DNA of 64,000 nucleotides from Pedobacter sp. Leaf41 (GTDB taxonomy: Bacteria; Bacteroidota; Bacteroidia; Sphingobacteriales; Sphingobacteriaceae). The number at the start of each line of letters is the position of its first letter. Positions within the stretch are counted from its first letter, which is position 1. The stretch is from the NCBI RefSeq assembly GCF_001422545.1, contig NZ_LMLE01000008.1:113946-177945 (forward strand), read 5' to 3'. The notes under the pieces were generated by a model that saw only the letters and a program-made list of their open reading frames with translations, did not search any database and was not told the DNA's origin. The translations under genes were made by a program, and so were the position numbers. Below, in pieces: positions 1-64,000 of this stretch.

Positions 1-104
1 AAGATATTAAGCACATTGCAAATGATCTTGGTTACTCTTCAGTTCAACATTTCAGTAACGCTTTTAGTAAAAAATTTGGCGTAAGCCCAGGCAAGGCGAG
101 ATAA
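1..104 (+). CDS. AraC-family regulator, C-terminal end only
   Basis: The reading frame is open from base 3 to the TAA at 102-104 and gives 33 residues ending in FGVSPGKAR. The segment IANDLGYSSVQHFSNAFSKK is the second helix-turn-helix of the AraC/XylS DNA-binding domain, followed by the usual 'F..SP..R' close. Only the DNA-binding tail is in the window, so ligand domain and target are unknown. It ends 4 bp before the end of the convergent DUF5916 gene, so the two share a terminal junction with no visible terminator. Confidence 0.85.
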   Translation, partial: DIKHIANDLGYSSVQHFSNAFSKKFGVSPGKAR

Positions 105-108
105 TATA

Positions 109-2532
109 TTAAACCTTTTTTCTTTTTTTCTTAAGATCCAGATAATCTACAAAGTACAATACTTTAACAGATAAACTATTGTTTTGAGGTGCAGCAAGAA
201 TACCGGCCAAATTGCGGTTGTAACGTTGCGTAAAATACGAATCGTAGGTTTCGGCTGCATCTTTATACGAAAGTGATAATGTACTGCCTGGGGCGAACTG
301 CCAGGTATAAATTAAGTCGATATTAAAAACATTATAGTTTCTGTCCGTCCCCGTTAAAGCGGGGCCCTGGTAATCGGTTAAATTACCATCTGGCTTTAAT
401 AAGTAAAATTCTTTGTTTCTTCTGTCGCTCCAATAATGCCTTAACACCACGGTAACCCCCATTAAGTTAGTAAAGGTGTACTTTGCATCAAAAGAGTTTT
501 CTACTGTACGTCTATCATATTTAGAAAAAATTGCCTGGCTACCTTGTGATGTTACCCAGTTTACATAGTTATAATTTGGGTTGAAATTCAAATCCAAACC
601 AAAGGCGATTTTATCATTTAGACGGAAATTTTGAAACAGGTAGAAGTTATACTCTTTGCCCCCGAAAAGTTGTTGTTCGAAAAAGCGAACATTTCCACCA
701 AAATTATACGCTTTAGCCCGATTTGGATTAATATATAGTCCTATACCATAACTTTCTGGTGCTTTATAAATTTGTCCGTTCCGTGCTTCATAGAAATCGT
801 TACCCTTCGCATTATAGCTCATATCTATCTCTGCCGACCATAAATTTTTGAAACGTACATAAGCACCTCCATTTGCTATCGTATTTTGGTAATCGCCGGG
901 ATTTACCCTTCTTGAATAGGTAACATTTAGCCAACTTTGCATTTCATTAAACCACTTACTCGGCTTAAAGATATTGTAACCAAGCCCTATTTTTTGATCT
1001 AAAAAATTATTGTTGGTAAAGAAACCCAGATCTGAAGGATCAAATTGATTGTCGGCATAAACCTGATTATAATTCCAGGTAAAATTGCCGCTTTGTTTCC
1101 CCAAACGCAAAGTATAACTATAGCCTGTGCTGCTTTCCTCGCCACGTAAGTAGCTCATTTTAGCTCCGCCATTAATAAAATATTTGTTGTTTTCATTGTT
1201 TAAGTTAAAAAGCAAAGCACTCACATTGGCATCATAAGCACTGCCCCGGCGCAAGACATTAGTGTTGATAAATGTTGCGGAACTGTTGTTTTTTAACGAT
1301 TGATCGAAAACCAAAATGTTATAGTTGGTAAGCGGTTGTGTTTCTACGTTCCGAACATTTCCTGCTGCATCTTCTACTTCGGTTTGCATACTGTTAGTAA
1401 TGGCGTTAAAAATACCAATGCCTAAACCCTTTGCCGTACGCCCAGATATTTTGGTTGCATTTAATACTTTTGCTTCGGTTTGATCTCTAATAATTTTGTC
1501 GCTTTCCGTTACGCCAGAATAGTTAGAGTAGGCGGGAATAGAGCCAATTCGTTTGGAATAAAACAGATCACCCTTATTAAAAAGTTCTGTTCCTTCGGTA
1601 AAAAATTGCCGGTTTTCGTTAAATTTTACCTCAAACGGCGTGAGGTTTAAAATGCGATTGTCAGATTGCACCTGCCCAAAATCGGGTACTAGGGTCATAT
1701 CTAACGTAAAGCTGTTGTTGATGCCATATTTTACATCCATACCGCCATTGAAGCGAGAGGTGGTATTTTTTACTCCGGGAATATTTGCTGGATAGTGATT
1801 CACATAAGCAGAAACGTAGGGGGAGAACGACAAACGAAGTGGTGGTTTAATGTCTTTTAAGCCTGTTAAAAGCCCTTCCTGATTGATGAAACCATTAACC
1901 TTTGGATCAACAAAATTCCAAAAGGTTTGGATATTGGTTCGTTGAATTCGGCGACTAAAATTTAAACCCCAATTTTGAATTTCCTTACCTGAGAAACGTA
2001 AGGCCGAATAAGGAATTTTCATTTCGCAGGTCCAGCCTAAATCATCTAGTTTTACGGCACTTTCCCAAACGGCGTTCCAATTCGGGTCTTCATCCCCAAC
2101 TTGCGAGTATTTAGCATCAAACTGAACACCTGCAGCAGTAACGAAAAAGCCATTACCATTCATTTTATCGTAAAACGGGTCGACAATGATTGAAATAAAA
2201 TCGGCATTACCAATGTTGTCCCTCGAAACCAACTCGTGTGAAACGCTATCCTTATCATCGTACATCCGGGCGTAAACGTAAATGGCCACATCATCTTACA
2301 GCACTTTCATTTCCGTGCGTCGATCTTTCGTTTCCACTCTACCAGGTACGGGTCTTATTTCGAAAAAATCAGTAGCAATTGGTACGTTTACCCAGCAGGC
2401 ATCATCTAAAACACCATCAATTTTAGGAGTTTCCACAGTTCTCGCCGCTTTAAGTTCCTTTTGTTTAGCAGGATCTTGGGCAGCACAATACGAATACATG
2501 AATATAAAGATAAGAGTTGCCCAGCGTTTCAT
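109..2532 (-). pseudogene. DUF5916/CBM9-like outer-membrane protein interrupted by an in-frame stop
   Basis: The full frame would encode about 807 residues. It has a signal peptide (MKRWATLIFIFMYSYCAAQ), a CBM9-like N-terminal domain (VETPKIDGVLDDACW..., then IIVDPFYDKMNGNGFFVTAAG), and a long beta-strand-rich C-terminal region typical of DUF5916, which is thought to form a surface barrel. At codon 79 (2296-2298) the frame reads EMKVL-TAA-DDVAIYVYA. Both sides are in the same frame, so one base change (TAT/TAC to TAA) explains the break. Everything after the stop is intact to 109. It could be a recent nonsense mutation, a consensus error, or restart at the GTG at 2287-2289, which would lack a signal peptide. 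The family is often called carbohydrate-binding, but a substrate is not evident here. Confidence 0.85.
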
Positions 2533-2752
2533 TTGTTTAGGTTAGTTATGTATAAGACTAGCTAATGTTAAAAAAGTTGCACATGAAAAGAAATATCGAA
2601 TTAATATTGGCTAACAAATTGAAGCGCAAGGGGTTTTAAACACATTTGGATAGCACTTTACTTAAAGTTAGCTTGCAGGATTTGCTTTTTGTGATAATGT
2701 TGGGCAGCAAGCCATTGTTTCTAAACGTGACAGAAACGGAGATACTTTTTAT

Positions 2753-2785
2753 AAACCTCATAGGTTTTCAAAACCTACGAGGTTT
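2753..2785. repeat. 33-bp palindrome (AAACCTC...GAGGTTT)
   Basis: The left arm AAACCTCATAGGTTTT and right arm AAAACCTACGAGGTTT are separated by one C and differ from perfect complementarity at one position. It is not followed by a T-tract and sits between divergent genes, so a terminator role is unlikely. It resembles REP-type intergenic palindromes. Confidence 0.7.
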
Positions 2786-2795
2786 AAATTAAAAA

Positions 2796-2862
2796 GATCG
2801 AAGTGTATGGCAGGACTGATGTCTCTTAAATAATACTGAACTTTCATTTCCAAAAAAAGATT
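2796..2862 (+). repeat. dispersed GGACTG element, copy 1
   Basis: It begins GATCGAAGTG, continues GGCAGGACTG, and ends near CTTTCATTTCC. Related segments with the same order of words occur at 36432-36488 and 55767-55827, and in reverse near 31951-32070. All four are intergenic, upstream of a gene start. Confidence 0.45.
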
Positions 2863-2969
2863 TTTGACTTTGTGGTGCAGCGATTTACAATCAAAATTTG
2901 ATACATTTGCCTTTTATTAAAAACAGTGGCTTTTCGTTAACTACGATTAGCTTTTTAGCTTAAAAAAAC

Positions 2970-4310
2970 ATGTTTGATAATTTACAGGACAAGCTAGACA
3001 GAGCATTTAAAGTATTAAAAGGACAAGGCAGCATTACGGAAATCAACGTGGCAGAAACCATGAAAGAGATTCGTAAAGCATTATTAGATGCCGATGTTAA
3101 CTATAAAACAGCCAAAACCTTTACGGATGAGGTAAGGCAAAAAGCTTTGGGCCAGAACGTATTAACTTCGGTTTCACCAGGCCAATTGCTAACCAAAATA
3201 ATGAATGATGAGCTTGCGGCCTTAATGGGCGGCGAGGTTACGGAATTGGAAACTAAAGCCAACCCAACCATTATTTTGATTGCGGGTTTAAACGGTGCGG
3301 GTAAAACTACTTTCGCTGGTAAACTGGCTTTACACTTAAAAGGTAAGGGCAAAAAGCCTTTATTGGTTGCCGGTGATATGTATCGCCCTGCGGCAGTAGA
3401 TCAGCTGGAGGTTTTAGGAACTTCGGTTGGTGTATCGGTTTACGCAAACCGCGAATCGAACGATCCTGTTGGCATTGCCCTTGAAGGTATTGCCCATGGT
3501 AAACAAAACGGAAATAACGTTATCATTATTGATACTGCAGGTCGTTTAGCGATCGACGAATCTTTGATGAACGAGATTTCGGAAGTTAAAGCCAAAACAC
3601 AGCCACACGAAATTTTATTTGTTGTGGATTCGATGACGGGTCAGGATGCGGTAAACACGGCCAAAGTTTTTAACGATCGCCTTGATTTTACGGGTGTGGT
3701 TTTAACCAAATTAGATGGTGATACCCGTGGTGGAGCGGCGCTTTCGATTAAATCGGTAGTGAACAAACCAATTAAATTTATTGGTACGGGCGAGAAAATG
3801 GAAGCTTTGGATGTCTTCTATCCAGAACGTATGGCATCGCGTATTTTAGGCATGGGTGATGTGGTTTCGCTTGTTGAACGGGCACAAATGCAGTTTGATG
3901 AGAAGGAAGCCGCAGAATTGCAAAAGAAAATCCGCAAAAATAAATTCGATTTCAACGATTTCTATAGCCAGATTCAACAAATTAAGAAGATGGGTAACAT
4001 GAAAGATTTGATGGGCATGATTCCGGGTGTGGGTAAGATGATGAAGAATGTGGATATTCAGGATGACGCGTTTAAATCGATCGAGGCAATTATTAATTCG
4101 ATGACGCCGTTTGAAAAAGAAAATCCAGATTCAATTCAACAAAGCCGTCGTTTACGTATTGCCAAAGGTTCGGGTAGCAAAGTAGAAGAGGTAACTAAGC
4201 TGATTAAACAGTTTGAGGATATGCGTAAAATGATGAAACAATTTTCGAATCCGGCAGCCGCAGCAGCGATGATGAAAGGTATGCCTAAAATGCCAATGGG
4301 CAGAAGGTAG
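2970..4310 (+). CDS. ffh: signal recognition particle protein Ffh
   Basis: A 446-residue SRP54 GTPase that binds signal sequences of nascent membrane and secreted proteins and hands ribosomes to FtsY. The N domain is at about 1-90. The G domain has P-loop GLNGAGKTT (about 105-113), DTAGR (about 188-192) and TKLDGD (about 246-251). The Met-rich M domain runs from about 300 to the end (IPGVGKMM, MRKMMKQF, MMKGMPKMPMG) and would hold the 4.5S RNA and signal-peptide sites. Length and architecture are normal. It is monocistronic, with a terminator about 45 bp downstream. No SRP RNA gene was seen in the window. Confidence 0.98.
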   Translation: MFDNLQDKLDRAFKVLKGQGSITEINVAETMKEIRKALLDADVNYKTAKTFTDEVRQKALGQNVLTSVSPGQLLTKIMNDELAALMGGEVTELETKANPTIILIAGLNGAGKTTFAGKLALHLKGKGKKPLLVAGDMYRPAAVDQLEVLGTSVGVSVYANRESNDPVGIALEGIAHGKQNGNNVIIIDTAGRLAIDESLMNEISEVKAKTQPHEILFVVDSMTGQDAVNTAKVFNDRLDFTGVVLTKLDGDTRGGAALSIKSVVNKPIKFIGTGEKMEALDVFYPERMASRILGMGDVVSLVERAQMQFDEKEAAELQKKIRKNKFDFNDFYSQIQQIKKMGNMKDLMGMIPGVGKMMKNVDIQDDAFKSIEAIINSMTPFEKENPDSIQQSRRLRIAKGSGSKVEEVTKLIKQFEDMRKMMKQFSNPAAAAAMMKGMPKMPMGRR

Positions 4311-4353
4311 GGTTCTCAAAAGTTAAAAGTCAAAATAGCGAGGCTTAATATGT

Positions 4354-4385
4354 AAATCCCAATCAGAAATTATTGGGATTTTTTT
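4354..4385 (+). terminator. rho-independent terminator after ffh
   Basis: AATCCCAAT and ATTGGGATT form a perfect 9-bp stem around an 8-nt loop, directly followed by a run of T. Confidence 0.85.
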
Positions 4386-4423
4386 GTTTGCTCTATTTTT
4401 TTGGCTAAATCCTTAATTTATTT

Positions 4424-4528
4424 ATTAAAAACAGTGAGCCAAAGCAGACTGCAATGAAATCGACACAAGGAAGTAGTATCCATCCTCTATTTAACTACTC
4501 GTAACAAAGTACTTTACATTTCATTGCC
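4424..4528 (+). repeat. direct repeat copy 1 (105 bp) with internal dyad
   Basis: Nearly identical to 4590-4695, with a few substitutions and one indel. It starts ATTAAAAACAGTGA and ends TTTCATTGCC. GCAATGAAAT near the left side is the exact complement of ATTTCATTGC at the right end, so each copy can fold into a long stem-loop. No open reading frame is present. Confidence 0.85.
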
Positions 4529-4578
4529 GTCGGTTTTAACCGACGAACAATGGTTCTTTCATCCGTTTGGCTTTAGCC
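4529..4578. repeat. short palindromes between the two direct repeats
   Basis: GTCGGTTTTAACCGAC (4529-4544) and GGCTTTAGCC (4569-4578) are near-perfect palindromes of the REP style common in Bacteroidota intergenic DNA. They separate the two 105/106-bp repeats. Confidence 0.6.
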
Positions 4579-4589
4579 CTAATTGCTCA

Positions 4590-4695
4590 ATTAAAAACAG
4601 TGAACTAAAGCAGACTGCAATGAAATCGACACAAGGCAGTAGTATCCATCCTCGATTTTAACTAGTCGTAACAAAACACTTTACATTTCATTGCC
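4590..4695 (+). repeat. direct repeat copy 2 (106 bp) with internal dyad
   Basis: Second copy of the 4424-4528 unit, 166 bp downstream, with the same internal GCAATGAAAT/ATTTCATTGC dyad. The remaining 101 bp up to the next gene show no recognised signal. Together with the terminator, these elements account for most of the 486-bp gap after ffh. Confidence 0.85.
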
Positions 4696-4796
4696 TTAGT
4701 TTTTAAACGATGGAATTAGATAATTCTTTATATATTAGAATAACAATCTCCATCCCCTAAAAACATAACATCCCTTTCAATTTTCAAGATTCATTA

Positions 4797-6335
4797 ATGC
4801 TTGTAAAAACATACGGGAGTGCCGTTTATGGTGTAAATGCCTTAACGATTACTATTGAGGTAAGCATAAGTGCTGGTACAAAATATTACATGGTTGGCCT
4901 GCCTGATAATGCCGTAAAGGAGAGCCTGCAACGTGTGGCAAGCGCCATAAATGTGGCGGGTTTTAGGATGCCTAAACAGAAAATTGTAGTAAATCTGGCC
5001 CCAGCTGACATTAAAAAAGAGGGTTCATCTTATGATTTGCCTATTGCGATTGGCATACTCGCGGCATCCGGACAAATTCCCAGTGAGGATTTAGCAAACT
5101 ATTTTATTATGGGCGAACTTTCATTGGATGGAAGTATTCAGCCTATTAAAGGTGCATTACCCATCGCCATCCAAGCACAGGAAGATGGCTTTAAAGGTTT
5201 CATCCTTCCCAAACAAAACGTTCGTGAAGCGGCAATTGTTGATGGTTTGATTGCTTACGGTGTAGAAACTTTGGCACAGGTGATTGCCTTCTTTAACAAA
5301 AGCGAAGCGCTTGAACAGGTTAAAGTAAATACAAAAGAAGAATTTCTTAAAAATATTGGCAATTATGAACATGATTTCGCTGATGTGAAAGGGCAGGAAA
5401 ACATAAAAAGAGCTTTGGAAATTGCTGCCGCAGGTGGGCATAATGTGATTTTAATTGGTCCGCCAGGTGCAGGCAAAACCATGCTGGCAAAACGTTTACC
5501 TACCATTTTGCCTCCGTTAAATTTATATGAGGCTTTAGAAACTACCAAAATCCATTCCGTTGCAGGCAAATTATCTGCCGCAGATGCATTAATGACCGTT
5601 CGACCGTATAGATCGCCGCACCATACCATTTCGGATGTTGCTTTGGTTGGCGGAGGAATGAATCCTGCTCCAGGAGAAATTTCATTAGCCCATAATGGGG
5701 TATTGTTTTTGGATGAGTTGCCAGAATTTAAAAGAACGGTTTTGGAGGTAATGCGTCAGCCTTTGGAAGATCGGAAAGTGGCTATTTCCAGGGCTCGTTT
5801 CTCTGTTGAATATCCTGCTAGTTTTATGTTGGTGGCATCAATGAATCCTTGTCCTTGCGGTTTTTACAACCACCCGGAAAAGGAATGCGTTTGTGCACCT
5901 GGAGTGGTTCAAAAGTATTTGAGCAAAATATCGGGGCCACTTTTAGATCGTATTGATTTACATGTAGAAGTTACACCTGTTAATTTTTCAGAACTGGCTT
6001 CATCCCGCGAAGCCGAAAAAAGCGAACTTATTAGAGCCCGTGTGATTAAAGCGAGAGAAATTCAAGATCATCGCTTTGCGGATAAAGCAGATTTACATTA
6101 TAATGCGCAAATGAGCCCAAAAATGGTGCGGAAAGTTTGTGCGATCAGCGAGGCCGGTACCACGCTCCTTAAATCGGCGATGGAGCGGTTGGGGTTATCT
6201 GCCAGGGCTTACGACCGAATTTTAAAGGTGGCTAGAACCATTGCAGATTTAGATGGGAGTGAAAATGTAGAATTGGAACATTTAGCAGAATCAATAAACT
6301 ATAGAAGTTTAGACAGAGATGGTTGGGCAGGATAA
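4797..6335 (+). CDS. yifB: YifB/ComM-family Mg-chelatase-like AAA+ ATPase
   Basis: A 512-residue protein with an N-terminal ChlI/Lon-protease-like fold (about 1-170, starting MLVKTYGSAVYGVNA), then a Mg-chelatase-type AAA+ core with Walker A GPPGAGKT (about 221-228), the signature HHTISDVALVGGG (about 275) and Walker B LFLDELPEF. The C-terminal Mg_chelatase_C segment contains LSARAYDRILKVARTIADL. ComM homologues are hexameric helicases that extend branch migration during natural transformation; whether this organism is competent is not shown here. Length is normal and the start is the first ATG. Confidence 0.95.
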   Translation: MLVKTYGSAVYGVNALTITIEVSISAGTKYYMVGLPDNAVKESLQRVASAINVAGFRMPKQKIVVNLAPADIKKEGSSYDLPIAIGILAASGQIPSEDLANYFIMGELSLDGSIQPIKGALPIAIQAQEDGFKGFILPKQNVREAAIVDGLIAYGVETLAQVIAFFNKSEALEQVKVNTKEEFLKNIGNYEHDFADVKGQENIKRALEIAAAGGHNVILIGPPGAGKTMLAKRLPTILPPLNLYEALETTKIHSVAGKLSAADALMTVRPYRSPHHTISDVALVGGGMNPAPGEISLAHNGVLFLDELPEFKRTVLEVMRQPLEDRKVAISRARFSVEYPASFMLVASMNPCPCGFYNHPEKECVCAPGVVQKYLSKISGPLLDRIDLHVEVTPVNFSELASSREAEKSELIRARVIKAREIQDHRFADKADLHYNAQMSPKMVRKVCAISEAGTTLLKSAMERLGLSARAYDRILKVARTIADLDGSENVELEHLAESINYRSLDRDGWAG

Positions 6336-6428
6336 TTTCAATAATGGACAAAGAGTGAAGTGTTTGCTTAATTTCAATAGAGTGATGAACCAATACAATT
6401 TTAGTGATCTAAATTAATAGAAAAATAA

Positions 6429-6697
6429 CCATATAGTGATATAGATCATATAGTGATAAGTAAAAACCATAAAGCCTATATATCCTATATTTCTTTATGG
6501 TTCAAAATTAATTGCAAAGTAATCAACCATATAGGGATATAGATTATATAGTGAGGAGCAAACACCATAGAGCCTATATATCCTATATTTCTTTATGGTT
6601 CAAAATTAATCGCAAAGTAATAACCATATAGGGATATAGATTATATAGTGAGGAGCAAACACCATAGAGCCTATATATCCTATATTTCTATGTTTCA
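6429..6697 (+). repeat. three tandem ~97-bp hairpin repeats upstream of GxxExxY
   Basis: Units start at 6429, 6527 and 6624 with CCATATAG(T/G)GATATAGAT. Units 2 and 3 are almost identical over 65 bp and unit 1 is more diverged. In each of the first two units the left end AACCATATAG and the right end TTTATGGTT can pair, with further pairing of GGATATAG and CTATATATCC, giving a stem-loop of about 75 bp plus a spacer. The third unit is truncated at its right end. Together they occupy most of the 396-bp gap 6336-6731; the rest shows nothing. Confidence 0.9.
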
Positions 6698-6731
6698 AAT
6701 GAATAGAAAAATCTAAAATGTAAAAACGGAG

Positions 6732-7142
6732 ATGATGACCGAAAAATATCTAAAGGAAATTACTTACAATGTAATTGGTGCCGCTATAGAAATACATAAA
6801 TCTCTTGGCCCTGGTTTGTTAGAAAGTGTCTACCATGAATGTATGAAACATGAGCTTAGCCTCCGAAAAATATATTTTCTAACAGAAATCTCCATGCCGG
6901 TTCGATACAAAGAAATAGAAGTAGCAACCAATTTAAGATGTGATCTATTTGTAGAAAATTGCTTAGCTGTTGAAATAAAGGCATTCAAAACTATAGAACC
7001 CATTTTTGAAGCACAGATAATAACCTACATGAAATTGTTAGAAGCCCCGCAAGGTTTGATCATTAATTTTAACTGTGTTAATATTTTTAGTGATGGACAA
7101 AAGACATATATCAATGATTTTTACCGATTTTTAGAAGATTAA
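6732..7142 (+). CDS. GxxExxY protein
   Basis: 136 residues with the family signature at G28-L-L-E31-S-V-Y34 inside IHKSLGPGLLESVYHECM. The segment LRCDLFVENCLAVEIKA resembles the D...ExK core of PD-(D/E)XK nucleases, to which this family is related; activity is not established. ATGs occur at 6732 and 6735; an ACGGAG just upstream suits either. The gene follows three hairpin repeats and ends 9 bp before a response regulator gene that seems unrelated to it. Such genes are commonly scattered in Bacteroidota genomes, which fits a mobile or repeat-linked role. Confidence 0.9.
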   Translation: MMTEKYLKEITYNVIGAAIEIHKSLGPGLLESVYHECMKHELSLRKIYFLTEISMPVRYKEIEVATNLRCDLFVENCLAVEIKAFKTIEPIFEAQIITYMKLLEAPQGLIINFNCVNIFSDGQKTYINDFYRFLED

Positions 7143-7151
7143 ACGCCCCGA

Positions 7152-7904
7152 ATGATTAGAACGCTTATAATTGAAGACGAACCTGCCATCCGCAAGGAAA
7201 TTGAATGGCTTTTGCAACAAGAAACACAGTTTAATTTAATTGGTTATGCAACAAGCGTAGCTGAAAGTTTAGTGCTCATTAAAGCAACAAATCCCGAATT
7301 AATTTTAATGGATATCCAGCTTACAGATGGCACAGCTTTCGATATCTTAGACCAGTTGAATGAAATACCTTTTCGCATTATATTCATCACCGCATATAAT
7401 CACTTTGCTGTTAAGGCGATAAAATTTGGCGCCCTGGATTATCTTCTAAAGCCCTTGGATGATGCAGAATTTAAAGCTGCGTTAGCTAAAATTGCTACGA
7501 ATGATGAAACCAATATTACACAGCAAAAGCAACAGATTTCTATTTTAAAATCACAATCCGGCTATGGAGAAAGTAATTTAGACAGTAGAATTGTATTACA
7601 CACCTTAGAATTTTTGCAGGTTTTGCAACTTCGTGAAATTATCTATTGCCAGAGTGAAGGGGGTTACACCAACTTTTTCCTAACCGAAGGCCGAAGGATT
7701 ATGATCTCTAAACCACTTAAATTTTATGACGAGCTTTTGCCCGAGAAGTGGTTTCTACGTCCCCATCAATCTTATTTAGTAAATGTTTTATACGTTGATA
7801 AATTTCTAAAATCCGGTACAATTGTATTGAAAGATAAAACCGAAATCCCCGTTTCAGGGCGTAGAAAAGATTACATTTTACAACACATTAACCACATCGA
7901 ATAA
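7152..7904 (+). CDS. LytTR-family response regulator
   Basis: 250 residues. The receiver domain (about 1-120) has the acidic pocket E8-D9, phospho-acceptor D54 (LILMDIQL), a Thr in IIFITAYN and the conserved Lys in YLLKPLDD. The LytTR DNA-binding domain (about 145-250) includes IIYCQSEGGYTNFFL and FLRPHQSYLVNV. Such regulators normally sit beside a LytS-type kinase, but none is adjacent; the only one in the window is at 22.1 kb and has no regulator next to it. Paired direct repeats with LytTR-like spacing lie upstream of several nearby genes, so a local regulon is plausible (inference). Confidence 0.95.
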   Translation: MIRTLIIEDEPAIRKEIEWLLQQETQFNLIGYATSVAESLVLIKATNPELILMDIQLTDGTAFDILDQLNEIPFRIIFITAYNHFAVKAIKFGALDYLLKPLDDAEFKAALAKIATNDETNITQQKQQISILKSQSGYGESNLDSRIVLHTLEFLQVLQLREIIYCQSEGGYTNFFLTEGRRIMISKPLKFYDELLPEKWFLRPHQSYLVNVLYVDKFLKSGTIVLKDKTEIPVSGRRKDYILQHINHIE

Positions 7905-7928
7905 AGAACTGCAATAAGTCTCTCAATC

Positions 7929-9062
7929 ATGAAACATAAAGTATTAAAAATCTTCAAATGGATATTCATTATTTTAGTTTCATTGATTTTGATACTATCA
8001 GCTGTTACTTATTTATACATGAAAAAGCCACTTTTTGGTAAGGCCGCCAAAGGCGTAAGGCTTGAACGAATGAAAAAATCGCCGCATTTTAAAGATGGCG
8101 TGTTCCATAACCTCAATCGTACACCTGAACTTACAGAAGGTTATAGCACCATAGGCATTATTTATGATAAACTTTTTGGAGATCACCCGCGATTAACTCC
8201 CGTAGATAGTATTCCATCGACGAAGGTAGATTTGCTGCATTTACCCATTGATTCGAACATTTTAGTTTGGTTTGGTCATTCCTCTTATTTTATTCAACTG
8301 GATGGTAAGCGCATATTAGTTGATCCTGTTTTTAGTGGAAATGCTTCCCCAATTCCAGGTACAGTTGTAGCATTTAAAGGCACCGATCGTTACAAAGTAG
8401 AAGATTTGCCAAACATCGATTATTTAATCATCTCACATGATCATTACGACCATACAGATTATGAAACGCTAATCAAGCTCAAATCGAAAATAAAAAAGGT
8501 GTTCTGCGGTTTGGGAGTAGGTGCCGATTTTGAAGACTGGGGATATAATGTTGAAGACATCTACGAGAAAGATTGGGATGAAACCATTGATTTGGGGGAT
8601 GGTTTTTTTATACACACGACACCTACAAGGCACTTTTCGGGCAGGGGTTTTACAAGAAATAATACGTTATGGATGTCGTATGTTTTTCAAAGCCCGACTA
8701 TGAAGATTTATATAGGTGGGGATAGCGGCTACGACACCCACTTTGCCAACATCGGCAAAAAGTTCGGCCCAATAGATTTAGCAATTTTAGAAGATGGCCA
8801 GTATGATGTTAAGTGGAAATACATTCACTTGCAGCCTACAGAGGTATTAAAAGCAGCGCAAGATTTAAATGCCAAACGTCTTTTCCCTGTGCATTCATCG
8901 AAATTTGTACTCGCAAATCATCCCTGGGATGAACCGTTAGTAAAAATTACAGAACTAAATAAAGTCACCAAAACCCCATTGGTAACGCCGATGATTGGCG
9001 AGTTTGTTTACCTTAAAAAACCCAACCAAATTTTTAAGCCTTGGTGGATTGGCATAAAGTAG
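7929..9062 (+). CDS. membrane-anchored MBL-fold hydrolase (UlaG/NAPE-PLD-like)
   Basis: 377 residues. A hydrophobic N-terminal segment (about 8-31) probably anchors the protein. The metallo-beta-lactamase domain has the metal motif SHDHYDHTDY (about 168-177), an earlier WFGHSSYFIQLDGKRILVDP strand-turn, a GGDSGYD motif carrying another ligand, and a late PVHSSKF His. This is the layout of NAPE-PLD/UlaG-like hydrolases, which act on phosphodiester or lactone substrates; the substrate is unknown. It begins 24 bp after the response regulator, so co-transcription is likely. Confidence 0.9.
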   Translation: MKHKVLKIFKWIFIILVSLILILSAVTYLYMKKPLFGKAAKGVRLERMKKSPHFKDGVFHNLNRTPELTEGYSTIGIIYDKLFGDHPRLTPVDSIPSTKVDLLHLPIDSNILVWFGHSSYFIQLDGKRILVDPVFSGNASPIPGTVVAFKGTDRYKVEDLPNIDYLIISHDHYDHTDYETLIKLKSKIKKVFCGLGVGADFEDWGYNVEDIYEKDWDETIDLGDGFFIHTTPTRHFSGRGFTRNNTLWMSYVFQSPTMKIYIGGDSGYDTHFANIGKKFGPIDLAILEDGQYDVKWKYIHLQPTEVLKAAQDLNAKRLFPVHSSKFVLANHPWDEPLVKITELNKVTKTPLVTPMIGEFVYLKKPNQIFKPWWIGIK

Positions 9063-9088
9063 CAATTAAGGTCGTGGCATCATTAGAA

Positions 9089-9119
9089 CGAATAATAATG
9101 CAACCGCTACAATACCATT
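9089..9119 (+). promoter_or_regulatory. possible degenerate 21-bp-spaced repeat pair
   Basis: A perfect CGAATAATAA at 9089 is followed at exactly +21 by CAATACCATT, which matches poorly. The first half fits the sites at 11749, 16858 and 24116. It lies 100-130 bp upstream of the TPR gene. Treated as a weak member of the set. Confidence 0.3.
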
Positions 9120-9218
9120 TTTTCGGTGGGCAATTAATAAAGTTTTAAAACTGTTTTCTGGTTCTTGAGTATATTAAAGAACATTAAAAATCTTAATTAG
9201 TTGGTATTGCTTTATTAT

Positions 9219-11018
9219 ATGAGATTGAAGTTAATTATTCCATTAATACTAATAAGTCTGTTTGTTGCAAATTTCACGGTTGCACAATCAAAAACTTATT
9301 TTGAAAATAAGGCAGATTCGCTAACTAAAATTGGTCAGGAAGAAAAGGTGATTCCTTACTTGGAGAAGGAATTAAAACTCGCACCCAAAAGTGAGCCGCT
9401 TTTGCGATTATTAGGATTTTACCATCTTCGAAACAATAATTTAGTGGTTGGTGAAAAGTATTATCGAAATGCATTATTAATTAATCCTAAATGCGCCAGA
9501 TGTTATTTAAACATTGGCCGTATACAAGCCATAAAAAATGATGGAGCGGAAGCTTTGTCATCAATAGACAAAGCTATTTCGCTCGACTCAAAAGATGCAT
9601 TACTATTTTTGACACGAGCAAACACTAAGGCTCAATTTAACGATAAATTTGGTGCCCTTGCAGATTATAACAAGGCAATTGAACTAGCGCCCGATAATGC
9701 TGAATACTACACCGCCCGTGGGGCCTACAATGCTGGCAATGGTTATCATGCTTTAGCCCTTACCGATCTTAATAAAGCAATTGTTCTGTCACCTGAAGGC
9801 TACGACGCCTATTTTTACCGTGGAGGTGTTTATTACAATCAAAACCAAGTGGAGAATGCTTTGAGCGACATCAATAAAGCCATTGTTTTAAACGACAAGC
9901 AAGCACATTTCTACAATGGAAGAGCATCAATTTATGCAAACATAGGGCAGTTCGACAAAGCACTAGATGATTACACCAAATCCATAAAATTAGATCCCTT
10001 AACCTACACTGGATATTTAAATAGGGCGAAAATTTATTATGAATTAGAAGATTTAGATGCTGCCTGTACAGATTATTTAGCGGCTAAGGCAATAGTAATC
10101 AGTAAAAAAAATTACGATCCTGAATTATTAAAAACGATTTCCGAATCTTCCGCCGATTTCTGCGATGAAACCAAGCCAAGCTATTATTATCAAAGGGGCA
10201 TCGCTCATTATAACCTAAAACAGTATGATAAAGCTTTAGCCCAATACGCTAAGGGATTGGAAAAATTCCCTAAAAATGCCATGATGTTATCCTTTAAAGG
10301 CAATGCTTATCTGGCGCTGTCCGACTATAAAAATGCTACTGCAAATTACAAAGCATCATTAGAGAACAAGGAAAATCTTCTTCATGAAATCGAAATAAAC
10401 CCTCGTTTTGCTACGGCCACAAATGCTGACATCTATCGCTATTACAATTCGTCTTTAGCATCTATTTATTCCGGTTTATCTGATTGCTATTTAAATGCCG
10501 GAGCCGTAGAAGAAGCACTCAACGCGATAAACACCGCATTATCTTTAGCGGCAGATGTTAAGGGTTTTGAGAAAGAAACTTATTTCAACCGCCGTGGAAA
10601 TATCTACTTAGCTACTGAAAAATATAAGCTGGCATGGAGTGATTTTAATAAAAGTATTGAGTTAAAAAATGATTATGCACTTGCTTACGTCAATCGGGCT
10701 ATAGCTCGCGTAAGCCTTACTGATAATGTAAAAAAATCTACTCATCGTGTAGCGGCAAAAATAGCCAATCAACCGGCAAGTTTTGGTTGGATAGTAAACG
10801 ATAAATCATCCATTAAGAAATCGCAAGATGCATTACTTCTTGCTTTAGCAGATTGTAACAAGGCTATCGAGCTGGATAAAGGTTTAGGTTTTGCCTACTA
10901 CGTTAGAGGATCTATTAAAGAGATTTTGGGACATAAAGATTTTTGTGTTGATATACTTACCGCCGCAAAAATGGGCCTTGAAATTGATGAACACATGTTG
11001 AAGATTTGCAATCAATAA
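9219..11018 (+). CDS. exported tetratricopeptide-repeat protein
   Basis: 599 residues from the ATG at 9219. An in-frame TTG at 9201 would add six residues before the signal peptide MRLKLIIPLILISLFVANFTVAQ, so the ATG is preferred. Many TPR units follow through most of the length (for example A.ADYNKAIELAPDNAEYYTARG and ALSDINKAIVLNDKQAHFYNG), probably forming two solenoids joined near residue 310. TPR proteins scaffold protein-protein contacts, and no enzymatic domain is visible. It is followed after 10 bp by the gene at 11029, so the two are likely co-transcribed. Confidence 0.9.
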   Translation: MRLKLIIPLILISLFVANFTVAQSKTYFENKADSLTKIGQEEKVIPYLEKELKLAPKSEPLLRLLGFYHLRNNNLVVGEKYYRNALLINPKCARCYLNIGRIQAIKNDGAEALSSIDKAISLDSKDALLFLTRANTKAQFNDKFGALADYNKAIELAPDNAEYYTARGAYNAGNGYHALALTDLNKAIVLSPEGYDAYFYRGGVYYNQNQVENALSDINKAIVLNDKQAHFYNGRASIYANIGQFDKALDDYTKSIKLDPLTYTGYLNRAKIYYELEDLDAACTDYLAAKAIVISKKNYDPELLKTISESSADFCDETKPSYYYQRGIAHYNLKQYDKALAQYAKGLEKFPKNAMMLSFKGNAYLALSDYKNATANYKASLENKENLLHEIEINPRFATATNADIYRYYNSSLASIYSGLSDCYLNAGAVEEALNAINTALSLAADVKGFEKETYFNRRGNIYLATEKYKLAWSDFNKSIELKNDYALAYVNRAIARVSLTDNVKKSTHRVAAKIANQPASFGWIVNDKSSIKKSQDALLLALADCNKAIELDKGLGFAYYVRGSIKEILGHKDFCVDILTAAKMGLEIDEHMLKICNQ

Positions 11019-11028
11019 CTAATTAAAT

Positions 11029-11691
11029 ATGAGGTATTTATTTTTGTTTTTCGTTTTACTATCATTAGAATCTACAGCACAAGTTTTGCCAAACTTCGTG
11101 GTACCAGCCGGACGAACAAAAGTTTTTGAAACTAAGGGCGACTTAGACAAAGATGGTATTGATGAGGTGGTATTGGCTTTCAATACCACTAAAAAAATAG
11201 ACCGAACAGGTTATACCAGAGAATTATTTATTTGTAAAGTAATTGATGGCACTTTAAAACTTTGGAAGAAAAACACATCTGTTTTATGGAACAGTGAGGA
11301 TTGTGGTTTTTGTACCGATAACGGGATTGACTTATCCATTAAAATAAAGAATAATACCCTCATTATTGAGCAAACGTTTTGGCACAATACAAGGCATACC
11401 AGCAAGCACAAAAACATTTATCGTTACCAGAATAATGATTGGTTTTTAATTGGGTCAACATATAACGACGATTATAATTGCGGTTTTCATCATACTTACG
11501 ATATCAATTTTTCGACAAAGAAGGTACATGTTAGTTATGATAACGAAGATTGCGAAGATTCTGTTCAATTATACCCTGCAACAGAAAAATTATTTAAATA
11601 TCCTTTTAAATCCGTCCCGAAAATGGATGGATTTACACCTGGAAGAACTGAAATCAAAATCCCTAACTCTAAGCAATTCTTCTATTATTAA
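11029..11691 (+). CDS. exported protein with a DxDxDG calcium-loop-like motif
   Basis: 220 residues, family not recognised. The N-terminus (MRYLFLFFVLLSLESTAQ) is a signal peptide. Near residue 37 the segment GDLDKDGIDEVVLAF matches the Ca-binding loop of FG-GAP/EF-hand-like secreted repeats. Four Cys in the mature part (EDCGFCTD, YNCGF, NEDCED) could form disulfides. It begins 10 bp after the TPR gene. Confidence 0.75.
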   Translation: MRYLFLFFVLLSLESTAQVLPNFVVPAGRTKVFETKGDLDKDGIDEVVLAFNTTKKIDRTGYTRELFICKVIDGTLKLWKKNTSVLWNSEDCGFCTDNGIDLSIKIKNNTLIIEQTFWHNTRHTSKHKNIYRYQNNDWFLIGSTYNDDYNCGFHHTYDINFSTKKVHVSYDNEDCEDSVQLYPATEKLFKYPFKSVPKMDGFTPGRTEIKIPNSKQFFYY

Positions 11692-11727
11692 CTCAATCTG
11701 GCAAGTCAGATAATTGTTTATCTGCAA

Positions 11728-11758
11728 CAAATAATGGATGAGCATTAACGAATAATAA
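11728..11758 (+). promoter_or_regulatory. 21-bp-spaced direct repeat pair (candidate LytTR site)
   Basis: CAAATAATGG at 11728 and CGAATAATAA at 11749 start exactly 21 bp apart, the spacing bound by LytTR-domain regulators. It lies in the gap before the gene at 12015. The second decamer and its flank TTAACGAATAATAAAC are shared with the site at 16858. Confidence 0.5.
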
Positions 11759-11899
11759 ACGGGTCTAATTTGATAACACAGTTTGCTTAGTTTAGCATTG
11801 TTAAACAAAAACATCCTTAATCTCTGAGGAATAAATGTTGAATTTATAGTTTTTGGTTCTGTTAACAGCTGTTTGGTTTTAGGAATGTAACGTCTCTCA

Positions 11900-11973
11900 T
11901 TTGATGGTACAGGCGGCGTAAAATTTCAGTATCTATATCCAGTATGTACTGTGTTTTACGCCTCCTCATCAAA
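11900..11973 (+). other. layered 74-bp stem-loop upstream of the 12015 gene
   Basis: TTTGATG (11900-11906) pairs with CATCAAA (11967-11973). GGCGTAAAA pairs with TTTTACGCC inside it, and CAGTA with TACTG inside that. The 323-bp gap 11692-12014 contains only this structure and the repeat pair at 11728. It could be a leader RNA structure, an attenuator or a palindromic repeat; there is no T-run for a terminator. Confidence 0.45.
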
Positions 11974-12014
11974 CTCTTTAATTTCCTTTATTTAATCATA
12001 CTAATACTCAAAGA

Positions 12015-12641
12015 ATGAAAAAGATACTCATTTTAGTTTTTTGTCTGGCGAGTGGAACAATCGCATTTTCGCAATCAAGTTATTCGGAAATTCAAAAGGA
12101 TGTTAAAGCAGCGGTTTTGAGTTATTCGGCACAAAATGCTAACTATCCAGTTCTAAAAAAATTAGTTACTGCTTTCGAAAGTGCGAAAAAATTAAACCCC
12201 GACTATCTCAAAAAAGATAATCTGGGAATTGCGATATTTCTATCAAACCAAAACCCTGAATTGGATATTTTCCCGGCTCGCTACACCTTCGAAAATGATA
12301 AGATAAATTTATCCGCTTTGCGAGATAAAAACACTAAAAAACCGAGTGATGATATGCGGGAGTACGTTAAAACGTATATCGAAGATTTTATTCAGTTAGG
12401 TAACACCAAAATATTTAAAAAGATGATTTATAATGCGCCAGAAACTGATGGTACTTATACAGCTAATAAAACGGAGCAAATTGTGAAAGAGGCCTATGCA
12501 ACTACCTTTGTACGTGGCAACGATACCTGGATGTATGGGATGAGTACAGGTAACCAGGGAATTATTTTGTATGCTTTCAAAATGACCATTTCTGGTGAAA
12601 ACTTAATGGATAAAAAGGTAGAGAACAAGCAGGAAAAATAA
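12015..12641 (+). CDS. exported protein of unknown function
   Basis: 208 residues with a signal peptide (MKKILILVFCLASGTIAFSQ). The mature protein is mixed alpha/beta with no motif I recognise and ends in a lysine/glutamate-rich tail (DKKVENKQEK). It stands alone, 50 bp before a PQQ-propeller gene, behind a structured leader and a candidate LytTR site. Confidence 0.7.
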   Translation: MKKILILVFCLASGTIAFSQSSYSEIQKDVKAAVLSYSAQNANYPVLKKLVTAFESAKKLNPDYLKKDNLGIAIFLSNQNPELDIFPARYTFENDKINLSALRDKNTKKPSDDMREYVKTYIEDFIQLGNTKIFKKMIYNAPETDGTYTANKTEQIVKEAYATTFVRGNDTWMYGMSTGNQGIILYAFKMTISGENLMDKKVENKQEK

Positions 12642-12691
12642 CTTCTTCAATGTATTTAGTTAAATTTCGTTTAAAATATCCTTTCTAAAAT

Positions 12692-13921
12692 ATGAGATTA
12701 ACACTTCAATTGTCCATCATTTTATGTTGCATAATAAAAGTAGCAGTCGCACAGCCTCCTACCATATCAGTATCAAAAAACAAAGACAAAAGTTTCTCTA
12801 ACAATAATATCCTTACCATGGATGATATGGTCTTCGACCAATTGATTTCATCAATTAAAGCTACAGCCTTAGATACAAACAGCATTCTGATATACAACAC
12901 AGATGGCATTCTAAAATCGATGAACTTGAAAACCAAAAAAATAAACTGGGAAGTAAAAGCATCGGATGCTGACCGGCACATTAGCGGAAATAATAAATTT
13001 TATATAGAAAATGGAACGGTATATATTCCCTTTATCAATGGCGAAATCTTTGCTTTAAACAATCAAAACGGTAAAATTTATTGGAAATCGAGGTTGGGAA
13101 TTATAAAAGACGAAATAATACTTAAAGGGCAATCGGCACAAGTGGTTAATGGCGCAATTTCATTGAGTGCTCAAAGCAGGAATCAAAATATTTATTCAAT
13201 AGACGCCAAAAACGGCAAACTGATTTGGAACTATAAGTTGGATTATCCTTACAACCACCTTCCAACCCTTACTTTCGGAAATAAAGTTTTCGCACAGAAT
13301 GCTCCCTACCTTTTAAGTTTTGATGCTAAAACAGGCCAGGCACTTTACAAAAGAGGTTTCAAAAAGGCTATGTATGGAAAACCTGTTACCGATGGCAAAA
13401 ACGTTTTTATCCCTGATGAAAGTGAAACATTGTTTGCGCTAAATCCAGACAACCTATCGATTTTATGGGAGTTCAAGCTGGAAAAAGGACAATACAATAT
13501 CAAGGAAAAAATATTTACGAAAGACGGTAAAATTTACTTTGGCACAACCTCATCCACTGAAGCATCTGTGTACGCATTGAGCACAGCGAATGGTGAAAAA
13601 CTTTGGAAAACCAACTTCAATGCGTCAATCGCTTATTTGCTTGATAAATCCGATGCCATTTGGGGTTACACCGAAAAAGGATTACTTTTTGAATTAGATC
13701 TTAAAACTGGTGATAAAAGGAGTGAGGTACAATTGGCTAATCTTCCCCTTTCTAACCTCGAGTTTTTGAGCAAAAATGAAGTTTTATTTTATAGTAAAGC
13801 TGGGCTCGTTAAACTGAATTTAAAAACCAAAGAAGAATCCATTTTGCTTGCCCATCAAAAGCTCGATGATAATAATAAAAACGATGCATTTATCAAACTG
13901 CTGAAAAATTCGAAGAATTAA
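12692..13921 (+). CDS. exported PQQ-like beta-propeller protein
   Basis: 409 residues with an N-terminal signal peptide (MRLTLQLSIILCCIIKVAVA). Repeated PQQ/pyrrolo-quinoline-type blades follow: IYWKSRLG, AKNGKLIWNYKLD, NPDNLSILWEFKL, STANGEKLWKTNF and LKTGDKRSEV. Each has the A..G...W motif that closes a blade. These propellers occur in quinoprotein dehydrogenases and in BamB-like scaffolds. No dehydrogenase catalytic or cofactor residues were recognised, so a binding role is more likely. It converges on the broken dehydrogenase gene. Confidence 0.85.
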   Translation: MRLTLQLSIILCCIIKVAVAQPPTISVSKNKDKSFSNNNILTMDDMVFDQLISSIKATALDTNSILIYNTDGILKSMNLKTKKINWEVKASDADRHISGNNKFYIENGTVYIPFINGEIFALNNQNGKIYWKSRLGIIKDEIILKGQSAQVVNGAISLSAQSRNQNIYSIDAKNGKLIWNYKLDYPYNHLPTLTFGNKVFAQNAPYLLSFDAKTGQALYKRGFKKAMYGKPVTDGKNVFIPDESETLFALNPDNLSILWEFKLEKGQYNIKEKIFTKDGKIYFGTTSSTEASVYALSTANGEKLWKTNFNASIAYLLDKSDAIWGYTEKGLLFELDLKTGDKRSEVQLANLPLSNLEFLSKNEVLFYSKAGLVKLNLKTKEESILLAHQKLDDNNKNDAFIKLLKNSKN

Positions 13922-13954
13922 ATTAAAATTTCACTAATCTGATGCAACAAATTA

Positions 13955-14952
13955 TTATTTTATTTTAACGACAACTTTGCCTTTCGCCCTTCCACTATTA
14001 ACATAATCCATTGCCTGGTTCAGCTCCTCGAAAGGAAAAACTTTATCTAATACGGGAGTTATTATACCTTGATCAATTAATTTTCCTATTTCCGCTAACT
14101 GCTTGCCATTGGCTTTCATAAATAAAAACGAATAATCAACACCGAGCTTCTTGGCTTGATTAATGGTTTTCTACTCAAAAAGTATAGGGCTAATTTCATG
14201 AACCATGATAAGCTACTTTCCTTCGCAAAGGCTGGATGTGGAGGACCGGAAACAGAGATTACTTTACCTCCCCGACTAAGTCTTTTTAAGGATTTGCTGA
14301 GTGTTTTTTCATCCTGGCTGTTTAGTACCAAATCATACTGATTTAGGATGCTTTCAAAATCCTGAGTTTTGTAATCAATCACTAAATCAGCAACCAATTT
14401 CTTTACTAAATCTGCATTTTGCGCACTTGTAGTAGTAGCCACAGTGACCCCCAAATGCTTAGCGAATTGAATAGCAATTGTGCCTACACTGCCCGAACCT
14501 GCTTGAATAAACACGCATTGGCCTTTTTAAGTTTCGCCTTTTCAACAAAAGCTTGCCAAACTGTTAAGGCAACAAGCGGTATAGAGGCTGCTTCCTCCAT
14601 CGAAATGTTTTTGGGTTTCAGGGCTACATCTCTTTCATTCATTGCAATGTATTCTGCAAATGCTCCTATACTAAAATCAGCCGGACGAGCAAATACTTTA
14701 TCGCCTATTTTAAATCGCGTAACTGTCGATCCTATTTTTACCACCACCCCAGCTACATTATGTCCCAAAATTAATGGCAATTTGTAAGGCATTAACAACT
14801 TAAATTCTCCGTTTTTAATCTTGTTATCTAGCCGGTTAATACTAGTTGCATAGATCCACTAAAACTTCATCTGCTTTAGGCTCGGGAATTGATATTTCAA
14901 CAACCTTTAGCTTTTCTTTTTTACTATAACTTTTTATGGTGTATGCTTTCAT
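13955..14952 (-). pseudogene. zinc-independent alcohol dehydrogenase/quinone oxidoreductase (MDR), three frame breaks
   Basis: Translating in pieces gives a complete MDR-superfamily NAD(P)-dependent oxidoreductase: N-terminus MKAYTIKSYSKKEKLKVVEI, GroES-like part PLILGHNVAGVV, Rossmann motif AGSGSVGTIAIQFAKHLG, and C-terminus ending GRAKGKVVVKIK. The frame is lost at about 14850-14856, at about 14522 (AAAAAGGCC where AAAAAGGGCC restores KKGQ.VFIQAG) and at about 14155 (ATCAAGCC where one more A restores the frame). Two of the three are one-base losses in homopolymers. All three parts are otherwise well conserved, so decay is recent or the consensus is wrong. It runs in tandem behind the broken SDR gene. 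Confidence 0.85.
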
Positions 14953-14968
14953 TATTTTAGAGTGATTA

Positions 14969-15732
14969 TTACTGTAAAAAGGATTCTGCTTTTTTTGGAT
15001 TAACCAATTTAAAGGCAAGTTTCTGGAAAAAAAGATTTATCATGTAAAGCACTTTTGAATCGCCAATGCGAATGGTTAATTGGTGTTTTTTGAGGCCCGT
15101 TAATTCAACCTTTAAATAAAACCTCCGTACTCATTTTCTTCTCATCTCTGCCCGCTGTGAGTTCCGTTGCAACCAAGGGTGGTAGCAATTCAAATACTTT
15201 CAAGGTACTTTTAATTATTCTCAGATGTTCTCTTAACGATCTGGTGTAAAATGCCAAAGCCGTTTTTGTAGCCGAATAGCTTGCCTCTTGTAAAGATGGA
15301 ACATAGCTTAATAAGGATGTAGTGTTAATAATTGCACCCTCAGGACGAGATTTTAGCATATCTAAAAAAAGATTGTTCAATCGGATTACACCAAAATAAT
15401 TAATGTTCGTCTCATAAATCGCATTTTCTAAATGTTTGCTGCCGGATATTCCAAGGTTTGAAGGCTTAACACCAACACCGGCATTATTGTAAAGGATGTC
15501 GATTCCACCAAGCGCTTTCACATCATAAAATAGCGAAACAGCGTCCGTTTCATCAGCCACATCACTTTTAATAGTAACTAAGCTGGGATACAATTTCTTA
15601 GCCGACGTCAATTTATTCTGATCGCGGCCAGTAATGATCACTTTTGCACTAATGCCAAAAACTGTTTTGCTGCTTCAAGCCCTATGCCTGCACTGCCTCC
15701 AGTAATCAGTATTGTTTTCCTCTCAGTTCCAT
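14969..15732 (-). pseudogene. short-chain dehydrogenase/reductase (SDR), three frame breaks
   Basis: The pieces join to a complete SDR: MELRGK, then TILITGGSAGIGLEAAKQF (TGxxxGIG cofactor motif), VIITGRDQNKL, NNAG, catalytic S and YSATK, and a C-terminal tail ending KKAESFLQ. Frame breaks are at about 15720 (one A short in the GGAAAAC run), at about 15651 (TTAGTGC where TTAGGTGC restores LGAK) and near 15105-15113 (an extra base after VLFK). The natural ATG is at 15732; any longer upstream frame would run into the divergent HxlR gene. It lies 16 bp from the broken dehydrogenase, so the pair was probably one operon under HxlR control. Confidence 0.85.
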
Positions 15733-15775
15733 TTTCTATGTTGAATTTCGTATTTTCGCTTTCAAAATGAAAGTG

Positions 15776-15806
15776 CAAACATATAATAAACTTGCAAAAT
15801 GCAAGT
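15776..15806 (-). promoter_or_regulatory. promoter of the SDR/ADH pair with overlapping palindromic operator
   Basis: On the minus strand TATGTTTG (15783-15776) matches the Bacteroidota -7 box TAnnTTTG, and a TTG lies 18 nt upstream (15804-15802). The palindrome ACTTGCAAAATGCAAGT (15790-15806; 7-bp arms, 3-bp spacer) covers the -33 side, and an extra half-site AAGTGCAA is at 15771. A palindrome here, next to a divergent HxlR gene, is the expected place for an HxlR repressor or activator (inference). Confidence 0.55.
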
Positions 15807-15821
15807 GAATAAATTTTATTT

Positions 15822-16244
15822 ATGTCAGAATTAAAAAAAAGATCCAGTTGTCCAGTAAGTTCATCCCTTGATATTTGGGGAGATAAGTGGTCGCTACTCA
15901 TTGTTAGAGATTTAATGTTTGCCAAGCAATGCACTTATGGCGACTTTTTAAAATCAGCAGAAAAAATCGCGACCAATATATTGGCCTCCAGGCTTCAGAT
16001 GTTGGAAGAGAACGGAATAATCACGAAATTAGAACACCCGGATAGCAAGGCAAAAGTATTGTATAAACTCACACAGAAAGGAATTGACTTGCTTCCGCTG
16101 ATGGTTGAGATAAATTTATGGGCCGAGAAATATTTTAGCCTACCCAAAGATCGCCTGGCGATAATAACGGAGGTGAAAAAAGATAAAGAAGGGTTTCTTA
16201 AAGCAACCACAAAAGAGTTACAGCGCAACAGCAATTTAACTTAA
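15822..16244 (+). CDS. HxlR-family winged-helix regulator
   Basis: 140 residues. The N-terminal Cys at position 10 (RSSCPVSSSLDIWGDKWSLLIVRDL) matches the conserved, often redox-sensing, Cys of HxlR proteins. The winged helix follows with RLQMLEENGIITK and the wing YKLTQKGIDLLPLM. It is divergent from the SDR/ADH pair and probably controls it; both putative targets are frame-broken while this gene is intact. Inducer unknown, but HxlR relatives often respond to aldehydes, quinones or other electrophiles. Confidence 0.93.
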   Translation: MSELKKRSSCPVSSSLDIWGDKWSLLIVRDLMFAKQCTYGDFLKSAEKIATNILASRLQMLEENGIITKLEHPDSKAKVLYKLTQKGIDLLPLMVEINLWAEKYFSLPKDRLAIITEVKKDKEGFLKATTKELQRNSNLT

Positions 16245-16317
16245 CAAAGATTCGTTCGGCTTTATCAAAAATAAAGTCCCTATTAAATAACCAAGTAAGA
16301 CCTATAAACAACCAGCT

Positions 16318-16737
16318 ATGGCACTTATTAACCCACACATTAATTTCAACGGCAATGCCGAAGAAGCTTTCAATTTTTACAAATCGGCATTCGGTGGAGC
16401 TTTTACATCGATAGTGCGCATGAAAGACATGGCAAGCGACGAATTTCCTGTTGAAGAAAACGATGCAGAAAAAATTATGTACATCGCTTTGCCAATTGGC
16501 CCAAATACGCTGATGGGTAATGATGTGCCCACTTATCTTGGACAGGTTAATGAAAATGAAAATCGATCAAAAATTTCTATTAGCGCAGAAAGCAAAGAAG
16601 AAGCTAATAAAATATTCAACATTTTATCAGCTGGTGGAACTGTAGAATTTCCGCTGGGCGATAGTCCTTGGGGATCATACTTTGGAATGTTTAGAGATAA
16701 ATTCGGTATCGAATGGATGATTGAATATGCTGCATAA
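16318..16737 (+). CDS. VOC-family protein, PhnB-like
   Basis: 139 residues of the vicinal-oxygen-chelate fold: MALINPHINFNGNAEEAFNFYKSAFGG at the start, and SPWGSYFGMFRDKFGIEWMI at the end are typical of the PhnB/YjdN branch (3-demethylubiquinone-9 methyltransferase-like). Members fold as dimers of paired beta-alpha-beta units; most have no proven reaction. It follows HxlR by 73 bp and is closed by a strong terminator. Confidence 0.9.
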   Translation: MALINPHINFNGNAEEAFNFYKSAFGGAFTSIVRMKDMASDEFPVEENDAEKIMYIALPIGPNTLMGNDVPTYLGQVNENENRSKISISAESKEEANKIFNILSAGGTVEFPLGDSPWGSYFGMFRDKFGIEWMIEYAA

Positions 16738-16783
16738 TTGCTTAATCAAACTTATATAAATCGCGTTTGATACGCAAAATTCC

Positions 16784-16815
16784 AATCCTCGCCCACGTAG
16801 GCGAGGATTTTTTTT
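16784..16815 (+). terminator. rho-independent terminator after the VOC gene
   Basis: AATCCTCGCC and GGCGAGGATT form a perfect 10-bp GC-rich stem with a 6-nt loop, followed by eight T. Confidence 0.95.
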
Positions 16816-16836
16816 CAAATAATAATTCATTCTCTA

Positions 16837-16867
16837 CAAATAAGAATTAAATTTTAACGAATAATAA
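16837..16867 (+). promoter_or_regulatory. 21-bp-spaced direct repeat pair (candidate LytTR site)
   Basis: CAAATAAGAA at 16837 and CGAATAATAA at 16858 begin exactly 21 bp apart. The second repeat shares TTAACGAATAATAAAC with the site at 11749. A TAGCTTTA at 16882, 14 bp after the second repeat, is one base from the -7 consensus, so the repeat would abut the -33 region of a promoter for the 16922 gene. Confidence 0.55.
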
Positions 16868-16921
16868 ACCAGCCCATCTTTTAGCTTTAGCAGTGTTATT
16901 TTTAAATAAAAATCGATAAAA

Positions 16922-17413
16922 ATGATTGTTACAGCTCAAACCTACACGATAATACTCGTTGCAATTCTTGTCTTGATTTCCTTAAAACCACTTTATACCA
17001 AGTTGGTAAAGAAGCAAGGCAAAAAAGACGATTGGATGTTTTTATTGATTATACTCCTATTGCCTATTAATTGGTATACGCCAACTATTTTGACGATTAC
17101 AGATTGTAATCAATTTACCAAAGAAGTGGTATTGTTTCCTACAGAAAAAGAAGGGATATCAATATCGTACGGTAGAAAAAATTATATATTCAACCATTCT
17201 AAACAAACCCTTGGCTTCGAATATTTATATTACGGCAGCGATCAAAAAGAAGATGACCACCGTGATTTAGTTATTTTTCCTAACAAAACGGCTACGGTAA
17301 ACGAGGTTAAAATCGACTATGTTTTTGAAGCACCTGCTAAAAGTGTTTCCACAAAATCAAGCGGGGCTACAAAAACCATGTTGTATTGCCAACAAGACAG
17401 TACAGAAGATTGA
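16922..17413 (+). CDS. small inner-membrane protein, unknown function
   Basis: 163 residues, not recognised. Two hydrophobic segments (about 8-25 and 38-59) form a hairpin joined by a basic loop (KLVKKQGKKDD). The rest is a soluble beta-rich domain ending in a Ser/Thr/Lys-rich stretch. Directly downstream of a candidate LytTR site. The next gene begins 40 bp after the stop, so both may be one transcript. Confidence 0.65.
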   Translation: MIVTAQTYTIILVAILVLISLKPLYTKLVKKQGKKDDWMFLLIILLLPINWYTPTILTITDCNQFTKEVVLFPTEKEGISISYGRKNYIFNHSKQTLGFEYLYYGSDQKEDDHRDLVIFPNKTATVNEVKIDYVFEAPAKSVSTKSSGATKTMLYCQQDSTED

Positions 17414-17453
17414 ACACAATAGTATTAAACCGAAATCTACCCTTAAAAATCTC

Positions 17454-18299
17454 ATGAAGAACTTAACTTTTATCTATTTAATTGCGTTGGTAACATTTTT
17501 TTCTTGCAATACCAAAGATAAGCAACCCGAAATACTCGAGGCAAAGGGAGGCTTTGATCTTGAAAAGGTCAATTTTCAAGAGGGTGTTGCTAAGCTTTAC
17601 GGAAACAATGTAATTCTTAGCGATGGTATGCGCTACGACAGTGCCGAAAACGGGAAACTTACCGATGAATTGTTAAAATATAAGATTAGTAATTCGCTGC
17701 TGGATGCAATGAAAATCACGGTTCCTCAAAAAGATTTTGGCTATTTATATCAAAGCCATACTTCAGATAGTTTGGCCAAATTTAATGGCTATTATTTTAG
17801 CAACCTGAATATCCTCACTGACAAAAATAAGAAACCCGTAGCTTATCATGCCGAGGGCGAAATTTACGACCTTAAAGCCAAAAAAGCTTTTCTTGCTAAA
17901 ATGAAAGAAAAGTATGGGGCTCCAAAATATTCCATTTTCATTTCTCATCATTTTAGTCAATCTTCTTACGAATGGGCTTTAAAAGATCGAACCATTCAGT
18001 TGGAAACTTCTAAGGGTTTTAGCGCCAACTTTAGCACTGATAGTGATGCAAAATCAGGAGAATACCTTCGCTTTGATTTACTCATTATTGCCAATGATAA
18101 AAAAGAGCAAGTTCATAATGCACACATATATGAATTTGGCGATAAAGTATTGTACAATGGCAAATATCTTACACTGGAAGAGTTGCAGCTTGATAAAAAA
18201 TCGACATTTAAAGATGTGTTTCTATTAAACTCTACAGATAAAAAATACTTTAACGATCCAACTGGTCAATATGATATTAGCCGGGAAGAGGCTGAATAA
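17454..18299 (+). CDS. lipoprotein of unknown function
   Basis: 281 residues from the ATG at 17454. A longer in-frame start overlapping the previous gene would hide the signal peptide, so it is rejected. MKNLTFIYLIALVTFFSCN is a lipoprotein signal with the lipid-bearing Cys at 18. No domain was recognised in the mature part. It sits in a run of four co-oriented genes of unknown function. Confidence 0.7.
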   Translation: MKNLTFIYLIALVTFFSCNTKDKQPEILEAKGGFDLEKVNFQEGVAKLYGNNVILSDGMRYDSAENGKLTDELLKYKISNSLLDAMKITVPQKDFGYLYQSHTSDSLAKFNGYYFSNLNILTDKNKKPVAYHAEGEIYDLKAKKAFLAKMKEKYGAPKYSIFISHHFSQSSYEWALKDRTIQLETSKGFSANFSTDSDAKSGEYLRFDLLIIANDKKEQVHNAHIYEFGDKVLYNGKYLTLEELQLDKKSTFKDVFLLNSTDKKYFNDPTGQYDISREEAE

Positions 18300-18332
18300 A
18301 TTAGGCACACTATCTACTAAAATTATTTTACC

Positions 18333-19139
18333 ATGGAAAATTCTAATTTTAATATCGAGCCGATCCAACAAGCAGAGATTATCCCTCAACCAAAGCGTAA
18401 AAATAAAGCTAAAACCATTATTTGGATGATCGTGGCCATAATTGTTGTGGCGGGCGCAACCGGTTTTGCCTATTTATATGGTGGCTATAGAATGCGACAA
18501 GATATTTATAATGTCGATGGTGATGATACCACTTATCCGGCAGACAGCGTTTTTGTTGATGGTTGGGCATCACCTGAAGATTTCGCCACATGGAGAAATG
18601 CTACATTTACCATCCCGCAGTACGATGATGTACCAGTTGCTTTTCAACGGGGAATTGTTAAAATCTTTATGGATAATAACTATTTCAGCAAAGAGAACAA
18701 CGAATTATACTTTTTCACCAAAATTAAAGATCGTGCTTATCGTGTTATTGCCTATGGCGATTTTACCGGTCAAGGGGAAAAAGAAATGGCGTTTTTGCTC
18801 GAAAAATCAGATTTTGCCAGTAGCGCAATTTACATCATCCCCCAAAAAGGAAATATATTGTATTGGAAAGCACTAAGTGGAGAATTACCCACCATAAAAA
18901 GCTTTAAAAAGGGTGCGCTAATTTTCATGGATAAAATGGAACTTACACCCGCTCCAAGTGATGGAATAATTAAACAAACAAAAAGCGCTAAATATGTGCT
19001 CATCTACAATCGGCAAACTAAAACCTTTGATGAATACTATCAATATACCAATGAAGATATAAAAAGTGCAAATGAAGAAACAGACGAGGGAGAATCAGAA
19101 GGAGCAGAGCCAGATACAACAGCTATATTGGAGCAATAA
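18333..19139 (+). CDS. single-pass membrane protein, unknown function
   Basis: 268 residues. A polar N-terminus rich in Gln/Pro is followed by a basic patch (PKRKNKAKT) and one transmembrane helix (about 27-50), so the main domain is probably periplasmic. The tail after about 245 is strongly acidic (EETDEGESEGAEPD). No family was recognised. It begins 33 bp after the lipoprotein gene. Confidence 0.7.
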   Translation: MENSNFNIEPIQQAEIIPQPKRKNKAKTIIWMIVAIIVVAGATGFAYLYGGYRMRQDIYNVDGDDTTYPADSVFVDGWASPEDFATWRNATFTIPQYDDVPVAFQRGIVKIFMDNNYFSKENNELYFFTKIKDRAYRVIAYGDFTGQGEKEMAFLLEKSDFASSAIYIIPQKGNILYWKALSGELPTIKSFKKGALIFMDKMELTPAPSDGIIKQTKSAKYVLIYNRQTKTFDEYYQYTNEDIKSANEETDEGESEGAEPDTTAILEQ

Positions 19140-19146
19140 AAAGGTG

Positions 19147-19398
19147 TTATAAATTTCTCGACTTAAGCTCTTCCTGCATCTGTTTGATGTTGCTAAGATT
19201 TGAAATAACTATAGGCAATAAACTGATTGGTATTACAGTTAAGGGGGTAAATCCTTTTTTGAAATTCAAATACATGCTCAGCGCAAACAGAAGCACTAAC
19301 ATTACAACAAGAGTAGAGGTGGATGCTTTAGCTACCTTTTCGCTTTTTTGTAACTGCTTGTTGCTCATTTCCGCAAACTTATTTTCACTCATTTTCAA
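19147..19398 (-). CDS. small two-helix membrane protein
   Basis: 83 residues (79 if the second ATG, MSENKF, is used). A polar N-terminus is followed by two hydrophobic segments (about 28-45 and 52-67) and a polar C-terminus. It converges on the 18333 gene with a 7-bp gap, and it is the only minus-strand gene between 15.8 and 31.6 kb. Function unknown. Confidence 0.6.
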   Translation of the reverse strand: MKMSENKFAEMSNKQLQKSEKVAKASTSTLVVMLVLLFALSMYLNFKKGFTPLTVIPISLLPIVISNLSNIKQMQEELKSRNL

Positions 19399-19493
19399 GG
19401 GAGATAATTAATATATCAATAGGAATTGATTTTCTCTGCTCAAAAATAATAAAGACCAGCGTTTTTGCAATCCTCATTTCCTATTTAAAAAAG

Positions 19494-19524
19494 CGAATTA
19501 TAATTAAAGTTCAGCGAATTATAA
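19494..19524 (+). promoter_or_regulatory. perfect 21-bp-spaced direct repeat pair (candidate LytTR site)
   Basis: AGCGAATTATAA occurs twice; the decamers CGAATTATAA begin at 19494 and 19515, exactly 21 bp apart. They lie in the divergent gap between the small genes at 19147 and 19654, so either could be the target. Confidence 0.55.
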
Positions 19525-19653
19525 ATCATTAACTGCGTTTATCAATTGTGCATTAATCAATTCTATAATAATGATTAATATAGCATTACAAAAGGCCCTC
19601 AAATAATTTTGAATGGGTCTTTCAGTTTAAGTTAAACCTAAATATCATCAAAA

Positions 19654-19857
19654 ATGACAGTTACTTATATGATGTTGGCCTTTACTACAATTTACCTGGC
19701 CGGAACTTATTTTTATTACAGACACACTGTAAAAAAAGGCACAGAATTTAGATACAAACCTATTTTCTTACTTATCATTGGTTTGTTGTTTTTATTATCG
19801 CTTTACGGGAGCGTTACCAACCAGCCATTCAATACCATAGTGCCTTTTATTAGGTAG
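19654..19857 (+). CDS. small two-helix membrane protein
   Basis: 67 residues made mostly of two hydrophobic segments (about 3-21 and 36-54) linked by a basic loop (RHTVKKGTEFRYK). No family was recognised. It lies 130 bp downstream of the perfect repeat pair at 19494. The gene is short, but the start is a clear ATG and the layout is membrane-protein-like. Confidence 0.55.
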   Translation: MTVTYMMLAFTTIYLAGTYFYYRHTVKKGTEFRYKPIFLLIIGLLFLLSLYGSVTNQPFNTIVPFIR

Positions 19858-19912
19858 GCTTTAGCAATTTGCTTTATTAAATAATTCACTGTTTTAGTGT
19901 AACTGTTTCAAT

Positions 19913-20908
19913 TTGAAAAGAAAAAAAGCCTCATTTCTTGCCGTTGTATTAGTAGTTGGCTGGTACGTTTTCATTTGGTGCAAATTCCATTTCTTTAACA
20001 AGGCGATTAGCCAAGAAGAAATAAATAAAGAATTCGCAGTTTTAAAAATGCAAGCACCGCTATATGATTCGGTTTACATACGCGGATACAGCATAAAATA
20101 TATTAGCAATAAAAAGAATTTCAGCGAAAAAGGCGATCAGTTTGGCAAGAAGAAACCCTATTTAGTTTTGCTACATAACAGCGATAAAAATGCAGGTTAT
20201 TTTCTAGACTATTTTAAGAACAAGGCACTTAATACTAAGTTCCATATTATTGCCGTAGATAGAATTGGTTTTGGAAACACCAGTTTCAAGAAATCCGATC
20301 AAAAAAATTCCTTGTTTCAACAAGAAGAAAAGGAGTTCGGCAAAATGGCTGACTATGCATCAGGCACAGCCGTAAAAGAAATTTTAAATGCTGAAGGCCA
20401 ATACATGGAAGAAGTTAGAATAATTGCTGATGGCAGTGGAGGGATGGCCGGTTTGCAGGCATATTTATATGAGAGTCTTTCGTTTTCAAAAGTTTTTTTA
20501 TTCTATCCGGATTTAAGCAGCCGGTTTTTAGTGAGCAAAGTTTTTAGTAAAATAATGGTAAGCCCGATAGTGGCCTGGAGCTTTCCCAAAGCCTATACAA
20601 GCAAACACAATGATTTGCTACTTGCTGACCAAAACAAGAGAGATAACTTTGAAAAGCTTATCAAAAATGTTCAATTTTCTGAAAACCGAGAGGGTAAAGA
20701 AAACGGCTATATGTATTCGAAAGGGTTTAAATCAGTTTTTTTCTTAGGATTGAGCAAAAACGAACAGGAGCGAATTGCAAAAATTTCTGGGGAAAAGAAC
20801 TTCGTTTTTCAAACCAGCGATGCCAACATTTACTCTTCACCAGAAAACGTGCTTAAAACTATACTCAATAACGACATCTACACGCTGCCGTTTAACAGAA
20901 TAAAATGA
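19913..20908 (+). CDS. alpha/beta-hydrolase-like protein with altered active-site motifs
   Basis: 331 residues beginning at a TTG (no ATG precedes the signal-anchor segment SFLAVVLVVGWYVFIWC). The fold is suggested by LVLLHNSDKNAGYF at the oxyanion strand, the DRIGFG strand, and IIADGSGGMAGLQAYLY at the nucleophile elbow. The elbow reads D-G-S-G-G in place of G-x-S-x-G and the usual HG is HN, so activity is uncertain. Its stop overlaps the start of the next gene by 4 bp, indicating translational coupling. Confidence 0.7.
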   Translation: MKRKKASFLAVVLVVGWYVFIWCKFHFFNKAISQEEINKEFAVLKMQAPLYDSVYIRGYSIKYISNKKNFSEKGDQFGKKKPYLVLLHNSDKNAGYFLDYFKNKALNTKFHIIAVDRIGFGNTSFKKSDQKNSLFQQEEKEFGKMADYASGTAVKEILNAEGQYMEEVRIIADGSGGMAGLQAYLYESLSFSKVFLFYPDLSSRFLVSKVFSKIMVSPIVAWSFPKAYTSKHNDLLLADQNKRDNFEKLIKNVQFSENREGKENGYMYSKGFKSVFFLGLSKNEQERIAKISGEKNFVFQTSDANIYSSPENVLKTILNNDIYTLPFNRIK

Positions 20909-21843
20909 TGAAAATTTACACCCTTCTTATCCTGATGATGTTTAGTTTATCTTCTTGCAAATCTCAAATAAATGATCATGCCGAATTGCTTGAGAATTTG
21001 AAATACGATCCGAATAAAGAGATGTATCAAATAGCAGGAACGAACCTGTATCCTGTAGAGATTACCATCAACGACTATCCAGTAGGTAGAGGCCTCGCCT
21101 TTTTTGGCCATCAAATGTATTATGTTGCCGATATTGGCTTACAGAAGAAAGGCCGCCAAACAGCTAAAGTTACTTTGGATCTGAAGAATTTTAACCCTAC
21201 AGTAAGTGATCAGCCTATTCTTTTCGTGGCGATTTATTACAGTGGTGACATTTCAATGCCATCGATAAACGATGAAGAAGATGTACTGGTGCACTATGTA
21301 CTGACTGGAAAAGACGTAACTGCCCAGGATATTAAAAATGGTTACATCACCAAATCCTTTTCTTTTGAAGCAAAAGAAGTTCGTACTGACTTAGATAGCT
21401 GGAAAAATTCAAAAAAATTAACGGCCAATGATGTGCTTTTCAATCAGCTATATGAAGCATACGAAGAGCTGCAATCAGATTTAAATGCTTCGGACAAAGG
21501 CGATGCCATTGAAAAAATGAAAGTTGCTGAATACGAAACTGCTCAGCTGAGAGGCGCTAAAAAGGAGTGGATTTTAGAGGAGCGGGAAGCGTTATTTTCT
21601 AATACCTGGAAGTTGCTGCCAAAAGATAGTTGTAAACTAAACCTTTACGGTGATGGAAAAATTGCCACCTTAGTTAAAAAAGACGGTTCGATCATTTCAC
21701 CATCAGCAATTTCCTCAAATCCGAGATCTAAGCATGGCAAAACCTTCCAAATTTTGAATTTATATTTTCATATTCCAAACAATAAAACCGATTTAGAATT
21801 AACCCGATTCGATGCGTATGCGATCACTAATTTTGGGAAGTAA
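20905..21843 (+). CDS. lipoprotein of unknown function
   Basis: 312 residues. MMKIYTLLILMMFSLSSCKS is a lipoprotein signal with the Cys at 18. The N-terminal half is predicted beta-rich (VKVTLDLKNFNP..., ILFVAIYYSG) and a helical charged stretch lies near 190-235. No domain was recognised. Coupled by ATGA overlap to the hydrolase-like gene upstream. Two ATGs in tandem leave the exact start open by one codon. Confidence 0.7.
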   Translation: MMKIYTLLILMMFSLSSCKSQINDHAELLENLKYDPNKEMYQIAGTNLYPVEITINDYPVGRGLAFFGHQMYYVADIGLQKKGRQTAKVTLDLKNFNPTVSDQPILFVAIYYSGDISMPSINDEEDVLVHYVLTGKDVTAQDIKNGYITKSFSFEAKEVRTDLDSWKNSKKLTANDVLFNQLYEAYEELQSDLNASDKGDAIEKMKVAEYETAQLRGAKKEWILEEREALFSNTWKLLPKDSCKLNLYGDGKIATLVKKDGSIISPSAISSNPRSKHGKTFQILNLYFHIPNNKTDLELTRFDAYAITNFGK

Positions 21844-22110
21844 AGGAAAGGGTAACTATTAATTATTTGTGCTAGTGACAATGATTCCCTTCCAGGTTAA
21901 TCGCTGGGATTAAATAGAAATTGTTAAAGATAAGCAACCAAAGCTTGGCTAAAAATGCAGTCGATTGAGCCTGAAATGTCTACAATAAGAGTATAGATAC
22001 TAAGTCGAAAATTTAAATATTTCTCAAAACTTAAGCTTATTTCTGTAAAAAAATGTAACATTATATCTGTTTACTTGAAATCAAATGCTTACTGCTCTAC
22101 CCGTCATCAA

Positions 22111-24063
22111 ATGAAACAACCTTTTCTTTATTTTTGCCTGGCAATCTTGCTTATTCTTTCATGCAGGCAAAAACCAACTGTTGCTAAAAATGAGCAACTT
22201 TTAAAGTACAAGGAAGAGGTTTCATTACTCTTGGCAAAACAGCCAAATAAAGCAAATGCAGATTCTATTGTGCAGGCATGGAATCAGTACAACAGTAACC
22301 CAATTGTACTGGCCGACACCGATTTAAATACCAAAACCAAATACAACCTGGGTAAAATGTTTGCCCGAAAAAATCCTGATAGTTCTAAAATGTTTTTACA
22401 GCAAGGCCTTGATTTGGTTGAGCCAGGTAACAAGTTTTTAGAAATTAAGGCTAATCTCTATAACGGGATGGGAAATCTGGCCAATGCAGAACCGTCTGAA
22501 CACCAGGCCAATTATTATTACAACAAAGCGGCGATGATTGTACTTTCAGACACGACCTTAACCTTGAAACCGATGGCCAAGGCTATTATTTTACTGGCCG
22601 CAGCACAAAGCAACAAAAGTTTACAGCAATATAGTTTGGCATTAAAAATGAATTTGGCAGCATTAAAATTAATGCCACAACTGCCTCCAAATATTACCAA
22701 CCAACAGCGGGTTTTAACACAGTTAATTTCATTAATTTACACCGCAAACTTTCCCAGAAAAAATGTGGAGAACTACCTCGCAAAACTAGAAAAATTGCAA
22801 GCTACGTACCCTGATGATTTTAACCCGAGGTTTTTATATGATAGTAAATTGCTTTATTTCGATAAGGCCAGTAACGTCGATTCTGTTTTAAAATACTCTT
22901 TGCTAAATGCAGAAATTGATGAACAAATTTATGGCCAAAACCCAACTGAACCTACCGCGGCGGGCAACATTTACACTACCTATACCAATATTGTAACTAA
23001 TTATGTAAAGGCTAAAAATTACCCCGATGCAGCACGCTACCTGAAAAAAGCAAATGAAGTATTTAAGCAAAGTGGCAGGCTATTAGAGTACGAAGATTTA
23101 ATAAGAGGAGGCGAGGCAAGCTCAAGTTATTATGCCGCAATTGGTCAAAAAGATAAGGCGCTCCAAACCGCGACAGAAGTCATAGCGCTCCAGAAAGAGA
23201 ATTATGAGATAGAAAATACGCAGGCAGTGGCCGAGATGGGAGCACTTTATCAAATTCAAGCGAAGGATAATTCGATAGACCGACTGAACGAAGATATCAA
23301 AATAAATACCTTGAAACTAGAGCGAAATAAATTAACCTTGGTAATTACAGCCCTTATTATTTTGATTTTGCTCATTGTTATCTTCTTGTTCTATAGCATA
23401 TATAAACAACGAAAGCTAAAACAGGAGAAAGAAAATGTACAGTTGCAGCAACAATTACTGCGGACGCAAATGGAACCTCATTTTATTTTCAATACCTTAT
23501 CTGCATTGCAAAGTTTTATTCGATTGGATGAGAAGGACGAAGCAATTAAATACCTCAATCAATTTAGCAGGTTATTGAGAAGTAGCCTTGAGTTGAGTAG
23601 AGAAAAGTTGGTGCCATTAAGCCAGGAGATAGAAACGCTAGAAAATTATTTGAGTTTACAGCAAATGCGCTACAATAACATTTTCAATTTCGAGATTAAT
23701 ATCCCGGAAAATGAAGATTTGGAAATGATTATGCTTCCGCCGATGCTGATACAGCCTTTTGTAGAAAATTCGATTTTACATGGCATTAATTTGAACGATA
23801 TAAATGGCTTTGTAAATGTGAATTTCTCCATTTCTGACCAAAATTTAACCGTCACCATCACCGATAGCGGTAAAACTATTAGTGAAAACAAACCTCAGAA
23901 TCATCAATCGCTTTCAGGTATCATTAGCAAGGAAAGATTGCAATTTTTAGGCAGGGAACGCAATCAAAATGCCGGAATTACTCAAAACAAAACAACCACT
24001 GGCGGCACAGTTGTATACTTAAACATTCCGATTAGCCAAAATGAATCTATGGGCAAATATTAA
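22111..24063 (+). CDS. LytS-type sensor histidine kinase with periplasmic TPR-like sensor
   Basis: 650 residues from the ATG at 22111; an upstream in-frame TTG is rejected because MKQPFLYFCLAILLILSC forms a clean lipoprotein-like signal. The N-terminal ~400 residues are helical, TPR-like repeats. One transmembrane helix (about 408-430) leads to a coiled coil and the His_kinase domain with MEPHFIFNTLSALQSFI (phospho-His about 456), then an HATPase with N-box QPFVENSILHGI (about 551) and a G-box. No response regulator follows, unlike the usual arrangement; the orphan LytTR regulator at 7.15 kb is the obvious candidate partner. Confidence 0.93.
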   Translation: MKQPFLYFCLAILLILSCRQKPTVAKNEQLLKYKEEVSLLLAKQPNKANADSIVQAWNQYNSNPIVLADTDLNTKTKYNLGKMFARKNPDSSKMFLQQGLDLVEPGNKFLEIKANLYNGMGNLANAEPSEHQANYYYNKAAMIVLSDTTLTLKPMAKAIILLAAAQSNKSLQQYSLALKMNLAALKLMPQLPPNITNQQRVLTQLISLIYTANFPRKNVENYLAKLEKLQATYPDDFNPRFLYDSKLLYFDKASNVDSVLKYSLLNAEIDEQIYGQNPTEPTAAGNIYTTYTNIVTNYVKAKNYPDAARYLKKANEVFKQSGRLLEYEDLIRGGEASSSYYAAIGQKDKALQTATEVIALQKENYEIENTQAVAEMGALYQIQAKDNSIDRLNEDIKINTLKLERNKLTLVITALIILILLIVIFLFYSIYKQRKLKQEKENVQLQQQLLRTQMEPHFIFNTLSALQSFIRLDEKDEAIKYLNQFSRLLRSSLELSREKLVPLSQEIETLENYLSLQQMRYNNIFNFEINIPENEDLEMIMLPPMLIQPFVENSILHGINLNDINGFVNVNFSISDQNLTVTITDSGKTISENKPQNHQSLSGIISKERLQFLGRERNQNAGITQNKTTTGGTVVYLNIPISQNESMGKY

Positions 24064-24115
24064 TTCTGCAAACAGCAATAGCATACATATTTGTTAGATA
24101 ATTTCGTATTTACTG

Positions 24116-24146
24116 CGAATAATAATTCAAACCCTACGAATGATAA
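24116..24146 (+). promoter_or_regulatory. 21-bp-spaced direct repeat pair (candidate LytTR site)
   Basis: CGAATAATAA at 24116 and CGAATGATAA at 24137 begin exactly 21 bp apart and differ at one position. They lie 64-94 bp before the WG-repeat lipoprotein gene and just after the histidine kinase gene. Confidence 0.6.
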
Positions 24147-24209
24147 TCATCTGGATATTTAAAGTAATTCCTTTTTATATTTAAGTGGAATACCTTTTAT
24201 AACCCTTAG

Positions 24210-26147
24210 ATGAAGATAAATCTCCTGCTTTTTTTTGCATTTTTTTTATGCGCCTGTAATGGCCAAAAGGTACCGCAAAGCGAATCGGCAAAAAAGTTCA
24301 TTGCCAAATTACAGGCCATGAACTTTGATGAGTTAAAACATCAATTAAAAGCAGATACCGCCGAACTTAACCAACTTATCAAAACGGCAACATTCGAAAC
24401 TCAATTAACTTCACATATCTCCCCTGGTCAAAAATCAAAAGCAGAAAAACCTGTAGCCGAATTTTCAATAAACACTGATACCGAAAAAATTGCGCAGCTA
24501 TTTAATGATTATTGCAAGCAACTATTTTTTAATCAAGATTTTAGCGAAGATAGCCAAACCGAATTTGAATTCGAAAGTCGCTACAACTTAACCGAAAATA
24601 ATCATATTTTAGAACAAAAAGATAGTCTGTTTAAGCCCTATATTTCAAATATAGCTATAGGCGAAAAAGCATACTATTTCAATGGAAAGAGTATCCCCAA
24701 AAAGCAAATTGGCTTGAAACGGGTTGATAGCATCGAAACAGATATCAGCTTAAAAATGCCATTGGAATTTGAGAAATTTAAGTTTTCGAAATCAGCTAAA
24801 AATTTCGTTTTTCAAGATGAAAATATTATTGTGAAGCGTGTTAAAAGTAATGTCACTGAGTTAAAAATCCCATCAATATTGTACAGTAATATAATCGGAT
24901 ATCAAGCCTTCAACACTCAAAATATTCGGATGAATACCAGTGCCTTTAGTTCCAATCCAATCCTTGAAATAAAAGCCGGAGTGAAAAACGGTTTAAATGA
25001 TTTGTTTGATATTTTCACCAGGGTACTTCAAGAGGGTGACGAAAAGAAAGCCAAAGAAGTGCTCAATAATATCAATCAAAATCATTTGGATGCAAGAACC
25101 GACATGGTCGAATTTAAGAATTTCGTCACTGGGCTCGCTCAAAACAAAGAGCAAAGCCAAGCAATGGGCGATATTGATTTATATAACAAGATTGCAGAAG
25201 TCGGTCGAAAGGTGATTGAGCCTGCACATCAATTTGTGATTCTTGAATTTCCCGATGACATCAAAACCATTGAAATATTTGTGGCGACAAAATACCGTGA
25301 CCTCAAAAACAATAAGATGGTAAAATTCATTAATCATCGTCTCGACAGAAAATTTTTCGACACGGCAAACCCCAACATCGTTTACACGGCTTTTACAGCA
25401 GGAGAGGGGCACAAATATGGCATATCTAATCAAAAAGGAGATAAAATAATCGAAGCTCGATATGAACAACTCCAACAGTTAAGCAATACTTATTTCCTAA
25501 TCAATGAGGAATTATTCTGGCTAAATGTTAATGATAAAAAAATGGTCTCTTTAAAGCAATTTCAAGGTTTTGATCAAACACTGAAACCTGGTTACGATGT
25601 TTTTGAAAAAACAGTTGGAGATAGAACAGCTTATGGTGTTGTGCTTAATCGAGAGAAGGTAATTTTGCCTTTTGAATATTCACGATTTGAAAAGTATGAC
25701 AAGTTCATCATTGCCCACAAATATACTGGAGAAGATGAACTATATGATCTTAATTTGAAAAAACTGCCCAACAAAGGCATAAAACAAATTACTGCAATTG
25801 ATGAGTTTGTTGCATCTGATCTAAAATATCCCAAACTTTTTGTGGCTGAAGACGGAAATAATAAAAAAGCTTTAGTTAATGAAGATATCCAGATATTAAC
25901 CCCTTTTAAATACGAATTTATTGATCCTTTTTTTGAAATAAGCGGATACTATATAGCGGGAACAAGAACTGCAGATGGCAGCAATTACTTCTACGGAATA
26001 ATCGATAATACTGGTAAAGAAGTGGTGCCATTTCTATTTTGCAACATCGATGATGAACCAGATAAAAACAGAAAATTTAGGTTCTGTTTAAAGGATAAAT
26101 ATCAATCGATGGATTTTAAATTATTTTTAAAAAAATATGGACATTAA
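24210..26147 (+). CDS. WG-repeat lipoprotein
   Basis: 645 residues. MKINLLLFFAFFLCACNGQ is a lipoprotein signal with the Cys at 16. The N-terminal ~380 residues are unrecognised. The C-terminal part has WG-type repeats: KYGISNQKGDKIIEARYEQL (about 410), TAYGVVLNREKVILPFEYS and NYFYGIIDNTGKEVVPFLF. WG repeats are thought to mediate binding; partners are unknown. It is preceded by a candidate LytTR site and followed after 3 bp by the next gene, so the two form an operon. Confidence 0.8.
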   Translation: MKINLLLFFAFFLCACNGQKVPQSESAKKFIAKLQAMNFDELKHQLKADTAELNQLIKTATFETQLTSHISPGQKSKAEKPVAEFSINTDTEKIAQLFNDYCKQLFFNQDFSEDSQTEFEFESRYNLTENNHILEQKDSLFKPYISNIAIGEKAYYFNGKSIPKKQIGLKRVDSIETDISLKMPLEFEKFKFSKSAKNFVFQDENIIVKRVKSNVTELKIPSILYSNIIGYQAFNTQNIRMNTSAFSSNPILEIKAGVKNGLNDLFDIFTRVLQEGDEKKAKEVLNNINQNHLDARTDMVEFKNFVTGLAQNKEQSQAMGDIDLYNKIAEVGRKVIEPAHQFVILEFPDDIKTIEIFVATKYRDLKNNKMVKFINHRLDRKFFDTANPNIVYTAFTAGEGHKYGISNQKGDKIIEARYEQLQQLSNTYFLINEELFWLNVNDKKMVSLKQFQGFDQTLKPGYDVFEKTVGDRTAYGVVLNREKVILPFEYSRFEKYDKFIIAHKYTGEDELYDLNLKKLPNKGIKQITAIDEFVASDLKYPKLFVAEDGNNKKALVNEDIQILTPFKYEFIDPFFEISGYYIAGTRTADGSNYFYGIIDNTGKEVVPFLFCNIDDEPDKNRKFRFCLKDKYQSMDFKLFLKKYGH

Positions 26148-26150
26148 ATT

Positions 26151-26903
26151 ATGCTAAAGATTAGAGCACTACTTTTTATCACTTTGTTAGTTTGTTCTTT
26201 TGGTAACCTTTTCGCACAAGAAACGCAAGCCGATGATAGTATTTTGCTGCCAAGGGTATTACAGCAATTGGGCCTAAAGAACGAAGATATTAACACGCAA
26301 TTGTATGCAGAGAAAGTTTTACCAAATGCTAAAACACAAGCCGCAGTGGTGGTGGCTAAATACCATAAAAATGAACCCGATGGCTATGGCAATTTCTATT
26401 CAGAGTATGATGTTTATGTGTTAATTGTTAACAATACAACAGGCAAAATTTTGTATAAACATTTCGAAGAAGAAGCCCTTATATCTGATGCCATTCGGCT
26501 AACGAGCATCAATGTAGATACAGGAATTTTCACTTTGAACAGCGAAACCCGAGCTTTCGGCATTGAGGCACATTATTCGGGCAGCAGCCAGCCAAACCCA
26601 CACCATCATACCGATTTGTCGCTTTTTATCAAAAACAATAAGTCGTTAAAAAAAGTGCTTAACAATTTTACCATACAAAAATTTGGTGGGGAGTGGGATA
26701 TGAAGTGTGTAGGAGAATTTGAGGAAGTGAACTCCACAATTATTATCGACAATAAGAATAAAAGCAAAAATTTTAACGGCTTAATCGTTAAGGATAAGAT
26801 TACCAAAACCATAGGCAAGGTAGTTAATGACGAATGCGAAGAAAAAAAAACCGTTTCAATTAAGACAAGGAAACTGAAATACAATGGAATGGAATATAAA
26901 TAG
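26151..26903 (+). CDS. exported protein of unknown function
   Basis: 250 residues with a signal peptide (MLKIRALLFITLLVCSFGNLFAQ). The mature part is beta-rich; a His-rich turn (PHHHTD) lies near residue 145 and a basic C-terminus near the end. No family was recognised. It begins 3 bp after the WG-repeat gene. Confidence 0.7.
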   Translation: MLKIRALLFITLLVCSFGNLFAQETQADDSILLPRVLQQLGLKNEDINTQLYAEKVLPNAKTQAAVVVAKYHKNEPDGYGNFYSEYDVYVLIVNNTTGKILYKHFEEEALISDAIRLTSINVDTGIFTLNSETRAFGIEAHYSGSSQPNPHHHTDLSLFIKNNKSLKKVLNNFTIQKFGGEWDMKCVGEFEEVNSTIIIDNKNKSKNFNGLIVKDKITKTIGKVVNDECEEKKTVSIKTRKLKYNGMEYK

Positions 26904-26934
26904 GCTATTTAAAACAGAAGGGAAAATTTAAGAA

Positions 26935-27744
26935 ATGAAACGATTTTTTAAAGGATCCCTCATAGCAGTTGGTGTATTGGTACTACTAGCAGCTATATTT
27001 GTTGGATTAGTTTGGTGGTCTATGCAGCGTAGTAAGGCAAATGCAGAAAGCGATGCCGAAGCACTATCAAAAGCTTGTGATACGGCTAAATACATTACCG
27101 AAAATCCACAATTAACATTCTTAAAATTTACGCCAACAGAGCTTCAAACCCTACGGTTTCAAATTTTAAGAGATGGCAAAATAACCAACGATACTTCGGT
27201 TAAAACAGCATTTAAAGACAAGGAAAATTTGAAGATCAACTTTCCATACAAAAAATTTCTAAAAACGGATACCATTATTTTAACGCTGCAAAGCCAGCTT
27301 AAATATTACGTGTCTGGTTATGGCCATTACGCCTATCTACACTACGGAATGTTTGGCTATGTAGGCTCAAGCGATTGCCGTTTTTCTGAAAACTGCGTGA
27401 TAAACAATGTGGTATCAACTGGAATAATAGAGAAATTTGATGGTTGGTTAGATCCGGAAAAATCAAAGCATATCCGTACAATTCAGCCTGTTGCAGCAGA
27501 ATACGAAGCCTTCGCTGCCAAATGTAAAATTAAGTTAAAAGAGGCTGAACAGATCTTCATTAACAATCGAAAAAACGAACATCTTTACTCTATGCTTACA
27601 TACGGAATTGAAGTTGGACCAGAAGCTAGTTATTATATTTTCGGTGAAGAGAGGGAATCAAAAAGAGATTACATCGATATTGTTAAAATTAACACCGAAA
27701 CAGGCAAGATTAAGAGATATACAAATTATCCGTTCGATAAATGA
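26935..27744 (+). CDS. membrane-anchored protein of unknown function
   Basis: 269 residues. One transmembrane helix (about 7-30) anchors a probably periplasmic domain with two Cys (SSDCRFSENC, about 146-151) that may form a disulfide. No family was recognised. It starts 31 bp after the previous gene and its stop overlaps the next start by 4 bp. Confidence 0.7.
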   Translation: MKRFFKGSLIAVGVLVLLAAIFVGLVWWSMQRSKANAESDAEALSKACDTAKYITENPQLTFLKFTPTELQTLRFQILRDGKITNDTSVKTAFKDKENLKINFPYKKFLKTDTIILTLQSQLKYYVSGYGHYAYLHYGMFGYVGSSDCRFSENCVINNVVSTGIIEKFDGWLDPEKSKHIRTIQPVAAEYEAFAAKCKIKLKEAEQIFINNRKNEHLYSMLTYGIEVGPEASYYIFGEERESKRDYIDIVKINTETGKIKRYTNYPFDK

Positions 27745-28055
27745 AAAATCAAATCTCCAAATATCTTCTCATAAGGTTGCTGTTTCTAGCAGCTGGACTT
27801 TGGCTTTTGTATCATTTCGCTTTTTACTTACTGCCAAAAAATATTCAGGAAGATCAGTTTTCTTTTGTTGGTGAATTAGACTTAATCATTGGTTTGAGCC
27901 TGGTATATACCTTGTTTTTCAGCATCTTCATTTTTTTTGAATACCTAAAATTTAGCAAAAGGTGCCAGGTAAAATTAAAAAAATCTGCTTTGGTGATGCT
28001 ATTTATCGGAGTCGTGCTTGTTTTGGTATCACTTTTTTTATCTTTTAAATTATGA
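27741..28055 (+). CDS. small three-helix membrane protein
   Basis: 104 residues with three hydrophobic segments (about 8-30, 47-68, 82-102). Function unknown. ATGA overlaps at both ends couple it to the 26935 and 28052 genes. Confidence 0.7.
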   Translation: MKNQISKYLLIRLLFLAAGLWLLYHFAFYLLPKNIQEDQFSFVGELDLIIGLSLVYTLFFSIFIFFEYLKFSKRCQVKLKKSALVMLFIGVVLVLVSLFLSFKL

Positions 28056-28723
28056 TGAGACGGCTCAAAATTAAAACCTTCTTAAAGTTGATATTAATTG
28101 CTATTCTAATCGGGATTTTGTTTGTCTTTGCCTCAAGTTACTTGGTAAAAGATAAATCGGAAAATAAAATTTACTCGGACTTAAATGCTGTTCCTAAAAC
28201 GAAAGTGGCCATTATTTTTGGTGCAGGTGTACGCAATAACAAACCTAGCAAGTATTTAAAAGATAGGCTGGATGCCGGCATTTCCTTATACAAAAATAAT
28301 AAAGTTGATAAAATTTTACTCTCAGGCGATAATGGCAGAGATGAATATGATGAACTAACGGTAATGAAATTATATTGCTACGTAAATGGAGTTGATACCA
28401 ATAAAATTTACGTCGATTATGCAGGTTTTGATAGCTACTCAACCATGTATCGAGCAAAGCATGTTTTTAAGGTGGATACAGCAATTTTAGTTACACAGCA
28501 ATATCATTTAAATCGTTGCATCTACATTGGCGAGAAACTCGGTGTAAAATGTTATGGTTTTAGTGCCAACACCGGGATTTATAGGGGCTATAAATATTAT
28601 GCCTTTAGAGAAAACTTTTCCATTGCAAAAGCAACATTGGATGTATTGCGCCACCGAAAACCCAGGTATTTAGGACAAATTGTTGATATTGATGGGAAAT
28701 CTAATTATACAAAAGATAAATGA
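28052..28723 (+). CDS. YdcF/SanA/ElyC-family (DUF218) protein
   Basis: 223 residues. An N-terminal transmembrane segment (about 10-31) precedes the DUF218 Rossmann-like domain: VAIIFGAGVRNNKPSKYLKDR, ILLSGDNG, YAGFDSYSTMYRAKHVF and TAILVTQQYHLNR. SanA and ElyC homologues influence envelope barrier function and peptidoglycan or enterobacterial-antigen carrier use; the biochemical reaction is unsettled. It is the only recognised family in this four-gene ATGA-coupled operon, so the operon may concern the cell envelope (inference). Confidence 0.9.
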   Translation: MMRRLKIKTFLKLILIAILIGILFVFASSYLVKDKSENKIYSDLNAVPKTKVAIIFGAGVRNNKPSKYLKDRLDAGISLYKNNKVDKILLSGDNGRDEYDELTVMKLYCYVNGVDTNKIYVDYAGFDSYSTMYRAKHVFKVDTAILVTQQYHLNRCIYIGEKLGVKCYGFSANTGIYRGYKYYAFRENFSIAKATLDVLRHRKPRYLGQIVDIDGKSNYTKDK

Positions 28724-29514
28724 TGAGATATTTAATTTTCGTTTGCTTTATTTGCCTACTTGGATGTAATCCATTTCCAAAAAAAGATGCACATCCTGAA
28801 GTGCCGCTGCTTAGCAATCTGTTGAAAGACAAAACGAAGTTTAAGAAAATTGTGGGCATGGATGGATCAAGTGAAATTCTCGTTTTAAAAAGTGATCGCT
28901 TACTTCTCAAACCTAACAATAGTAATCTTCCTTTTAAAATAATTGATATTAACAATAAGTTAGTAATAGAGAAAAAGTTTGATTGGAAACTTCCTTTCTA
29001 TGTTGATAGAGCAGGAAATTTATATTTTGATAGAGCGAAATATTATTTCCCAGACTATAATAAATCGGAGCCATTTAAAACTGTTGTTGTGCAAGACAGT
29101 TTGGATAAAAAATCGGAGAATTTGCAAAACCTAACAGATTCGTTAAGATGGAAAGCCGTTGACAAATACGAAATCAGTTTGCTTAAACAGTATAGCTTAC
29201 GAAAATGTGAAAATTCGATTGCCAATACAGCTGGATGCAATGTTTTCAAGATCATTAATAATACATTGGTTGTGAGACAAACAGCGCTTTTTAAAAATGA
29301 ATTTGAAAAAACTAAAACATACGTGCCAAAATTTGATGAAGATGTATTAATCGGCTGGAAAAATGGGAAACTGCCTAGCCCGGATTATTTGGCTTATTAC
29401 CAATTTGGCGATCTAAAATTCAAATGCGATGATATGACTCACCCAACAACATTAGAAATTGCGGGCAAAAAATACCTACACTTACCGAGCGACGGCTTAT
29501 ATCAAATTCTGTAA
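28720..29514 (+). CDS. lipoprotein of unknown function
   Basis: 264 residues. MMRYLIFVCFICLLGCNPFP is a lipoprotein signal with the Cys at 16. No domain was recognised. Its start overlaps the SanA-like gene by 4 bp, and it ends the operon that begins at 26935; the following 288 bp contain no recognised signal. Confidence 0.7.
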   Translation: MMRYLIFVCFICLLGCNPFPKKDAHPEVPLLSNLLKDKTKFKKIVGMDGSSEILVLKSDRLLLKPNNSNLPFKIIDINNKLVIEKKFDWKLPFYVDRAGNLYFDRAKYYFPDYNKSEPFKTVVVQDSLDKKSENLQNLTDSLRWKAVDKYEISLLKQYSLRKCENSIANTAGCNVFKIINNTLVVRQTALFKNEFEKTKTYVPKFDEDVLIGWKNGKLPSPDYLAYYQFGDLKFKCDDMTHPTTLEIAGKKYLHLPSDGLYQIL

Positions 29515-29802
29515 ATTTTCGAAGCTTATCCCGAAAGATGTATACTATCTTAGATTCTAATTGCTTCTGTTTCATTTTCGTGAACATCAACTTGCCAACG
29601 AATTGAACTTACTTCGGATAAACAATTAAATATTTATTAATCAACACTTTACGATTGTAAATTTTTTGCAAAAAATTGCTCAACACACTGTTGTTTGATT
29701 AGGCTTTCAACATTTTGGCACAACCATTGTAAACCAGCTGTTACATTTTACTAACCGAATTTGTTGTATACCGCGGCAAATTCAAACTTGAAAAACATAA
29801 TT

Positions 29803-30174
29803 ATGAAAAAGACAGTTCAAATTTTCAGCATGCTTTTAATAGCATTAACAGTAATGGTTTCGTGTAAAAAGGATACAGATCCGGCAGATAGAGATTTTTT
29901 TGTAGGTACCTACAGAGGAACCGTTACCTACAGTAAAGGCGATACACGGATAACCAGTACAGATGGCAAAGTTACCGTTACAAAAGTTGATGATACCTAC
30001 AGCTTCTTCTTTGGTAACAACATTCCCGATATCACTGGAGTTAAATTCCAAGAGAGCGGAAATACCTACATTAGTGTGGGTACCGGGGTTATTGGGATTA
30101 CAATAGATGCCAGCACTTTGAAGATCGGTGTGGCCAATTCGAATGGCAATTGGACGGCGAACGCCACCAGATAA
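29803..30174 (+). CDS. small lipoprotein of unknown function
   Basis: 123 residues from the ATG at 29803; a longer TTG start would bury the signal MKKTVQIFSMLLIALTVMVSC (Cys 21). The mature part is beta-rich with Gly/Thr turns and lacks a recognised domain. Closed by a strong terminator 17 bp downstream. Confidence 0.75.
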   Translation: MKKTVQIFSMLLIALTVMVSCKKDTDPADRDFFVGTYRGTVTYSKGDTRITSTDGKVTVTKVDDTYSFFFGNNIPDITGVKFQESGNTYISVGTGVIGITIDASTLKIGVANSNGNWTANATR

Positions 30175-30190
30175 TTGCATAAAGAATAAA

Positions 30191-30218
30191 AATCCTGACT
30201 TAGGTCAGGATTTTTTTT
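30191..30218 (+). terminator. rho-independent terminator
   Basis: AATCCTGAC and GTCAGGATT form a perfect 9-bp stem with a TTAG loop, followed by eight T. Confidence 0.95.
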
Positions 30219-30246
30219 GCCCTTTGTTTTTAGCTAGCTTTACCAA

Positions 30247-30816
30247 ATGAGTGTTGAGTTAAGAAAGCATATTGAAGAGATCGTACCCCTAAACAATAAG
30301 GAATTTGAAATCATCAACAGCCATTTTAAATCCAAAAGCCTAAAAAAACACCAGTATTTAATTCAGGAAGATGAGGCTGTTAAAAACATCTATTTTGTTG
30401 TAAAGGGATTGCTTAAAGCAACCTACACCGACATCAATGGCAAAGAATATATCATTCAATTTGCAATGGAAAACTGGTGGATTTCTGACTTCCAGGCCTT
30501 TTATAATAACGTAAAATCAATTACCAACATCAGCTGTTTAGAAAACGTAGAATTACTTTCCATTGCTAAAGAAAATTTAGATCAAATTTGCAGCGAAAGC
30601 CATAAGATGGAACATTTTTTCAGGGTAAAAAACAGCTCTGGCTATGTCGCTTTACAACAAAGAATTTTATCACTGCTCACTACCAGTCCAAAAGAAAGAT
30701 TCGAACAATTTACAAAGCAATATCCGCAGCTTTTACAAAGAGTTTCTAAAACCATCATCGCCGCGTATTTGGGTATTTCCCGCGAAACGTTAAGCAGACT
30801 TTCAGGCAAATTGTGA
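30247..30816 (+). CDS. Crp/Fnr-family regulator
   Basis: 189 residues. The N-terminal cyclic-nucleotide-binding-like beta barrel (about 20-115; KNIYFVVKGLLKATY) is followed by a helical segment and a short HTH (TIIAAYLGISRETLSRL). The HTH end is truncated relative to Crp, as in many Bacteroidota regulators of this family. There is no Fnr-type Cys cluster. Target unknown; the DJ-1/PfpI gene 82 bp downstream is a possible partner. Confidence 0.92.
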   Translation: MSVELRKHIEEIVPLNNKEFEIINSHFKSKSLKKHQYLIQEDEAVKNIYFVVKGLLKATYTDINGKEYIIQFAMENWWISDFQAFYNNVKSITNISCLENVELLSIAKENLDQICSESHKMEHFFRVKNSSGYVALQQRILSLLTTSPKERFEQFTKQYPQLLQRVSKTIIAAYLGISRETLSRLSGKL

Positions 30817-30898
30817 TTCAACGCACATAAAATTAGTGATTCTGGTCCTTTAAAGGGTTTAAGCATTCAGCTAAATTTGTTCTACAATTAAATAATAG

Positions 30899-31579
30899 AT
30901 GATGAACAAGAAAGTTTTATTCGTGCTTACGAGCCACGACGAATTAGGAAATACAGGTTTAAAAACAGGTTTTTGGTCGGAAGAACTGGCTGCTCCATAT
31001 TACGCTTTAACAGATAAAAATGTTGAGGTAGTATTAGCATCTGTAAAAGGAGGCCAACCGCCAATTGATCCTAAAAGCGAAGATCCATCTTTTCAAACTG
31101 ATACCACCAGAAGGATGGATAAAGACACTGTTCTTTTAGAAAAATTGAAAAATACAAGCCCTTTGGCGGAAGTAAAAATGGAAGACTATGATGCTGTATT
31201 TTATCCAGGCGGTCATGGTCCGTTATGGGATTTAGCAGAAAGCGGCGCCTCGCAAAAGTTAATTGTAGATTTTTATGAAGCCAATAAACCTGTTGCCTTT
31301 GTATGCCATGCACCAGGTGTGTTAAAGGAAGTAAAAATAAATGGAGAATATTTGGTGAAAGGGAAAAACGTTACCGGTTTTACCAACACTGAAGAAGAAG
31401 CCGTTCAGCTTACCAACGTGGTACCTTTTTTAGTAGAAGATGTGCTTAAAAGAAATGGTGGGCTTTACACAAAAATCGAAGATTGGAACCCTTATGCGGT
31501 GGTAGATGGATTGCTGATTACAGGACAAAACCCAGCTTCATCAGAAAAAGTTGCAGAAGAACTGCTGAAACTAATCTAA
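30899..31579 (+). CDS. DJ-1/PfpI-family class I glutamine-amidotransferase-like protein (Hsp31-like)
   Basis: 226 residues. The DJ-1/PfpI fold includes KKVLFVLTSHDELGNTG at the start, YDAVFYPGGHGPLWDL, and nucleophile-elbow Cys in VAFVCHAPGVL (about 136). The long insert and the Hsp31-type GFWSEELAAPYY suggest the glyoxalase III/chaperone subgroup, which detoxifies methylglyoxal without cofactor. ATGs occur at 30899 and 30902. A hairpin ends the transcript before a convergent gene. Confidence 0.9.
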   Translation: MMNKKVLFVLTSHDELGNTGLKTGFWSEELAAPYYALTDKNVEVVLASVKGGQPPIDPKSEDPSFQTDTTRRMDKDTVLLEKLKNTSPLAEVKMEDYDAVFYPGGHGPLWDLAESGASQKLIVDFYEANKPVAFVCHAPGVLKEVKINGEYLVKGKNVTGFTNTEEEAVQLTNVVPFLVEDVLKRNGGLYTKIEDWNPYAVVDGLLITGQNPASSEKVAEELLKLI

Positions 31580-31586
31580 TAAAGTT

Positions 31587-31634
31587 AAACTGCAAGATGC
31601 AAAAAGTTTCAACGCTCCATGCGTCCTGCAGTTT
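31587..31634. terminator. hairpin between convergent genes
   Basis: AAACTGCAAGATGCA and TGCGTCCTGCAGTTT form an imperfect 15-bp stem (13 matching pairs) with an 18-nt loop, between the ends of the 30899 and 31640 genes. No clear T-run, so it may be a palindromic repeat that also ends transcription. Confidence 0.45.
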
Positions 31635-31639
31635 GCTAT

Positions 31640-31897
31640 TTAAACGATAAAGGCATCATCGTCTTCATCTTCTTCGGGTACATATTTCTCAATAGCTTGC
31701 CCAATTGCATTTACTTCTTCGTCTTCCTCAAAAATTGGAAGTTCGGTTTTATAATCCATTTTTAACCAAATCGATGAGGTATCTTTCTGTATCTGGATAT
31801 ACTCTTTGCCATCTTTAAAAATGGTATATGAATCATTTCCTTCAGGAAAAACAGAATAATTTGTCTTCCCTATTTCTATATCAAACGGTTCTTGCAT
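31640..31897 (-). CDS. small acidic protein of unknown function
   Basis: 85 residues, beta-rich N-terminal half and a strongly acidic C-terminus (EEDEEVNAIG, VPEEDEDDD). No signal peptide. A TATCTTTG -7 box lies on the minus strand at 31922-31915, 18 bp before the ATG. Not recognised. Confidence 0.65.
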   Translation of the reverse strand: MQEPFDIEIGKTNYSVFPEGNDSYTIFKDGKEYIQIQKDTSSIWLKMDYKTELPIFEEDEEVNAIGQAIEKYVPEEDEDDDAFIV

Positions 31898-31950
31898 TGT
31901 TGATGTTTTTTCTGCAAAGATAACGGTTTAAAGGATTTTTCATTTAAGAT

Positions 31951-32070
31951 TTGGAAATGAAAGCTTCGGTTTTGATGAAGACTTGCAGCCCCGCTTTTCC
32001 TGCCTGACCGGCTGGCAGGTGCTTCAACAAAAGCAGAAAAAGCTACGGCAATTGCTTTCCAAAAAATAAT
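31951..32070 (-). repeat. dispersed GGACTG element, reverse copy
   Basis: On the minus strand it contains AAAGCGGGGCTGCAAG, related to GCGGGACTGCA at 36440 and 55780, and ends near GCTTTCATTTCC. A short palindrome (CTGCC...GGCAG) lies inside. It is in the divergent gap between the small acidic gene and the beta-CASP gene. Confidence 0.4.
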
Positions 32071-32196
32071 TTTCACCTTCAATTCCTTAAAATCGAAATA
32101 TTCAGGAATGCCCTTAACCAAAAAATTACTTCCTATTGTTTAAAAATTGCATCAATTGTACTACTTTACACCAAACAATTACGGAGAGAATAGAAG

Positions 32197-33579
32197 ATGA
32201 AGTTAACGTTTTGGGGCGCTGCACAACAAGTTACAGGAAGTATGCACCTGCTCGAGGTTGGGCATTATAAAATACTGATAGATTGCGGTTTAGATTACGA
32301 AAAGGAAACTTATCAGGAAGACAACCAACAATTCCCCTTCGATCCCGCTGATATAAATCTGGTTATTTTAACCCATGCTCACATCGATCATTCGGGCAAT
32401 TTGCCCACTTTAGTACGCCTTGGTTTTGATGGCCAAGTGCTTTGTACACCACCAACAGCAGATTTAGCTTCCATTTTATTGTTCGATTCTGTTGAGCTTT
32501 TTTTAAGAAAACAAAGTCGGAAGCCCCGCACCAAACGGGGAAATTTTAGCGGACCAAAACCTTTGTACCTGCATAAACACGTAATGGATACAATTGACCG
32601 TTTCGTAACCATTGCATTTAACAAACCATTTAAAATAAATGGAGATATCAGTTTAACTTTTATTCCCGTTGGCCATTTGTTGGGTGCCGCCGCAGCAGTT
32701 TTAACCATAAATGATAACGGGGAAGAGAAAAAAATTGCCTTTTCTGGCGACATTGGTCGAGATAATTATCCCGTTCTGGTAAAGCCCGAGCCCATCCCCG
32801 AAGTTGATTATTTTGTTTGCGAATCTACTTATGGCGGCCGCTACCACACCAAAGACCAAACATTGGAAGAGCGATTGGTAAAGGAAATTGAAGAGGCCTG
32901 TATCAAAACCCCGGGGCGATTAATTATCCCTGCCTTCAGCATCGGCAGAACGCAATCGCTGGTTTTTGCCTTGAATCAAATTTTCACAAAAAAACTGTTA
33001 CCACCTGTGCAAATTTTTGTGGATAGCCCAATGGCAATCCAGGCAACAGACGTTTATCGGAAACACCATAATTTAGTTAACCAGGAGGCCAAAGATTTTT
33101 ATAAAACCATGGGTGATGAATTTGAATTTGAGCATTTGGCTTACGTTCAAACCATGAAAGAAAGCAAGGATGTTTCCAATTATTTCGATCCCTGCATCAT
33201 CATTTCGTCGGCTGGGATGTTGGAGGGGGGACGTATTCAAGATCACCTCTACTACAATATTCAAAATTATTATTGCACCATTCTTTTTATTGGCTATTGC
33301 GCCAAAGGAACGCTTGGCTATAAACTTTTAAGTGGTGCGCCGATCGTTAGAATTAAAGACCGCGAAATGATGGTTTACGCTACCATCCGCCAAACCGATT
33401 TATTGAGCGGCCACGGAGATCATGATGATTTAGTACGAACGGTAAAGGAAACCGGCCACCCAAAACAGGTTTTTCTGGTACACGGCGAAGATAAAAGTTT
33501 AAAAACACTGGCAGCTACTTTACTGGAAGATGGTTTTAATGTGGTTGCACCAGAAAGAGGAGAAGTTTTTGAAATTTAG
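32197..33579 (+). CDS. beta-CASP metallo-beta-lactamase (RNA nuclease-like)
   Basis: 460 residues. Metal motif H60-x-H62-x-D64-H65 (THAHIDHSG), then VGHLLGAA, GDIGRDNYP, the beta-CASP insert with ESTYGGRYH and PAFSIGRTQSLVF, and C-terminal motifs SSAGMLEGGRI and HGDHDDL plus VHGEDK. This is the YSH1/CPSF73-like family that cuts RNA with two zinc ions. No KH or S1 RNA-binding extension is present. Start ATG is the first in frame. Confidence 0.95.
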   Translation: MKLTFWGAAQQVTGSMHLLEVGHYKILIDCGLDYEKETYQEDNQQFPFDPADINLVILTHAHIDHSGNLPTLVRLGFDGQVLCTPPTADLASILLFDSVELFLRKQSRKPRTKRGNFSGPKPLYLHKHVMDTIDRFVTIAFNKPFKINGDISLTFIPVGHLLGAAAAVLTINDNGEEKKIAFSGDIGRDNYPVLVKPEPIPEVDYFVCESTYGGRYHTKDQTLEERLVKEIEEACIKTPGRLIIPAFSIGRTQSLVFALNQIFTKKLLPPVQIFVDSPMAIQATDVYRKHHNLVNQEAKDFYKTMGDEFEFEHLAYVQTMKESKDVSNYFDPCIIISSAGMLEGGRIQDHLYYNIQNYYCTILFIGYCAKGTLGYKLLSGAPIVRIKDREMMVYATIRQTDLLSGHGDHDDLVRTVKETGHPKQVFLVHGEDKSLKTLAATLLEDGFNVVAPERGEVFEI

Positions 33580-33630
33580 TTCATTGGTTCAATAGTCATT
33601 AGTTCAGCGGACGAATAATTCTGAACATCA

Positions 33631-33762
33631 CGTCATTGCGAGGCACGAAGCAATCTTAATCCGCTTGCATAAGCCCATTGTTGCGGATTTCTTCCTGCCC
33701 GAGCAATGATGGTGTGTCAGTTTTCCATCGCTTTCAGATTCTTTGCTGCGCTCAGAATGACA
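33631..33762. repeat. REP-like palindromic segment after the beta-CASP gene
   Basis: Contains CGTCATTGCGAGGCACGAAG (33631-33650, continuing to CAATC at 33655), which recurs in reverse at 35068-35092 with one mismatch, plus further short dyads ending in a CTCAGAATGACA motif at 33751-33762. It lies just past the end of proA, in a 193-bp gap between convergent genes. Confidence 0.75.
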
Positions 33763-33772
33763 GCAAAAGAGC

Positions 33773-35020
33773 TTACTTCCTCACTTGCCCATCACCACGA
33801 ACCACCCATTTATAACTCGTCAATTCCTCCAATGCCATTGGTCCACGGGCATGAAGTTTTTGTGTACTGATGCCAATTTCGGCGCCTAAACCAAATTGCC
33901 CACCATCTGTAAACCCTGTTGAAGCATTGGCATAAACGGCAGCCGCATCGACCTCATTTAAAAATCTAGTGATATTTTCGGAATCTTCAGAGATAATCGC
34001 TTCACTGTGTTTTGAACTGTAATCGGCAATGTGGTTTAATGCCGCATCAAAATCATCAACTGTTTTAATTGCAATTTTTAAAGACAGAAACTCCGTTCCA
34101 AAATGTTCTTCGGTGGCTTGGTTTAAAAGTGCTTCAGGATAAGTAGATTTAAGGATTTCATAGCTTTGCTCATCAGCAAAAATTTCCACTTGCCCATCGG
34201 CCAAAGGCGATAAAAGTGCTGGTAAATCTGCTAATCTCTTTTGGTTAATTAACACACAATCTAACGAATTGCAAACGCTAACCCGTCTTGTTTTAGCGTT
34301 GAAAATAATAGCTTTGCCTTTATCCAAATCGCCCGATTCATCAAAATAGGTATGCACAATCCCTGCGCCAGTTTCTATAACTGGAATTTTGCTATTTTCG
34401 CGAACGTAATTAATCAACGACTGGCTTCCACGGGGAATGAGTACATCAACGAAACCTCTGGCATTCAGCAACGCTTCGGTTGCTGCCCGTTCAGCGGGTA
34501 ATAAGGTTAAAACATCAGCATTTATTTCATGCTTGGCTAAAACGCTATGAATTATTTTAGCAATGGCTAAATTGGAAAATTCAGCATCACTTCCTCCTTT
34601 TAAAACAGCTACGTTACCCGTTTTAAAGCAAAGCGAAAATACATCTGCGGTAACGTTCGGCCGAGCCTCGTAAATTACGCCGATCACGCCAAGCGCCACC
34701 CGAACTTTTTGAATTTGAAGTTTATTTTCTAATGTCTTATCTGAAAGAATTTCACCGAGAGGGCTCCCTAATGCGATAACACTTTTAATATCATTTCCAA
34801 TATCTGCGATGCGCTGATCAGTCAGTTTTAGTCTGTCGTATTTAGGATCTTCAGCAGGCATCCTGGTCAAATCTTTTGCATTTTCGGCAATGATTTCAAC
34901 CGTATTTAAAACCAATGCCTCAGCTAAATCGGCCAACACTTCATTAATGATTTCTTTACTCAATCCAACCATTGTGCGGGTTGCGTATTTTGCCTTTTCG
35001 AAGTAATGTTTGTAGTTCAT
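33773..35020 (-). CDS. proA: glutamate-5-semialdehyde dehydrogenase (gamma-glutamyl phosphate reductase)
   Basis: 415 residues of the ALDH-fold ProA family, which reduces gamma-glutamyl phosphate to glutamate-5-semialdehyde with NADPH in proline biosynthesis. Features: LGVIGVIYEARPNVTADVF, KGGSDAEFSN, the nucleophilic Cys in NAKTRRVSVCNSLDC, and the C-terminal FTDGGQFGLGAEIGISTQKL with HARGPMALEELTSYKW. Length is normal. It lies 96 bp downstream of proB on the same strand; that gap holds a REP-like repeat. Confidence 0.98.
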   Translation of the reverse strand: MNYKHYFEKAKYATRTMVGLSKEIINEVLADLAEALVLNTVEIIAENAKDLTRMPAEDPKYDRLKLTDQRIADIGNDIKSVIALGSPLGEILSDKTLENKLQIQKVRVALGVIGVIYEARPNVTADVFSLCFKTGNVAVLKGGSDAEFSNLAIAKIIHSVLAKHEINADVLTLLPAERAATEALLNARGFVDVLIPRGSQSLINYVRENSKIPVIETGAGIVHTYFDESGDLDKGKAIIFNAKTRRVSVCNSLDCVLINQKRLADLPALLSPLADGQVEIFADEQSYEILKSTYPEALLNQATEEHFGTEFLSLKIAIKTVDDFDAALNHIADYSSKHSEAIISEDSENITRFLNEVDAAAVYANASTGFTDGGQFGLGAEIGISTQKLHARGPMALEELTSYKWVVRGDGQVRK

Positions 35021-35067
35021 TTTATTAGTATAATGACCAGATATTGTAAATTATAGTTAAACTTTCA

Positions 35068-35092
35068 GATTGCTTCGTACCTCGCAATGACG
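35068..35092 (-). repeat. 25-bp REP-like repeat between proB and proA
   Basis: Reverse of the 33631-33655 segment with one mismatch, so proA is flanked by inverted copies about 1.4 kb apart. A third copy is at 50969. Confidence 0.8.
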
Positions 35093-35116
35093 ATGGTATA
35101 TAAAACTTCTGATGAC

Positions 35117-36196
35117 TTAAATAGCTGAGTAAAAATAATCATAATGCACCAGCGGCTTTTGTTTTTTCTGTCCGATTCTTTCTTTTGCCTTATCCGAACC
35201 GTATTCTGCAATTCCTAAACCGATGAGCTGATTTTGCTCATCGATAATTTTAATAATATCGCCCTTTAAAAAATCAGTTTGTATTTCCATAATCCCGATG
35301 GGCAACAAACTTGTAGCCTTGCCAGAGGTTAATACATTTTTTGCCCCATCATTTAATTTAACCACTCCTTTTGCAGCAGTTTCAGAATGTGCAATCCATT
35401 TTTTCTTTCCTGATTTTGTCTTCTCTGGAACGAATCGGGTATGTACAATTTCATTGTTAAGTAGGCCTGTTAAAACATGATCAGTTGTTCCGTTTGCAAT
35501 GTGAACCGCAATACCAAGTTTCGCCACTTTTTGTGCCATGGTCGATTTGGTAACCATTCCGCCCCGGCCAAACTGCGACTTTCCTGTTTGAATGAAAGAG
35601 GCCAAATTTGAAACCGAACCAGTAATTTCTTCTATCACTTCTGATCCTGCAAGTTTCGGGTCGCCATTATAAATTCCATTTACATTCGAAAGAATAATCA
35701 AGGCATCGGCATTTAACATTGAAGCAATTAAACCTGCCAATTCATCATTATCTGTAAACATAAGTTCGGTAACTGAAACCACATCGTTCTCATTTACAAC
35801 AGGGATTACGTCATTTTGCAGCAAAATTTGCAGGCAGTTTTTCATGTTGAGGTAATGCGCCCTATCTCTAAAATCTTCTTTGGTTACTAAAACCTGGGCA
35901 CATTTTATTTTATGCGGATCGAAGAAATTGGCGTAAGTATTGATCAGTTTTACCTGACCAATGGCCGCTAAAAGTTGGCGGGTAGTAACGGCATCTTGCT
36001 TCTCTGAAACCTTAATTAAACTTCTGCCAGAAGCCACTGCACCCGATGAAACCAGAATAACTTCGATCCCTTGTTGTTTTATCTCGGCCAATTGGTTTAC
36101 CAAATGCTGAATTCGAGATTCATCAGGTAAGCCATTCGCCTGCGTGATGACATTGGAACCTACTTTAACAATAATTTTTTTGTACCCTAATTTCAT
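35117..36196 (-). CDS. proB: glutamate 5-kinase
   Basis: 359 residues. The amino-acid-kinase domain begins KKIIVKVGSNVIT and contains VILVSSGAVASG, NENDVVSVTELMFTDNDELAG, IILSNVNGIYNGDP and the FGRGGMVTK lid. A C-terminal PUA domain follows from about 270 (GAKNVLTSGKATSLLPIGI). It catalyses the feedback-regulated first step of proline synthesis. The bases just upstream of the ATG form a perfect G-quadruplex motif. Confidence 0.98.
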   Translation of the reverse strand: MKLGYKKIIVKVGSNVITQANGLPDESRIQHLVNQLAEIKQQGIEVILVSSGAVASGRSLIKVSEKQDAVTTRQLLAAIGQVKLINTYANFFDPHKIKCAQVLVTKEDFRDRAHYLNMKNCLQILLQNDVIPVVNENDVVSVTELMFTDNDELAGLIASMLNADALIILSNVNGIYNGDPKLAGSEVIEEITGSVSNLASFIQTGKSQFGRGGMVTKSTMAQKVAKLGIAVHIANGTTDHVLTGLLNNEIVHTRFVPEKTKSGKKKWIAHSETAAKGVVKLNDGAKNVLTSGKATSLLPIGIMEIQTDFLKGDIIKIIDEQNQLIGLGIAEYGSDKAKERIGQKKQKPLVHYDYFYSAI

Positions 36197-36199
36197 TAG

Positions 36200-36217
36200 C
36201 CCCTCCCAACCCTCCCC
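36200..36217 (-). promoter_or_regulatory. G-quadruplex-forming tract abutting the proB start codon
   Basis: On the coding strand, GGGGAGGGTTGGGAGGGG ends 3 nt before the proB ATG. It has four runs of at least three G with loops of 1, 2 and 1 nt. It occupies the ribosome-binding position and is flanked by a CCCTCC stretch that could pair with it instead. Confidence 0.65.
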
Positions 36218-36334
36218 AGGAGGGAGGGCATTTTAGAAAATTGATGTGGCAATTTAGCATCTATTTTTTTCAATTGGAATGAATATTAAGATCAGGGCAG
36301 ATTTTTGCGAAAATGATAATAGTTGGGTGGGGTT

Positions 36335-36418
36335 TTAACCACAGATGCAGGCAGATAAACACAGATTTTGGTTTTTAAACCGCTTTTATATGTGTGTATC
36401 CTTTTTATCTGTGGTTAA
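36335..36418. repeat. 84-bp element with perfect 12-bp terminal inverted repeats
   Basis: TTAACCACAGAT (36335-36346) and ATCTGTGGTTAA (36407-36418) are exact complements, with further ACAGAT words inside the left arm. There is no open reading frame and no target-site duplication that I can see. Confidence 0.75.
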
Positions 36419-36431
36419 TTAATCTAACCAA

Positions 36432-36488
36432 AGAGCGGATGGCGGGACTGCATTCCTCCATGAAAAACCAGACCGTTCTTTTTCAGAT
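36432..36488 (+). repeat. dispersed GGACTG element, copy 2
   Basis: Contains GGATGGCGGGACTGCATTCC and ends in TTCTTTTTCAGATC; related to 2796-2862 and 55767-55827. It is about 55-110 bp before the S9 peptidase start. Confidence 0.45.
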
Positions 36489-36540
36489 CAAAATCTAACC
36501 TAAAAAATCGTTAAATTGCATCAACCTGAACCAAACCAAC

Positions 36541-38694
36541 ATGATGAAACGTATTTTACCCGGCATGCTTTTACTGAGTACAGTTGTAGCATGCAACAAT
36601 CCCAAACAAAAAGAAATGAAACCTATAAAATGGCCTGATGCCAAACCGCCTGTTGCAGAGATTATTCCACATAAAAGAGTTATTCATGGCGATACCGTGG
36701 TAGATAATTACTACTGGATGATTGATTATTTTAAAAAAGGACCAGACAGTACAAAGGTTGTCGATTATTTGAAAGCCGAGAATGCTTACCTGGAAACCAT
36801 GATGAAGGGTACCGAAAAGTTTCAGGCTGATTTGTTTAAGGAAATGAAGGGTAGGATTAAGGAAAAAGACGAATCAGTTCCGGTTTTTAGGAATGGGTAT
36901 TTCTACTATACGCGGACCGAAGATGGCCGGCAGTATTATAAATATTGCAGGAAGAAGGGAAGTTTAAGCGCAACAGAAGAGGTTTTACTAGATGTTGATG
37001 CATTGGCAAAAGGACACTCATATTATAGCGCAACCGGTTTTAGTGTGAGTCCTGATAATAAATTACTGGCTTTTGGTGTAGATAAGGTTTCGCGTAGGCA
37101 ATACACCATTCAGGTTAAAAACCTCGAAACCGGAGAAATTTATAAGGATGCGATTGCAAATACGGAGGGTGGGGTAGCCTGGGCTAATGATAATAAAACA
37201 TTGTTTTATACTTCGAAAAATGCGGTCACGTTGCTGAGCGAAAAAATCAAAAAACATGTGCTTGGAACGGATGAAAAGGCTGATATGGTAGTTTATGATG
37301 AGAAAGACAATACCAATTATATCGGCGTAGGAAAATCGAAAAACGGTCGTTACATTATGATTTCATCTGCAGGGACACTTACGAATGAATTTAGAATGAT
37401 TGATGCTGATCATCCAAAGGCTGCTTTTAAAATTTTCTCGCCACGATCTAAAGATGTGCTATACGATGTTTTGCCTATTGATGATAAATTCTACATCATT
37501 ACCAATTGGAATGCAAAGAATTTTCGCCTGATGGAATGCGATTTAGATAAGACGGAAAAAGAAAACTGGAAAGAAGTGATTCCAAACCGGAAAGATGTTT
37601 TGTTAGAATATGGTGATGAATTTAAGGATTTCTTAGTGCTATCTGAACGCAAAAACGGTTTAACCGAAATGCATGTATTGAAGACAGACGGCAAAGATTA
37701 TTACATCAAATTTGACGAGCCAGTCTATGCAGCAGGCATTGGATCGAACCCCGAATATACCGGCAAAACGCTTCAATACAACTACACTTCTTTAACTACG
37801 CCGAATTCTGTTTATGATTATGATTTGCAGAAAAAAGAAAAAAAGTTAATGAAGCAACAGGAGGTTGTGGGTGGCTACGATCCAAAAAATTACGTTACCG
37901 AACGTTTGTTTGCCAAGGCTAAAGACGGAACCAAAATTCCTATTGCCATCGTTTATAAGAAAGGCTTTGATAAAAACGGGAAAGCGCCGTTGCTGCTTTA
38001 TTCTTACGGCTCTTACGGTTCGAGTACCGAGGCGTCGTTTTCGTCCCAGCGTTTAAGTTTGCTTGATCGTGGTTTCGCGTTTGCCATTGCAAATATTCGT
38101 GGCGGACAAGAAATGGGGCGCCAGTGGTATGAGGATGGTAAATTGATGAAAAAGAAAAATACTTTTACCGATTTTATTGCTGCCGGAGAATACCTGGTGG
38201 AACAAAATTACACTTCGAAAGCGCATTTGTATGCCAATGGTGGCAGTGCTGGTGGGTTGTTAATGGGTGCAGTTGTAAATTTGGCTCCAGATTTATGGAA
38301 CGGTGTTATTGCAGATGTTCCTTTTGTTGATGTGGTAAATACCATGCTCGATGAAAGCATTCCATTAACTACAAATGAATTCGATGAGTGGGGAAATCCA
38401 AAGAAAAAGGATGCCTACGATTATATGAAAAGCTACTCGCCGTATGAAAATGTAGAGAAAAAAGCCTACCCAAATATGCTTGTTACCACGGGTTTACACG
38501 ATAGCCAGGTTCAATATTTTGAGCCTGCAAAATGGGTAGCCAAGCTTAGGGCAAACAAAACGGATAAAAACGTTCTGTTGCTAAAAACCAATATGGAATT
38601 TGGACATGGAGGCGCATCAGGCCGGTTCGATTATTTGAAAGACGTAGCTTTGAGATGGGCATTTTTATTTTCGTTGGAAGGTATCACTAAATAA
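36541..38694 (+). CDS. S9 family peptidase, oligopeptidase B/prolyl oligopeptidase type, lipoprotein
   Basis: 717 residues (716 if the second ATG is used). MMKRILPGMLLLSTVVACNN is a lipoprotein signal, so the enzyme is envelope-bound. The N-terminal seven-bladed propeller begins with HGDTVVDNYYWMIDYFK, the equivalent of the family's DDYYWLRD. The catalytic domain has YSYGSYG, FAIANIRGGQEMGR, the nucleophile in NGGSAGGLLMG (Ser about 568), DSQVQYFEPAKW and the His in EFGHGGASGR (about 688). It should cleave short peptides after basic or prolyl residues. Length is normal. Confidence 0.95.
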   Translation: MMKRILPGMLLLSTVVACNNPKQKEMKPIKWPDAKPPVAEIIPHKRVIHGDTVVDNYYWMIDYFKKGPDSTKVVDYLKAENAYLETMMKGTEKFQADLFKEMKGRIKEKDESVPVFRNGYFYYTRTEDGRQYYKYCRKKGSLSATEEVLLDVDALAKGHSYYSATGFSVSPDNKLLAFGVDKVSRRQYTIQVKNLETGEIYKDAIANTEGGVAWANDNKTLFYTSKNAVTLLSEKIKKHVLGTDEKADMVVYDEKDNTNYIGVGKSKNGRYIMISSAGTLTNEFRMIDADHPKAAFKIFSPRSKDVLYDVLPIDDKFYIITNWNAKNFRLMECDLDKTEKENWKEVIPNRKDVLLEYGDEFKDFLVLSERKNGLTEMHVLKTDGKDYYIKFDEPVYAAGIGSNPEYTGKTLQYNYTSLTTPNSVYDYDLQKKEKKLMKQQEVVGGYDPKNYVTERLFAKAKDGTKIPIAIVYKKGFDKNGKAPLLLYSYGSYGSSTEASFSSQRLSLLDRGFAFAIANIRGGQEMGRQWYEDGKLMKKKNTFTDFIAAGEYLVEQNYTSKAHLYANGGSAGGLLMGAVVNLAPDLWNGVIADVPFVDVVNTMLDESIPLTTNEFDEWGNPKKKDAYDYMKSYSPYENVEKKAYPNMLVTTGLHDSQVQYFEPAKWVAKLRANKTDKNVLLLKTNMEFGHGGASGRFDYLKDVALRWAFLFSLEGITK

Positions 38695-38705
38695 TTTCAT
38701 CTTCG

Positions 38706-38766
38706 TTGTCATTCTGGGCCTGTCGAAGAACATCAAGATAGTGTTTCGACAGGCTCAATATGACAA
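38706..38766. repeat. REP-like hairpin (TTGTCAT...ATGACAA)
   Basis: Outer arms TTGTCAT/ATGACAA and inner arms GCCTGTCGAA/TTCGACAGGC are both perfect. A related hairpin lies at 40534-40594. It follows the S9 peptidase by 12 bp. Confidence 0.85.
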
Positions 38767-38797
38767 TCTATCTAATCCTACATATTATAAATCCATA

Positions 38798-39250
38798 ATG
38801 AATACCAAATTAAAAACACTCCAAATTATTCACCTTGCTTTATGCAGCGGCGTTTTACTTTTCGTTTTAGTAACAATTTTTTTAAACCGCGAAATCATGT
38901 TTTTTGATGCTAACCCAGCAACTACCGCACCATTCAACCCGATTTTCCCAATTATGGGGCTGATCACCATTTCAGCAAGCATTTTTTTCTTTAAAAACCT
39001 GATCGCTAAAATTGATAAAACGGAAAAAGCAGAAACGAAAATCAATTTGTTTCAAAGTGCCTTTATCATTAGCGCTGCTCTTTTAGAAGGAGGGGCACTT
39101 TTTAATGTTGTCGGCTTCTTCATTACACACAATTCTTTTTTCCTGCTGTTCGCCGCTGCAAATTTTATTTTTCTGGCCTTGAAGCATCCTACTAAAGATA
39201 AATTGATTTCTGCTTTACAATTGCAATACCCAGATACCGAGGCTTTGTAA
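38798..39250 (+). CDS. four-helix membrane protein, unknown function
   Basis: 150 residues from the ATG at 38798; an upstream GTG in the REP hairpin is rejected. About four hydrophobic segments (approx. 10-30, 48-68, 85-105, 112-130). No family was recognised. It ends 26 bp before the M16 peptidase gene, which may share its transcript. Confidence 0.7.
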   Translation: MNTKLKTLQIIHLALCSGVLLFVLVTIFLNREIMFFDANPATTAPFNPIFPIMGLITISASIFFFKNLIAKIDKTEKAETKINLFQSAFIISAALLEGGALFNVVGFFITHNSFFLLFAAANFIFLALKHPTKDKLISALQLQYPDTEAL

Positions 39251-39276
39251 CCAAATAGCCGTATCTTTGCCCGCCA

Positions 39277-40509
39277 ATGGAATACAATGTTCATACTTTA
39301 CCGAACGGCATCCGCTTGTTGCATGTGCCCTCGGCTTCTACTATATCTCATGCCTGCATCATTATCAATACCGGTTCTCGTGATGAACCCGAAGGCAAAG
39401 CAGGTTTGGCCCATTTTATCGAACATTTAATTTTTAAGCGAACAGAGAAACGCAGTACGAATCAGATTTTAAACCGTTTGGAAAGTGTGGGCGCAGATTT
39501 AAATGCCTATACAACCAAAGAATATACCTGCATCCATGCTTCATTTTTGAATCCTTATTTAGATCGAACCCTTGATCTTTTTAACGATATCATTTTCCAT
39601 TCTACTTTCCCTGAGGAAGAAATGGATAAAGAAAAAAGCGTAATTCTTGATGAAATTGCTTCTTATCTCGATCAACCGGAAGAAGCCATTAATGATGATT
39701 TTGAAGACATGCTTTTTGCAGGAAATGCTTTGGGTAATAACATCCTCGGCACCGTAGAAAGCGTAAGCAATTTTACCCGTGAGGATGTGATCAATTTCCG
39801 CAAAGCAAATTATCGAACAAATGAAATTGCAGTAGCTGTTTTGGGCGATTACAGTTTTAATAGCGTGGTAAAAAAGGGCACAAAATATTTTAGTGATGTA
39901 GAAGAAAACTCCCCTTCGCTAAACCGAAAAAAACCTGCTATTTTAAATCCGACTTCGACCGACATTTATAAGCCTATTATGCAATCGCATTGTATTGTTG
40001 GTGGGCAAACGTATTCCACTCACCACAAAAATAAGGCAGGTTTAATGTTACTGAATAACTATTTCGGGGGCAACGGAATGAGTTCGGTGTTGAATCTTCA
40101 AATCAGAGAAAAATACGGCATTGCCTACACCATCGAATCTAATTTTTCGCCGCTAAGCGATACCGGAATTTTTTCGATCTATTTCGGTACGGATAAAGAA
40201 AAACATACGAAGGCATTAACTTTAATTTTTAAAGAGATGAAAAAGTTAAAGGATCACCCTTTGAATGAGTTGCAGTTACAAAAAGCAAAAAATAAATTTA
40301 TCGGCCAGATTGCTTTAAGTGAAGAGAACAGGATCGGCTTAATTATTTCAATGGCAAAAAGCCTGATTGATCATGATAGAATTGATTCGTTGGCGCAGGT
40401 TTTTGAGCGAATTAATAAAGTGAGCACGACAGAAATGGCTCAAATTGTAGATGACGTTTTAGCACCAGAGCAATTGAATATTTTTACATTCAGTCCGATA
40501 CTGGAATAA
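39277..40509 (+). CDS. M16-family zinc metallopeptidase
   Basis: 410 residues. The inverted zinc motif HxxEH is H46-F-I-E49-H50, with the distal Glu in EKSVILDEIASY (about 121-128), and the second domain includes REKYGIAYTIESNFSPLSDTG. This is the processing-peptidase/PqqF-like family; single M16 chains usually work as a homodimer or with a partner. A TATCTTTG -7 box lies at 39262-39269, only 7 bp before the ATG, hinting at a leaderless transcript. Confidence 0.96.
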   Translation: MEYNVHTLPNGIRLLHVPSASTISHACIIINTGSRDEPEGKAGLAHFIEHLIFKRTEKRSTNQILNRLESVGADLNAYTTKEYTCIHASFLNPYLDRTLDLFNDIIFHSTFPEEEMDKEKSVILDEIASYLDQPEEAINDDFEDMLFAGNALGNNILGTVESVSNFTREDVINFRKANYRTNEIAVAVLGDYSFNSVVKKGTKYFSDVEENSPSLNRKKPAILNPTSTDIYKPIMQSHCIVGGQTYSTHHKNKAGLMLLNNYFGGNGMSSVLNLQIREKYGIAYTIESNFSPLSDTGIFSIYFGTDKEKHTKALTLIFKEMKKLKDHPLNELQLQKAKNKFIGQIALSEENRIGLIISMAKSLIDHDRIDSLAQVFERINKVSTTEMAQIVDDVLAPEQLNIFTFSPILE

Positions 40510-40533
40510 TTGCTATTTTTGTAAAGTGGTAGA

Positions 40534-40594
40534 TTGTCATCCTGAGCTCGTCGAAGGAGCAATCGGAGAGTCTTCGACAGGCTCAGACTGACAA
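40534..40594. repeat. REP-like hairpin (TTGTCA...TGACAA)
   Basis: Outer arms TTGTCA/TGACAA and an inner dyad CTGAGCTCGTCGAAG/CTTCGACAGGCTCAG. Same family as 38706-38766; it lies between the M16 and peptide deformylase genes. Confidence 0.85.
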
Positions 40595-40644
40595 ACCTTT
40601 GGAATTTAGTCTCAGGCTTATTGTCTGAAAAAATATATTACACA

Positions 40645-41205
40645 ATGAAATTACCAATAGTAGCTTACGGAGATCCTGTTTTAAAAAAGGTAGGAACCGA
40701 TATTGATGAAGATTACCCTGAATTAAAAGAGTTGATTGCAAACATGTTTGATACCATGTACTATGCAAATGGCGTTGGTTTGGCTGCACCCCAAATTGGC
40801 TTACCCATTCGTTTATTTATAGTGGATACAGGGGAAGAGGAAGATGGAACGCCAGGCTATAAAAGAGTATTTATAAATGCCAGGATTGTAGAAGAAACCG
40901 GAGAACCCTGGAGCTTTAATGAAGGTTGTTTAAGCATTCCGGATATTCGGGAAAACATTATGCGCAAACCCAACATTAAAGTGAATTATTTTGATGAAAA
41001 CTGGGTAGAACATACTGAAGATGTTGATGGCTTACCTGCTCGGGTAATTCAACATGAGTACGATCATATCGAAGGTAAACTCTTTACCGATAAAGTTAGC
41101 ATTTTACGTAAAACAATGTTAAAGAGTAAATTAGATGCCATTTCAAAAGGAAACATCAAAACAGATTATAAAATGAAGTTTCCGAATAAAAGTAAAAAAC
41201 GATAG
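40645..41205 (+). CDS. def: peptide deformylase
   Basis: 186 residues from ATG 40645, which gives the normal N-terminus MKLPIVAYGDPVLKKVG; an earlier in-frame TTG is rejected. Motif 1 GVGLAAPQIG (43-52), motif 2 EGCLSIP (93-99, metal Cys) and motif 3 QHEYDHIEG (HExxH, about 137-141) are all complete, so it should remove N-formyl groups from nascent proteins using Fe2+ or a similar metal. Closed by a strong terminator. Confidence 0.98.
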   Translation: MKLPIVAYGDPVLKKVGTDIDEDYPELKELIANMFDTMYYANGVGLAAPQIGLPIRLFIVDTGEEEDGTPGYKRVFINARIVEETGEPWSFNEGCLSIPDIRENIMRKPNIKVNYFDENWVEHTEDVDGLPARVIQHEYDHIEGKLFTDKVSILRKTMLKSKLDAISKGNIKTDYKMKFPNKSKKR

Positions 41206-41227
41206 GTTTTTACCGGAAGATTTTGGA

Positions 41228-41256
41228 GGGAAAACGGAAACGTTATCCCTTTTTTT
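41228..41256 (+). terminator. rho-independent terminator after def
   Basis: GGGAAAACG and CGTTATCCC form a 9-bp stem with one mismatch and a GAAA tetraloop, followed by seven T. Confidence 0.9.
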
Positions 41257-41316
41257 GTGCCCATGGCTAAGTTAGGCATCTAGGACTTTTTGACTCAGAC
41301 ACTAAAAACTCCCGAC

Positions 41317-41955
41317 TTAATTTTCATTTCTTTTCTTATCCCCATCGAAGATTTGCTGCATCAGCTTACCCCAGGCAAAAGGATTTAAAAGAGGGTTGGT
41401 TTGCACCATGTTCTTGTTAATCATCCTGTCAAAATTATAACGATAATTCTGACTTCCGATTTCCTGTCCATCACGCGGTAGCGTTTGAATTAAGCCATTA
41501 ATCGATGATCTGGAGAGGTTTTTCTTCGCTATCGCCATATCATCATCCGCTAATTTCATGGATAGAAACTCGCGGGTAAACTCTTCCGTAGTAGCCCATG
41601 GAAAAACCCTTACCGAAGGCAAATCGATTACATTAGCTTTCAGCTTAACCATAATCGTGTACTTACTATCAGGTGTTCCGGTTGGTATAACTGTTGAGAA
41701 TTTTTTATAACCTATGGCCGTAAAAAGAATGGTATCACCAGGATTAACAATAAAAGTAAAATAACCCCTATAATCGGCGGCTACACGTTTACCATTTGCA
41801 GAAAGATTGGTAATGGTAACGTAAGGAATTACGTTTGTACTATCGATATCAGTAATGATCCCAGAAAATTGTATAAGTTTTTCTTCTGCTGATCTTTGTT
41901 GTGAAAAAGCAGCGGTAGAAAAAAGAAGGCAAATTAGGGCAATACAATATCTCAT
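41317..41955 (-). CDS. exported CarboxypepD_reg-like domain protein
   Basis: 212 residues with a signal peptide (MRYCIALICLLFSTAAFSQ). Residues about 28-120 form the carboxypeptidase-regulatory-like beta-sandwich (FSGIITDIDSTNVIPYVTIT, GYFTFIVNPGDTILFTAIGY) seen at the N-terminus of TonB-dependent receptors; here it stands alone with a helical C-terminal tail. Function unknown. It is transcribed away from NifU with no shared terminator visible. Confidence 0.85.
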   Translation of the reverse strand: MRYCIALICLLFSTAAFSQQRSAEEKLIQFSGIITDIDSTNVIPYVTITNLSANGKRVAADYRGYFTFIVNPGDTILFTAIGYKKFSTVIPTGTPDSKYTIMVKLKANVIDLPSVRVFPWATTEEFTREFLSMKLADDDMAIAKKNLSRSSINGLIQTLPRDGQEIGSQNYRYNFDRMINKNMVQTNPLLNPFAWGKLMQQIFDGDKKRNEN

Positions 41956-42008
41956 TAAGACAAAAGTAATTTTAAAAAATAAAACTTCCTTGTTAAATAT
42001 TGTTAAAG

Positions 42009-42254
42009 CTAAACTTGCTCTGCCATGTTAACGGCCACTACTGAAGTAATTTGAGGTACGGCTTTCATAATTGCCTGTTCAATGCCCGATTTCATAGTCA
42101 TGAAACTCATCGGACAAGAACCGCAGCTGCCTAAAAGTTTAAGCTTTACCATTCCTTCTGATGTAATTTCTTCAACAGAAACATCCCCTCCATCAGCCTT
42201 CAAATAGGGTCTGATAGTTTCTAATGCCTGTTCTACTTGCTCTGTTAAATTCAT
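42009..42254 (-). CDS. NifU-family iron-sulfur scaffold protein
   Basis: 81 residues from ATG 42254; a longer in-frame start overlapping mrp is rejected. The NifU C-terminal domain has C44-G-S-C47 (LGSCGSCPMS), which would bind a transient Fe-S cluster. It follows mrp by 34 bp, a sensible pairing for cluster assembly and delivery. Confidence 0.95.
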   Translation of the reverse strand: MNLTEQVEQALETIRPYLKADGGDVSVEEITSEGMVKLKLLGSCGSCPMSFMTMKSGIEQAIMKAVPQITSVVAVNMAEQV

Positions 42255-42288
42255 TATGTGTATTTTAAAATATAAAAATAGTAATTTT

Positions 42289-43365
42289 TTAGCAATTAGC
42301 CATTTGTGCATTATTAATGGATATCTGCTGCGCAATTTTGCTTGCAATATCTCCAAAGATAACATCCAAAAGCGGATTTTGGTTTAGCACTACCGGCTTA
42401 CCATTGTCTCCGGCCTCAGCAATGCTCTGTATTATCGGAATTTCACCTAAAAATGGAACATCAAATCGCTCTGCTAAAATAGTTCCTCCACCTTTTCCAA
42501 AAATATAGTATTTGTTATCAGGCAATTCTTCTGGCGTAAAGTACGACATGTTTTCTACCACTCCTAAAATAGGGATATTAATTCCTGGCATACGGAACAT
42601 GGCCAAACCTTTATGGGTATCAGCCAAGGCTACTTGCTGCGGCGTAGTCACCACAACAGCTCCAGAAATTGGGAAGCTTTGGGTAATGGTGATGTGAATA
42701 TCGCCGGTGCCCGGTGGAAGATCGACAATTAGATAATCCAGTTCACCCCAATTGGTGTCGTTAAATAATTGTTTTACCGCGTTAGAAGCCATTGGCCCAC
42801 GCCACGGGACTGGCTGACCAGGATCTGCAAAAAAGCCAAGCGATAACAACTTTATCCCGTACTTTTCAATCGGGATAATCTTAGTTTTTCCATCAGCTGT
42901 TTCTTCTGCACCAGGTTTGGCATCAACCAAATCAAACATGGTAGGTACCGAAGGGCCATAAATATCGGCATCTATTAAACCCACTTTTGCACCATCCTTC
43001 GCCAGGGTTACCGCCAAATTACTCGATACAGTAGATTTGCCAACACCACCTTTTCCAGATGAAACTAAAATGATGTTCTTAATGTTATCTAGTGAAGATG
43101 AATTTGTTGGTTGGGTTACCCTGGAAGTTACATTGATATTTACTTCAGCATCTGCAGATACAAAATGCTTAACGGCATTTGTACAGGCATTTTTCAGCAT
43201 GTCCTTCATCGGGCAAGCAGGCGTAGTAAGCTCTAGTGTAAAGTTTACCTGGTTGTTATCTATATGTAAATCCTTAATCATGTTTAACGTCACTAAATCT
43301 TTTTTAAGATCGGGATCCTCTACATTTTTTAAAGCATCTAAAACTTGTTGCGGGCTAATTGGCAT
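42289..43365 (-). CDS. mrp: Mrp/NBP35-family ATP-binding iron-sulfur carrier
   Basis: 358 residues. An N-terminal MIP18/DUF59 domain (about 1-85) is followed by a deviant Walker A SGKGGVGKST (about 103-112), LIDADIYGPSVP, WGELDYLIVDLPPGTGD, and ENMSYFTPEELPDNKYYIFG. The usual C-terminal CxxC of ApbC is not obvious there, which weakens but does not exclude cluster binding. It moves Fe-S clusters to apoproteins with ATP. Operon with NifU. A 131-bp gap separates it from the divergent glycosyltransferase. Confidence 0.95.
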   Translation of the reverse strand: MPISPQQVLDALKNVEDPDLKKDLVTLNMIKDLHIDNNQVNFTLELTTPACPMKDMLKNACTNAVKHFVSADAEVNINVTSRVTQPTNSSSLDNIKNIILVSSGKGGVGKSTVSSNLAVTLAKDGAKVGLIDADIYGPSVPTMFDLVDAKPGAEETADGKTKIIPIEKYGIKLLSLGFFADPGQPVPWRGPMASNAVKQLFNDTNWGELDYLIVDLPPGTGDIHITITQSFPISGAVVVTTPQQVALADTHKGLAMFRMPGINIPILGVVENMSYFTPEELPDNKYYIFGKGGGTILAERFDVPFLGEIPIIQSIAEAGDNGKPVVLNQNPLLDVIFGDIASKIAQQISINNAQMANC

Positions 43366-43496
43366 GGTATTAATTTAAATTCAAAATTAACAAAACATAG
43401 CCATAAATACTTTTATTTAGGGTTTTAAACTGTAATTTTAACACGAAATAAACATTTAATTGTTACGTTTAAGCAATTAACCATTTTAACGACTAT

Positions 43497-45644
43497 ATGC
43501 GCATACCGAAAATTAAAATCCGTAAAAAATATTTAAAAATTGGAGCGTGGATTTTAGGTGTTTTTTTAATTGCTTTCCTTGCTATTGGCGCTTATGCTTA
43601 TAGTAAAAGGGAAGCGCTGCTAAAAAAAATGGTGGCCAAAGCCATTGCAAAAGCCGATAAAGATTATGGTTTAGAAGTGAAAATTGGATCTGCAGGCTTT
43701 GCAGGGATGAGCACAGTAAAAATGACCAATATTTCGGTGGTTCCGAAAGATCGAGACACGCTTTCCAATATCGGTGAATTGAGTGTTGGTGTAAAGTTAT
43801 TTCCATTGATTTTTGGAAACGTTAAGCTAGCTGAAGTAGAACTAAGCGATGGCTTTGTGAATGTAGTATTCAAAGATTCGATCAGTAATATCGATTTCAT
43901 CCTTAAAAGAAAGAAAAAAGACAGTACCGAGAATAAAGGAAAGGCCAACTTACCCGAGATTGCCAATAATTTATTGAACCAGGTTTTGTATAAAATTCCT
44001 GATGATATGGACATGAAAAATATGGTTTTCAAGTTCAACGATCACGATACCGCAAAATTGAGTTTTGCTACCACAGCGACAATAGATGATGGTGATTTAA
44101 AATCTACTATCAATGTAAATGAAGGTGAATCTACCTGGCACGTCGACGGACTTGTAAACCCAGGTAGTAAGCGCTTAAAATTTATGGCCTATGCTGATGG
44201 AAAAAAACTGGAATTACCTTATTTGAATAATAAGCTCCATGCAAAAGTAAGTTTCGATACGCTTGAAACCGAGCTAAAAGATGCGGGATACAGTGGCGAC
44301 GACTACAAAATATCGGGTTCATGGTCGGTTAAAAATATGTTGCTTAACCAGGCGAGAATAGCGAGTAATGACATTGTTGTTCAAAGTGCAAAACTTGATG
44401 CTGATGTTTTAGTTGGACCCAATTTTGTTGCTTTGGACAGTTCATCGACTGCTTATCTTAAAAATGCCCAAATTCATCCATACGTTAAATACACGTTAGG
44501 TAAAAACAAAATTTACGAGCTTAAAATAAATGCCGAAGAACAAGATGCGCAGGCGATTTTAGATGGTTTCCCTCAAGGTTTGTTCGAATCATTAGATGGT
44601 TTGAAAGTGGAAGGAAAAGTAAAATACAATCTTAATTTCTATCTGGACACCAAAGTGCCAGACAGTGTAAAATTCAGCTCTACCTTAACTCCCGTAAATT
44701 TCAAGATTTTAAGATGGGGAAAAACCAATCTTCAAAAAATTAATGCTCCATTTATTTACACGCCATATGAGTATGGAAAACCGATGCGTGATATCACCAT
44801 TGGCCCATCAAACCCAAATTTTACTCCTTTAAGTGCGATTTCTAAGAATTTCATCAACGCGGTTTTAACTGCCGAAGATCCATCATTTTATACCCACAAT
44901 GGTTTTGTGGAAGAATCAATTCGAAAATCGATTGCAGTAAATTACAAGGAGAAGAAATTTAAACGGGGCGGAAGTACGATCAGCATGCAGCTGGTTAAAA
45001 ATATATATTTAAGTCGCCAGAAAACTTTAGCCCGCAAAGCGGAAGAAATATTAATTGTGTGGCTCATTGAACACAATCATTTAGTGAGCAAACAACGCAT
45101 GCTGGAGGTATATTTTAATATTATGGAGCTTGGTCAAAACATTTATGGTATTGGTGAAGCATCGAGGTATTATTTCGGAAAGCAGCCAGCAGATTTAACC
45201 ATTGGCGATGGCTTGTTCCTGGCCAGTATTGTTCCAAAACCTAAGGCATCGATGTACAAGTTTATGGCCGATGGAAGCTTGAAACCTTATATGTTCAACT
45301 ATTTCAGGTTTATGGGAAACATTATGGCGAGAAGAGGCTTAACTCCTGGAGATACGTCGGGTTATGGTTTTTATAATGTTCGTTTGCGTGAAGGTTTGCG
45401 CCGTTATCTGGCACCAGACACTGTAGAAATTGACACCAATGTTTTTGAAGATGATGAAGAGGGAATGCCGCCCGTAATGATGCAGGACAAAAACAAAAAT
45501 TTATTCGACAGGATTTTTGGGGGCGGAAATAAAAAAGATACCGTAACCGCTAAACCTGCCGATACCGCAAAAACTAAAAAACAGCTTAGACAGGAACGGA
45601 GAGAACAACGGCGAAAGGAAAAAGAGCAGGAAGAAGGCGGGTAG
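43497..45644 (+). CDS. AsmA-like/GT51 transglycosylase-domain protein
   Basis: 715 residues. One transmembrane helix (about 13-36), then a long AsmA-like beta-rich region (about 40-430), then a GT51 peptidoglycan glycosyltransferase domain (about 440-640) with the catalytic Glu in TAEDPSFYTHNGF (about 461), GGSTISMQLVKNIYL and NIMELGQNIYGIGEASRYYF. There is no transpeptidase domain, and the C-terminus is a Lys/Arg/Glu-rich tail. It would polymerise lipid II glycan chains. The combination occurs in Bacteroidota but its purpose is unclear. Confidence 0.93.
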   Translation: MRIPKIKIRKKYLKIGAWILGVFLIAFLAIGAYAYSKREALLKKMVAKAIAKADKDYGLEVKIGSAGFAGMSTVKMTNISVVPKDRDTLSNIGELSVGVKLFPLIFGNVKLAEVELSDGFVNVVFKDSISNIDFILKRKKKDSTENKGKANLPEIANNLLNQVLYKIPDDMDMKNMVFKFNDHDTAKLSFATTATIDDGDLKSTINVNEGESTWHVDGLVNPGSKRLKFMAYADGKKLELPYLNNKLHAKVSFDTLETELKDAGYSGDDYKISGSWSVKNMLLNQARIASNDIVVQSAKLDADVLVGPNFVALDSSSTAYLKNAQIHPYVKYTLGKNKIYELKINAEEQDAQAILDGFPQGLFESLDGLKVEGKVKYNLNFYLDTKVPDSVKFSSTLTPVNFKILRWGKTNLQKINAPFIYTPYEYGKPMRDITIGPSNPNFTPLSAISKNFINAVLTAEDPSFYTHNGFVEESIRKSIAVNYKEKKFKRGGSTISMQLVKNIYLSRQKTLARKAEEILIVWLIEHNHLVSKQRMLEVYFNIMELGQNIYGIGEASRYYFGKQPADLTIGDGLFLASIVPKPKASMYKFMADGSLKPYMFNYFRFMGNIMARRGLTPGDTSGYGFYNVRLREGLRRYLAPDTVEIDTNVFEDDEEGMPPVMMQDKNKNLFDRIFGGGNKKDTVTAKPADTAKTKKQLRQERREQRRKEKEQEEGG

Positions 45645-45758
45645 TCAGTTTGCGGTTTACACTTCATGTTTTATCTCTTTAGAACTAAATAATTATATAC
45701 CGAAGCTTGTCAAAAATTTCAAAATTACAACATTACAACATTTCAACAAAAAACATAA

Positions 45759-46301
45759 ATGCACAAAATTAAGGTAGACGATAAGGAATTCGAGATTTTT
45801 CTAGAGAACGATAATTTAAATAAAAGGATTCGTCTGCTGGGCATCCAGATTAATTTGGATTATGAAGGGAAATGTCCACTTTTTATTGGCGTGCTGAATG
45901 GAAGTTTTCTTTTTATGGCTGATTTGATAAAAGAGATTGATGTGCCTTGCGAAGTCGCTTTTATGCGTGTGGCTTCATATGAAGGAACATCCAGCAGCGG
46001 TAAGGTAAAAGAACTTATTGGTTTACCTGACGATATTGAAGGCAGAGACATCATTATTGTAGAAGACATTGTAGATACCGGATTAACCATTAACCACATC
46101 ATTAAAACGTTAAAAGAGAAAAATCCGGCTTCGGTTAAAGTTAGTTCGCTCCTGGTAAAACCCAGCGCTTTGCAATACGATGTGGAAGAGTTAGCCTATG
46201 TTGGTTTTGAAATACCAAATGAATTTGTAGTTGGCTATGGTTTAGATTACAATGGCCTGGGCAGAAACTTAAACGATATTTACAGGGCGACTGAAGGATA
46301 A
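45759..46301 (+). CDS. hpt: hypoxanthine phosphoribosyltransferase
   Basis: 180 residues of the type I PRTase family. The PRPP-binding motif is IIIVEDIVDTGLTI (about 98-111), and the hood/pyrophosphate loop includes PLFIGVLNGSFLF. It salvages hypoxanthine and guanine to IMP and GMP. Length is normal. It is followed after 55 bp by psd. Confidence 0.95.
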   Translation: MHKIKVDDKEFEIFLENDNLNKRIRLLGIQINLDYEGKCPLFIGVLNGSFLFMADLIKEIDVPCEVAFMRVASYEGTSSSGKVKELIGLPDDIEGRDIIIVEDIVDTGLTINHIIKTLKEKNPASVKVSSLLVKPSALQYDVEELAYVGFEIPNEFVVGYGLDYNGLGRNLNDIYRATEG

Positions 46302-46356
46302 TTTTTCGGACTGATTAATTTATTTTTCGCACCTTTGTGCAATAATTTTTAATGTA

Positions 46357-47016
46357 ATGACCATACACAAAGAAGGCTATACCACCATAGCGATAACTAT
46401 TTTACTTATTTTCGTCATCAACGCTGTTGTGGATTATAAATATTACGATATGACCTGGTTGCGTTGGTTCATTTATATCTTTTCGGCCGCGTTATTCATC
46501 ATTGTACTCCAGTTTTTCCGTAATCCCAGCCGCAGTTTTTCTGCCGGAGAAGACCTGGTAATTTGCCCTGCAGACGGTAAAGTAGTTGTAATTGAAGAAA
46601 CAGAAGAAGGTGAATATTTTAAAGACAAGCGCTTACAGGTTTCTATATTTATGTCGCCGGTAAACGTCCACATCAACCGTAATCCAATTTCTGGTGTTGT
46701 TAAGTTTTTCAAATATCACCCAGGAAAATATTTAGCAGCCTGGAACCCGAAATCATCTACTGAAAATGAGCGTACCACTACTGTAGTTCAACATGCAAAT
46801 GGAACGCCTGTATTGTTCCGCCAAATTGCAGGTGCTTTAGCCCGTAGAATTGTATGGTATGTTAAAGAAGGAGATCAGGTAAAACAAACCGAACAGTTCG
46901 GGTTTATTAAATTCGGCTCAAGAGTAGACGTTTTTTTACCTGTTGGAACAAAAGTAAACGTAGAGCTTAATCAGGTGGTAAAAGGTGGAATTACTACTCT
47001 GGCAACTTTAAGTTAA
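46357..47016 (+). CDS. psd: phosphatidylserine decarboxylase proenzyme (short type)
   Basis: 219 residues. Two N-terminal hydrophobic helices (about 9-27 and 37-53) precede ADGKVVVIEE, VHINRNPISGVV and the autocleavage site FGSRVDVFLP, where Ser 188 would give the pyruvoyl cofactor and split the chain into beta and alpha subunits. It converts phosphatidylserine to phosphatidylethanolamine. The terminator downstream is shared with MscS. Confidence 0.96.
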   Translation: MTIHKEGYTTIAITILLIFVINAVVDYKYYDMTWLRWFIYIFSAALFIIVLQFFRNPSRSFSAGEDLVICPADGKVVVIEETEEGEYFKDKRLQVSIFMSPVNVHINRNPISGVVKFFKYHPGKYLAAWNPKSSTENERTTTVVQHANGTPVLFRQIAGALARRIVWYVKEGDQVKQTEQFGFIKFGSRVDVFLPVGTKVNVELNQVVKGGITTLATLS

Positions 47017-47035
47017 GCACCAATATACCGCATTA

Positions 47036-47068
47036 AAAAGCCGATTTGGGATTTCCAAATCGGCTTTT
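47036..47068. terminator. bidirectional terminator between psd and mscS
   Basis: AAAAGCCGATTTGG and CCAAATCGGCTTTT form a perfect 14-bp stem with a 5-nt loop, carrying T-runs for both strands. Confidence 0.95.
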
Positions 47069-47102
47069 CTTTTAACCAAATATTTTAATTGGATTTCAGT
47101 GC

Positions 47103-48275
47103 TTAATCAATTGCATCATTTCCCACTTCCTTTTCATGATCATTATTAATCGGTCTGTCGCTAATTAAGCGTTGCGTTGGATAGGCAAAATCAGATCTAT
47201 TTCGCATCACGATATCCATAATTTCAAGATTTATTTCCTGCCTGATTCTTAAAAATTCATTAAAATCAAGGTTGGTAATGAAATAGTTAATTTCAATATT
47301 TAAAGCTGAATCACCAAAGCTTTTAAAAGATGCATGTACATCAACCGTTCCTGGCTTTTGGTTGATATATGCCTCGATTTCTGATATAATATTTTTAACA
47401 GATTCTGCAGTTGTTTCGTAAGTTAATCCAATTATAAAATTCACTTTTCTCGAATCACGTAACGAAAGGTTTTCCAAAACGCCATCAATCATACCGCGGT
47501 TAGGGATAGTGGCCATCGTTTTTTCGGCCGTACGAATTCTGGTGCTTCTAAAGCCCACTTTCTCTACCGTACCTTCAACACCATCAACCTTAACCAAATC
47601 GCCAACCACAAAAGGCTTATCTAAAAAGATGGTAAAAGAGCCAATCAAATTTTCTAAACTCTCCTTAGCAGCAAGCGCAATAGCAATACCACCAATACCT
47701 AAACCTGTGATCAGTGTTAATACATTCACCTCGAAAACAAAGCCCAGCAAAGTAAAAAAGCCGATAAAAATCACCAGCGTTTTAAAAAGTTCCTTAAGAA
47801 ACGGAACCAATTGATCATCAGATTTATTCTGAGTTAGTGAGGCTTTAAATAATAAAACATGACTGATGAAATCGATAATCCTCAGGATGATCCAGAAAAC
47901 CGACAGGATAATCATGAATAGGAATATCCTGTCTACACAATCACCAATGCTTACCGGAATAACTTCTTTCGTTTTGCCTACCAATTTGCTGTAATGGAAA
48001 ACGGCCGCCTCTAATGGGTGTTTAAGCTGATTAATGGAAAGATAAAGTGTAGCGAGCAGGATGAAGGTTTCGATCGGCTTCACCAGCAGTGAAACAAAGG
48101 CTGCATCGTGCGATTGTTGAGAGAAACTTCTGAACAATCTAAACAAAAGTTTGCTCAACAATTTGGAAAATATGCGCTTGAAAATCAAACCGAACAAAAG
48201 TATTCCTCCAAAAAGGGAATAGGCTTTTACGGTATTGCCCCAAAAAACCTGTTCGAAAAATGCGGAATCTAACAT
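47103..48275 (-). CDS. MscS-family mechanosensitive ion channel
   Basis: 390 residues. Several N-terminal transmembrane helices lead to the pore-lining helix (VNVLTLITGLGIGGIAIALAAKESLENLIGS), then the beta domain FLDKPFVVGDLVKVDGVEGTVEKVGFRSTRIRT with NRGMIDGVLENLSLRD, and a C-terminal alpha/beta domain. It releases solutes on hypo-osmotic shock. It is preceded by the rplS terminator. Confidence 0.95.
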   Translation of the reverse strand: MLDSAFFEQVFWGNTVKAYSLFGGILLFGLIFKRIFSKLLSKLLFRLFRSFSQQSHDAAFVSLLVKPIETFILLATLYLSINQLKHPLEAAVFHYSKLVGKTKEVIPVSIGDCVDRIFLFMIILSVFWIILRIIDFISHVLLFKASLTQNKSDDQLVPFLKELFKTLVIFIGFFTLLGFVFEVNVLTLITGLGIGGIAIALAAKESLENLIGSFTIFLDKPFVVGDLVKVDGVEGTVEKVGFRSTRIRTAEKTMATIPNRGMIDGVLENLSLRDSRKVNFIIGLTYETTAESVKNIISEIEAYINQKPGTVDVHASFKSFGDSALNIEINYFITNLDFNEFLRIRQEINLEIMDIVMRNRSDFAYPTQRLISDRPINNDHEKEVGNDAID

Positions 48276-48293
48276 ATAGGTAAAGGTATAAAC

Positions 48294-48324
48294 AAAAAAA
48301 CCTCCACGAAATTAATCGTGAAGG
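48294..48324 (-). terminator. rho-independent terminator after rplS
   Basis: On the minus strand CCTTCACGA and TCGTGGAGG form a 9-bp stem with one mismatch around TTAATT, followed by seven T. Confidence 0.85.
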
Positions 48325-48346
48325 CTATATCTTTCAATAAAGAATA

Positions 48347-48694
48347 TTATTTTCTCAAAGATTTGATACGAGCAGCTTTACCAGTTAAAGCACGTAAGTA
48401 GAATAATTTCGCTCTACGAACTTTACCATAGCTATTTACTTCTATCTTCTCGATGTTTGGAGAATTAACAGGGAAAATACGCTCAACACCAATACTGTTA
48501 CTAATTTTACGAACTGTGAAAGTTTCGTTAGCACCTGCACTGTTGCGTTGAATTACAACACCTTGGTAAATTTGAATACGTTCTTTATTACCTTCGCGAA
48601 TTTTATAGTGTACGCTCACTGTATCGCCAGACTTGAACGCAGGAAAATCTTTTTTCGCGATGGCCTGCTCTTCAACAAATTTTACTAAATCCAT
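48347..48694 (-). CDS. rplS: 50S ribosomal protein L19
   Basis: 115 residues. [29 protein letters not shown] and [21 protein letters not shown] are the L19 signature. L19 sits at the 30S-50S interface. Last gene of the rpsP-rimM-trmD-rplS cluster, 137 bp after trmD, closed by a terminator. Confidence 0.98.
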
Positions 48695-48831
48695 GATTTT
48701 AAGCTATTAAATCGATATTTCAACCCGTGAAATTCGGATTGCAATATTAGGGATTTTTTTTTAATTATAAAAACTAATTTTATTTTTTCCACAATCTTTT
48801 AGAAATCCACATTGTTACATGTTAAATGCTT

Positions 48832-49506
48832 CTATTCCAAAAGATCAGGACGGCGGGTTTTAGTACGCTCCAATGCCTGTTCATGCCTCCATTCATTCAC
48901 TTTTGCTTCATGTCCGCTCAATAAAACATCAGGCACTTTATGGCCTCTCCAATCAGCCGGCCGGGTGTAAACAGGTGCATCCAGCAACTCTCCCTGAAAG
49001 CTATCAGAAAGGGCAGAAGTTTCATCATTCAAAACACCGGGAATTAACCGCACCACGGCATCAACTACAATTGCCGCAGGTAATTCTCCTCCACTTAATA
49101 CGTAATCGCCTACAGAGATCTCACGGGTAACAAAAATATCGCGGATCCGTTGATCTATTCCCTTATAGTGGCCACACAGAATAATGATATTTTTTTTAAT
49201 GGAAAGCTCATTGGCTGTGCTTTGATTTAGCGTAACCCCATCCGGACTCATGAAAATGATCTCGTCATATTCCCTTTCTGCCTGAAGCTTTTCGATACAG
49301 GCCGCAAAGGGCTCAATACTCATTACCATCCCGCTTCCTCCACCGTACTGATAGTCATCTACACTCTTTTGTTTGTTAGTCGCATAATCACGAAGATTAT
49401 GAACCACAATTTCGGCAATACCTTTTTTTTGAGCACGCTGCAAAATGGAATGTGCAAAAGGGCTTTCTAACAAAGCCGGAAGAACCGTTATAATATCAAA
49501 ACGCAT
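48832..49506 (-). CDS. trmD: tRNA (guanine-37-N1)-methyltransferase
   Basis: 224 residues of the SPOUT family. [21 protein letters not shown] at the start, and the trefoil knot with [23 protein letters not shown] and [25 protein letters not shown] binding SAM. The C-terminal domain has [21 protein letters not shown]-like text (here [13 protein letters not shown]). It methylates G37 to prevent frameshifting. Separated from rimM by an inserted lipoprotein gene. Confidence 0.98.
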
Positions 49507-49510
49507 GGAG

Positions 49511-49518
49511 CAAAGGTA
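49511..49518 (-). promoter_or_regulatory. candidate -7 box upstream of trmD
   Basis: The minus strand reads TACCTTTG, matching TAnnTTTG, 5 bp before the trmD ATG; a well-placed TTTG -33 box was not found. If real, the message is nearly leaderless and trmD-rplS have their own promoter behind the inserted gene. Confidence 0.35.
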
Positions 49519-49680
49519 AGAATAGTTTGGCGTTTGGCGATAAGCGTTGCATCCAATGGCTTAACAGAAACACATCACCAGTAGCATAATCATCATTTTC
49601 TATACAAATTTTGCTAATCGAAATTTATAATCTGCTATTCCATAAAACTAATCCAGGTGATATTTTGGAGAAAGAGGGAA

Positions 49681-50292
49681 TCAAATCGTCCATTGATCGT
49701 GAATTACTGCTACCAGATAATAGGCTTGCTCATGCTTTTTAAAAACGAAACGAAGGCTATTCCAGTCAAGCCCTTTATATTTTTCGTTATTTCCTTTAAA
49801 ATAGTATTCAGTAAAATGGAGCTGAGGATAACTTTCCTTTAAATTATTGATGGTATTGCCTTGGCCGATAAACTCGTCATAGCTTTTCCTTTTTGCGTTT
49901 AAATAGTCTGCATTGTAAACAAACCTTTCTATATAGGGCTTAACCTTCATCTTTATTGCCTCGCCACTACCATCAAAGTGGCCCCAGGTGAGCGTCCAGT
50001 TTTTATCTATGGCTTCTAAAAAATCTTTCGCTAAAACATGTTTGTGTGTAGGATCGATAAATCCGTAAGGAGAAAAACGAACGCCATCAATGGGGTGAAA
50101 ATATGACGCAAATGCCTGGTAGTTCTTTTCTTTTAAAGCTTTGAGTGCTTTAACAGCAACAGCATTAATAGAATCTTGCTGGGATTTTTGCTTGATAACT
50201 TCAGCCCCTGCTGAATTATTTTCAGGCTTTTTGGTTTGATTACAGCTTGCAAAGATTAGCAGCATCAAAAAAGAAATGAATAAACCTTTCAT
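49681..50292 (-). CDS. lipoprotein of unknown function inside the rpsP-rplS cluster
   Basis: 203 residues. MKGLFISFLMLLIFASCNQ is a lipoprotein signal with the Cys at 17. A helical stretch and a mixed domain follow (FASYFHPIDGVRFSPYGFID, YLVAVIHDQWTI at the end), reminiscent of NTF2/SnoaL-like folds, but this is only an impression. It starts 45 bp after rimM and ends 174 bp before trmD. Confidence 0.7.
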   Translation of the reverse strand: MKGLFISFLMLLIFASCNQTKKPENNSAGAEVIKQKSQQDSINAVAVKALKALKEKNYQAFASYFHPIDGVRFSPYGFIDPTHKHVLAKDFLEAIDKNWTLTWGHFDGSGEAIKMKVKPYIERFVYNADYLNAKRKSYDEFIGQGNTINNLKESYPQLHFTEYYFKGNNEKYKGLDWNSLRFVFKKHEQAYYLVAVIHDQWTI

Positions 50293-50337
50293 GATTGTTA
50301 AACGAAAAATACACGAAAAAGGTTTATCTGATAGAGA

Positions 50338-50865
50338 TTAATTCTCCAGATAAATATCAAGTAAGCCTTCCGGCAAATCCAGGGTCAAAATCTTTTTCTC
50401 ATCATCTATCTCCACAATAAAATCTTCATTAAGCGGAAAAAGAATTTCAGTTTGCTGGTACAAAACGGTGGCAATAAATTGTTGGGGATATTCATTTACC
50501 TCCAGAATTTCACCAAGCTCACCAAGGCTTTTGTCAACGGCAGTAAAACCCTTGAGGTCTGTATAGAAGAATTCGTTCTCATCACGTTCTGGCATGAGGT
50601 TTAACGGCAAATAGAGCTTTTTCTTTAACAATGGTTGTGCCTTATCGATATGATTAACGTCATCGAAATTGAAGTAACCCGTTTTATTTGCCTGTAGCTT
50701 CGCATCGGCCACGAAGTAAGGCACAAGCTTTCCATTCATATCTGCAAACATGACATCAAATGTAAGCTGCTCGTATTCATCAAATTCAAAAAAGATTTGA
50801 ACTTCTCCTTTTAAACCCCTTGTTTTTGTAACGTAACCTACGTAAAATGCTTCTTCGTGTTTCAT
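50338..50865 (-). CDS. rimM: ribosome maturation factor RimM
   Basis: 175 residues. An N-terminal RimM barrel (YVGYVTKTRGLKGEVQIFFEFDEY) and a C-terminal PRC domain (LKGFTAVDKSLGELGEILEV). It assists 30S 3'-domain assembly around S19. A TAGGTTTG -7-like box lies at 50878-50871 on the minus strand just before the start, so it may have its own promoter beyond the rpsP terminator. Confidence 0.96.
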   Translation of the reverse strand: MKHEEAFYVGYVTKTRGLKGEVQIFFEFDEYEQLTFDVMFADMNGKLVPYFVADAKLQANKTGYFNFDDVNHIDKAQPLLKKKLYLPLNLMPERDENEFFYTDLKGFTAVDKSLGELGEILEVNEYPQQFIATVLYQQTEILFPLNEDFIVEIDDEKKILTLDLPEGLLDIYLEN

Positions 50866-50968
50866 AACCCCAAACCTAATATATTATCGTCATTGAGAAC
50901 CTGTTTTCATCAGAAGAAAACTGCCTAATGTAAGCCGGCAATCTGATTTACGCCATCTTCAAAAATGA

Positions 50969-50993
50969 GATTACTTCGTTTCTCGTAATGACG
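50969..50993 (-). repeat. 25-bp REP-like repeat between rpsP and rimM
   Basis: Forward text GATTACTTCGTTTCTCGTAA matches the copies at 35068 and (inverted) 33631 but uses ATTAC/GTAAT in the stem where they use ATTGC/GCAAT, a paired change that keeps the base pairing. Confidence 0.75.
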
Positions 50994-51018
50994 ATACCGA
51001 ATAAAAAGCCGCTTATAT

Positions 51019-51051
51019 AAAAATAGCGTTCCGAAACTCGAAACGCTATTT
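51019..51051 (-). terminator. rho-independent terminator after rpsP
   Basis: On the minus strand AAATAGCGTT and AACGCTATTT form a perfect 10-bp stem around an 11-nt loop, followed by T. It separates rpsP from rimM, so read-through or a second promoter is needed for rimM. Confidence 0.85.
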
Positions 51052-51072
51052 CTTTGAACAAAACAATTAAAA

Positions 51073-51627
51073 TTATTCTGCTCCTTCTTCTTTAGTAGCT
51101 TCTGCTGCAGGAGCTTCTTCAGTTGCCTCAGCAGCTGGAGTTTCTTCTTCAACAACTTCTTCTGCAACTGGTGCATTTTTAGCTGCGATTGCTGCTGCTC
51201 TGTCTTCTTTTTTCTTAGCTTCTGCTGCTAATGCTGCTTTACGCACATCTGCTTTAGAAGTAGCTAAACCTTCTGTTTTACCAGAGATTTTACCAGCTTT
51301 AGCATCAACCCAAGCAGTGAATTTTTCGTCAGCTTGTTCTTGTGTTAAAGCACCTTTTTTAACACCACCTTCTAAGTGTTTTTTGTATAAAACGCCTTTG
51401 TAAGATAGAATAGCACGAGCTGTATCAGTTGGTTGTGCACCACTGTTAACCCAAGCTAAAGTTTTTTCGAAGTTAATTTCGATAGTAGCAGGATTGGTGT
51501 TTGGGTTGTATGAACCTAAACGCTCAATAAATTTACCATCACGTGGAGAGCGAGAATCTGCTACCACAACGTGGAAAAAAGGTTTTCCTTTTTTACCGAA
51601 TCTTTGCAATCTGATTTTAGTTGCCAT
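51073..51627 (-). CDS. rpsP: 30S ribosomal protein S16 with Ala/Glu-rich C-terminal extension
   Basis: 184 residues, where S16 is usually 80-90. The core (about 1-85) has [21 protein letters not shown] and [22 protein letters not shown]. The extension is charged and then Ala/Glu/Pro rich ([20 protein letters not shown]), a known Bacteroidota trait. S16 is needed for 30S assembly. It has the best-matching promoter in the window. Confidence 0.97.
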
Positions 51628-51683
51628 TTCTTTTCGTATTTATGTATTCAACATAGTTCCCGGAGCTACATGCTGCGGGGCTG

Positions 51684-51715
51684 CAAAGATAAGTAATGAA
51701 TTGATACTTTGCAAA
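51684..51715 (-). promoter_or_regulatory. promoter of rpsP
   Basis: The minus strand has TTTG (51715-51712), 20 nt, then TATCTTTG (51691-51684): a full match to the Bacteroidota -33/-7 consensus. It leaves a leader of about 50 nt before the rpsP ATG. Confidence 0.8.
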
Positions 51716-51829
51716 TTGAAAAATGATTAAAGAACAAGGAGTAAAGTCTCGAAGATAATTAGGTGGCCTAAAATAGGATTTGATCTTTTATCCTTGTTCC
51801 TTCATCCTTGTTCATTTATCTTTACCTTT

Positions 51830-52348
51830 ATGAAAATAGCCATTGATATGGATGAGGTAATTGCCGATCCGATTAAGAAATTTATTCAGCTTTACAACCG
51901 CGATTATAATGTTCCATTGGATTTGAAAATCGATGCCGGCAATGAAATTTATCACCATGTGCCGAAGGATGTGGAACGAAAATGGTTTGAATACATCAAC
52001 GAACCTGGTTTTTTCCGCGACCTCGAGGTTATTCCAGATAGCCAAAGGGTACTTAAAGCGTTGCAAGAAAAGTACGATGTATTTATTGTTTCTGCCGCAA
52101 TGGAATTTCCAAACTGCTTAAAAGATAAATACGATTGGCTAACAGACCATTTCCCTTTTATCGACTGGCAACACATTATTTTTTGTGGACAAAAAATTGT
52201 GAGTACCGATATTATGATTGACGATAGGATTAAAAACTTCGTCAATTTTCCTGGCAGGTCATTGTTATTTACTTCGCCACATAATTTATTAGTTACTGAA
52301 TACGAACGCGTAAATACATGGGAGGAAGTTGCGGGCTTATTGCTTTAA
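51830..52348 (+). CDS. 5'(3')-deoxyribonucleotidase (NT5C type)
   Basis: 172 residues from ATG 51830; an upstream in-frame start adds a non-conserved tail. The HAD-fold nucleophile motif is MKIAIDMDEVIADP (Asp 6 and Asp 8), with VSAAMEFPN (motif II), and IDDRIKNF (motif IV). Short NT5C-type enzymes dephosphorylate dNMPs, mainly dUMP/dTMP. Divergent from rpsP. Confidence 0.93.
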   Translation: MKIAIDMDEVIADPIKKFIQLYNRDYNVPLDLKIDAGNEIYHHVPKDVERKWFEYINEPGFFRDLEVIPDSQRVLKALQEKYDVFIVSAAMEFPNCLKDKYDWLTDHFPFIDWQHIIFCGQKIVSTDIMIDDRIKNFVNFPGRSLLFTSPHNLLVTEYERVNTWEEVAGLLL

Positions 52349-52451
52349 TAAGTTAAACCGTCATCACTACCAAAGCACAGCGAAACGGAGAGATCTTTCT
52401 CCATTCTTTTTAAAGATTTCTCCACTGCATTCGAATGAAGAAACCTGAAAA

Positions 52452-52520
52452 ACCATATAAGAAATTTAAGAAAACATATGGCAACTGAGCTTATATGAAA
52501 TCTTAAATGCCTTATATGGT
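52452..52520. repeat. solo hairpin with ACCATATAAG/CTTATATGGT ends
   Basis: The terminal arms ACCATATAAG (52452-52461) and CTTATATGGT (52511-52520) are perfect complements. Inside them ATTTAAGA (52464-52471) pairs with TCTTAAAT (52501-52508), and CATAT with ATATG. The design and the terminal words resemble the tandem units at 6429. It lies in the 193-bp gap between convergent genes. Confidence 0.8.
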
Positions 52521-52541
52521 CAATTCTACCGTAATTCCATT

Positions 52542-55500
52542 TTAAAAATTAAATTCTCCAACCAAATTGCCATTTCGATTATCGGCGGCCATTGGTAGCA
52601 CAATTACTTTTCTTTGCTGCTTGCCTGTTGCATAACGGGTGTAAATCTCCGCGGTTACGGTTGTAGGTCCGCTGATGTTGATCTGCCTATCGCCATAATA
52701 ATTCACCTCTATTTTATATTTCCCTTTTATAGCCTTTTTGATCATAAACTGCTCTGGGCCATATCCTGATGTAAAATCGTTACTAATTCTGCCGCCAATT
52801 TTTGTCCGGTTGTTTCCGTAATAACCCTTTTCTCCAGTCGGATCTGTTAACCACAAATCGATATCGGTATCATTTTTATTCCAATTTAACACGACACGAA
52901 CATCAACTGGCAACGCCGAAATTAAACGCTTGTCTATTTTTCTAATATTTAATTTATCTCCGTGTTTACTGATCAGGTTATTGATTTCCGGAATGATTAT
53001 TTCCTCAATGCCCTGGTCGCGATCGGCTATTTGTGAATTATAACTTTGCGTTAAAACTTTGTACAAATTATCCAAAGCCATCTGATATTGACCAGCATCG
53101 GCCAAAGCCAATGCGTAATCGCGGTAACTTTGTGCATCCATCGGGCGCCATTGCAAAACCTTACTGGTAATAAAAATTTCTTCCTGATAATTGCCGGTTT
53201 GCTTCAATTTGTAGGCAAGGGTTTTATATAAATCAGCATTTTCCAGATCCAGATCGGCAATGCTGCTTAAAATTGTTAAAGCCCTAACGCTGTCTTTTTG
53301 CTGGAAAAACCAATTGGCCACATCGAAATAAAACATGGGTGTGGTGATGTAATCTGGGCGCATTTTCAAATAAGATTGATAAGCGCTATCTGGTTTGCCT
53401 ATCAATTTTTTCATGTAATCTTTATCACTTTTAAATTCTGGGATAATGATTGCCGGCTGTGTTTCTACAACCCTAGCCACACTGTTGGTTACACTTACTC
53501 CAGCAACCCGGCCTTGTAAAGAGGAGCTTGCAGTTGCCTGAGATCTGATTATTGTGGTTGCACTCGCCGTTTCCATTCGCTTAGCTTGTGCCGCATTACC
53601 AACAACCATTATTTCTTGTAAAGCCTGACGATCATCTGCCTTTGCTTCCGGCTGTGCTGCAACCGGAGGCGGCGGCATTCTTACCGCATCAACCCTTGGT
53701 GGCGCTGCTTGAGTAGCTTGGGGTCTCGATCTCTGTGCATCTCCAACAGGAGTAGCAACAACTACAGGTGGAGCTGGCGCTCCACGAGCGATTCTGTTAT
53801 CTGGTGTAGGATATTGCTCCTTATGTTTCGCGGGTTCTTTGTAATAGAAATCGGTATTCCACCAGGTCTTTAAATCTTTTGTCATCACTACCGCAGCGTT
53901 TAACAAATTTGTTTTACGTTCCTGAATATCCATTCTACGTTGTTTTAAAACGGCATCGTAAGCCTGACGCAATTCTGCTGGCGGTGCAATGTCGTAACGC
54001 AAATAATCATCTAAATTTTCTAACACAATTAAGCTGGTGTTTCGTGTCACAATACCAAATTGTTTGCTTAATAAACTGATGTCGTCTTTGTTCGCCTCAT
54101 ACTGAATATCCATTTCGGCAATCTTTTTTTGCGCCCAAACACGACTTACATCTATGCTACTTAAAGCATGTTCCGTTGCATTTAAACGAACTACCTGCTC
54201 TGCTACCACTATATTTCCATAGCCAAATTGCAATACAAATTCGGTATTTAAACCGTTCAAAATCCCGGCTACAGATAAATGTCCGTTTACATTTACATGC
54301 ATTGATGGATAGGTTTGACGAATATCCGTTGCGTTTTTAATCCCTAAAAACTGCAGATTTTCCTGGCTTAATTGTTTAAATGCATTTGTTACAGTTGTTG
54401 CATTCAGATTGATAAATTGTCCGCCTGTTTTTAAACTAATGTATTTTAAAGTGCTATAGTCTGCTTTCAAAGCACTATTGATACCATGAACAGGTTTATT
54501 TAATGCAATGGTATTTTTCCCGAAAGTTGATAAGCCGTCGGTGAAAAGAAGATATTCCTCAGCAGGAAGCAATCTCGAGTTTACTGCGCTGAAGTTTGTC
54601 CCGCCATCATAAACCAGGCTTTCGAGTTTTGCCTTTAAGGCAGACCAGTTACCATTCACAATTACATATGAGCCTTCCTTTTTAAATTCATTGTTAAGCA
54701 AGCCCAATTGAACTGTCAAATTCTGTTTTTGGGCGATGATTAAACCTAAAAGCTCAATCTCTTTTTTAGTATCCCGCTGTAATCCGCTCAAAGAAACATC
54801 CCAAATCAAACCAATTTGATTTGCCCATTGTCTTGGCCTGATTTCAATGTTGGGAAAAACGTTCACCAAGAAATAATATCCATTTGAAGCTTTTTGCATT
54901 TGCACTTCAGGCAAATCATTTCGTTTTGGAAGATTAATGGTTAAGCCGTTTTTAGGTTGATAGTTTGTTTTTTTGATTTCGCCAACATAAGTATTGCCAT
55001 TTGCCTGCATGTCAAAATTACCATCGGGCTGTTCGCTTAATTCTGGTTTGAGCACACTTTCAAAAACTGTAGTTTTAAGAGAAAAATCTTCAATCTTTTC
55101 ATTATAATCGAGTGGTAAATGATATTTAAGTGAGGCTCCTTTGTTAAAACTCAGCTCTTCCTCATAACCTACGATGATTGTTCTACTTCCGTTAGCTGGC
55201 AATGGATAAATTCTGGTACGGAAGTTATTTCCTTCTACTTTCTCTAACAAACCAGGATCTACACGTCTCCTTTCAATACTCTCGAAAACCTCCGTTGCCT
55301 TTGCTTTTTCAACAGGAACGGCTTCACGCATTTTGCCATTAATATCTAATGCGTAGCGGCTAACCGTAACGCCTTCAGGCATTGGAAAAGTAAGTTCTCC
55401 CTCTAATATGCTGTTGCTATTGTTATGGAAAGTCATTGTCATTACCGTGGTGGCAATGTTTCCCGTAATCTGTACATCGATATTAAGTTTGCTCATTTTT

Positions 55501-55619
55501 ACCGCCGATTTTTCAGCATCGCTACTGGGTTGCTGGACCTTTAAAACAGGCATTTGTGCTTTTACAAAAATGGCAATGAAGAATAGTGGGACAATGAGTA
55601 GGTATTTAGATATTTGCAT
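52542..55619 (-). CDS. exported VIT/VWA-like protein with plug-like segment, TPR and DUF2135
   Basis: 1025 residues with a signal peptide ([22 protein letters not shown]). A VIT domain (about 30-190; [49 protein letters not shown]) is followed by a VWA-like region (about 275-470) with DVSLS (DxSxS MIDAS) and LLFTDG. A Pro-rich linker precedes a stretch near residue 660-710 with [13 protein letters not shown] and [11 protein letters not shown], words of SusC-type TonB plug domains. Then TPR-like helices and a C-terminal DUF2135 beta-sandwich ([19 protein letters not shown]). It is probably a surface or periplasmic adhesion-like protein; role unknown. Confidence 0.85.
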   Translation of the reverse strand: [1025 protein letters not shown]

Positions 55620-55766
55620 GACTTTGATTTTTAATAGTGATGCAGAATATTTCGCTATTACATAAATTTATTTTTTCGACCCCAGGCCGGCGCTGCGAAA
55701 TAGGAGCAGAAACCCCCGTGAAATAAACCCGATTGAGCATAAATACTTTTAATTTTTCAATTAAAA

Positions 55767-55827
55767 GATTGAAGTGAAAGCGGGACTGCAGCAACCAAAA
55801 GGATACAGGCTATGCTTTTCCAGAAAA
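55767..55827 (+). repeat. dispersed GGACTG element, copy 3
   Basis: Begins GATTGAAGTG, then AAGCGGGACTGCAGC, and ends GCTTTTCCAGAAA. It is about 48-108 bp upstream of the YbjQ gene. Confidence 0.45.
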
Positions 55828-55874
55828 ATGTAACAATTAAATAAAATTTGCTTCTAATTATAAAAACTGAAATT

Positions 55875-56198
55875 ATGTTATTAACCACAACGCCTTCGGT
55901 TGAGGGCAGAAAAATTGTAAAATATGTTGGTCTGGTTACTGGAGAGACCATTATCGGTGCAAATATTTTTAAAGATTTATTTGCCGGGATAACAGATATT
56001 GTTGGTGGCAGGTCGAGCTCGTACGAACGCGTTTTGAGAGAAGGAAAAGATACGGCTTTGAACGAAATGCAGCAATATGCAGCTGCTTTAGGGGCAAATG
56101 CAATAGTTGGAATCGATTTGGATTATGAAACGGTAGGTAGCGGCGGTAGCATGCTTATGGTTAGCGCTAATGGCACTGCGGTTATTTTAGAGGGTTAA
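55875..56198 (+). CDS. YbjQ-family (UPF0145) protein
   Basis: 107 residues from ATG 55875; an earlier in-frame start lies in a repeat-like stretch. [26 protein letters not shown] and [21 protein letters not shown] are the family signature. Members form pentamers with Cys/His often involved in metal binding; none is obvious here. Function unsettled. Closed by a shared terminator with pfkA. Confidence 0.92.
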
Positions 56199-56232
56199 AA
56201 TATTGCTTAAGGCGAAAACTAAGCAAAAAAAG

Positions 56233-56260
56233 AAAGTCTTTCCGGTGCGGGAAAGACTTT
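56233..56260. terminator. bidirectional terminator between YbjQ gene and pfkA
   Basis: AAAGTCTTTCC and GGAAAGACTTT form a perfect 11-bp stem with a 6-nt loop, with T-runs on both sides. Confidence 0.92.
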
Positions 56261-56279
56261 TCTATTTTATTCAAAATTT

Positions 56280-57263
56280 TTAGAAAGATAAAATATCAAT
56301 CAATTTCAGCCATTTAGAGCTTACTTTTTCTGCATCTATGTGCTTAATCGCATGATCGAAAGGGGTAAAGGTAATTTCCCGGTTAACCTGACCGGCCATT
56401 ACACAGCTTTCCCCATTGATTAAACCTTCTACCGCAGCAACCCCCAATTGACTCGCCAATACGCGATCCATACAGGTGGGTTTTCCGCCCCGTTGAATGT
56501 GCCCTAAAACAGAAACTTTGGTATCATAATGCGGGTATTTTTCCTGCAGAATTTCGCCTACTTTAAATGCACCTCCGGTATCGTCGCCTTCTGCAACAAT
56601 GATAATTTTCGATGCTTTATCTTTTCTACTATGTTCTAATTTATGTAAAATATCATCTGCGTTCATGTTCGCTTCAGGGATCATAATCGCTTCGGCGCCT
56701 ACGCCGATGCCGCTTCGCAAAGCAATCAGACCAGAATCGCGGCCCATTACTTCGACAATAAAAAGCCTGTCATGAGATTCTGCAGTGTCTCTAATCTTGT
56801 CAACCGCATCAATAACGGTGTTAATCGCAGAATCATAACCAATGGTAAAATCGGTACCAGCGAGATCGTTATCTATTGTTCCTGGCAGGCCAATGATCGG
56901 AAAATCGAACTCCTGTGCAAAAATGTTGGCACCAGTAAAGGTTCCATCTCCACCAATCACAATTAGGGCATCTATATTTTTTTCTTTTAAATTATTGTAG
57001 GCAATCTGTCGGCCTTCTTTGGTTCTAAAAGCCTCACTTCTGGCGGTTTTTAAAATCGTTCCTCCACGTTGAATGATGTTCGCAACAGATTTCCGCTCCA
57101 TGGCGATGAAATCATTACTGATAAGCCCTTCATAACCGCGGATAAAACCTGTTACTTGAATATCATAATAAATTGAGGCCCTAACTACGGCCCTAATGGC
57201 AGCGTTCATGCCTGGCGAATCTCCACCAGAGGTTAAAACGCCAATGTTCTTTATCTTTTTCAT
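56280..57263 (-). CDS. pfkA: ATP-dependent 6-phosphofructokinase
   Basis: 327 residues. GVLTSGGDSPGMNAAIRAVVR, IGGDGTFTGA (ATP loop), PGTIDNDLAGTD with catalytic Asp, VEVMGRDSG, and IQRGGKPTCMDRVLA. It catalyses the committed step of glycolysis. Length is normal. The start is 4 bp after the dsbD stop, so it is probably co-transcribed with dsbD. Confidence 0.98.
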   Translation of the reverse strand: MKKIKNIGVLTSGGDSPGMNAAIRAVVRASIYYDIQVTGFIRGYEGLISNDFIAMERKSVANIIQRGGTILKTARSEAFRTKEGRQIAYNNLKEKNIDALIVIGGDGTFTGANIFAQEFDFPIIGLPGTIDNDLAGTDFTIGYDSAINTVIDAVDKIRDTAESHDRLFIVEVMGRDSGLIALRSGIGVGAEAIMIPEANMNADDILHKLEHSRKDKASKIIIVAEGDDTGGAFKVGEILQEKYPHYDTKVSVLGHIQRGGKPTCMDRVLASQLGVAAVEGLINGESCVMAGQVNREITFTPFDHAIKHIDAEKVSSKWLKLIDILSF

Positions 57264-57267
57264 TTAA

Positions 57268-58959
57268 TTATTTCTTTCCATTGAAAATATCCAAGGCACT
57301 CTGCAAATATAGCGCATATTCTTTTGCATCGAATATTGCGCCTTGAGGAGCCACAAGGGTTTTCAAATCATGACCAGCCAATACATAAAATGGCTGAGAA
57401 TTGGAATTATAGGTAGTTGCCTGAAAATCTGCATTCCAGGCGCCTAAATCTTTGGTTTGTTTACGAAGGATTTCTGAATAATGCACCTGATTAGCTGGCA
57501 CTTCTATTGATCGCTCATCAACATAAAGCTGAATAAGAACAAACTCTTCTCTGATCAATCGGCCAACTTCCGGATCAATCCATACCTGATCTTCCATTCT
57601 CCTGCAGTTTACACAAGCATGGCCAGTAAAATCAATTAATAAAGGTTTTTTAACTTCTTTAGCATAAGCAAGTCCTTCATTTAAGTCGAAAAACGCATTA
57701 AAGCCACGGGGTGGGTGCAATTTCTCAGCATATTTCACTTTGGCAGGAAAACCTGTAGGCGGCGTTGAAGCTTGAGCATTTCCTCCTAAAACAAAATCCT
57801 GAGTATTCATTGGCGGGGCTAAACCGCTTAATGTGCTCACTGGAGCACCCCATAATCCAGGTAAAATATATACAGCAAATGAAAAGGAAAGAATAGCTAA
57901 AAACAGCCTAGGTACAGAAACATAAGGTAAATCACTGTCGTGTGAGAATTTGATTTTCCCTAAAAGATATATTCCCATCAACACGAAAATCACAATCCAA
58001 AGGCAAAGGAAAACTTCTCTATCGAACCACTCCCAATGCCATACCAAATCTGCAGCTGATAAAAATTTAAGTGCTAAAGCCAATTCGAGAAAGCCTAAAC
58101 ATACTTTTACGCTGTTTAACCATCCGCCAGATTTAGGCATGCTGTTTAAAAAGCCTGGAAAAATAGCAGATAAAGTAAAAGGCAGAGCCAGAGCAAGGGC
58201 GAAACCGAACATGCCTACCGCCGGACCGAGCACATTGCCTTTTGAACTTGCTTCTACCAACAAGGTTCCAATTATTGGGCCTGTACACGAAAATGAAACT
58301 AAAGCTAAAGAGGCCGCCATAAAAAATATGCCTCCTAAACCTTTACTGGTATCTGCTTTCTGATCGATCTTGTTTACAAACGAACTAGGCAAGGTAATTT
58401 CGAAAGCGCCAAAGAAAGAAATGGCGAATACAACAAGCAGAATAAAGAATGCAAAGTTGAACCAGCCACTACTACTTAATTCATTTAGCTTACTTGAACC
58501 GAAAAGAACGGTAATGAGTAAGCCAAATACCACATAAATAACAATGATCGAAATTCCATAGATGATGGCTTGTCCGATGCCTTTTTTTCTACTGCCCGCT
58601 TTTTTAGTAAAATAACTAATTGTTAGTGGTACCATGGGGAAGATGCAGGGCATTAAAAAAGCTAGAAAGCCACCGAAAAGACCTTTGATAAAGGTTTGCC
58701 AAAGGGTTAGTTTTTCGGCTCCATCAGTTGAAGACGAAGGCTTCTCGACGTTGTTTTGGCTAATTGGTTTATCTTTTTTAACGGTATCTGCAATAATTTT
58801 ATTTGCTGCGCTATCTTGTGCAGAGCCTACCTCTGTAAAAACGATATCGTCGGGCGGAGCCGTGCTCGTAGTATCTTGTGTTACAGTAGCGTAACTTTTA
58901 AGAGCAGGTAACGCCAGAAACGTTAATGCTATTAATAACAATAAAAAAACCTTTTTCAT
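57268..58959 (-). CDS. dsbD: thiol:disulfide interchange protein DsbD (transmembrane and thioredoxin parts)
   Basis: 563 residues. Signal peptide (about 1-24), a short linker, then the DsbD/CcdA transmembrane region (about 85-390, about eight helices; PCIFPMVPLTISYF and SCTGPIIGTLL carry the two redox Cys), and a C-terminal thioredoxin-like domain with CVNC (about 448-451, GHACVNCRRMEDQVW). It moves electrons from cytoplasmic thioredoxin to periplasmic partners. The N-terminal delivery domain is absent here and is encoded separately at 59102. Confidence 0.95.
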   Translation of the reverse strand: MKKVFLLLLIALTFLALPALKSYATVTQDTTSTAPPDDIVFTEVGSAQDSAANKIIADTVKKDKPISQNNVEKPSSSTDGAEKLTLWQTFIKGLFGGFLAFLMPCIFPMVPLTISYFTKKAGSRKKGIGQAIIYGISIIVIYVVFGLLITVLFGSSKLNELSSSGWFNFAFFILLVVFAISFFGAFEITLPSSFVNKIDQKADTSKGLGGIFFMAASLALVSFSCTGPIIGTLLVEASSKGNVLGPAVGMFGFALALALPFTLSAIFPGFLNSMPKSGGWLNSVKVCLGFLELALALKFLSAADLVWHWEWFDREVFLCLWIVIFVLMGIYLLGKIKFSHDSDLPYVSVPRLFLAILSFSFAVYILPGLWGAPVSTLSGLAPPMNTQDFVLGGNAQASTPPTGFPAKVKYAEKLHPPRGFNAFFDLNEGLAYAKEVKKPLLIDFTGHACVNCRRMEDQVWIDPEVGRLIREEFVLIQLYVDERSIEVPANQVHYSEILRKQTKDLGAWNADFQATTYNSNSQPFYVLAGHDLKTLVAPQGAIFDAKEYALYLQSALDIFNGKK

Positions 58960-59053
58960 TTGTGTGTTTTGTGTTTGAGGCGTGAAATTAAGAATAATTT
59001 CATAAAGACATCCCGCTAATGCCGAATGGACCTCAGATTTTACTTTAAAAAGA

Positions 59054-59080
59054 AACAGTCCCGAAAAATTCGGGACTGTT
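59054..59080 (-). terminator. rho-independent terminator between the DsbD N-domain gene and dsbD
   Basis: AACAGTCCCGAA and TTCGGGACTGTT form a perfect 12-bp stem with a 3-nt loop, followed on the minus strand by T-rich sequence. Confidence 0.85.
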
Positions 59081-59101
59081 AGGTAATACTTTTAATATCA
59101 A

Positions 59102-59551
59102 TTATTTAACCGGGATACTAAACTCAACTTCTTCCGGCGGCAAGCATTGTCTATCGTTACAAACCATAAACTCTACTTTGCCTTTAACAGTTGTTGCGGC
59201 TTTATTCAATTTAACTTTTTGCGTGAAGATTACCGATTTCTCAAAATAACTTACATTCATTTTAAAGGTGTCTTCGTATTTTGTAATGGCTTTTGGCTCA
59301 GCAGTTTTACCCACTAATGAAAAATCTTTCGAAGGGGAGAAAGTAAAAGTTGTTTTTACCGGACCTCCGTCTTTAACATTTTGAGAGTAGATGTGCCATC
59401 TATCGTCAATTGTTGCTTTTAAATATAAAACAGCTTCAGTTTTACTAACCTTTTTTGCTGCGTAAGACCAGGTAACTGGCTTTTCGATTTGAGCAAATGC
59501 CGCAACAACAGTAAACAATACCATTGATAACGCCAGTGTGATTTTTTTCAT
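59102..59551 (-). CDS. stand-alone DsbD N-terminal (disulfide-delivery) domain
   Basis: 149 residues from ATG 59551; a longer in-frame start would bury the signal peptide MKKITLALSMVLFTVVAAFA. The mature domain is the beta-sandwich of DsbD N-terminal type (DRWHIYSQN.KDGGPV) ending in CNDRQCLPPEEVEFSIPV, whose two Cys are redox active. It should accept electrons from the DsbD transmembrane unit, encoded next. It lies 7 bp after birA, an odd pairing. Confidence 0.9.
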   Translation of the reverse strand: MKKITLALSMVLFTVVAAFAQIEKPVTWSYAAKKVSKTEAVLYLKATIDDRWHIYSQNVKDGGPVKTTFTFSPSKDFSLVGKTAEPKAITKYEDTFKMNVSYFEKSVIFTQKVKLNKAATTVKGKVEFMVCNDRQCLPPEEVEFSIPVK

Positions 59552-59558
59552 TGTGTGT

Positions 59559-60335
59559 TTATTTTGTGTGTGTAAATTCAATTTGTTTAAAGTTAAAAGA
59601 TTTTTGATCATTACCTACCTTCATGATTAATCGCCCCTCATCTTCAACACCTATAATCTCACCTTCAAAAACCCGTCCATCTTCTTTATAATATGCCAGT
59701 TTATTTATGGCGTATAACTTTTCGAGGTATCGATTTTTAAGGCTTTCAAATTTTCCTGATTTCAAAACTAGGTAGTATTTCTCCATAAAGACGAATAATT
59801 TCTCCATAATTACTTCCAGCTGAAACTCTTTTTGTAAAATCTGAAAGACAGAGCTGGCACGCTGCGTTATTTCTTCGGGGAAATCTGTTTGATTAATATT
59901 TAAACCAATGCCAATAACGGATGATTTTATGATTGTACCTGTCAGTGCGTTTTCTATTAAAACGCCACCCAGTTTCTTATCTAAATAGTACATATCATTT
60001 GGCCATTTAATACTTATTCCGCTTGTGATAAAATATGATAAAGTTTCACTAATGGCCAAACTAACCGCCATATTGAGATAAAACTGTTTATCAAGAGGCA
60101 AGAATGAGGGTTTAAGATAGATACTCAAACTGATGTTTTTACCCACCTGCGTTTGCCAAACGCTATTCTGTTGCCCTCTACCAGCGAATTGATTATCTGC
60201 CATAATTACAGTTCCTTCCGGTAATGGCTCGGATTTTGACACCAGTTCTTTCAAAAAGTTATTCGTAGAATCAACCTCTTTTAATTTGATTAAATTTTGA
60301 CCAACAAATAGTGTCGAAAAAGTGTTATTTTGCAA
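59559..60335 (-). CDS. birA: biotin--[acetyl-CoA-carboxylase] ligase
   Basis: 258 residues, starting at a TTG (no upstream ATG). Catalytic motifs: EVDSTNNFLKEL, GRGQQNSVWQTQVGKNISLSIY, IKWPNDMYYLDKKLGGVLIE and GIGLNINQ. There is no N-terminal HTH, so it attaches biotin but is not a repressor of the bio operon. A small C-terminal SH3-like domain follows (GEIIGVEDEGRLIM). Divergent from rsfS across 44 bp. Confidence 0.95.
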   Translation of the reverse strand: MQNNTFSTLFVGQNLIKLKEVDSTNNFLKELVSKSEPLPEGTVIMADNQFAGRGQQNSVWQTQVGKNISLSIYLKPSFLPLDKQFYLNMAVSLAISETLSYFITSGISIKWPNDMYYLDKKLGGVLIENALTGTIIKSSVIGIGLNINQTDFPEEITQRASSVFQILQKEFQLEVIMEKLFVFMEKYYLVLKSGKFESLKNRYLEKLYAINKLAYYKEDGRVFEGEIIGVEDEGRLIMKVGNDQKSFNFKQIEFTHTK

Positions 60336-60379
60336 GGGTTGAATTTATAATATTGTAATTCCAAAATTAAAGCATTTTA

Positions 60380-60754
60380 ATGGTAAAAAAGAAAATAGTA
60401 GCCCTTTCTACATACCTTTCTGAGTTGGCCGTTCATGGCATTCAAGAGAAAAAAGGAGAAGATATAGTGCGGTTAGATCTAAAAAATATTCATACATCTG
60501 TAGCAGATTATTTTATAATAACGAGTGCAAATTCTAGTACTCAGGTGAAAGCAATTGCCGATAGTGTAGAAAAAGAAATCTATAAAGCGACTCAAACCGA
60601 CCCAAGACATAAGGAAGGTTTCGAATCGGCAGATTGGATTATTCTTGATTATTTTGATGTGGTTGTGCACATTTTTAAAACTGAAAAACGCCATTTTTAT
60701 GGCATAGAAGAATTGTGGGGAGATGCTGAGAGTACAAATTACAAAAGCGCATAA
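60380..60754 (+). CDS. rsfS: ribosomal silencing factor RsfS
   Basis: 124 residues with DIVRLDLKNIHTSVADYFIITSANSSTQVKAIADSVEKE and DWIILDYFDVVVHIF, the RsfS/Iojap core. It binds L14 and blocks subunit joining in slow growth. ftsH follows after 27 bp, the usual order in Bacteroidota. Confidence 0.96.
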   Translation: MVKKKIVALSTYLSELAVHGIQEKKGEDIVRLDLKNIHTSVADYFIITSANSSTQVKAIADSVEKEIYKATQTDPRHKEGFESADWIILDYFDVVVHIFKTEKRHFYGIEELWGDAESTNYKSA

Positions 60755-60781
60755 CCTCTGGAACCATTTTGAACAAGACAA

Positions 60782-62887
60782 ATGAACGATAATCAAAATA
60801 CAAACGAAAACAAAAAACCGGGAAAGAGAATTCCTAATATCCCGAAAAAACCACAAAAAGGACCAAAGTTTAATATTTTCTGGGTTTATGCTGCAATTAT
60901 AGTTGCTATCATAGCTGCTCAGGTTTTATTTTCTGGAGATGGCGGTAAGAAAGTTGATTATCCAGAATTCGAAAGCAAAATGCTTTTGACTGGAGACGTT
61001 GAAAAATTGGTCGCTTATAAAAGCGAAGATTTAGTTAAAGTGGAAGTTTATATTAAAAAATCTGCTTTAGATAAACCAGAATACGAGAAATATAAAAGCA
61101 CAAGTAAGTTTTCTACTGCCAATAGTGGCCCAATTGTATACTTCAATGCTGGTACAATGGATGGCCTGGATAAGCAGTTGGCAGAGTCGCAAAAAAACCT
61201 TCCTGCTGATCAACCAAGAATTTTGGCTGAAAAAGATAGCCGTAGTAATCCATTCTTAGGTTTGTTGGTTAACATCGGTTTGCCATTGCTTTTATTAATC
61301 GGTTTCTGGATTTTTATGATGCGTAGAATGGGCGGCGGTGGTGCCGGTGGCGGTCAAATTTTCAGCATTGGTAAATCAAAAGCAACACTTTTTGATAAAG
61401 AAAGTCAGGTTAACATTACGTTTAATGATGTTGCGGGCTTAGAAGAAGCAAAACAAGAGGTAATGGAGATTGTAGATTTCCTTAAAAACCCTAAAAAATA
61501 TACCAACCTTGGAGGTAAAATTCCAAAAGGTGCATTGCTTGTTGGTTCGCCAGGTACTGGTAAAACTTTGTTGGCTAAAGCTGTTGCCGGTGAAGCGCAA
61601 GTTCCATTCTTCTCTTTATCAGGTTCTGATTTCGTGGAAATGTTTGTAGGGGTAGGTGCGTCACGTGTGAGGGACTTATTTAAGCAAGCAAAAGACAAGG
61701 CGCCGTGTATCATCTTTATTGATGAGGTGGATGCAATTGGTCGTGCTCGTGGAAAAAACAGCGTAATGGGTGGAAACGATGAGCGTGAAAACACATTAAA
61801 CCAATTATTGGTAGAGATGGATGGTTTCGGAACGGATTCAGGTATTATCATTTTAGCGGCAACCAACCGTCCTGATGTATTGGACTCTGCTTTATTGCGC
61901 CCCGGTCGTTTCGATAGACAAATTTCTATTGATAAACCAGATTTAGTGGGTCGTGAGCATATTTTTAATGTTCACTTGAAGCCTATTAAAACAGCGCAGG
62001 AAGTTGATGCAAAAAAACTATCTGCTCAAACCCCAGGTTTCGCAGGTGCAGAAATTGCCAATGTTTGTAACGAAGCAGCATTAATCGCAGCACGTAGAAA
62101 CAAAGAGCAGGTTGATATGCAAGATTTCCAAGATGCAATTGACCGGGTAATTGGTGGATTAGAAAAGAAAAATAAAATCATTTCGCCAGAAGAAAAACGA
62201 ATCGTTGCTTATCATGAAGCTGGGCACGCTATTGCAGGTTGGTTCCTGGAACATGCAGACCCATTGGTTAAAGTTTCTATTGTTCCACGTGGAGTTGCAG
62301 CCTTGGGTTATGCCCAATACTTACCAAAAGAACAGTTTTTATATACAACGGAGCAGTTAATCGACGGAATGTGTATGACAATGGGAGGACGTGTTGCTGA
62401 AGACATTACTTTCGGTAAAATTTCAACCGGGGCTCAAAACGATTTGGAGCGCATTACCAAACTTTCTTATGCCATGGTGAGTATTTATGGTATGAACGAG
62501 GCTGTAGGTAACGTTTCGTTTCACGATCCTCAGAACGAATACAATTTTAACAAGCCATATTCTGAAAAAACATCTGAATTAATTGATGTTGAAGTTCGTA
62601 AACTGATTGGAGATGTGTACATCAAAACCAAACAATTGTTGTTGGATAAACAGGATGGGTTAGAAAAATTAGCTCAAAAATTATTGGAAAAAGAAATCTT
62701 ATTCCAGGCAGATTTGGAGGAAATCTTAGGCAAACGTCCTTTTGATACCAGAACCACATACGATGAATTCGTGAATGGAACTGGAGATCAGACTCCGGCA
62801 GCAGAAGGATTGCTTCACGATGGCGTTAGCGATACAGATATTAACAAAGAAGTATCTGGTTTAAATCCCTCTTCTGAGAAAGAGTAA
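60782..62887 (+). CDS. ftsH: ATP-dependent zinc metalloprotease FtsH
   Basis: 701 residues. A cytoplasmic N-tail, first transmembrane helix (about 35-52), periplasmic part, second helix (about 155-180), then AAA+ with Walker A GSPGTGKTLLAKAV (about 255), Walker B CIIFIDEVDAIGR, and SRH, and protease HEAGH (about 478-482) with the distal Asp further on. The C-terminus is acidic. It degrades membrane and soluble proteins. A weak terminator follows. Confidence 0.98.
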   Translation: MNDNQNTNENKKPGKRIPNIPKKPQKGPKFNIFWVYAAIIVAIIAAQVLFSGDGGKKVDYPEFESKMLLTGDVEKLVAYKSEDLVKVEVYIKKSALDKPEYEKYKSTSKFSTANSGPIVYFNAGTMDGLDKQLAESQKNLPADQPRILAEKDSRSNPFLGLLVNIGLPLLLLIGFWIFMMRRMGGGGAGGGQIFSIGKSKATLFDKESQVNITFNDVAGLEEAKQEVMEIVDFLKNPKKYTNLGGKIPKGALLVGSPGTGKTLLAKAVAGEAQVPFFSLSGSDFVEMFVGVGASRVRDLFKQAKDKAPCIIFIDEVDAIGRARGKNSVMGGNDERENTLNQLLVEMDGFGTDSGIIILAATNRPDVLDSALLRPGRFDRQISIDKPDLVGREHIFNVHLKPIKTAQEVDAKKLSAQTPGFAGAEIANVCNEAALIAARRNKEQVDMQDFQDAIDRVIGGLEKKNKIISPEEKRIVAYHEAGHAIAGWFLEHADPLVKVSIVPRGVAALGYAQYLPKEQFLYTTEQLIDGMCMTMGGRVAEDITFGKISTGAQNDLERITKLSYAMVSIYGMNEAVGNVSFHDPQNEYNFNKPYSEKTSELIDVEVRKLIGDVYIKTKQLLLDKQDGLEKLAQKLLEKEILFQADLEEILGKRPFDTRTTYDEFVNGTGDQTPAAEGLLHDGVSDTDINKEVSGLNPSSEKE

Positions 62888-62931
62888 ATAGATATGCTCC
62901 ATTGCATATAAACACAATTATACATAAGTTT

Positions 62932-62970
62932 GAAACCTTGAACCTTAAAAGTTCAGGGTTTCATTTGTTT
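62932..62970 (+). terminator. probable terminator after ftsH
   Basis: GAAACCTTGAAC and GTTCAGGGTTTC form a 12-bp stem with one G-U pair and a 7-nt loop, followed by a short T-rich stretch. Confidence 0.6.
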
Positions 62971-63044
62971 AGATACATTGATTAACAAATCAACTACAAG
63001 ACACAGAACTTGTTTTGCATCTTAACAAAAGCAAGTACAAAAAA

Positions 63045-63689
63045 ATGAAGGATAATACCACCGCTAAAGAACAAATACTAAAAAAGATAAGGAAAGCGCT
63101 TTTGGAGAAGCGAGAAAATCCATATCCTAATGCGGAGGAAAGTCCTCTTTACAAAAAAAACACGCAAGAACTTGAGGTACTATTTGCCGAACAGTTGACT
63201 GCTATTTCCGGAAATTTTATCTTTTGTGAAGATGGCATCGATTTTTTTGAAAACATGCTTCAATTGGCAGATAAGTTTAAATGGCGCAAAATTTACTGCT
63301 GGGAACCTGAACTTCAGGAATTTCTGGCTAAGTATGAATTTCCTTTTTACCAAACAGATAAAGATTTTGAGCAAGCTGAAGTGGGCATCACCTTGTGCGA
63401 AGCATTGGTTGCCAGAAACGGAAGCGTAATGGTTACCAACCAAAGTGCAGCCGGCAGAAGGCTAAGCATTTTCCCGCATCACCACATTGTGATTGCCAGA
63501 ACGAGTCAACTGGTTTTAGATTTAAAAGATGCCTTCCAGCTGCTTAAAAATAAATACGGAAATCAAATTCCATCGATGATCAGCAATATTACCGGACCAA
63601 GTAGAACGGCGGATATTGAGAAAACATTGGTATTAGGTGCGCATGGGCCAAAAGAATTGTTTGTGTTTTTAATTGACGATTTTAGTTAA
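63045..63689 (+). CDS. LUD-domain protein (LutC/YkgG family)
   Basis: 214 residues from ATG 63045; an upstream start is less likely. The LUD fold has VGITLCEALVARNGSVMVTNQSAAGRRLSIFPHHHIVIA and SMISNITGPSRTADIEKTLVLGAHGPKELFVFLID. LutC takes part in lactate oxidation with LutA/LutB, neither of which is nearby, so the role here is open. Confidence 0.9.
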   Translation: MKDNTTAKEQILKKIRKALLEKRENPYPNAEESPLYKKNTQELEVLFAEQLTAISGNFIFCEDGIDFFENMLQLADKFKWRKIYCWEPELQEFLAKYEFPFYQTDKDFEQAEVGITLCEALVARNGSVMVTNQSAAGRRLSIFPHHHIVIARTSQLVLDLKDAFQLLKNKYGNQIPSMISNITGPSRTADIEKTLVLGAHGPKELFVFLIDDFS

Positions 63690-63731
63690 AAAATTTCTAT
63701 TTCTTATTTATTAACCATATTTTTATACTAC

Positions 63732-63753
63732 ATACCGTTTTAGTATGCGGTAT
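63732..63753. promoter_or_regulatory. palindrome upstream of KAS III gene
   Basis: ATACCG, 10 bp, CGGTAT, located 8 bp before the start codon of the KAS III gene. It could be an operator or a leader hairpin; evidence is only symmetry and position. Confidence 0.3.
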
Positions 63754-63760
63754 TATAATT

Positions 63761-64000
63761 ATGAGCAAAGTAATAAATACGGTTATCACCGGCACTGGAA
63801 GTTATATTCCTGAAAATATTATCTCTGGTAACAAATTCCTAAATTCAACTTTTTTTGAGAATGGGAATCGACTAGAAAAGGAGAATTCCGAAATTATACA
63901 CAAGTTTTCTGAAATTACCGAAATTGTAGAAAGGCGGTATGTTTGTCCAGAACAATTGAGTAACCATATTGGCGCTAAAGCAGCTGAAAAAGCAATCGAT
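63761..64000 (+). CDS. 3-oxoacyl-ACP synthase III-like protein, N-terminal part
   Basis: 80 codons are visible, open to the window edge. MSKVINTVITGTGSYIPENIISGNKF is the thiolase-fold start of KAS III proteins, and VERRYVCPEQ followed by IGAKAAEKAID fits the next helices. The catalytic Cys-His-Asn lies beyond the window. It could be housekeeping FabH or a specialised paralogue; the longer insert before ERRY favours a paralogue. Confidence 0.85.
   Translation, partial: MSKVINTVITGTGSYIPENIISGNKFLNSTFFENGNRLEKENSEIIHKFSEITEIVERRYVCPEQLSNHIGAKAAEKAID

Follow-up and report, generated by a model that had tools for sequence, protein, structure and literature searches.

The window, that is, the whole 64,000-nt stretch of DNA analysed here, carries a gene for a LytTR response regulator (RR_A), a gene for a sensor histidine kinase (HK_B) 14.2 kb away, and four arrays of CGAATWATAA-type decamers repeated head to tail with a period of 21 bp. 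Each of the four arrays lies between genes and is directed at the following gene on the + strand. The features are as follows.

7152..7904, + strand: LytTR response regulator RR_A, receiver plus LytTR DNA-binding domain (PF00072, E=5e-18; PF04397, E=5e-16)
9089..9098, + strand: single perfect decamer CGAATAATAA, a relic or half site; no -7 box follows
9201..11018, + strand: exported TPR protein (Pfam TPR)
11707..11758, + strand: three-copy array, starts 11707 (weak), 11728 and 11749; three copies in G025 too
11788..11795, + strand: -7 box TAGTTTAG, 30 nt beyond the array and at most 1 mismatch from the -7 consensus
12015..12641, + strand: first gene behind the 11707 array, encoding an exported protein without a Pfam match and of unknown function
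12692..13921, + strand: exported PQQ/BamB-like beta-propeller protein (PF13360)
16816..16867, + strand: three-copy array, starts 16816, 16837 and 16858
16897..16904, + strand: -7 box TATTTTTA, 30 nt after the array
16922..19139, + strand: three-gene operon (16922-17413, 17319-18299, 18333-19139), functions unknown, most products with membrane or export signals
19494..19524, + strand: two-copy array, CGAATTATAA twice; present in G025, in variant form in G157 and G021
19554..19561, + strand: no good -7 box where one would be expected, only the poor candidate TAATCAAT
19654..19857, + strand: 67-aa small membrane-type protein; homologs follow arrays in G021, G157 and G163
19913..21843, + strand: two further operon genes (19913-20908, 20905-21843), function unknown
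22075..24063, + strand: sensor histidine kinase HK_B, ATG probably at 22111 (PF06580, E=4e-21)
24116..24146, + strand: two-copy array beginning 53 bp past the kinase stop; weak upstream third copy at 24095 (TAGATAATTT)
24176..24183, + strand: -7 box TATATTTA, 30 nt after the array
24210..29514, + strand: six-gene operon, mostly exported or membrane proteins, including a WG-repeat protein (24210-26147) and a PA3715-family protein (26151-26903)

The initial annotation had described intergenic decamer pairs with starts 21 bp apart at 11728/11749, 16837/16858, 19494/19515 and 24116/24137, and both the spacing and the placement were confirmed, but the copies at 11728 and 16837 are the middle members of three-copy arrays whose third copy had been missed. 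Its weaker pair at 9089/9110 proved to be a single decamer, with no match at 9110 (CAATACCATT) and no -7 box; in the related genome G157 a weak array (13.1 bits) precedes what is apparently the same TPR gene. The pair pattern, as originally given, is enriched over shuffled sequence: with at most 1 mismatch allowed, the window has 5 matches, whereas 100 dinucleotide shuffles averaged 0.03 and never exceeded 1; with at most 3 allowed, it has 19 matches against 9.65 in shuffled sequence. When the whole genome was scanned with a sharpened pair pattern (up to 1 mismatch), 8 matches were found and the reversed control gave 0; chance is thus excluded as the origin of the arrays.

These 8 matches are distributed over the window (three), contig C7 (three), contig C1 (one) and contig C6 (one). 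The one on C6 overlaps the start of a gene and lacks a -7 box; it was rejected as a regulon member and is probably due to chance. Complete array promoters of the same kind are present on C1 and C7 as well, so the regulon is not the local one, within a single 15-kb stretch, that had been proposed. Distant sites also occur in relatives: all four strict sites of G086 and G163 lie away from the regulator, at 0.9 Mb in G086 and on another contig in G163, and both genomes have arrays beside the regulator too. A search of the window's genome for one decamer plus a -7 box returned 11 matches against 8 in the control, and a single decamer alone is therefore insufficient as a signature; this search added one plausible site, C7:379567.

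Phasing of the arrays to the -7 promoter box

LytTR operators are described in PMC4847170 as repeats of 9-11 nt with a spacer of 11-13 nt, and the present arrays, with 10-nt repeats, an 11-nt spacer and 2-3 copies, conform to this rule. Like such operators they adjoin the promoter core. Among arrays scoring at least 18 bits, in loci from 21 genomes that were picked around sites and regulators and with a PWM seeded from sites of these same genomes, 71 of 78 have a Bacteroidota -7 box (TAnnTTT within 1 mismatch) whose first base falls exactly 30-31 nt beyond the last decamer, or 70 of 77 when identical sequences are counted once. The -7 box played no part in finding the arrays, and among pseudo-sites in reversed sequence only 3 of 46 had TAnnTTT (up to 1 mismatch) at +30/+31. 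Because G025 is a near-duplicate of the window's genome, it was left out of the target, phasing, full-promoter and group totals. For the 19494 array in the window, a good -7 box was looked for at the expected spacing and not found.

Where a co-directional start follows within 400 bp, the array lies 40-150 bp before it in 66 of 85 cases. With their fixed distance to the -7 box, the arrays look like phased, activator-type promoter sites. Their occurrence in islands of poorly conserved genes could also fit mobile or recombination repeats that mark cassette boundaries and are not promoter elements, but the fixed distance to the -7 box and the regular placement before co-directional starts make this reading extremely improbable.

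Co-occurrence of the arrays with RR_A

RR_A has a receiver and a C-terminal LytTR domain, both scoring above the Pfam cut-off. Across 145 genomes, the 18 with an RR_A ortholog of at least 59% identity hold 54 sites, the 6 with an ortholog of about 50% identity hold 4, and the remaining 121 hold 20, or 0.165 per genome, which is the background rate (24 sites per 145 genomes for the reversed-pattern control). Site count and presence of the ortholog are associated with a Mann-Whitney p of 4e-11, a value not corrected for phylogeny among these related genomes. The association is not uniform: seven of the 18 RR_A genomes have 0-1 strict sites (none in G070, G010, G111, G068 and G069; one in G077 and G062), and a looser full-promoter pattern gave little or no excess over control in six of the 18 (G035, G010, G111, G141, G068 and G062). 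In the other 121 genomes together the same looser pattern gave 686 matches against 462 in the control, with an excess of at least 7 in 13 of them, so that it is either noisy or picks up similar sites used by other regulators. At 3 mismatches the full-promoter search was too noisy for site-by-site use. Around RR_A orthologs outside Pedobacter (20 loci from Algoriphagus, Sphingobacterium, Flavobacterium and Chitinophaga) no clear arrays were seen, with 6 pairs of at least 9 bits against 3 in reversed sequence, and the motif claim is therefore limited to Pedobacter-type genomes. In G014 an array starts 87 bp before the regulator gene itself.

The sites might instead be bound by a different LytTR regulator, with RR_A merely hitchhiking; the candidates are a paralog at C1:747k (36% identical, in a sister clade) and a regulator at C7:186k. 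G005 lends this some weight, since its four complete array promoters are accompanied only by a C1:747k-clade regulator (about 40% identity), and the C7 regulator and a kinase sit 9-12 kb from the nearest C7 array. Array promoters are also present in G160 and G046, where no close RR_A ortholog was found. Against this stand seven genomes whose best match has 35-37% identity (G034, G004, G001, G009, G020, G027 and G011) and which have 0 strict sites; two of them, G034 and G004, are placed by the tree in the C1:747k clade. Furthermore, in G010, G163, G086, G095, G144, G096 and G111 the kinase gene next to RR_A, on its downstream side, has an array at its stop codon. The C7 regulator was rejected as the binder since G011 and G030, which carry its orthologs, are without a strict site. 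The C1:747k-type paralog was rejected as sole binder, and something similar is still required for G005. Overall we regard binding by another LytTR regulator as unlikely. Control by RR_A, as suggested in the initial annotation, gains from the LytTR architecture of the sites and from their co-occurrence with RR_A orthologs across Pedobacter-type genomes; the confinement of the regulon and the 9089/9110 pair do not stand.

The kinase HK_B and its probable pairing with RR_A

HK_B consists of an N-terminal hydrophobic signal or anchor, a TPR-like helical solenoid (about residues 36-355), a long helix with a transmembrane stretch, and the His_kinase domain. Its structure model (mean pLDDT 81, pTM 0.55) has TPR folds as best PDB matches. 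Although the two genes are well separated in the window, in 25 of 30 related loci the start of a kinase homolog lies no more than about 55 bp from the regulator end, or its called ORF overlaps the regulator. An array is found at the kinase stop codon in 12 of the 21 genomes for which the kinase was available, starting at -40 to +132 bp relative to that stop in the 11 genomes other than the window's own.

The trees of regulators and kinases conflict, in that HK_B falls within a sister lineage of this kinase-regulator system; these are quick trees with SH-aLRT support only, and the G117 kinase match spans only residues 241-654. The window's genome has 18 LytTR and 10 His_kinase matches, and neither RR_B nor HK_A was found in this set. 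Since HK_B groups with the sister lineage and neither expected partner was found, RR_A and HK_B are probably a partner-swapped, hybrid working pair, with promoters that mix two site types. The kinase at 22.1 kb, earlier proposed to act with the 7.15-kb regulator, is probably the working partner of RR_A, but judging from the trees it may well not be the ancestral partner.

Site types differ between the lineages. Of 27 promoters in nine A-lineage genomes, 17 carry AA at positions 6-7 of the last decamer and 17 have three or more copies; in two B-lineage genomes these positions are TG in 8/8 promoters, with three copies in 0/8. Promoters of the hybrid group are mixed at positions 6-7. Five genomes fall in no lineage group: G014 (one promoter, TG), G080 (one, CA), G005, G046 and G160. 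A history that we favour slightly is that two diverged systems, A (CGAATAATAA, often three-copy) and B (CGAATTGTAA, two-copy), met in an ancestor, and that, after the loss of kinase A and regulator B, regulator A under kinase B now runs a merged regulon with both promoter types. If true, this would be a natural partner swap, with two regulons fused under a new sensor. The conflict between the trees offers a natural experiment on the rewiring of signalling pairs and the later adaptation of their sites.

These data also bear on whether the decamers could be half-sites of a non-LytTR factor, or of an alternative sigma factor, reading head-to-tail repeats. The protein cannot be named from sequence alone, and factors of several types might use an AT-rich repeat next to a -7 box. 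But the 21-bp period, the 10-nt repeat and the 11-nt spacer are the LytTR pattern (PMC4847170, PMC11347149), site counts follow a LytTR gene over the 145 genomes, the arrays often abut the kinase gene, and the site type shifts with regulator lineage. An alternative sigma factor is in addition disfavoured because the -7 box is of the type of the housekeeping sigma factor (PMC7366714). A factor of either kind is therefore very unlikely.

A proposed mechanism and its target genes

We consider it likely that the arrays are RR_A binding sites, forming the activator promoters of a multi-island regulon with input via the 22.1-kb kinase. The signal would enter through this kinase, whose TPR-like sensor part is probably periplasmic, and phosphotransfer from HK_B to RR_A would follow. 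Phosphorylated RR_A would bind two or three head-to-tail decamers, spaced every two helical turns on one DNA face. The gene-proximal decamer ends about 30 nt before the -7 box, in a promoter without a recognisable -33 box, and from this arrangement we infer that bound RR_A may replace the -33 contact and recruit RNA polymerase. The regulon would comprise several genome islands, mainly operons for exported, lipo- and membrane proteins, with an operon content that turns over between species.

AgrA and ComE of Firmicutes also carry a LytTR domain, and their promoters are preceded by direct repeats in pairs, separated by about two turns, but they serve peptide quorum sensing and their motif and targets are unrelated. 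YpdA/YpdB of E. coli (LytS/LytTR type) is likewise a histidine kinase with a LytTR regulator, and the oligonucleotide shown in PMC4847170 has a direct repeat of a 10-nt motif (GGCATTTCAT) with an 11-nt spacer and hence the 21-bp period. According to that source YpdB acts on one gene only, through two sites, whereas here there are many promoters, often with three copies, another decamer, a TPR-like sensor, and a regulator and kinase of different lineages. Three direct repeats two helical turns apart in one operator are described in PMC11347149 for RcoM/CoxC; these are CO-sensing one-component LytTR regulators with another motif, and CoxC is a repressor acting over the -35 box. In the open-access papers searched, there seem to be few descriptions of LytTR targets from Bacteroidota. 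The decamer, its 21-bp period and the -7 box at +30/31 together make a precise and testable promoter rule, by which many exported-protein operons that now lack annotation would come under a single regulator.

Most targets are exported proteins with no known function: hydrophobic N-termini are present in 62/91 targets, against 612/1219 other ORFs of the same loci and 55/139 in loci without arrays. Some match DUF2931, DUF6694, XAC2610-related, WG or MORN_2 families, and matches to VanW, YkuD and SanA/DUF218 would fit a possible envelope role. Type VI secretion immunity islands were rejected, as effector or delivery genes were not found beside the targets; among 1597 ORFs a simple repeat pattern found no Rhs-like protein, and VgrG-type genes amounted to one operon behind a G141 site without a -7 box and one further homolog. 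Several targets recur behind arrays elsewhere. A protein 25% identical to the product of 12692..13921 is the second gene behind a C7 array, and in G025 and G157, too, an array precedes the first gene of the 16922 operon. What comes next after the 19494 array is the 67-aa ORF at 19654-19857, which had been missed, and not the 19913 gene; an ORF of this family follows an array in 4 genomes.

Decamer arrays and their promoters

The four main decamer pairs reported by the initial annotation are all present in the window, where its pair pattern, allowing at most one mismatch, has 5 matches vs 0.03 in shuffled sequence, and two of the arrays proved to be triple. A weaker pair that it had placed at 9089/9110 did not hold up, as 9089 is a lone decamer, 9110 gives no match and no -7 box (the Bacteroidota promoter element) lies downstream.

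Head-to-tail decamer arrays in the window (21-bp period, CGAATWATAA type)
11728/11749: weaker extra copy at 11707; -7 box at 11788
16837/16858: extra copy at 16816; -7 box at 16897
19494/19515: poor -7 box at 19554
24116/24137: -7 box at 24176

A whole-genome scan had been proposed as a check on a regulon local to this stretch. In the 4.78-Mb genome (G000) the sharpened, or strict, pair pattern occurs at 8 places vs 0 with the reversed control, which upholds the motif but not its local character, as only 3 of the 8 fall inside the window.

Strict matches and further arrays in G000
Window: 3 strict matches
Contig C7: 3 strict matches (203.6k, 211.2k, 219.9k); further arrays at 131k, 198k and 208k
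Contig C1: 1 strict match (1424k); further arrays at 1415k and 1430k
Contig C6: 1 strict match (371k), probably due to chance because it overlaps a gene start and is without a -7 box

Among arrays in the fetched loci, ten from G000 have the -7 box in place (window 3, C7 5, C1 2). A possible further member of the regulon is found at C7:379567 (L358:1501), where a decamer, its upstream copy poor, is followed at +30 by a -7 box and then by the gene of a membrane-anchored protein.

Scanning the fetched loci with a PWM derived from 33 pairs gave 78 arrays of at least 18 bits in 21 genomes; 20 of these belong to the window's genus, and one, G046, shares its class. G025 was excluded as a near duplicate of G000. 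In 71 of the 78, TAnnTTT (at most one mismatch) begins 30 or 31 nt past the last decamer, compared with 8/23 weaker arrays and 3/46 control pseudo-sites in reversed sequence; the seven without it belong to G000 (two, the 19494 array and the C6 match), G157 (two), G021, G077 and G141 (one each). A second count, using TAnnTTTG with one mismatch on 61 distinct arrays with a gene 10–140 bp away, gave 34 matches at position 30 and 11 at position 31 vs 0.84 expected per position. For the Bacteroides housekeeping sigma factor a -7 box of TAnnTTTG and a second box near -33 are described (PMC7366714). The sequence profile downstream of the arrays contains no conserved TTTG at the place expected for the -33 box. 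The last decamer would end near -41, and a protein bound at the array may substitute for the -33 contact and so activate transcription.

The LytTR regulator and its candidate sites

Operators of nearly all LytTR regulators are described as 9–11-nt repeats with 11–13-nt spacers and no common consensus (PMC4847170), and operators with three repeats are on record (PMC11347149); no description of a LytTR regulon in Pedobacter was found in the open-access literature searched. G000 itself contains 18 LytTR matches. Searching 145 genomes of the genus with the strict pattern gave 78 sites vs 24 with the reversed control: 54 in the 18 genomes with an ortholog of the 7.15-kb window regulator (at least 59% identity), 4 in the 6 genomes whose regulator is ~50% identical, and 20, a background level, in the remaining 121. 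Site counts are associated with regulator presence (p = 4e-11, kinship between genomes ignored). There are counter-examples: G070, G010, G111, G068 and G069 own the regulator yet have no strict site, the first three having weaker arrays. G021 (3 strict sites, a 74–75% kinase homolog) has no close regulator found in a genome only 78% complete, G160 has 3 strict sites and G129 has 2, and G005 has array promoters with only a sister-clade regulator found. These G005 promoters, at C30:165–195 kb (L170, L171), precede homologs of Pedobacter targets.

The LytTR regulator adjoining the C7 arrays was also considered as the binder and is unlikely, because G011 and G030, which carry its orthologs, have no strict site.

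An unrelated LytTR operon of Roseivirga, Flammeovirgaceae and Flavobacteriaceae carries, upstream of its first gene, a 21-bp direct repeat of its own, approximately CAnTTCACTACA (L305:5984, L308:6053, L311:6196, L317:6386, L322:6017, L333:6417, L334:6016, L336:6016, L343:6324). Intergenic 10-mer repeats at 47 such loci number 27 at spacing 21 vs 2–10 at each other spacing from 14 to 31; the motif is common to about 11 of these 27, several loci being close relatives.

Probable kinase partner, gene order and lineages

Of 30 loci (L271–L300), 25 have a kinase homologous to the 22.1-kb window kinase that starts within ~55 bp of the regulator end or overlaps the regulator. The exceptions are L271–L274 (no such kinase within the stretch examined) and L290 (short contig). 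In L286, L288 and L292 the kinase ORF as called begins within the regulator gene, its start probably having been called too far upstream. Regulator and kinase are 14.2 kb apart in the window and 11.8 kb in G157. Of 21 genomes, 12 (window counted) have an array starting -40 to +132 bp from the kinase stop, and G014 has one starting 87 bp upstream of the regulator gene; neither position is occupied in the eight others (G035, G141, G070, G068, G069, G062, G117, G080). The predicted model of the window kinase (mean pLDDT 81, pTM 0.55) has a helical solenoid, then a long helix, then the kinase core, and in the PDB it matches TPR proteins best.

Quick trees, for which SH-aLRT is the only support measure, suggest separate histories for the window regulator and kinase. 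The regulator clusters with those of G163, G086, G035 and G077 (forks of 85–92). The kinase clusters, at a fork of 100, with those of G105 (67% identity, 627 residues) and G117 (70%, 414 residues), apart from the G163, G086 and G035 kinases (41–42%). The G105 and G117 regulators adjoin their kinases and are ~50% identical to the window regulator. Among its 18 LytTR and 10 His_kinase matches G000 has no G105/G117-type regulator and no G163-type kinase; the pair itself aside, regulators and kinases both reach 36% identity at best, apart from a shorter regulator match of 39% across 84 residues. Neither was present among the candidates scored, part of all, in G025. Judged by decamer sequence and copy number, promoter types go with the two diverged lineages, A and B, of this system, the putative partner-swapped hybrids being those with regulator A and kinase B.

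Positions 6–7 of the last decamer and copy number
Nine A-lineage genomes: AA in 17/27 promoters, TG 3, TA 2; at least three copies in 17/27
G105 and G117: TG in 8/8 promoters; three copies never
Hybrid group (G000, G157, G021, G060, G077; n = 35): mixed, AA 15, TG 7, TA 5; at least three copies in 12/35

Two B-type relatives with a single promoter each, G014 (TG) and G080 (CA), were kept outside these groups. The placing of G060, G077 and G021 is provisional, because the kinase (G060, G077) or regulator (G021) did not turn up in the stretches examined.

Algoriphagus and Sphingobacterium own the regulator–kinase pair too (L284, L285, L288), with no clear arrays found there. It may reflect horizontal transfer, since its regulator identity of 58–64% exceeds that of some Pedobacter regulators.

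Target genes

Array-first genes mostly encode exported or membrane proteins, a crude rule finding a hydrophobic N-terminus in 62/91, compared with 55/139 in array-free loci and 612/1219 other ORFs of array loci. When 101 first genes were clustered by single linkage, many stayed singletons and 19 groups spanned at least two genomes, two of these groups being confined to the near duplicates G000 and G025. The widest group spans 8 genomes, and two others, one of zinc-ribbon proteins and one of a membrane protein of ~101 aa, span 6 each. The 142 target-operon proteins show scattered Pfam/NCBIfam matches (WG repeats 5, DUF2931 4, AhpC-TSA 4, DUF6694 4, MORN_2 3). Directly behind the array at 19494, window positions 19654–19857 hold a conserved 67-aa small membrane-type ORF with homologs behind arrays in G021, G157 and G163. 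Two different array-first genes, L011:15839–16201 and L011:6543–7184, have in common their C-terminal ~81 residues (32% identity) and differ in their N-terminal parts.
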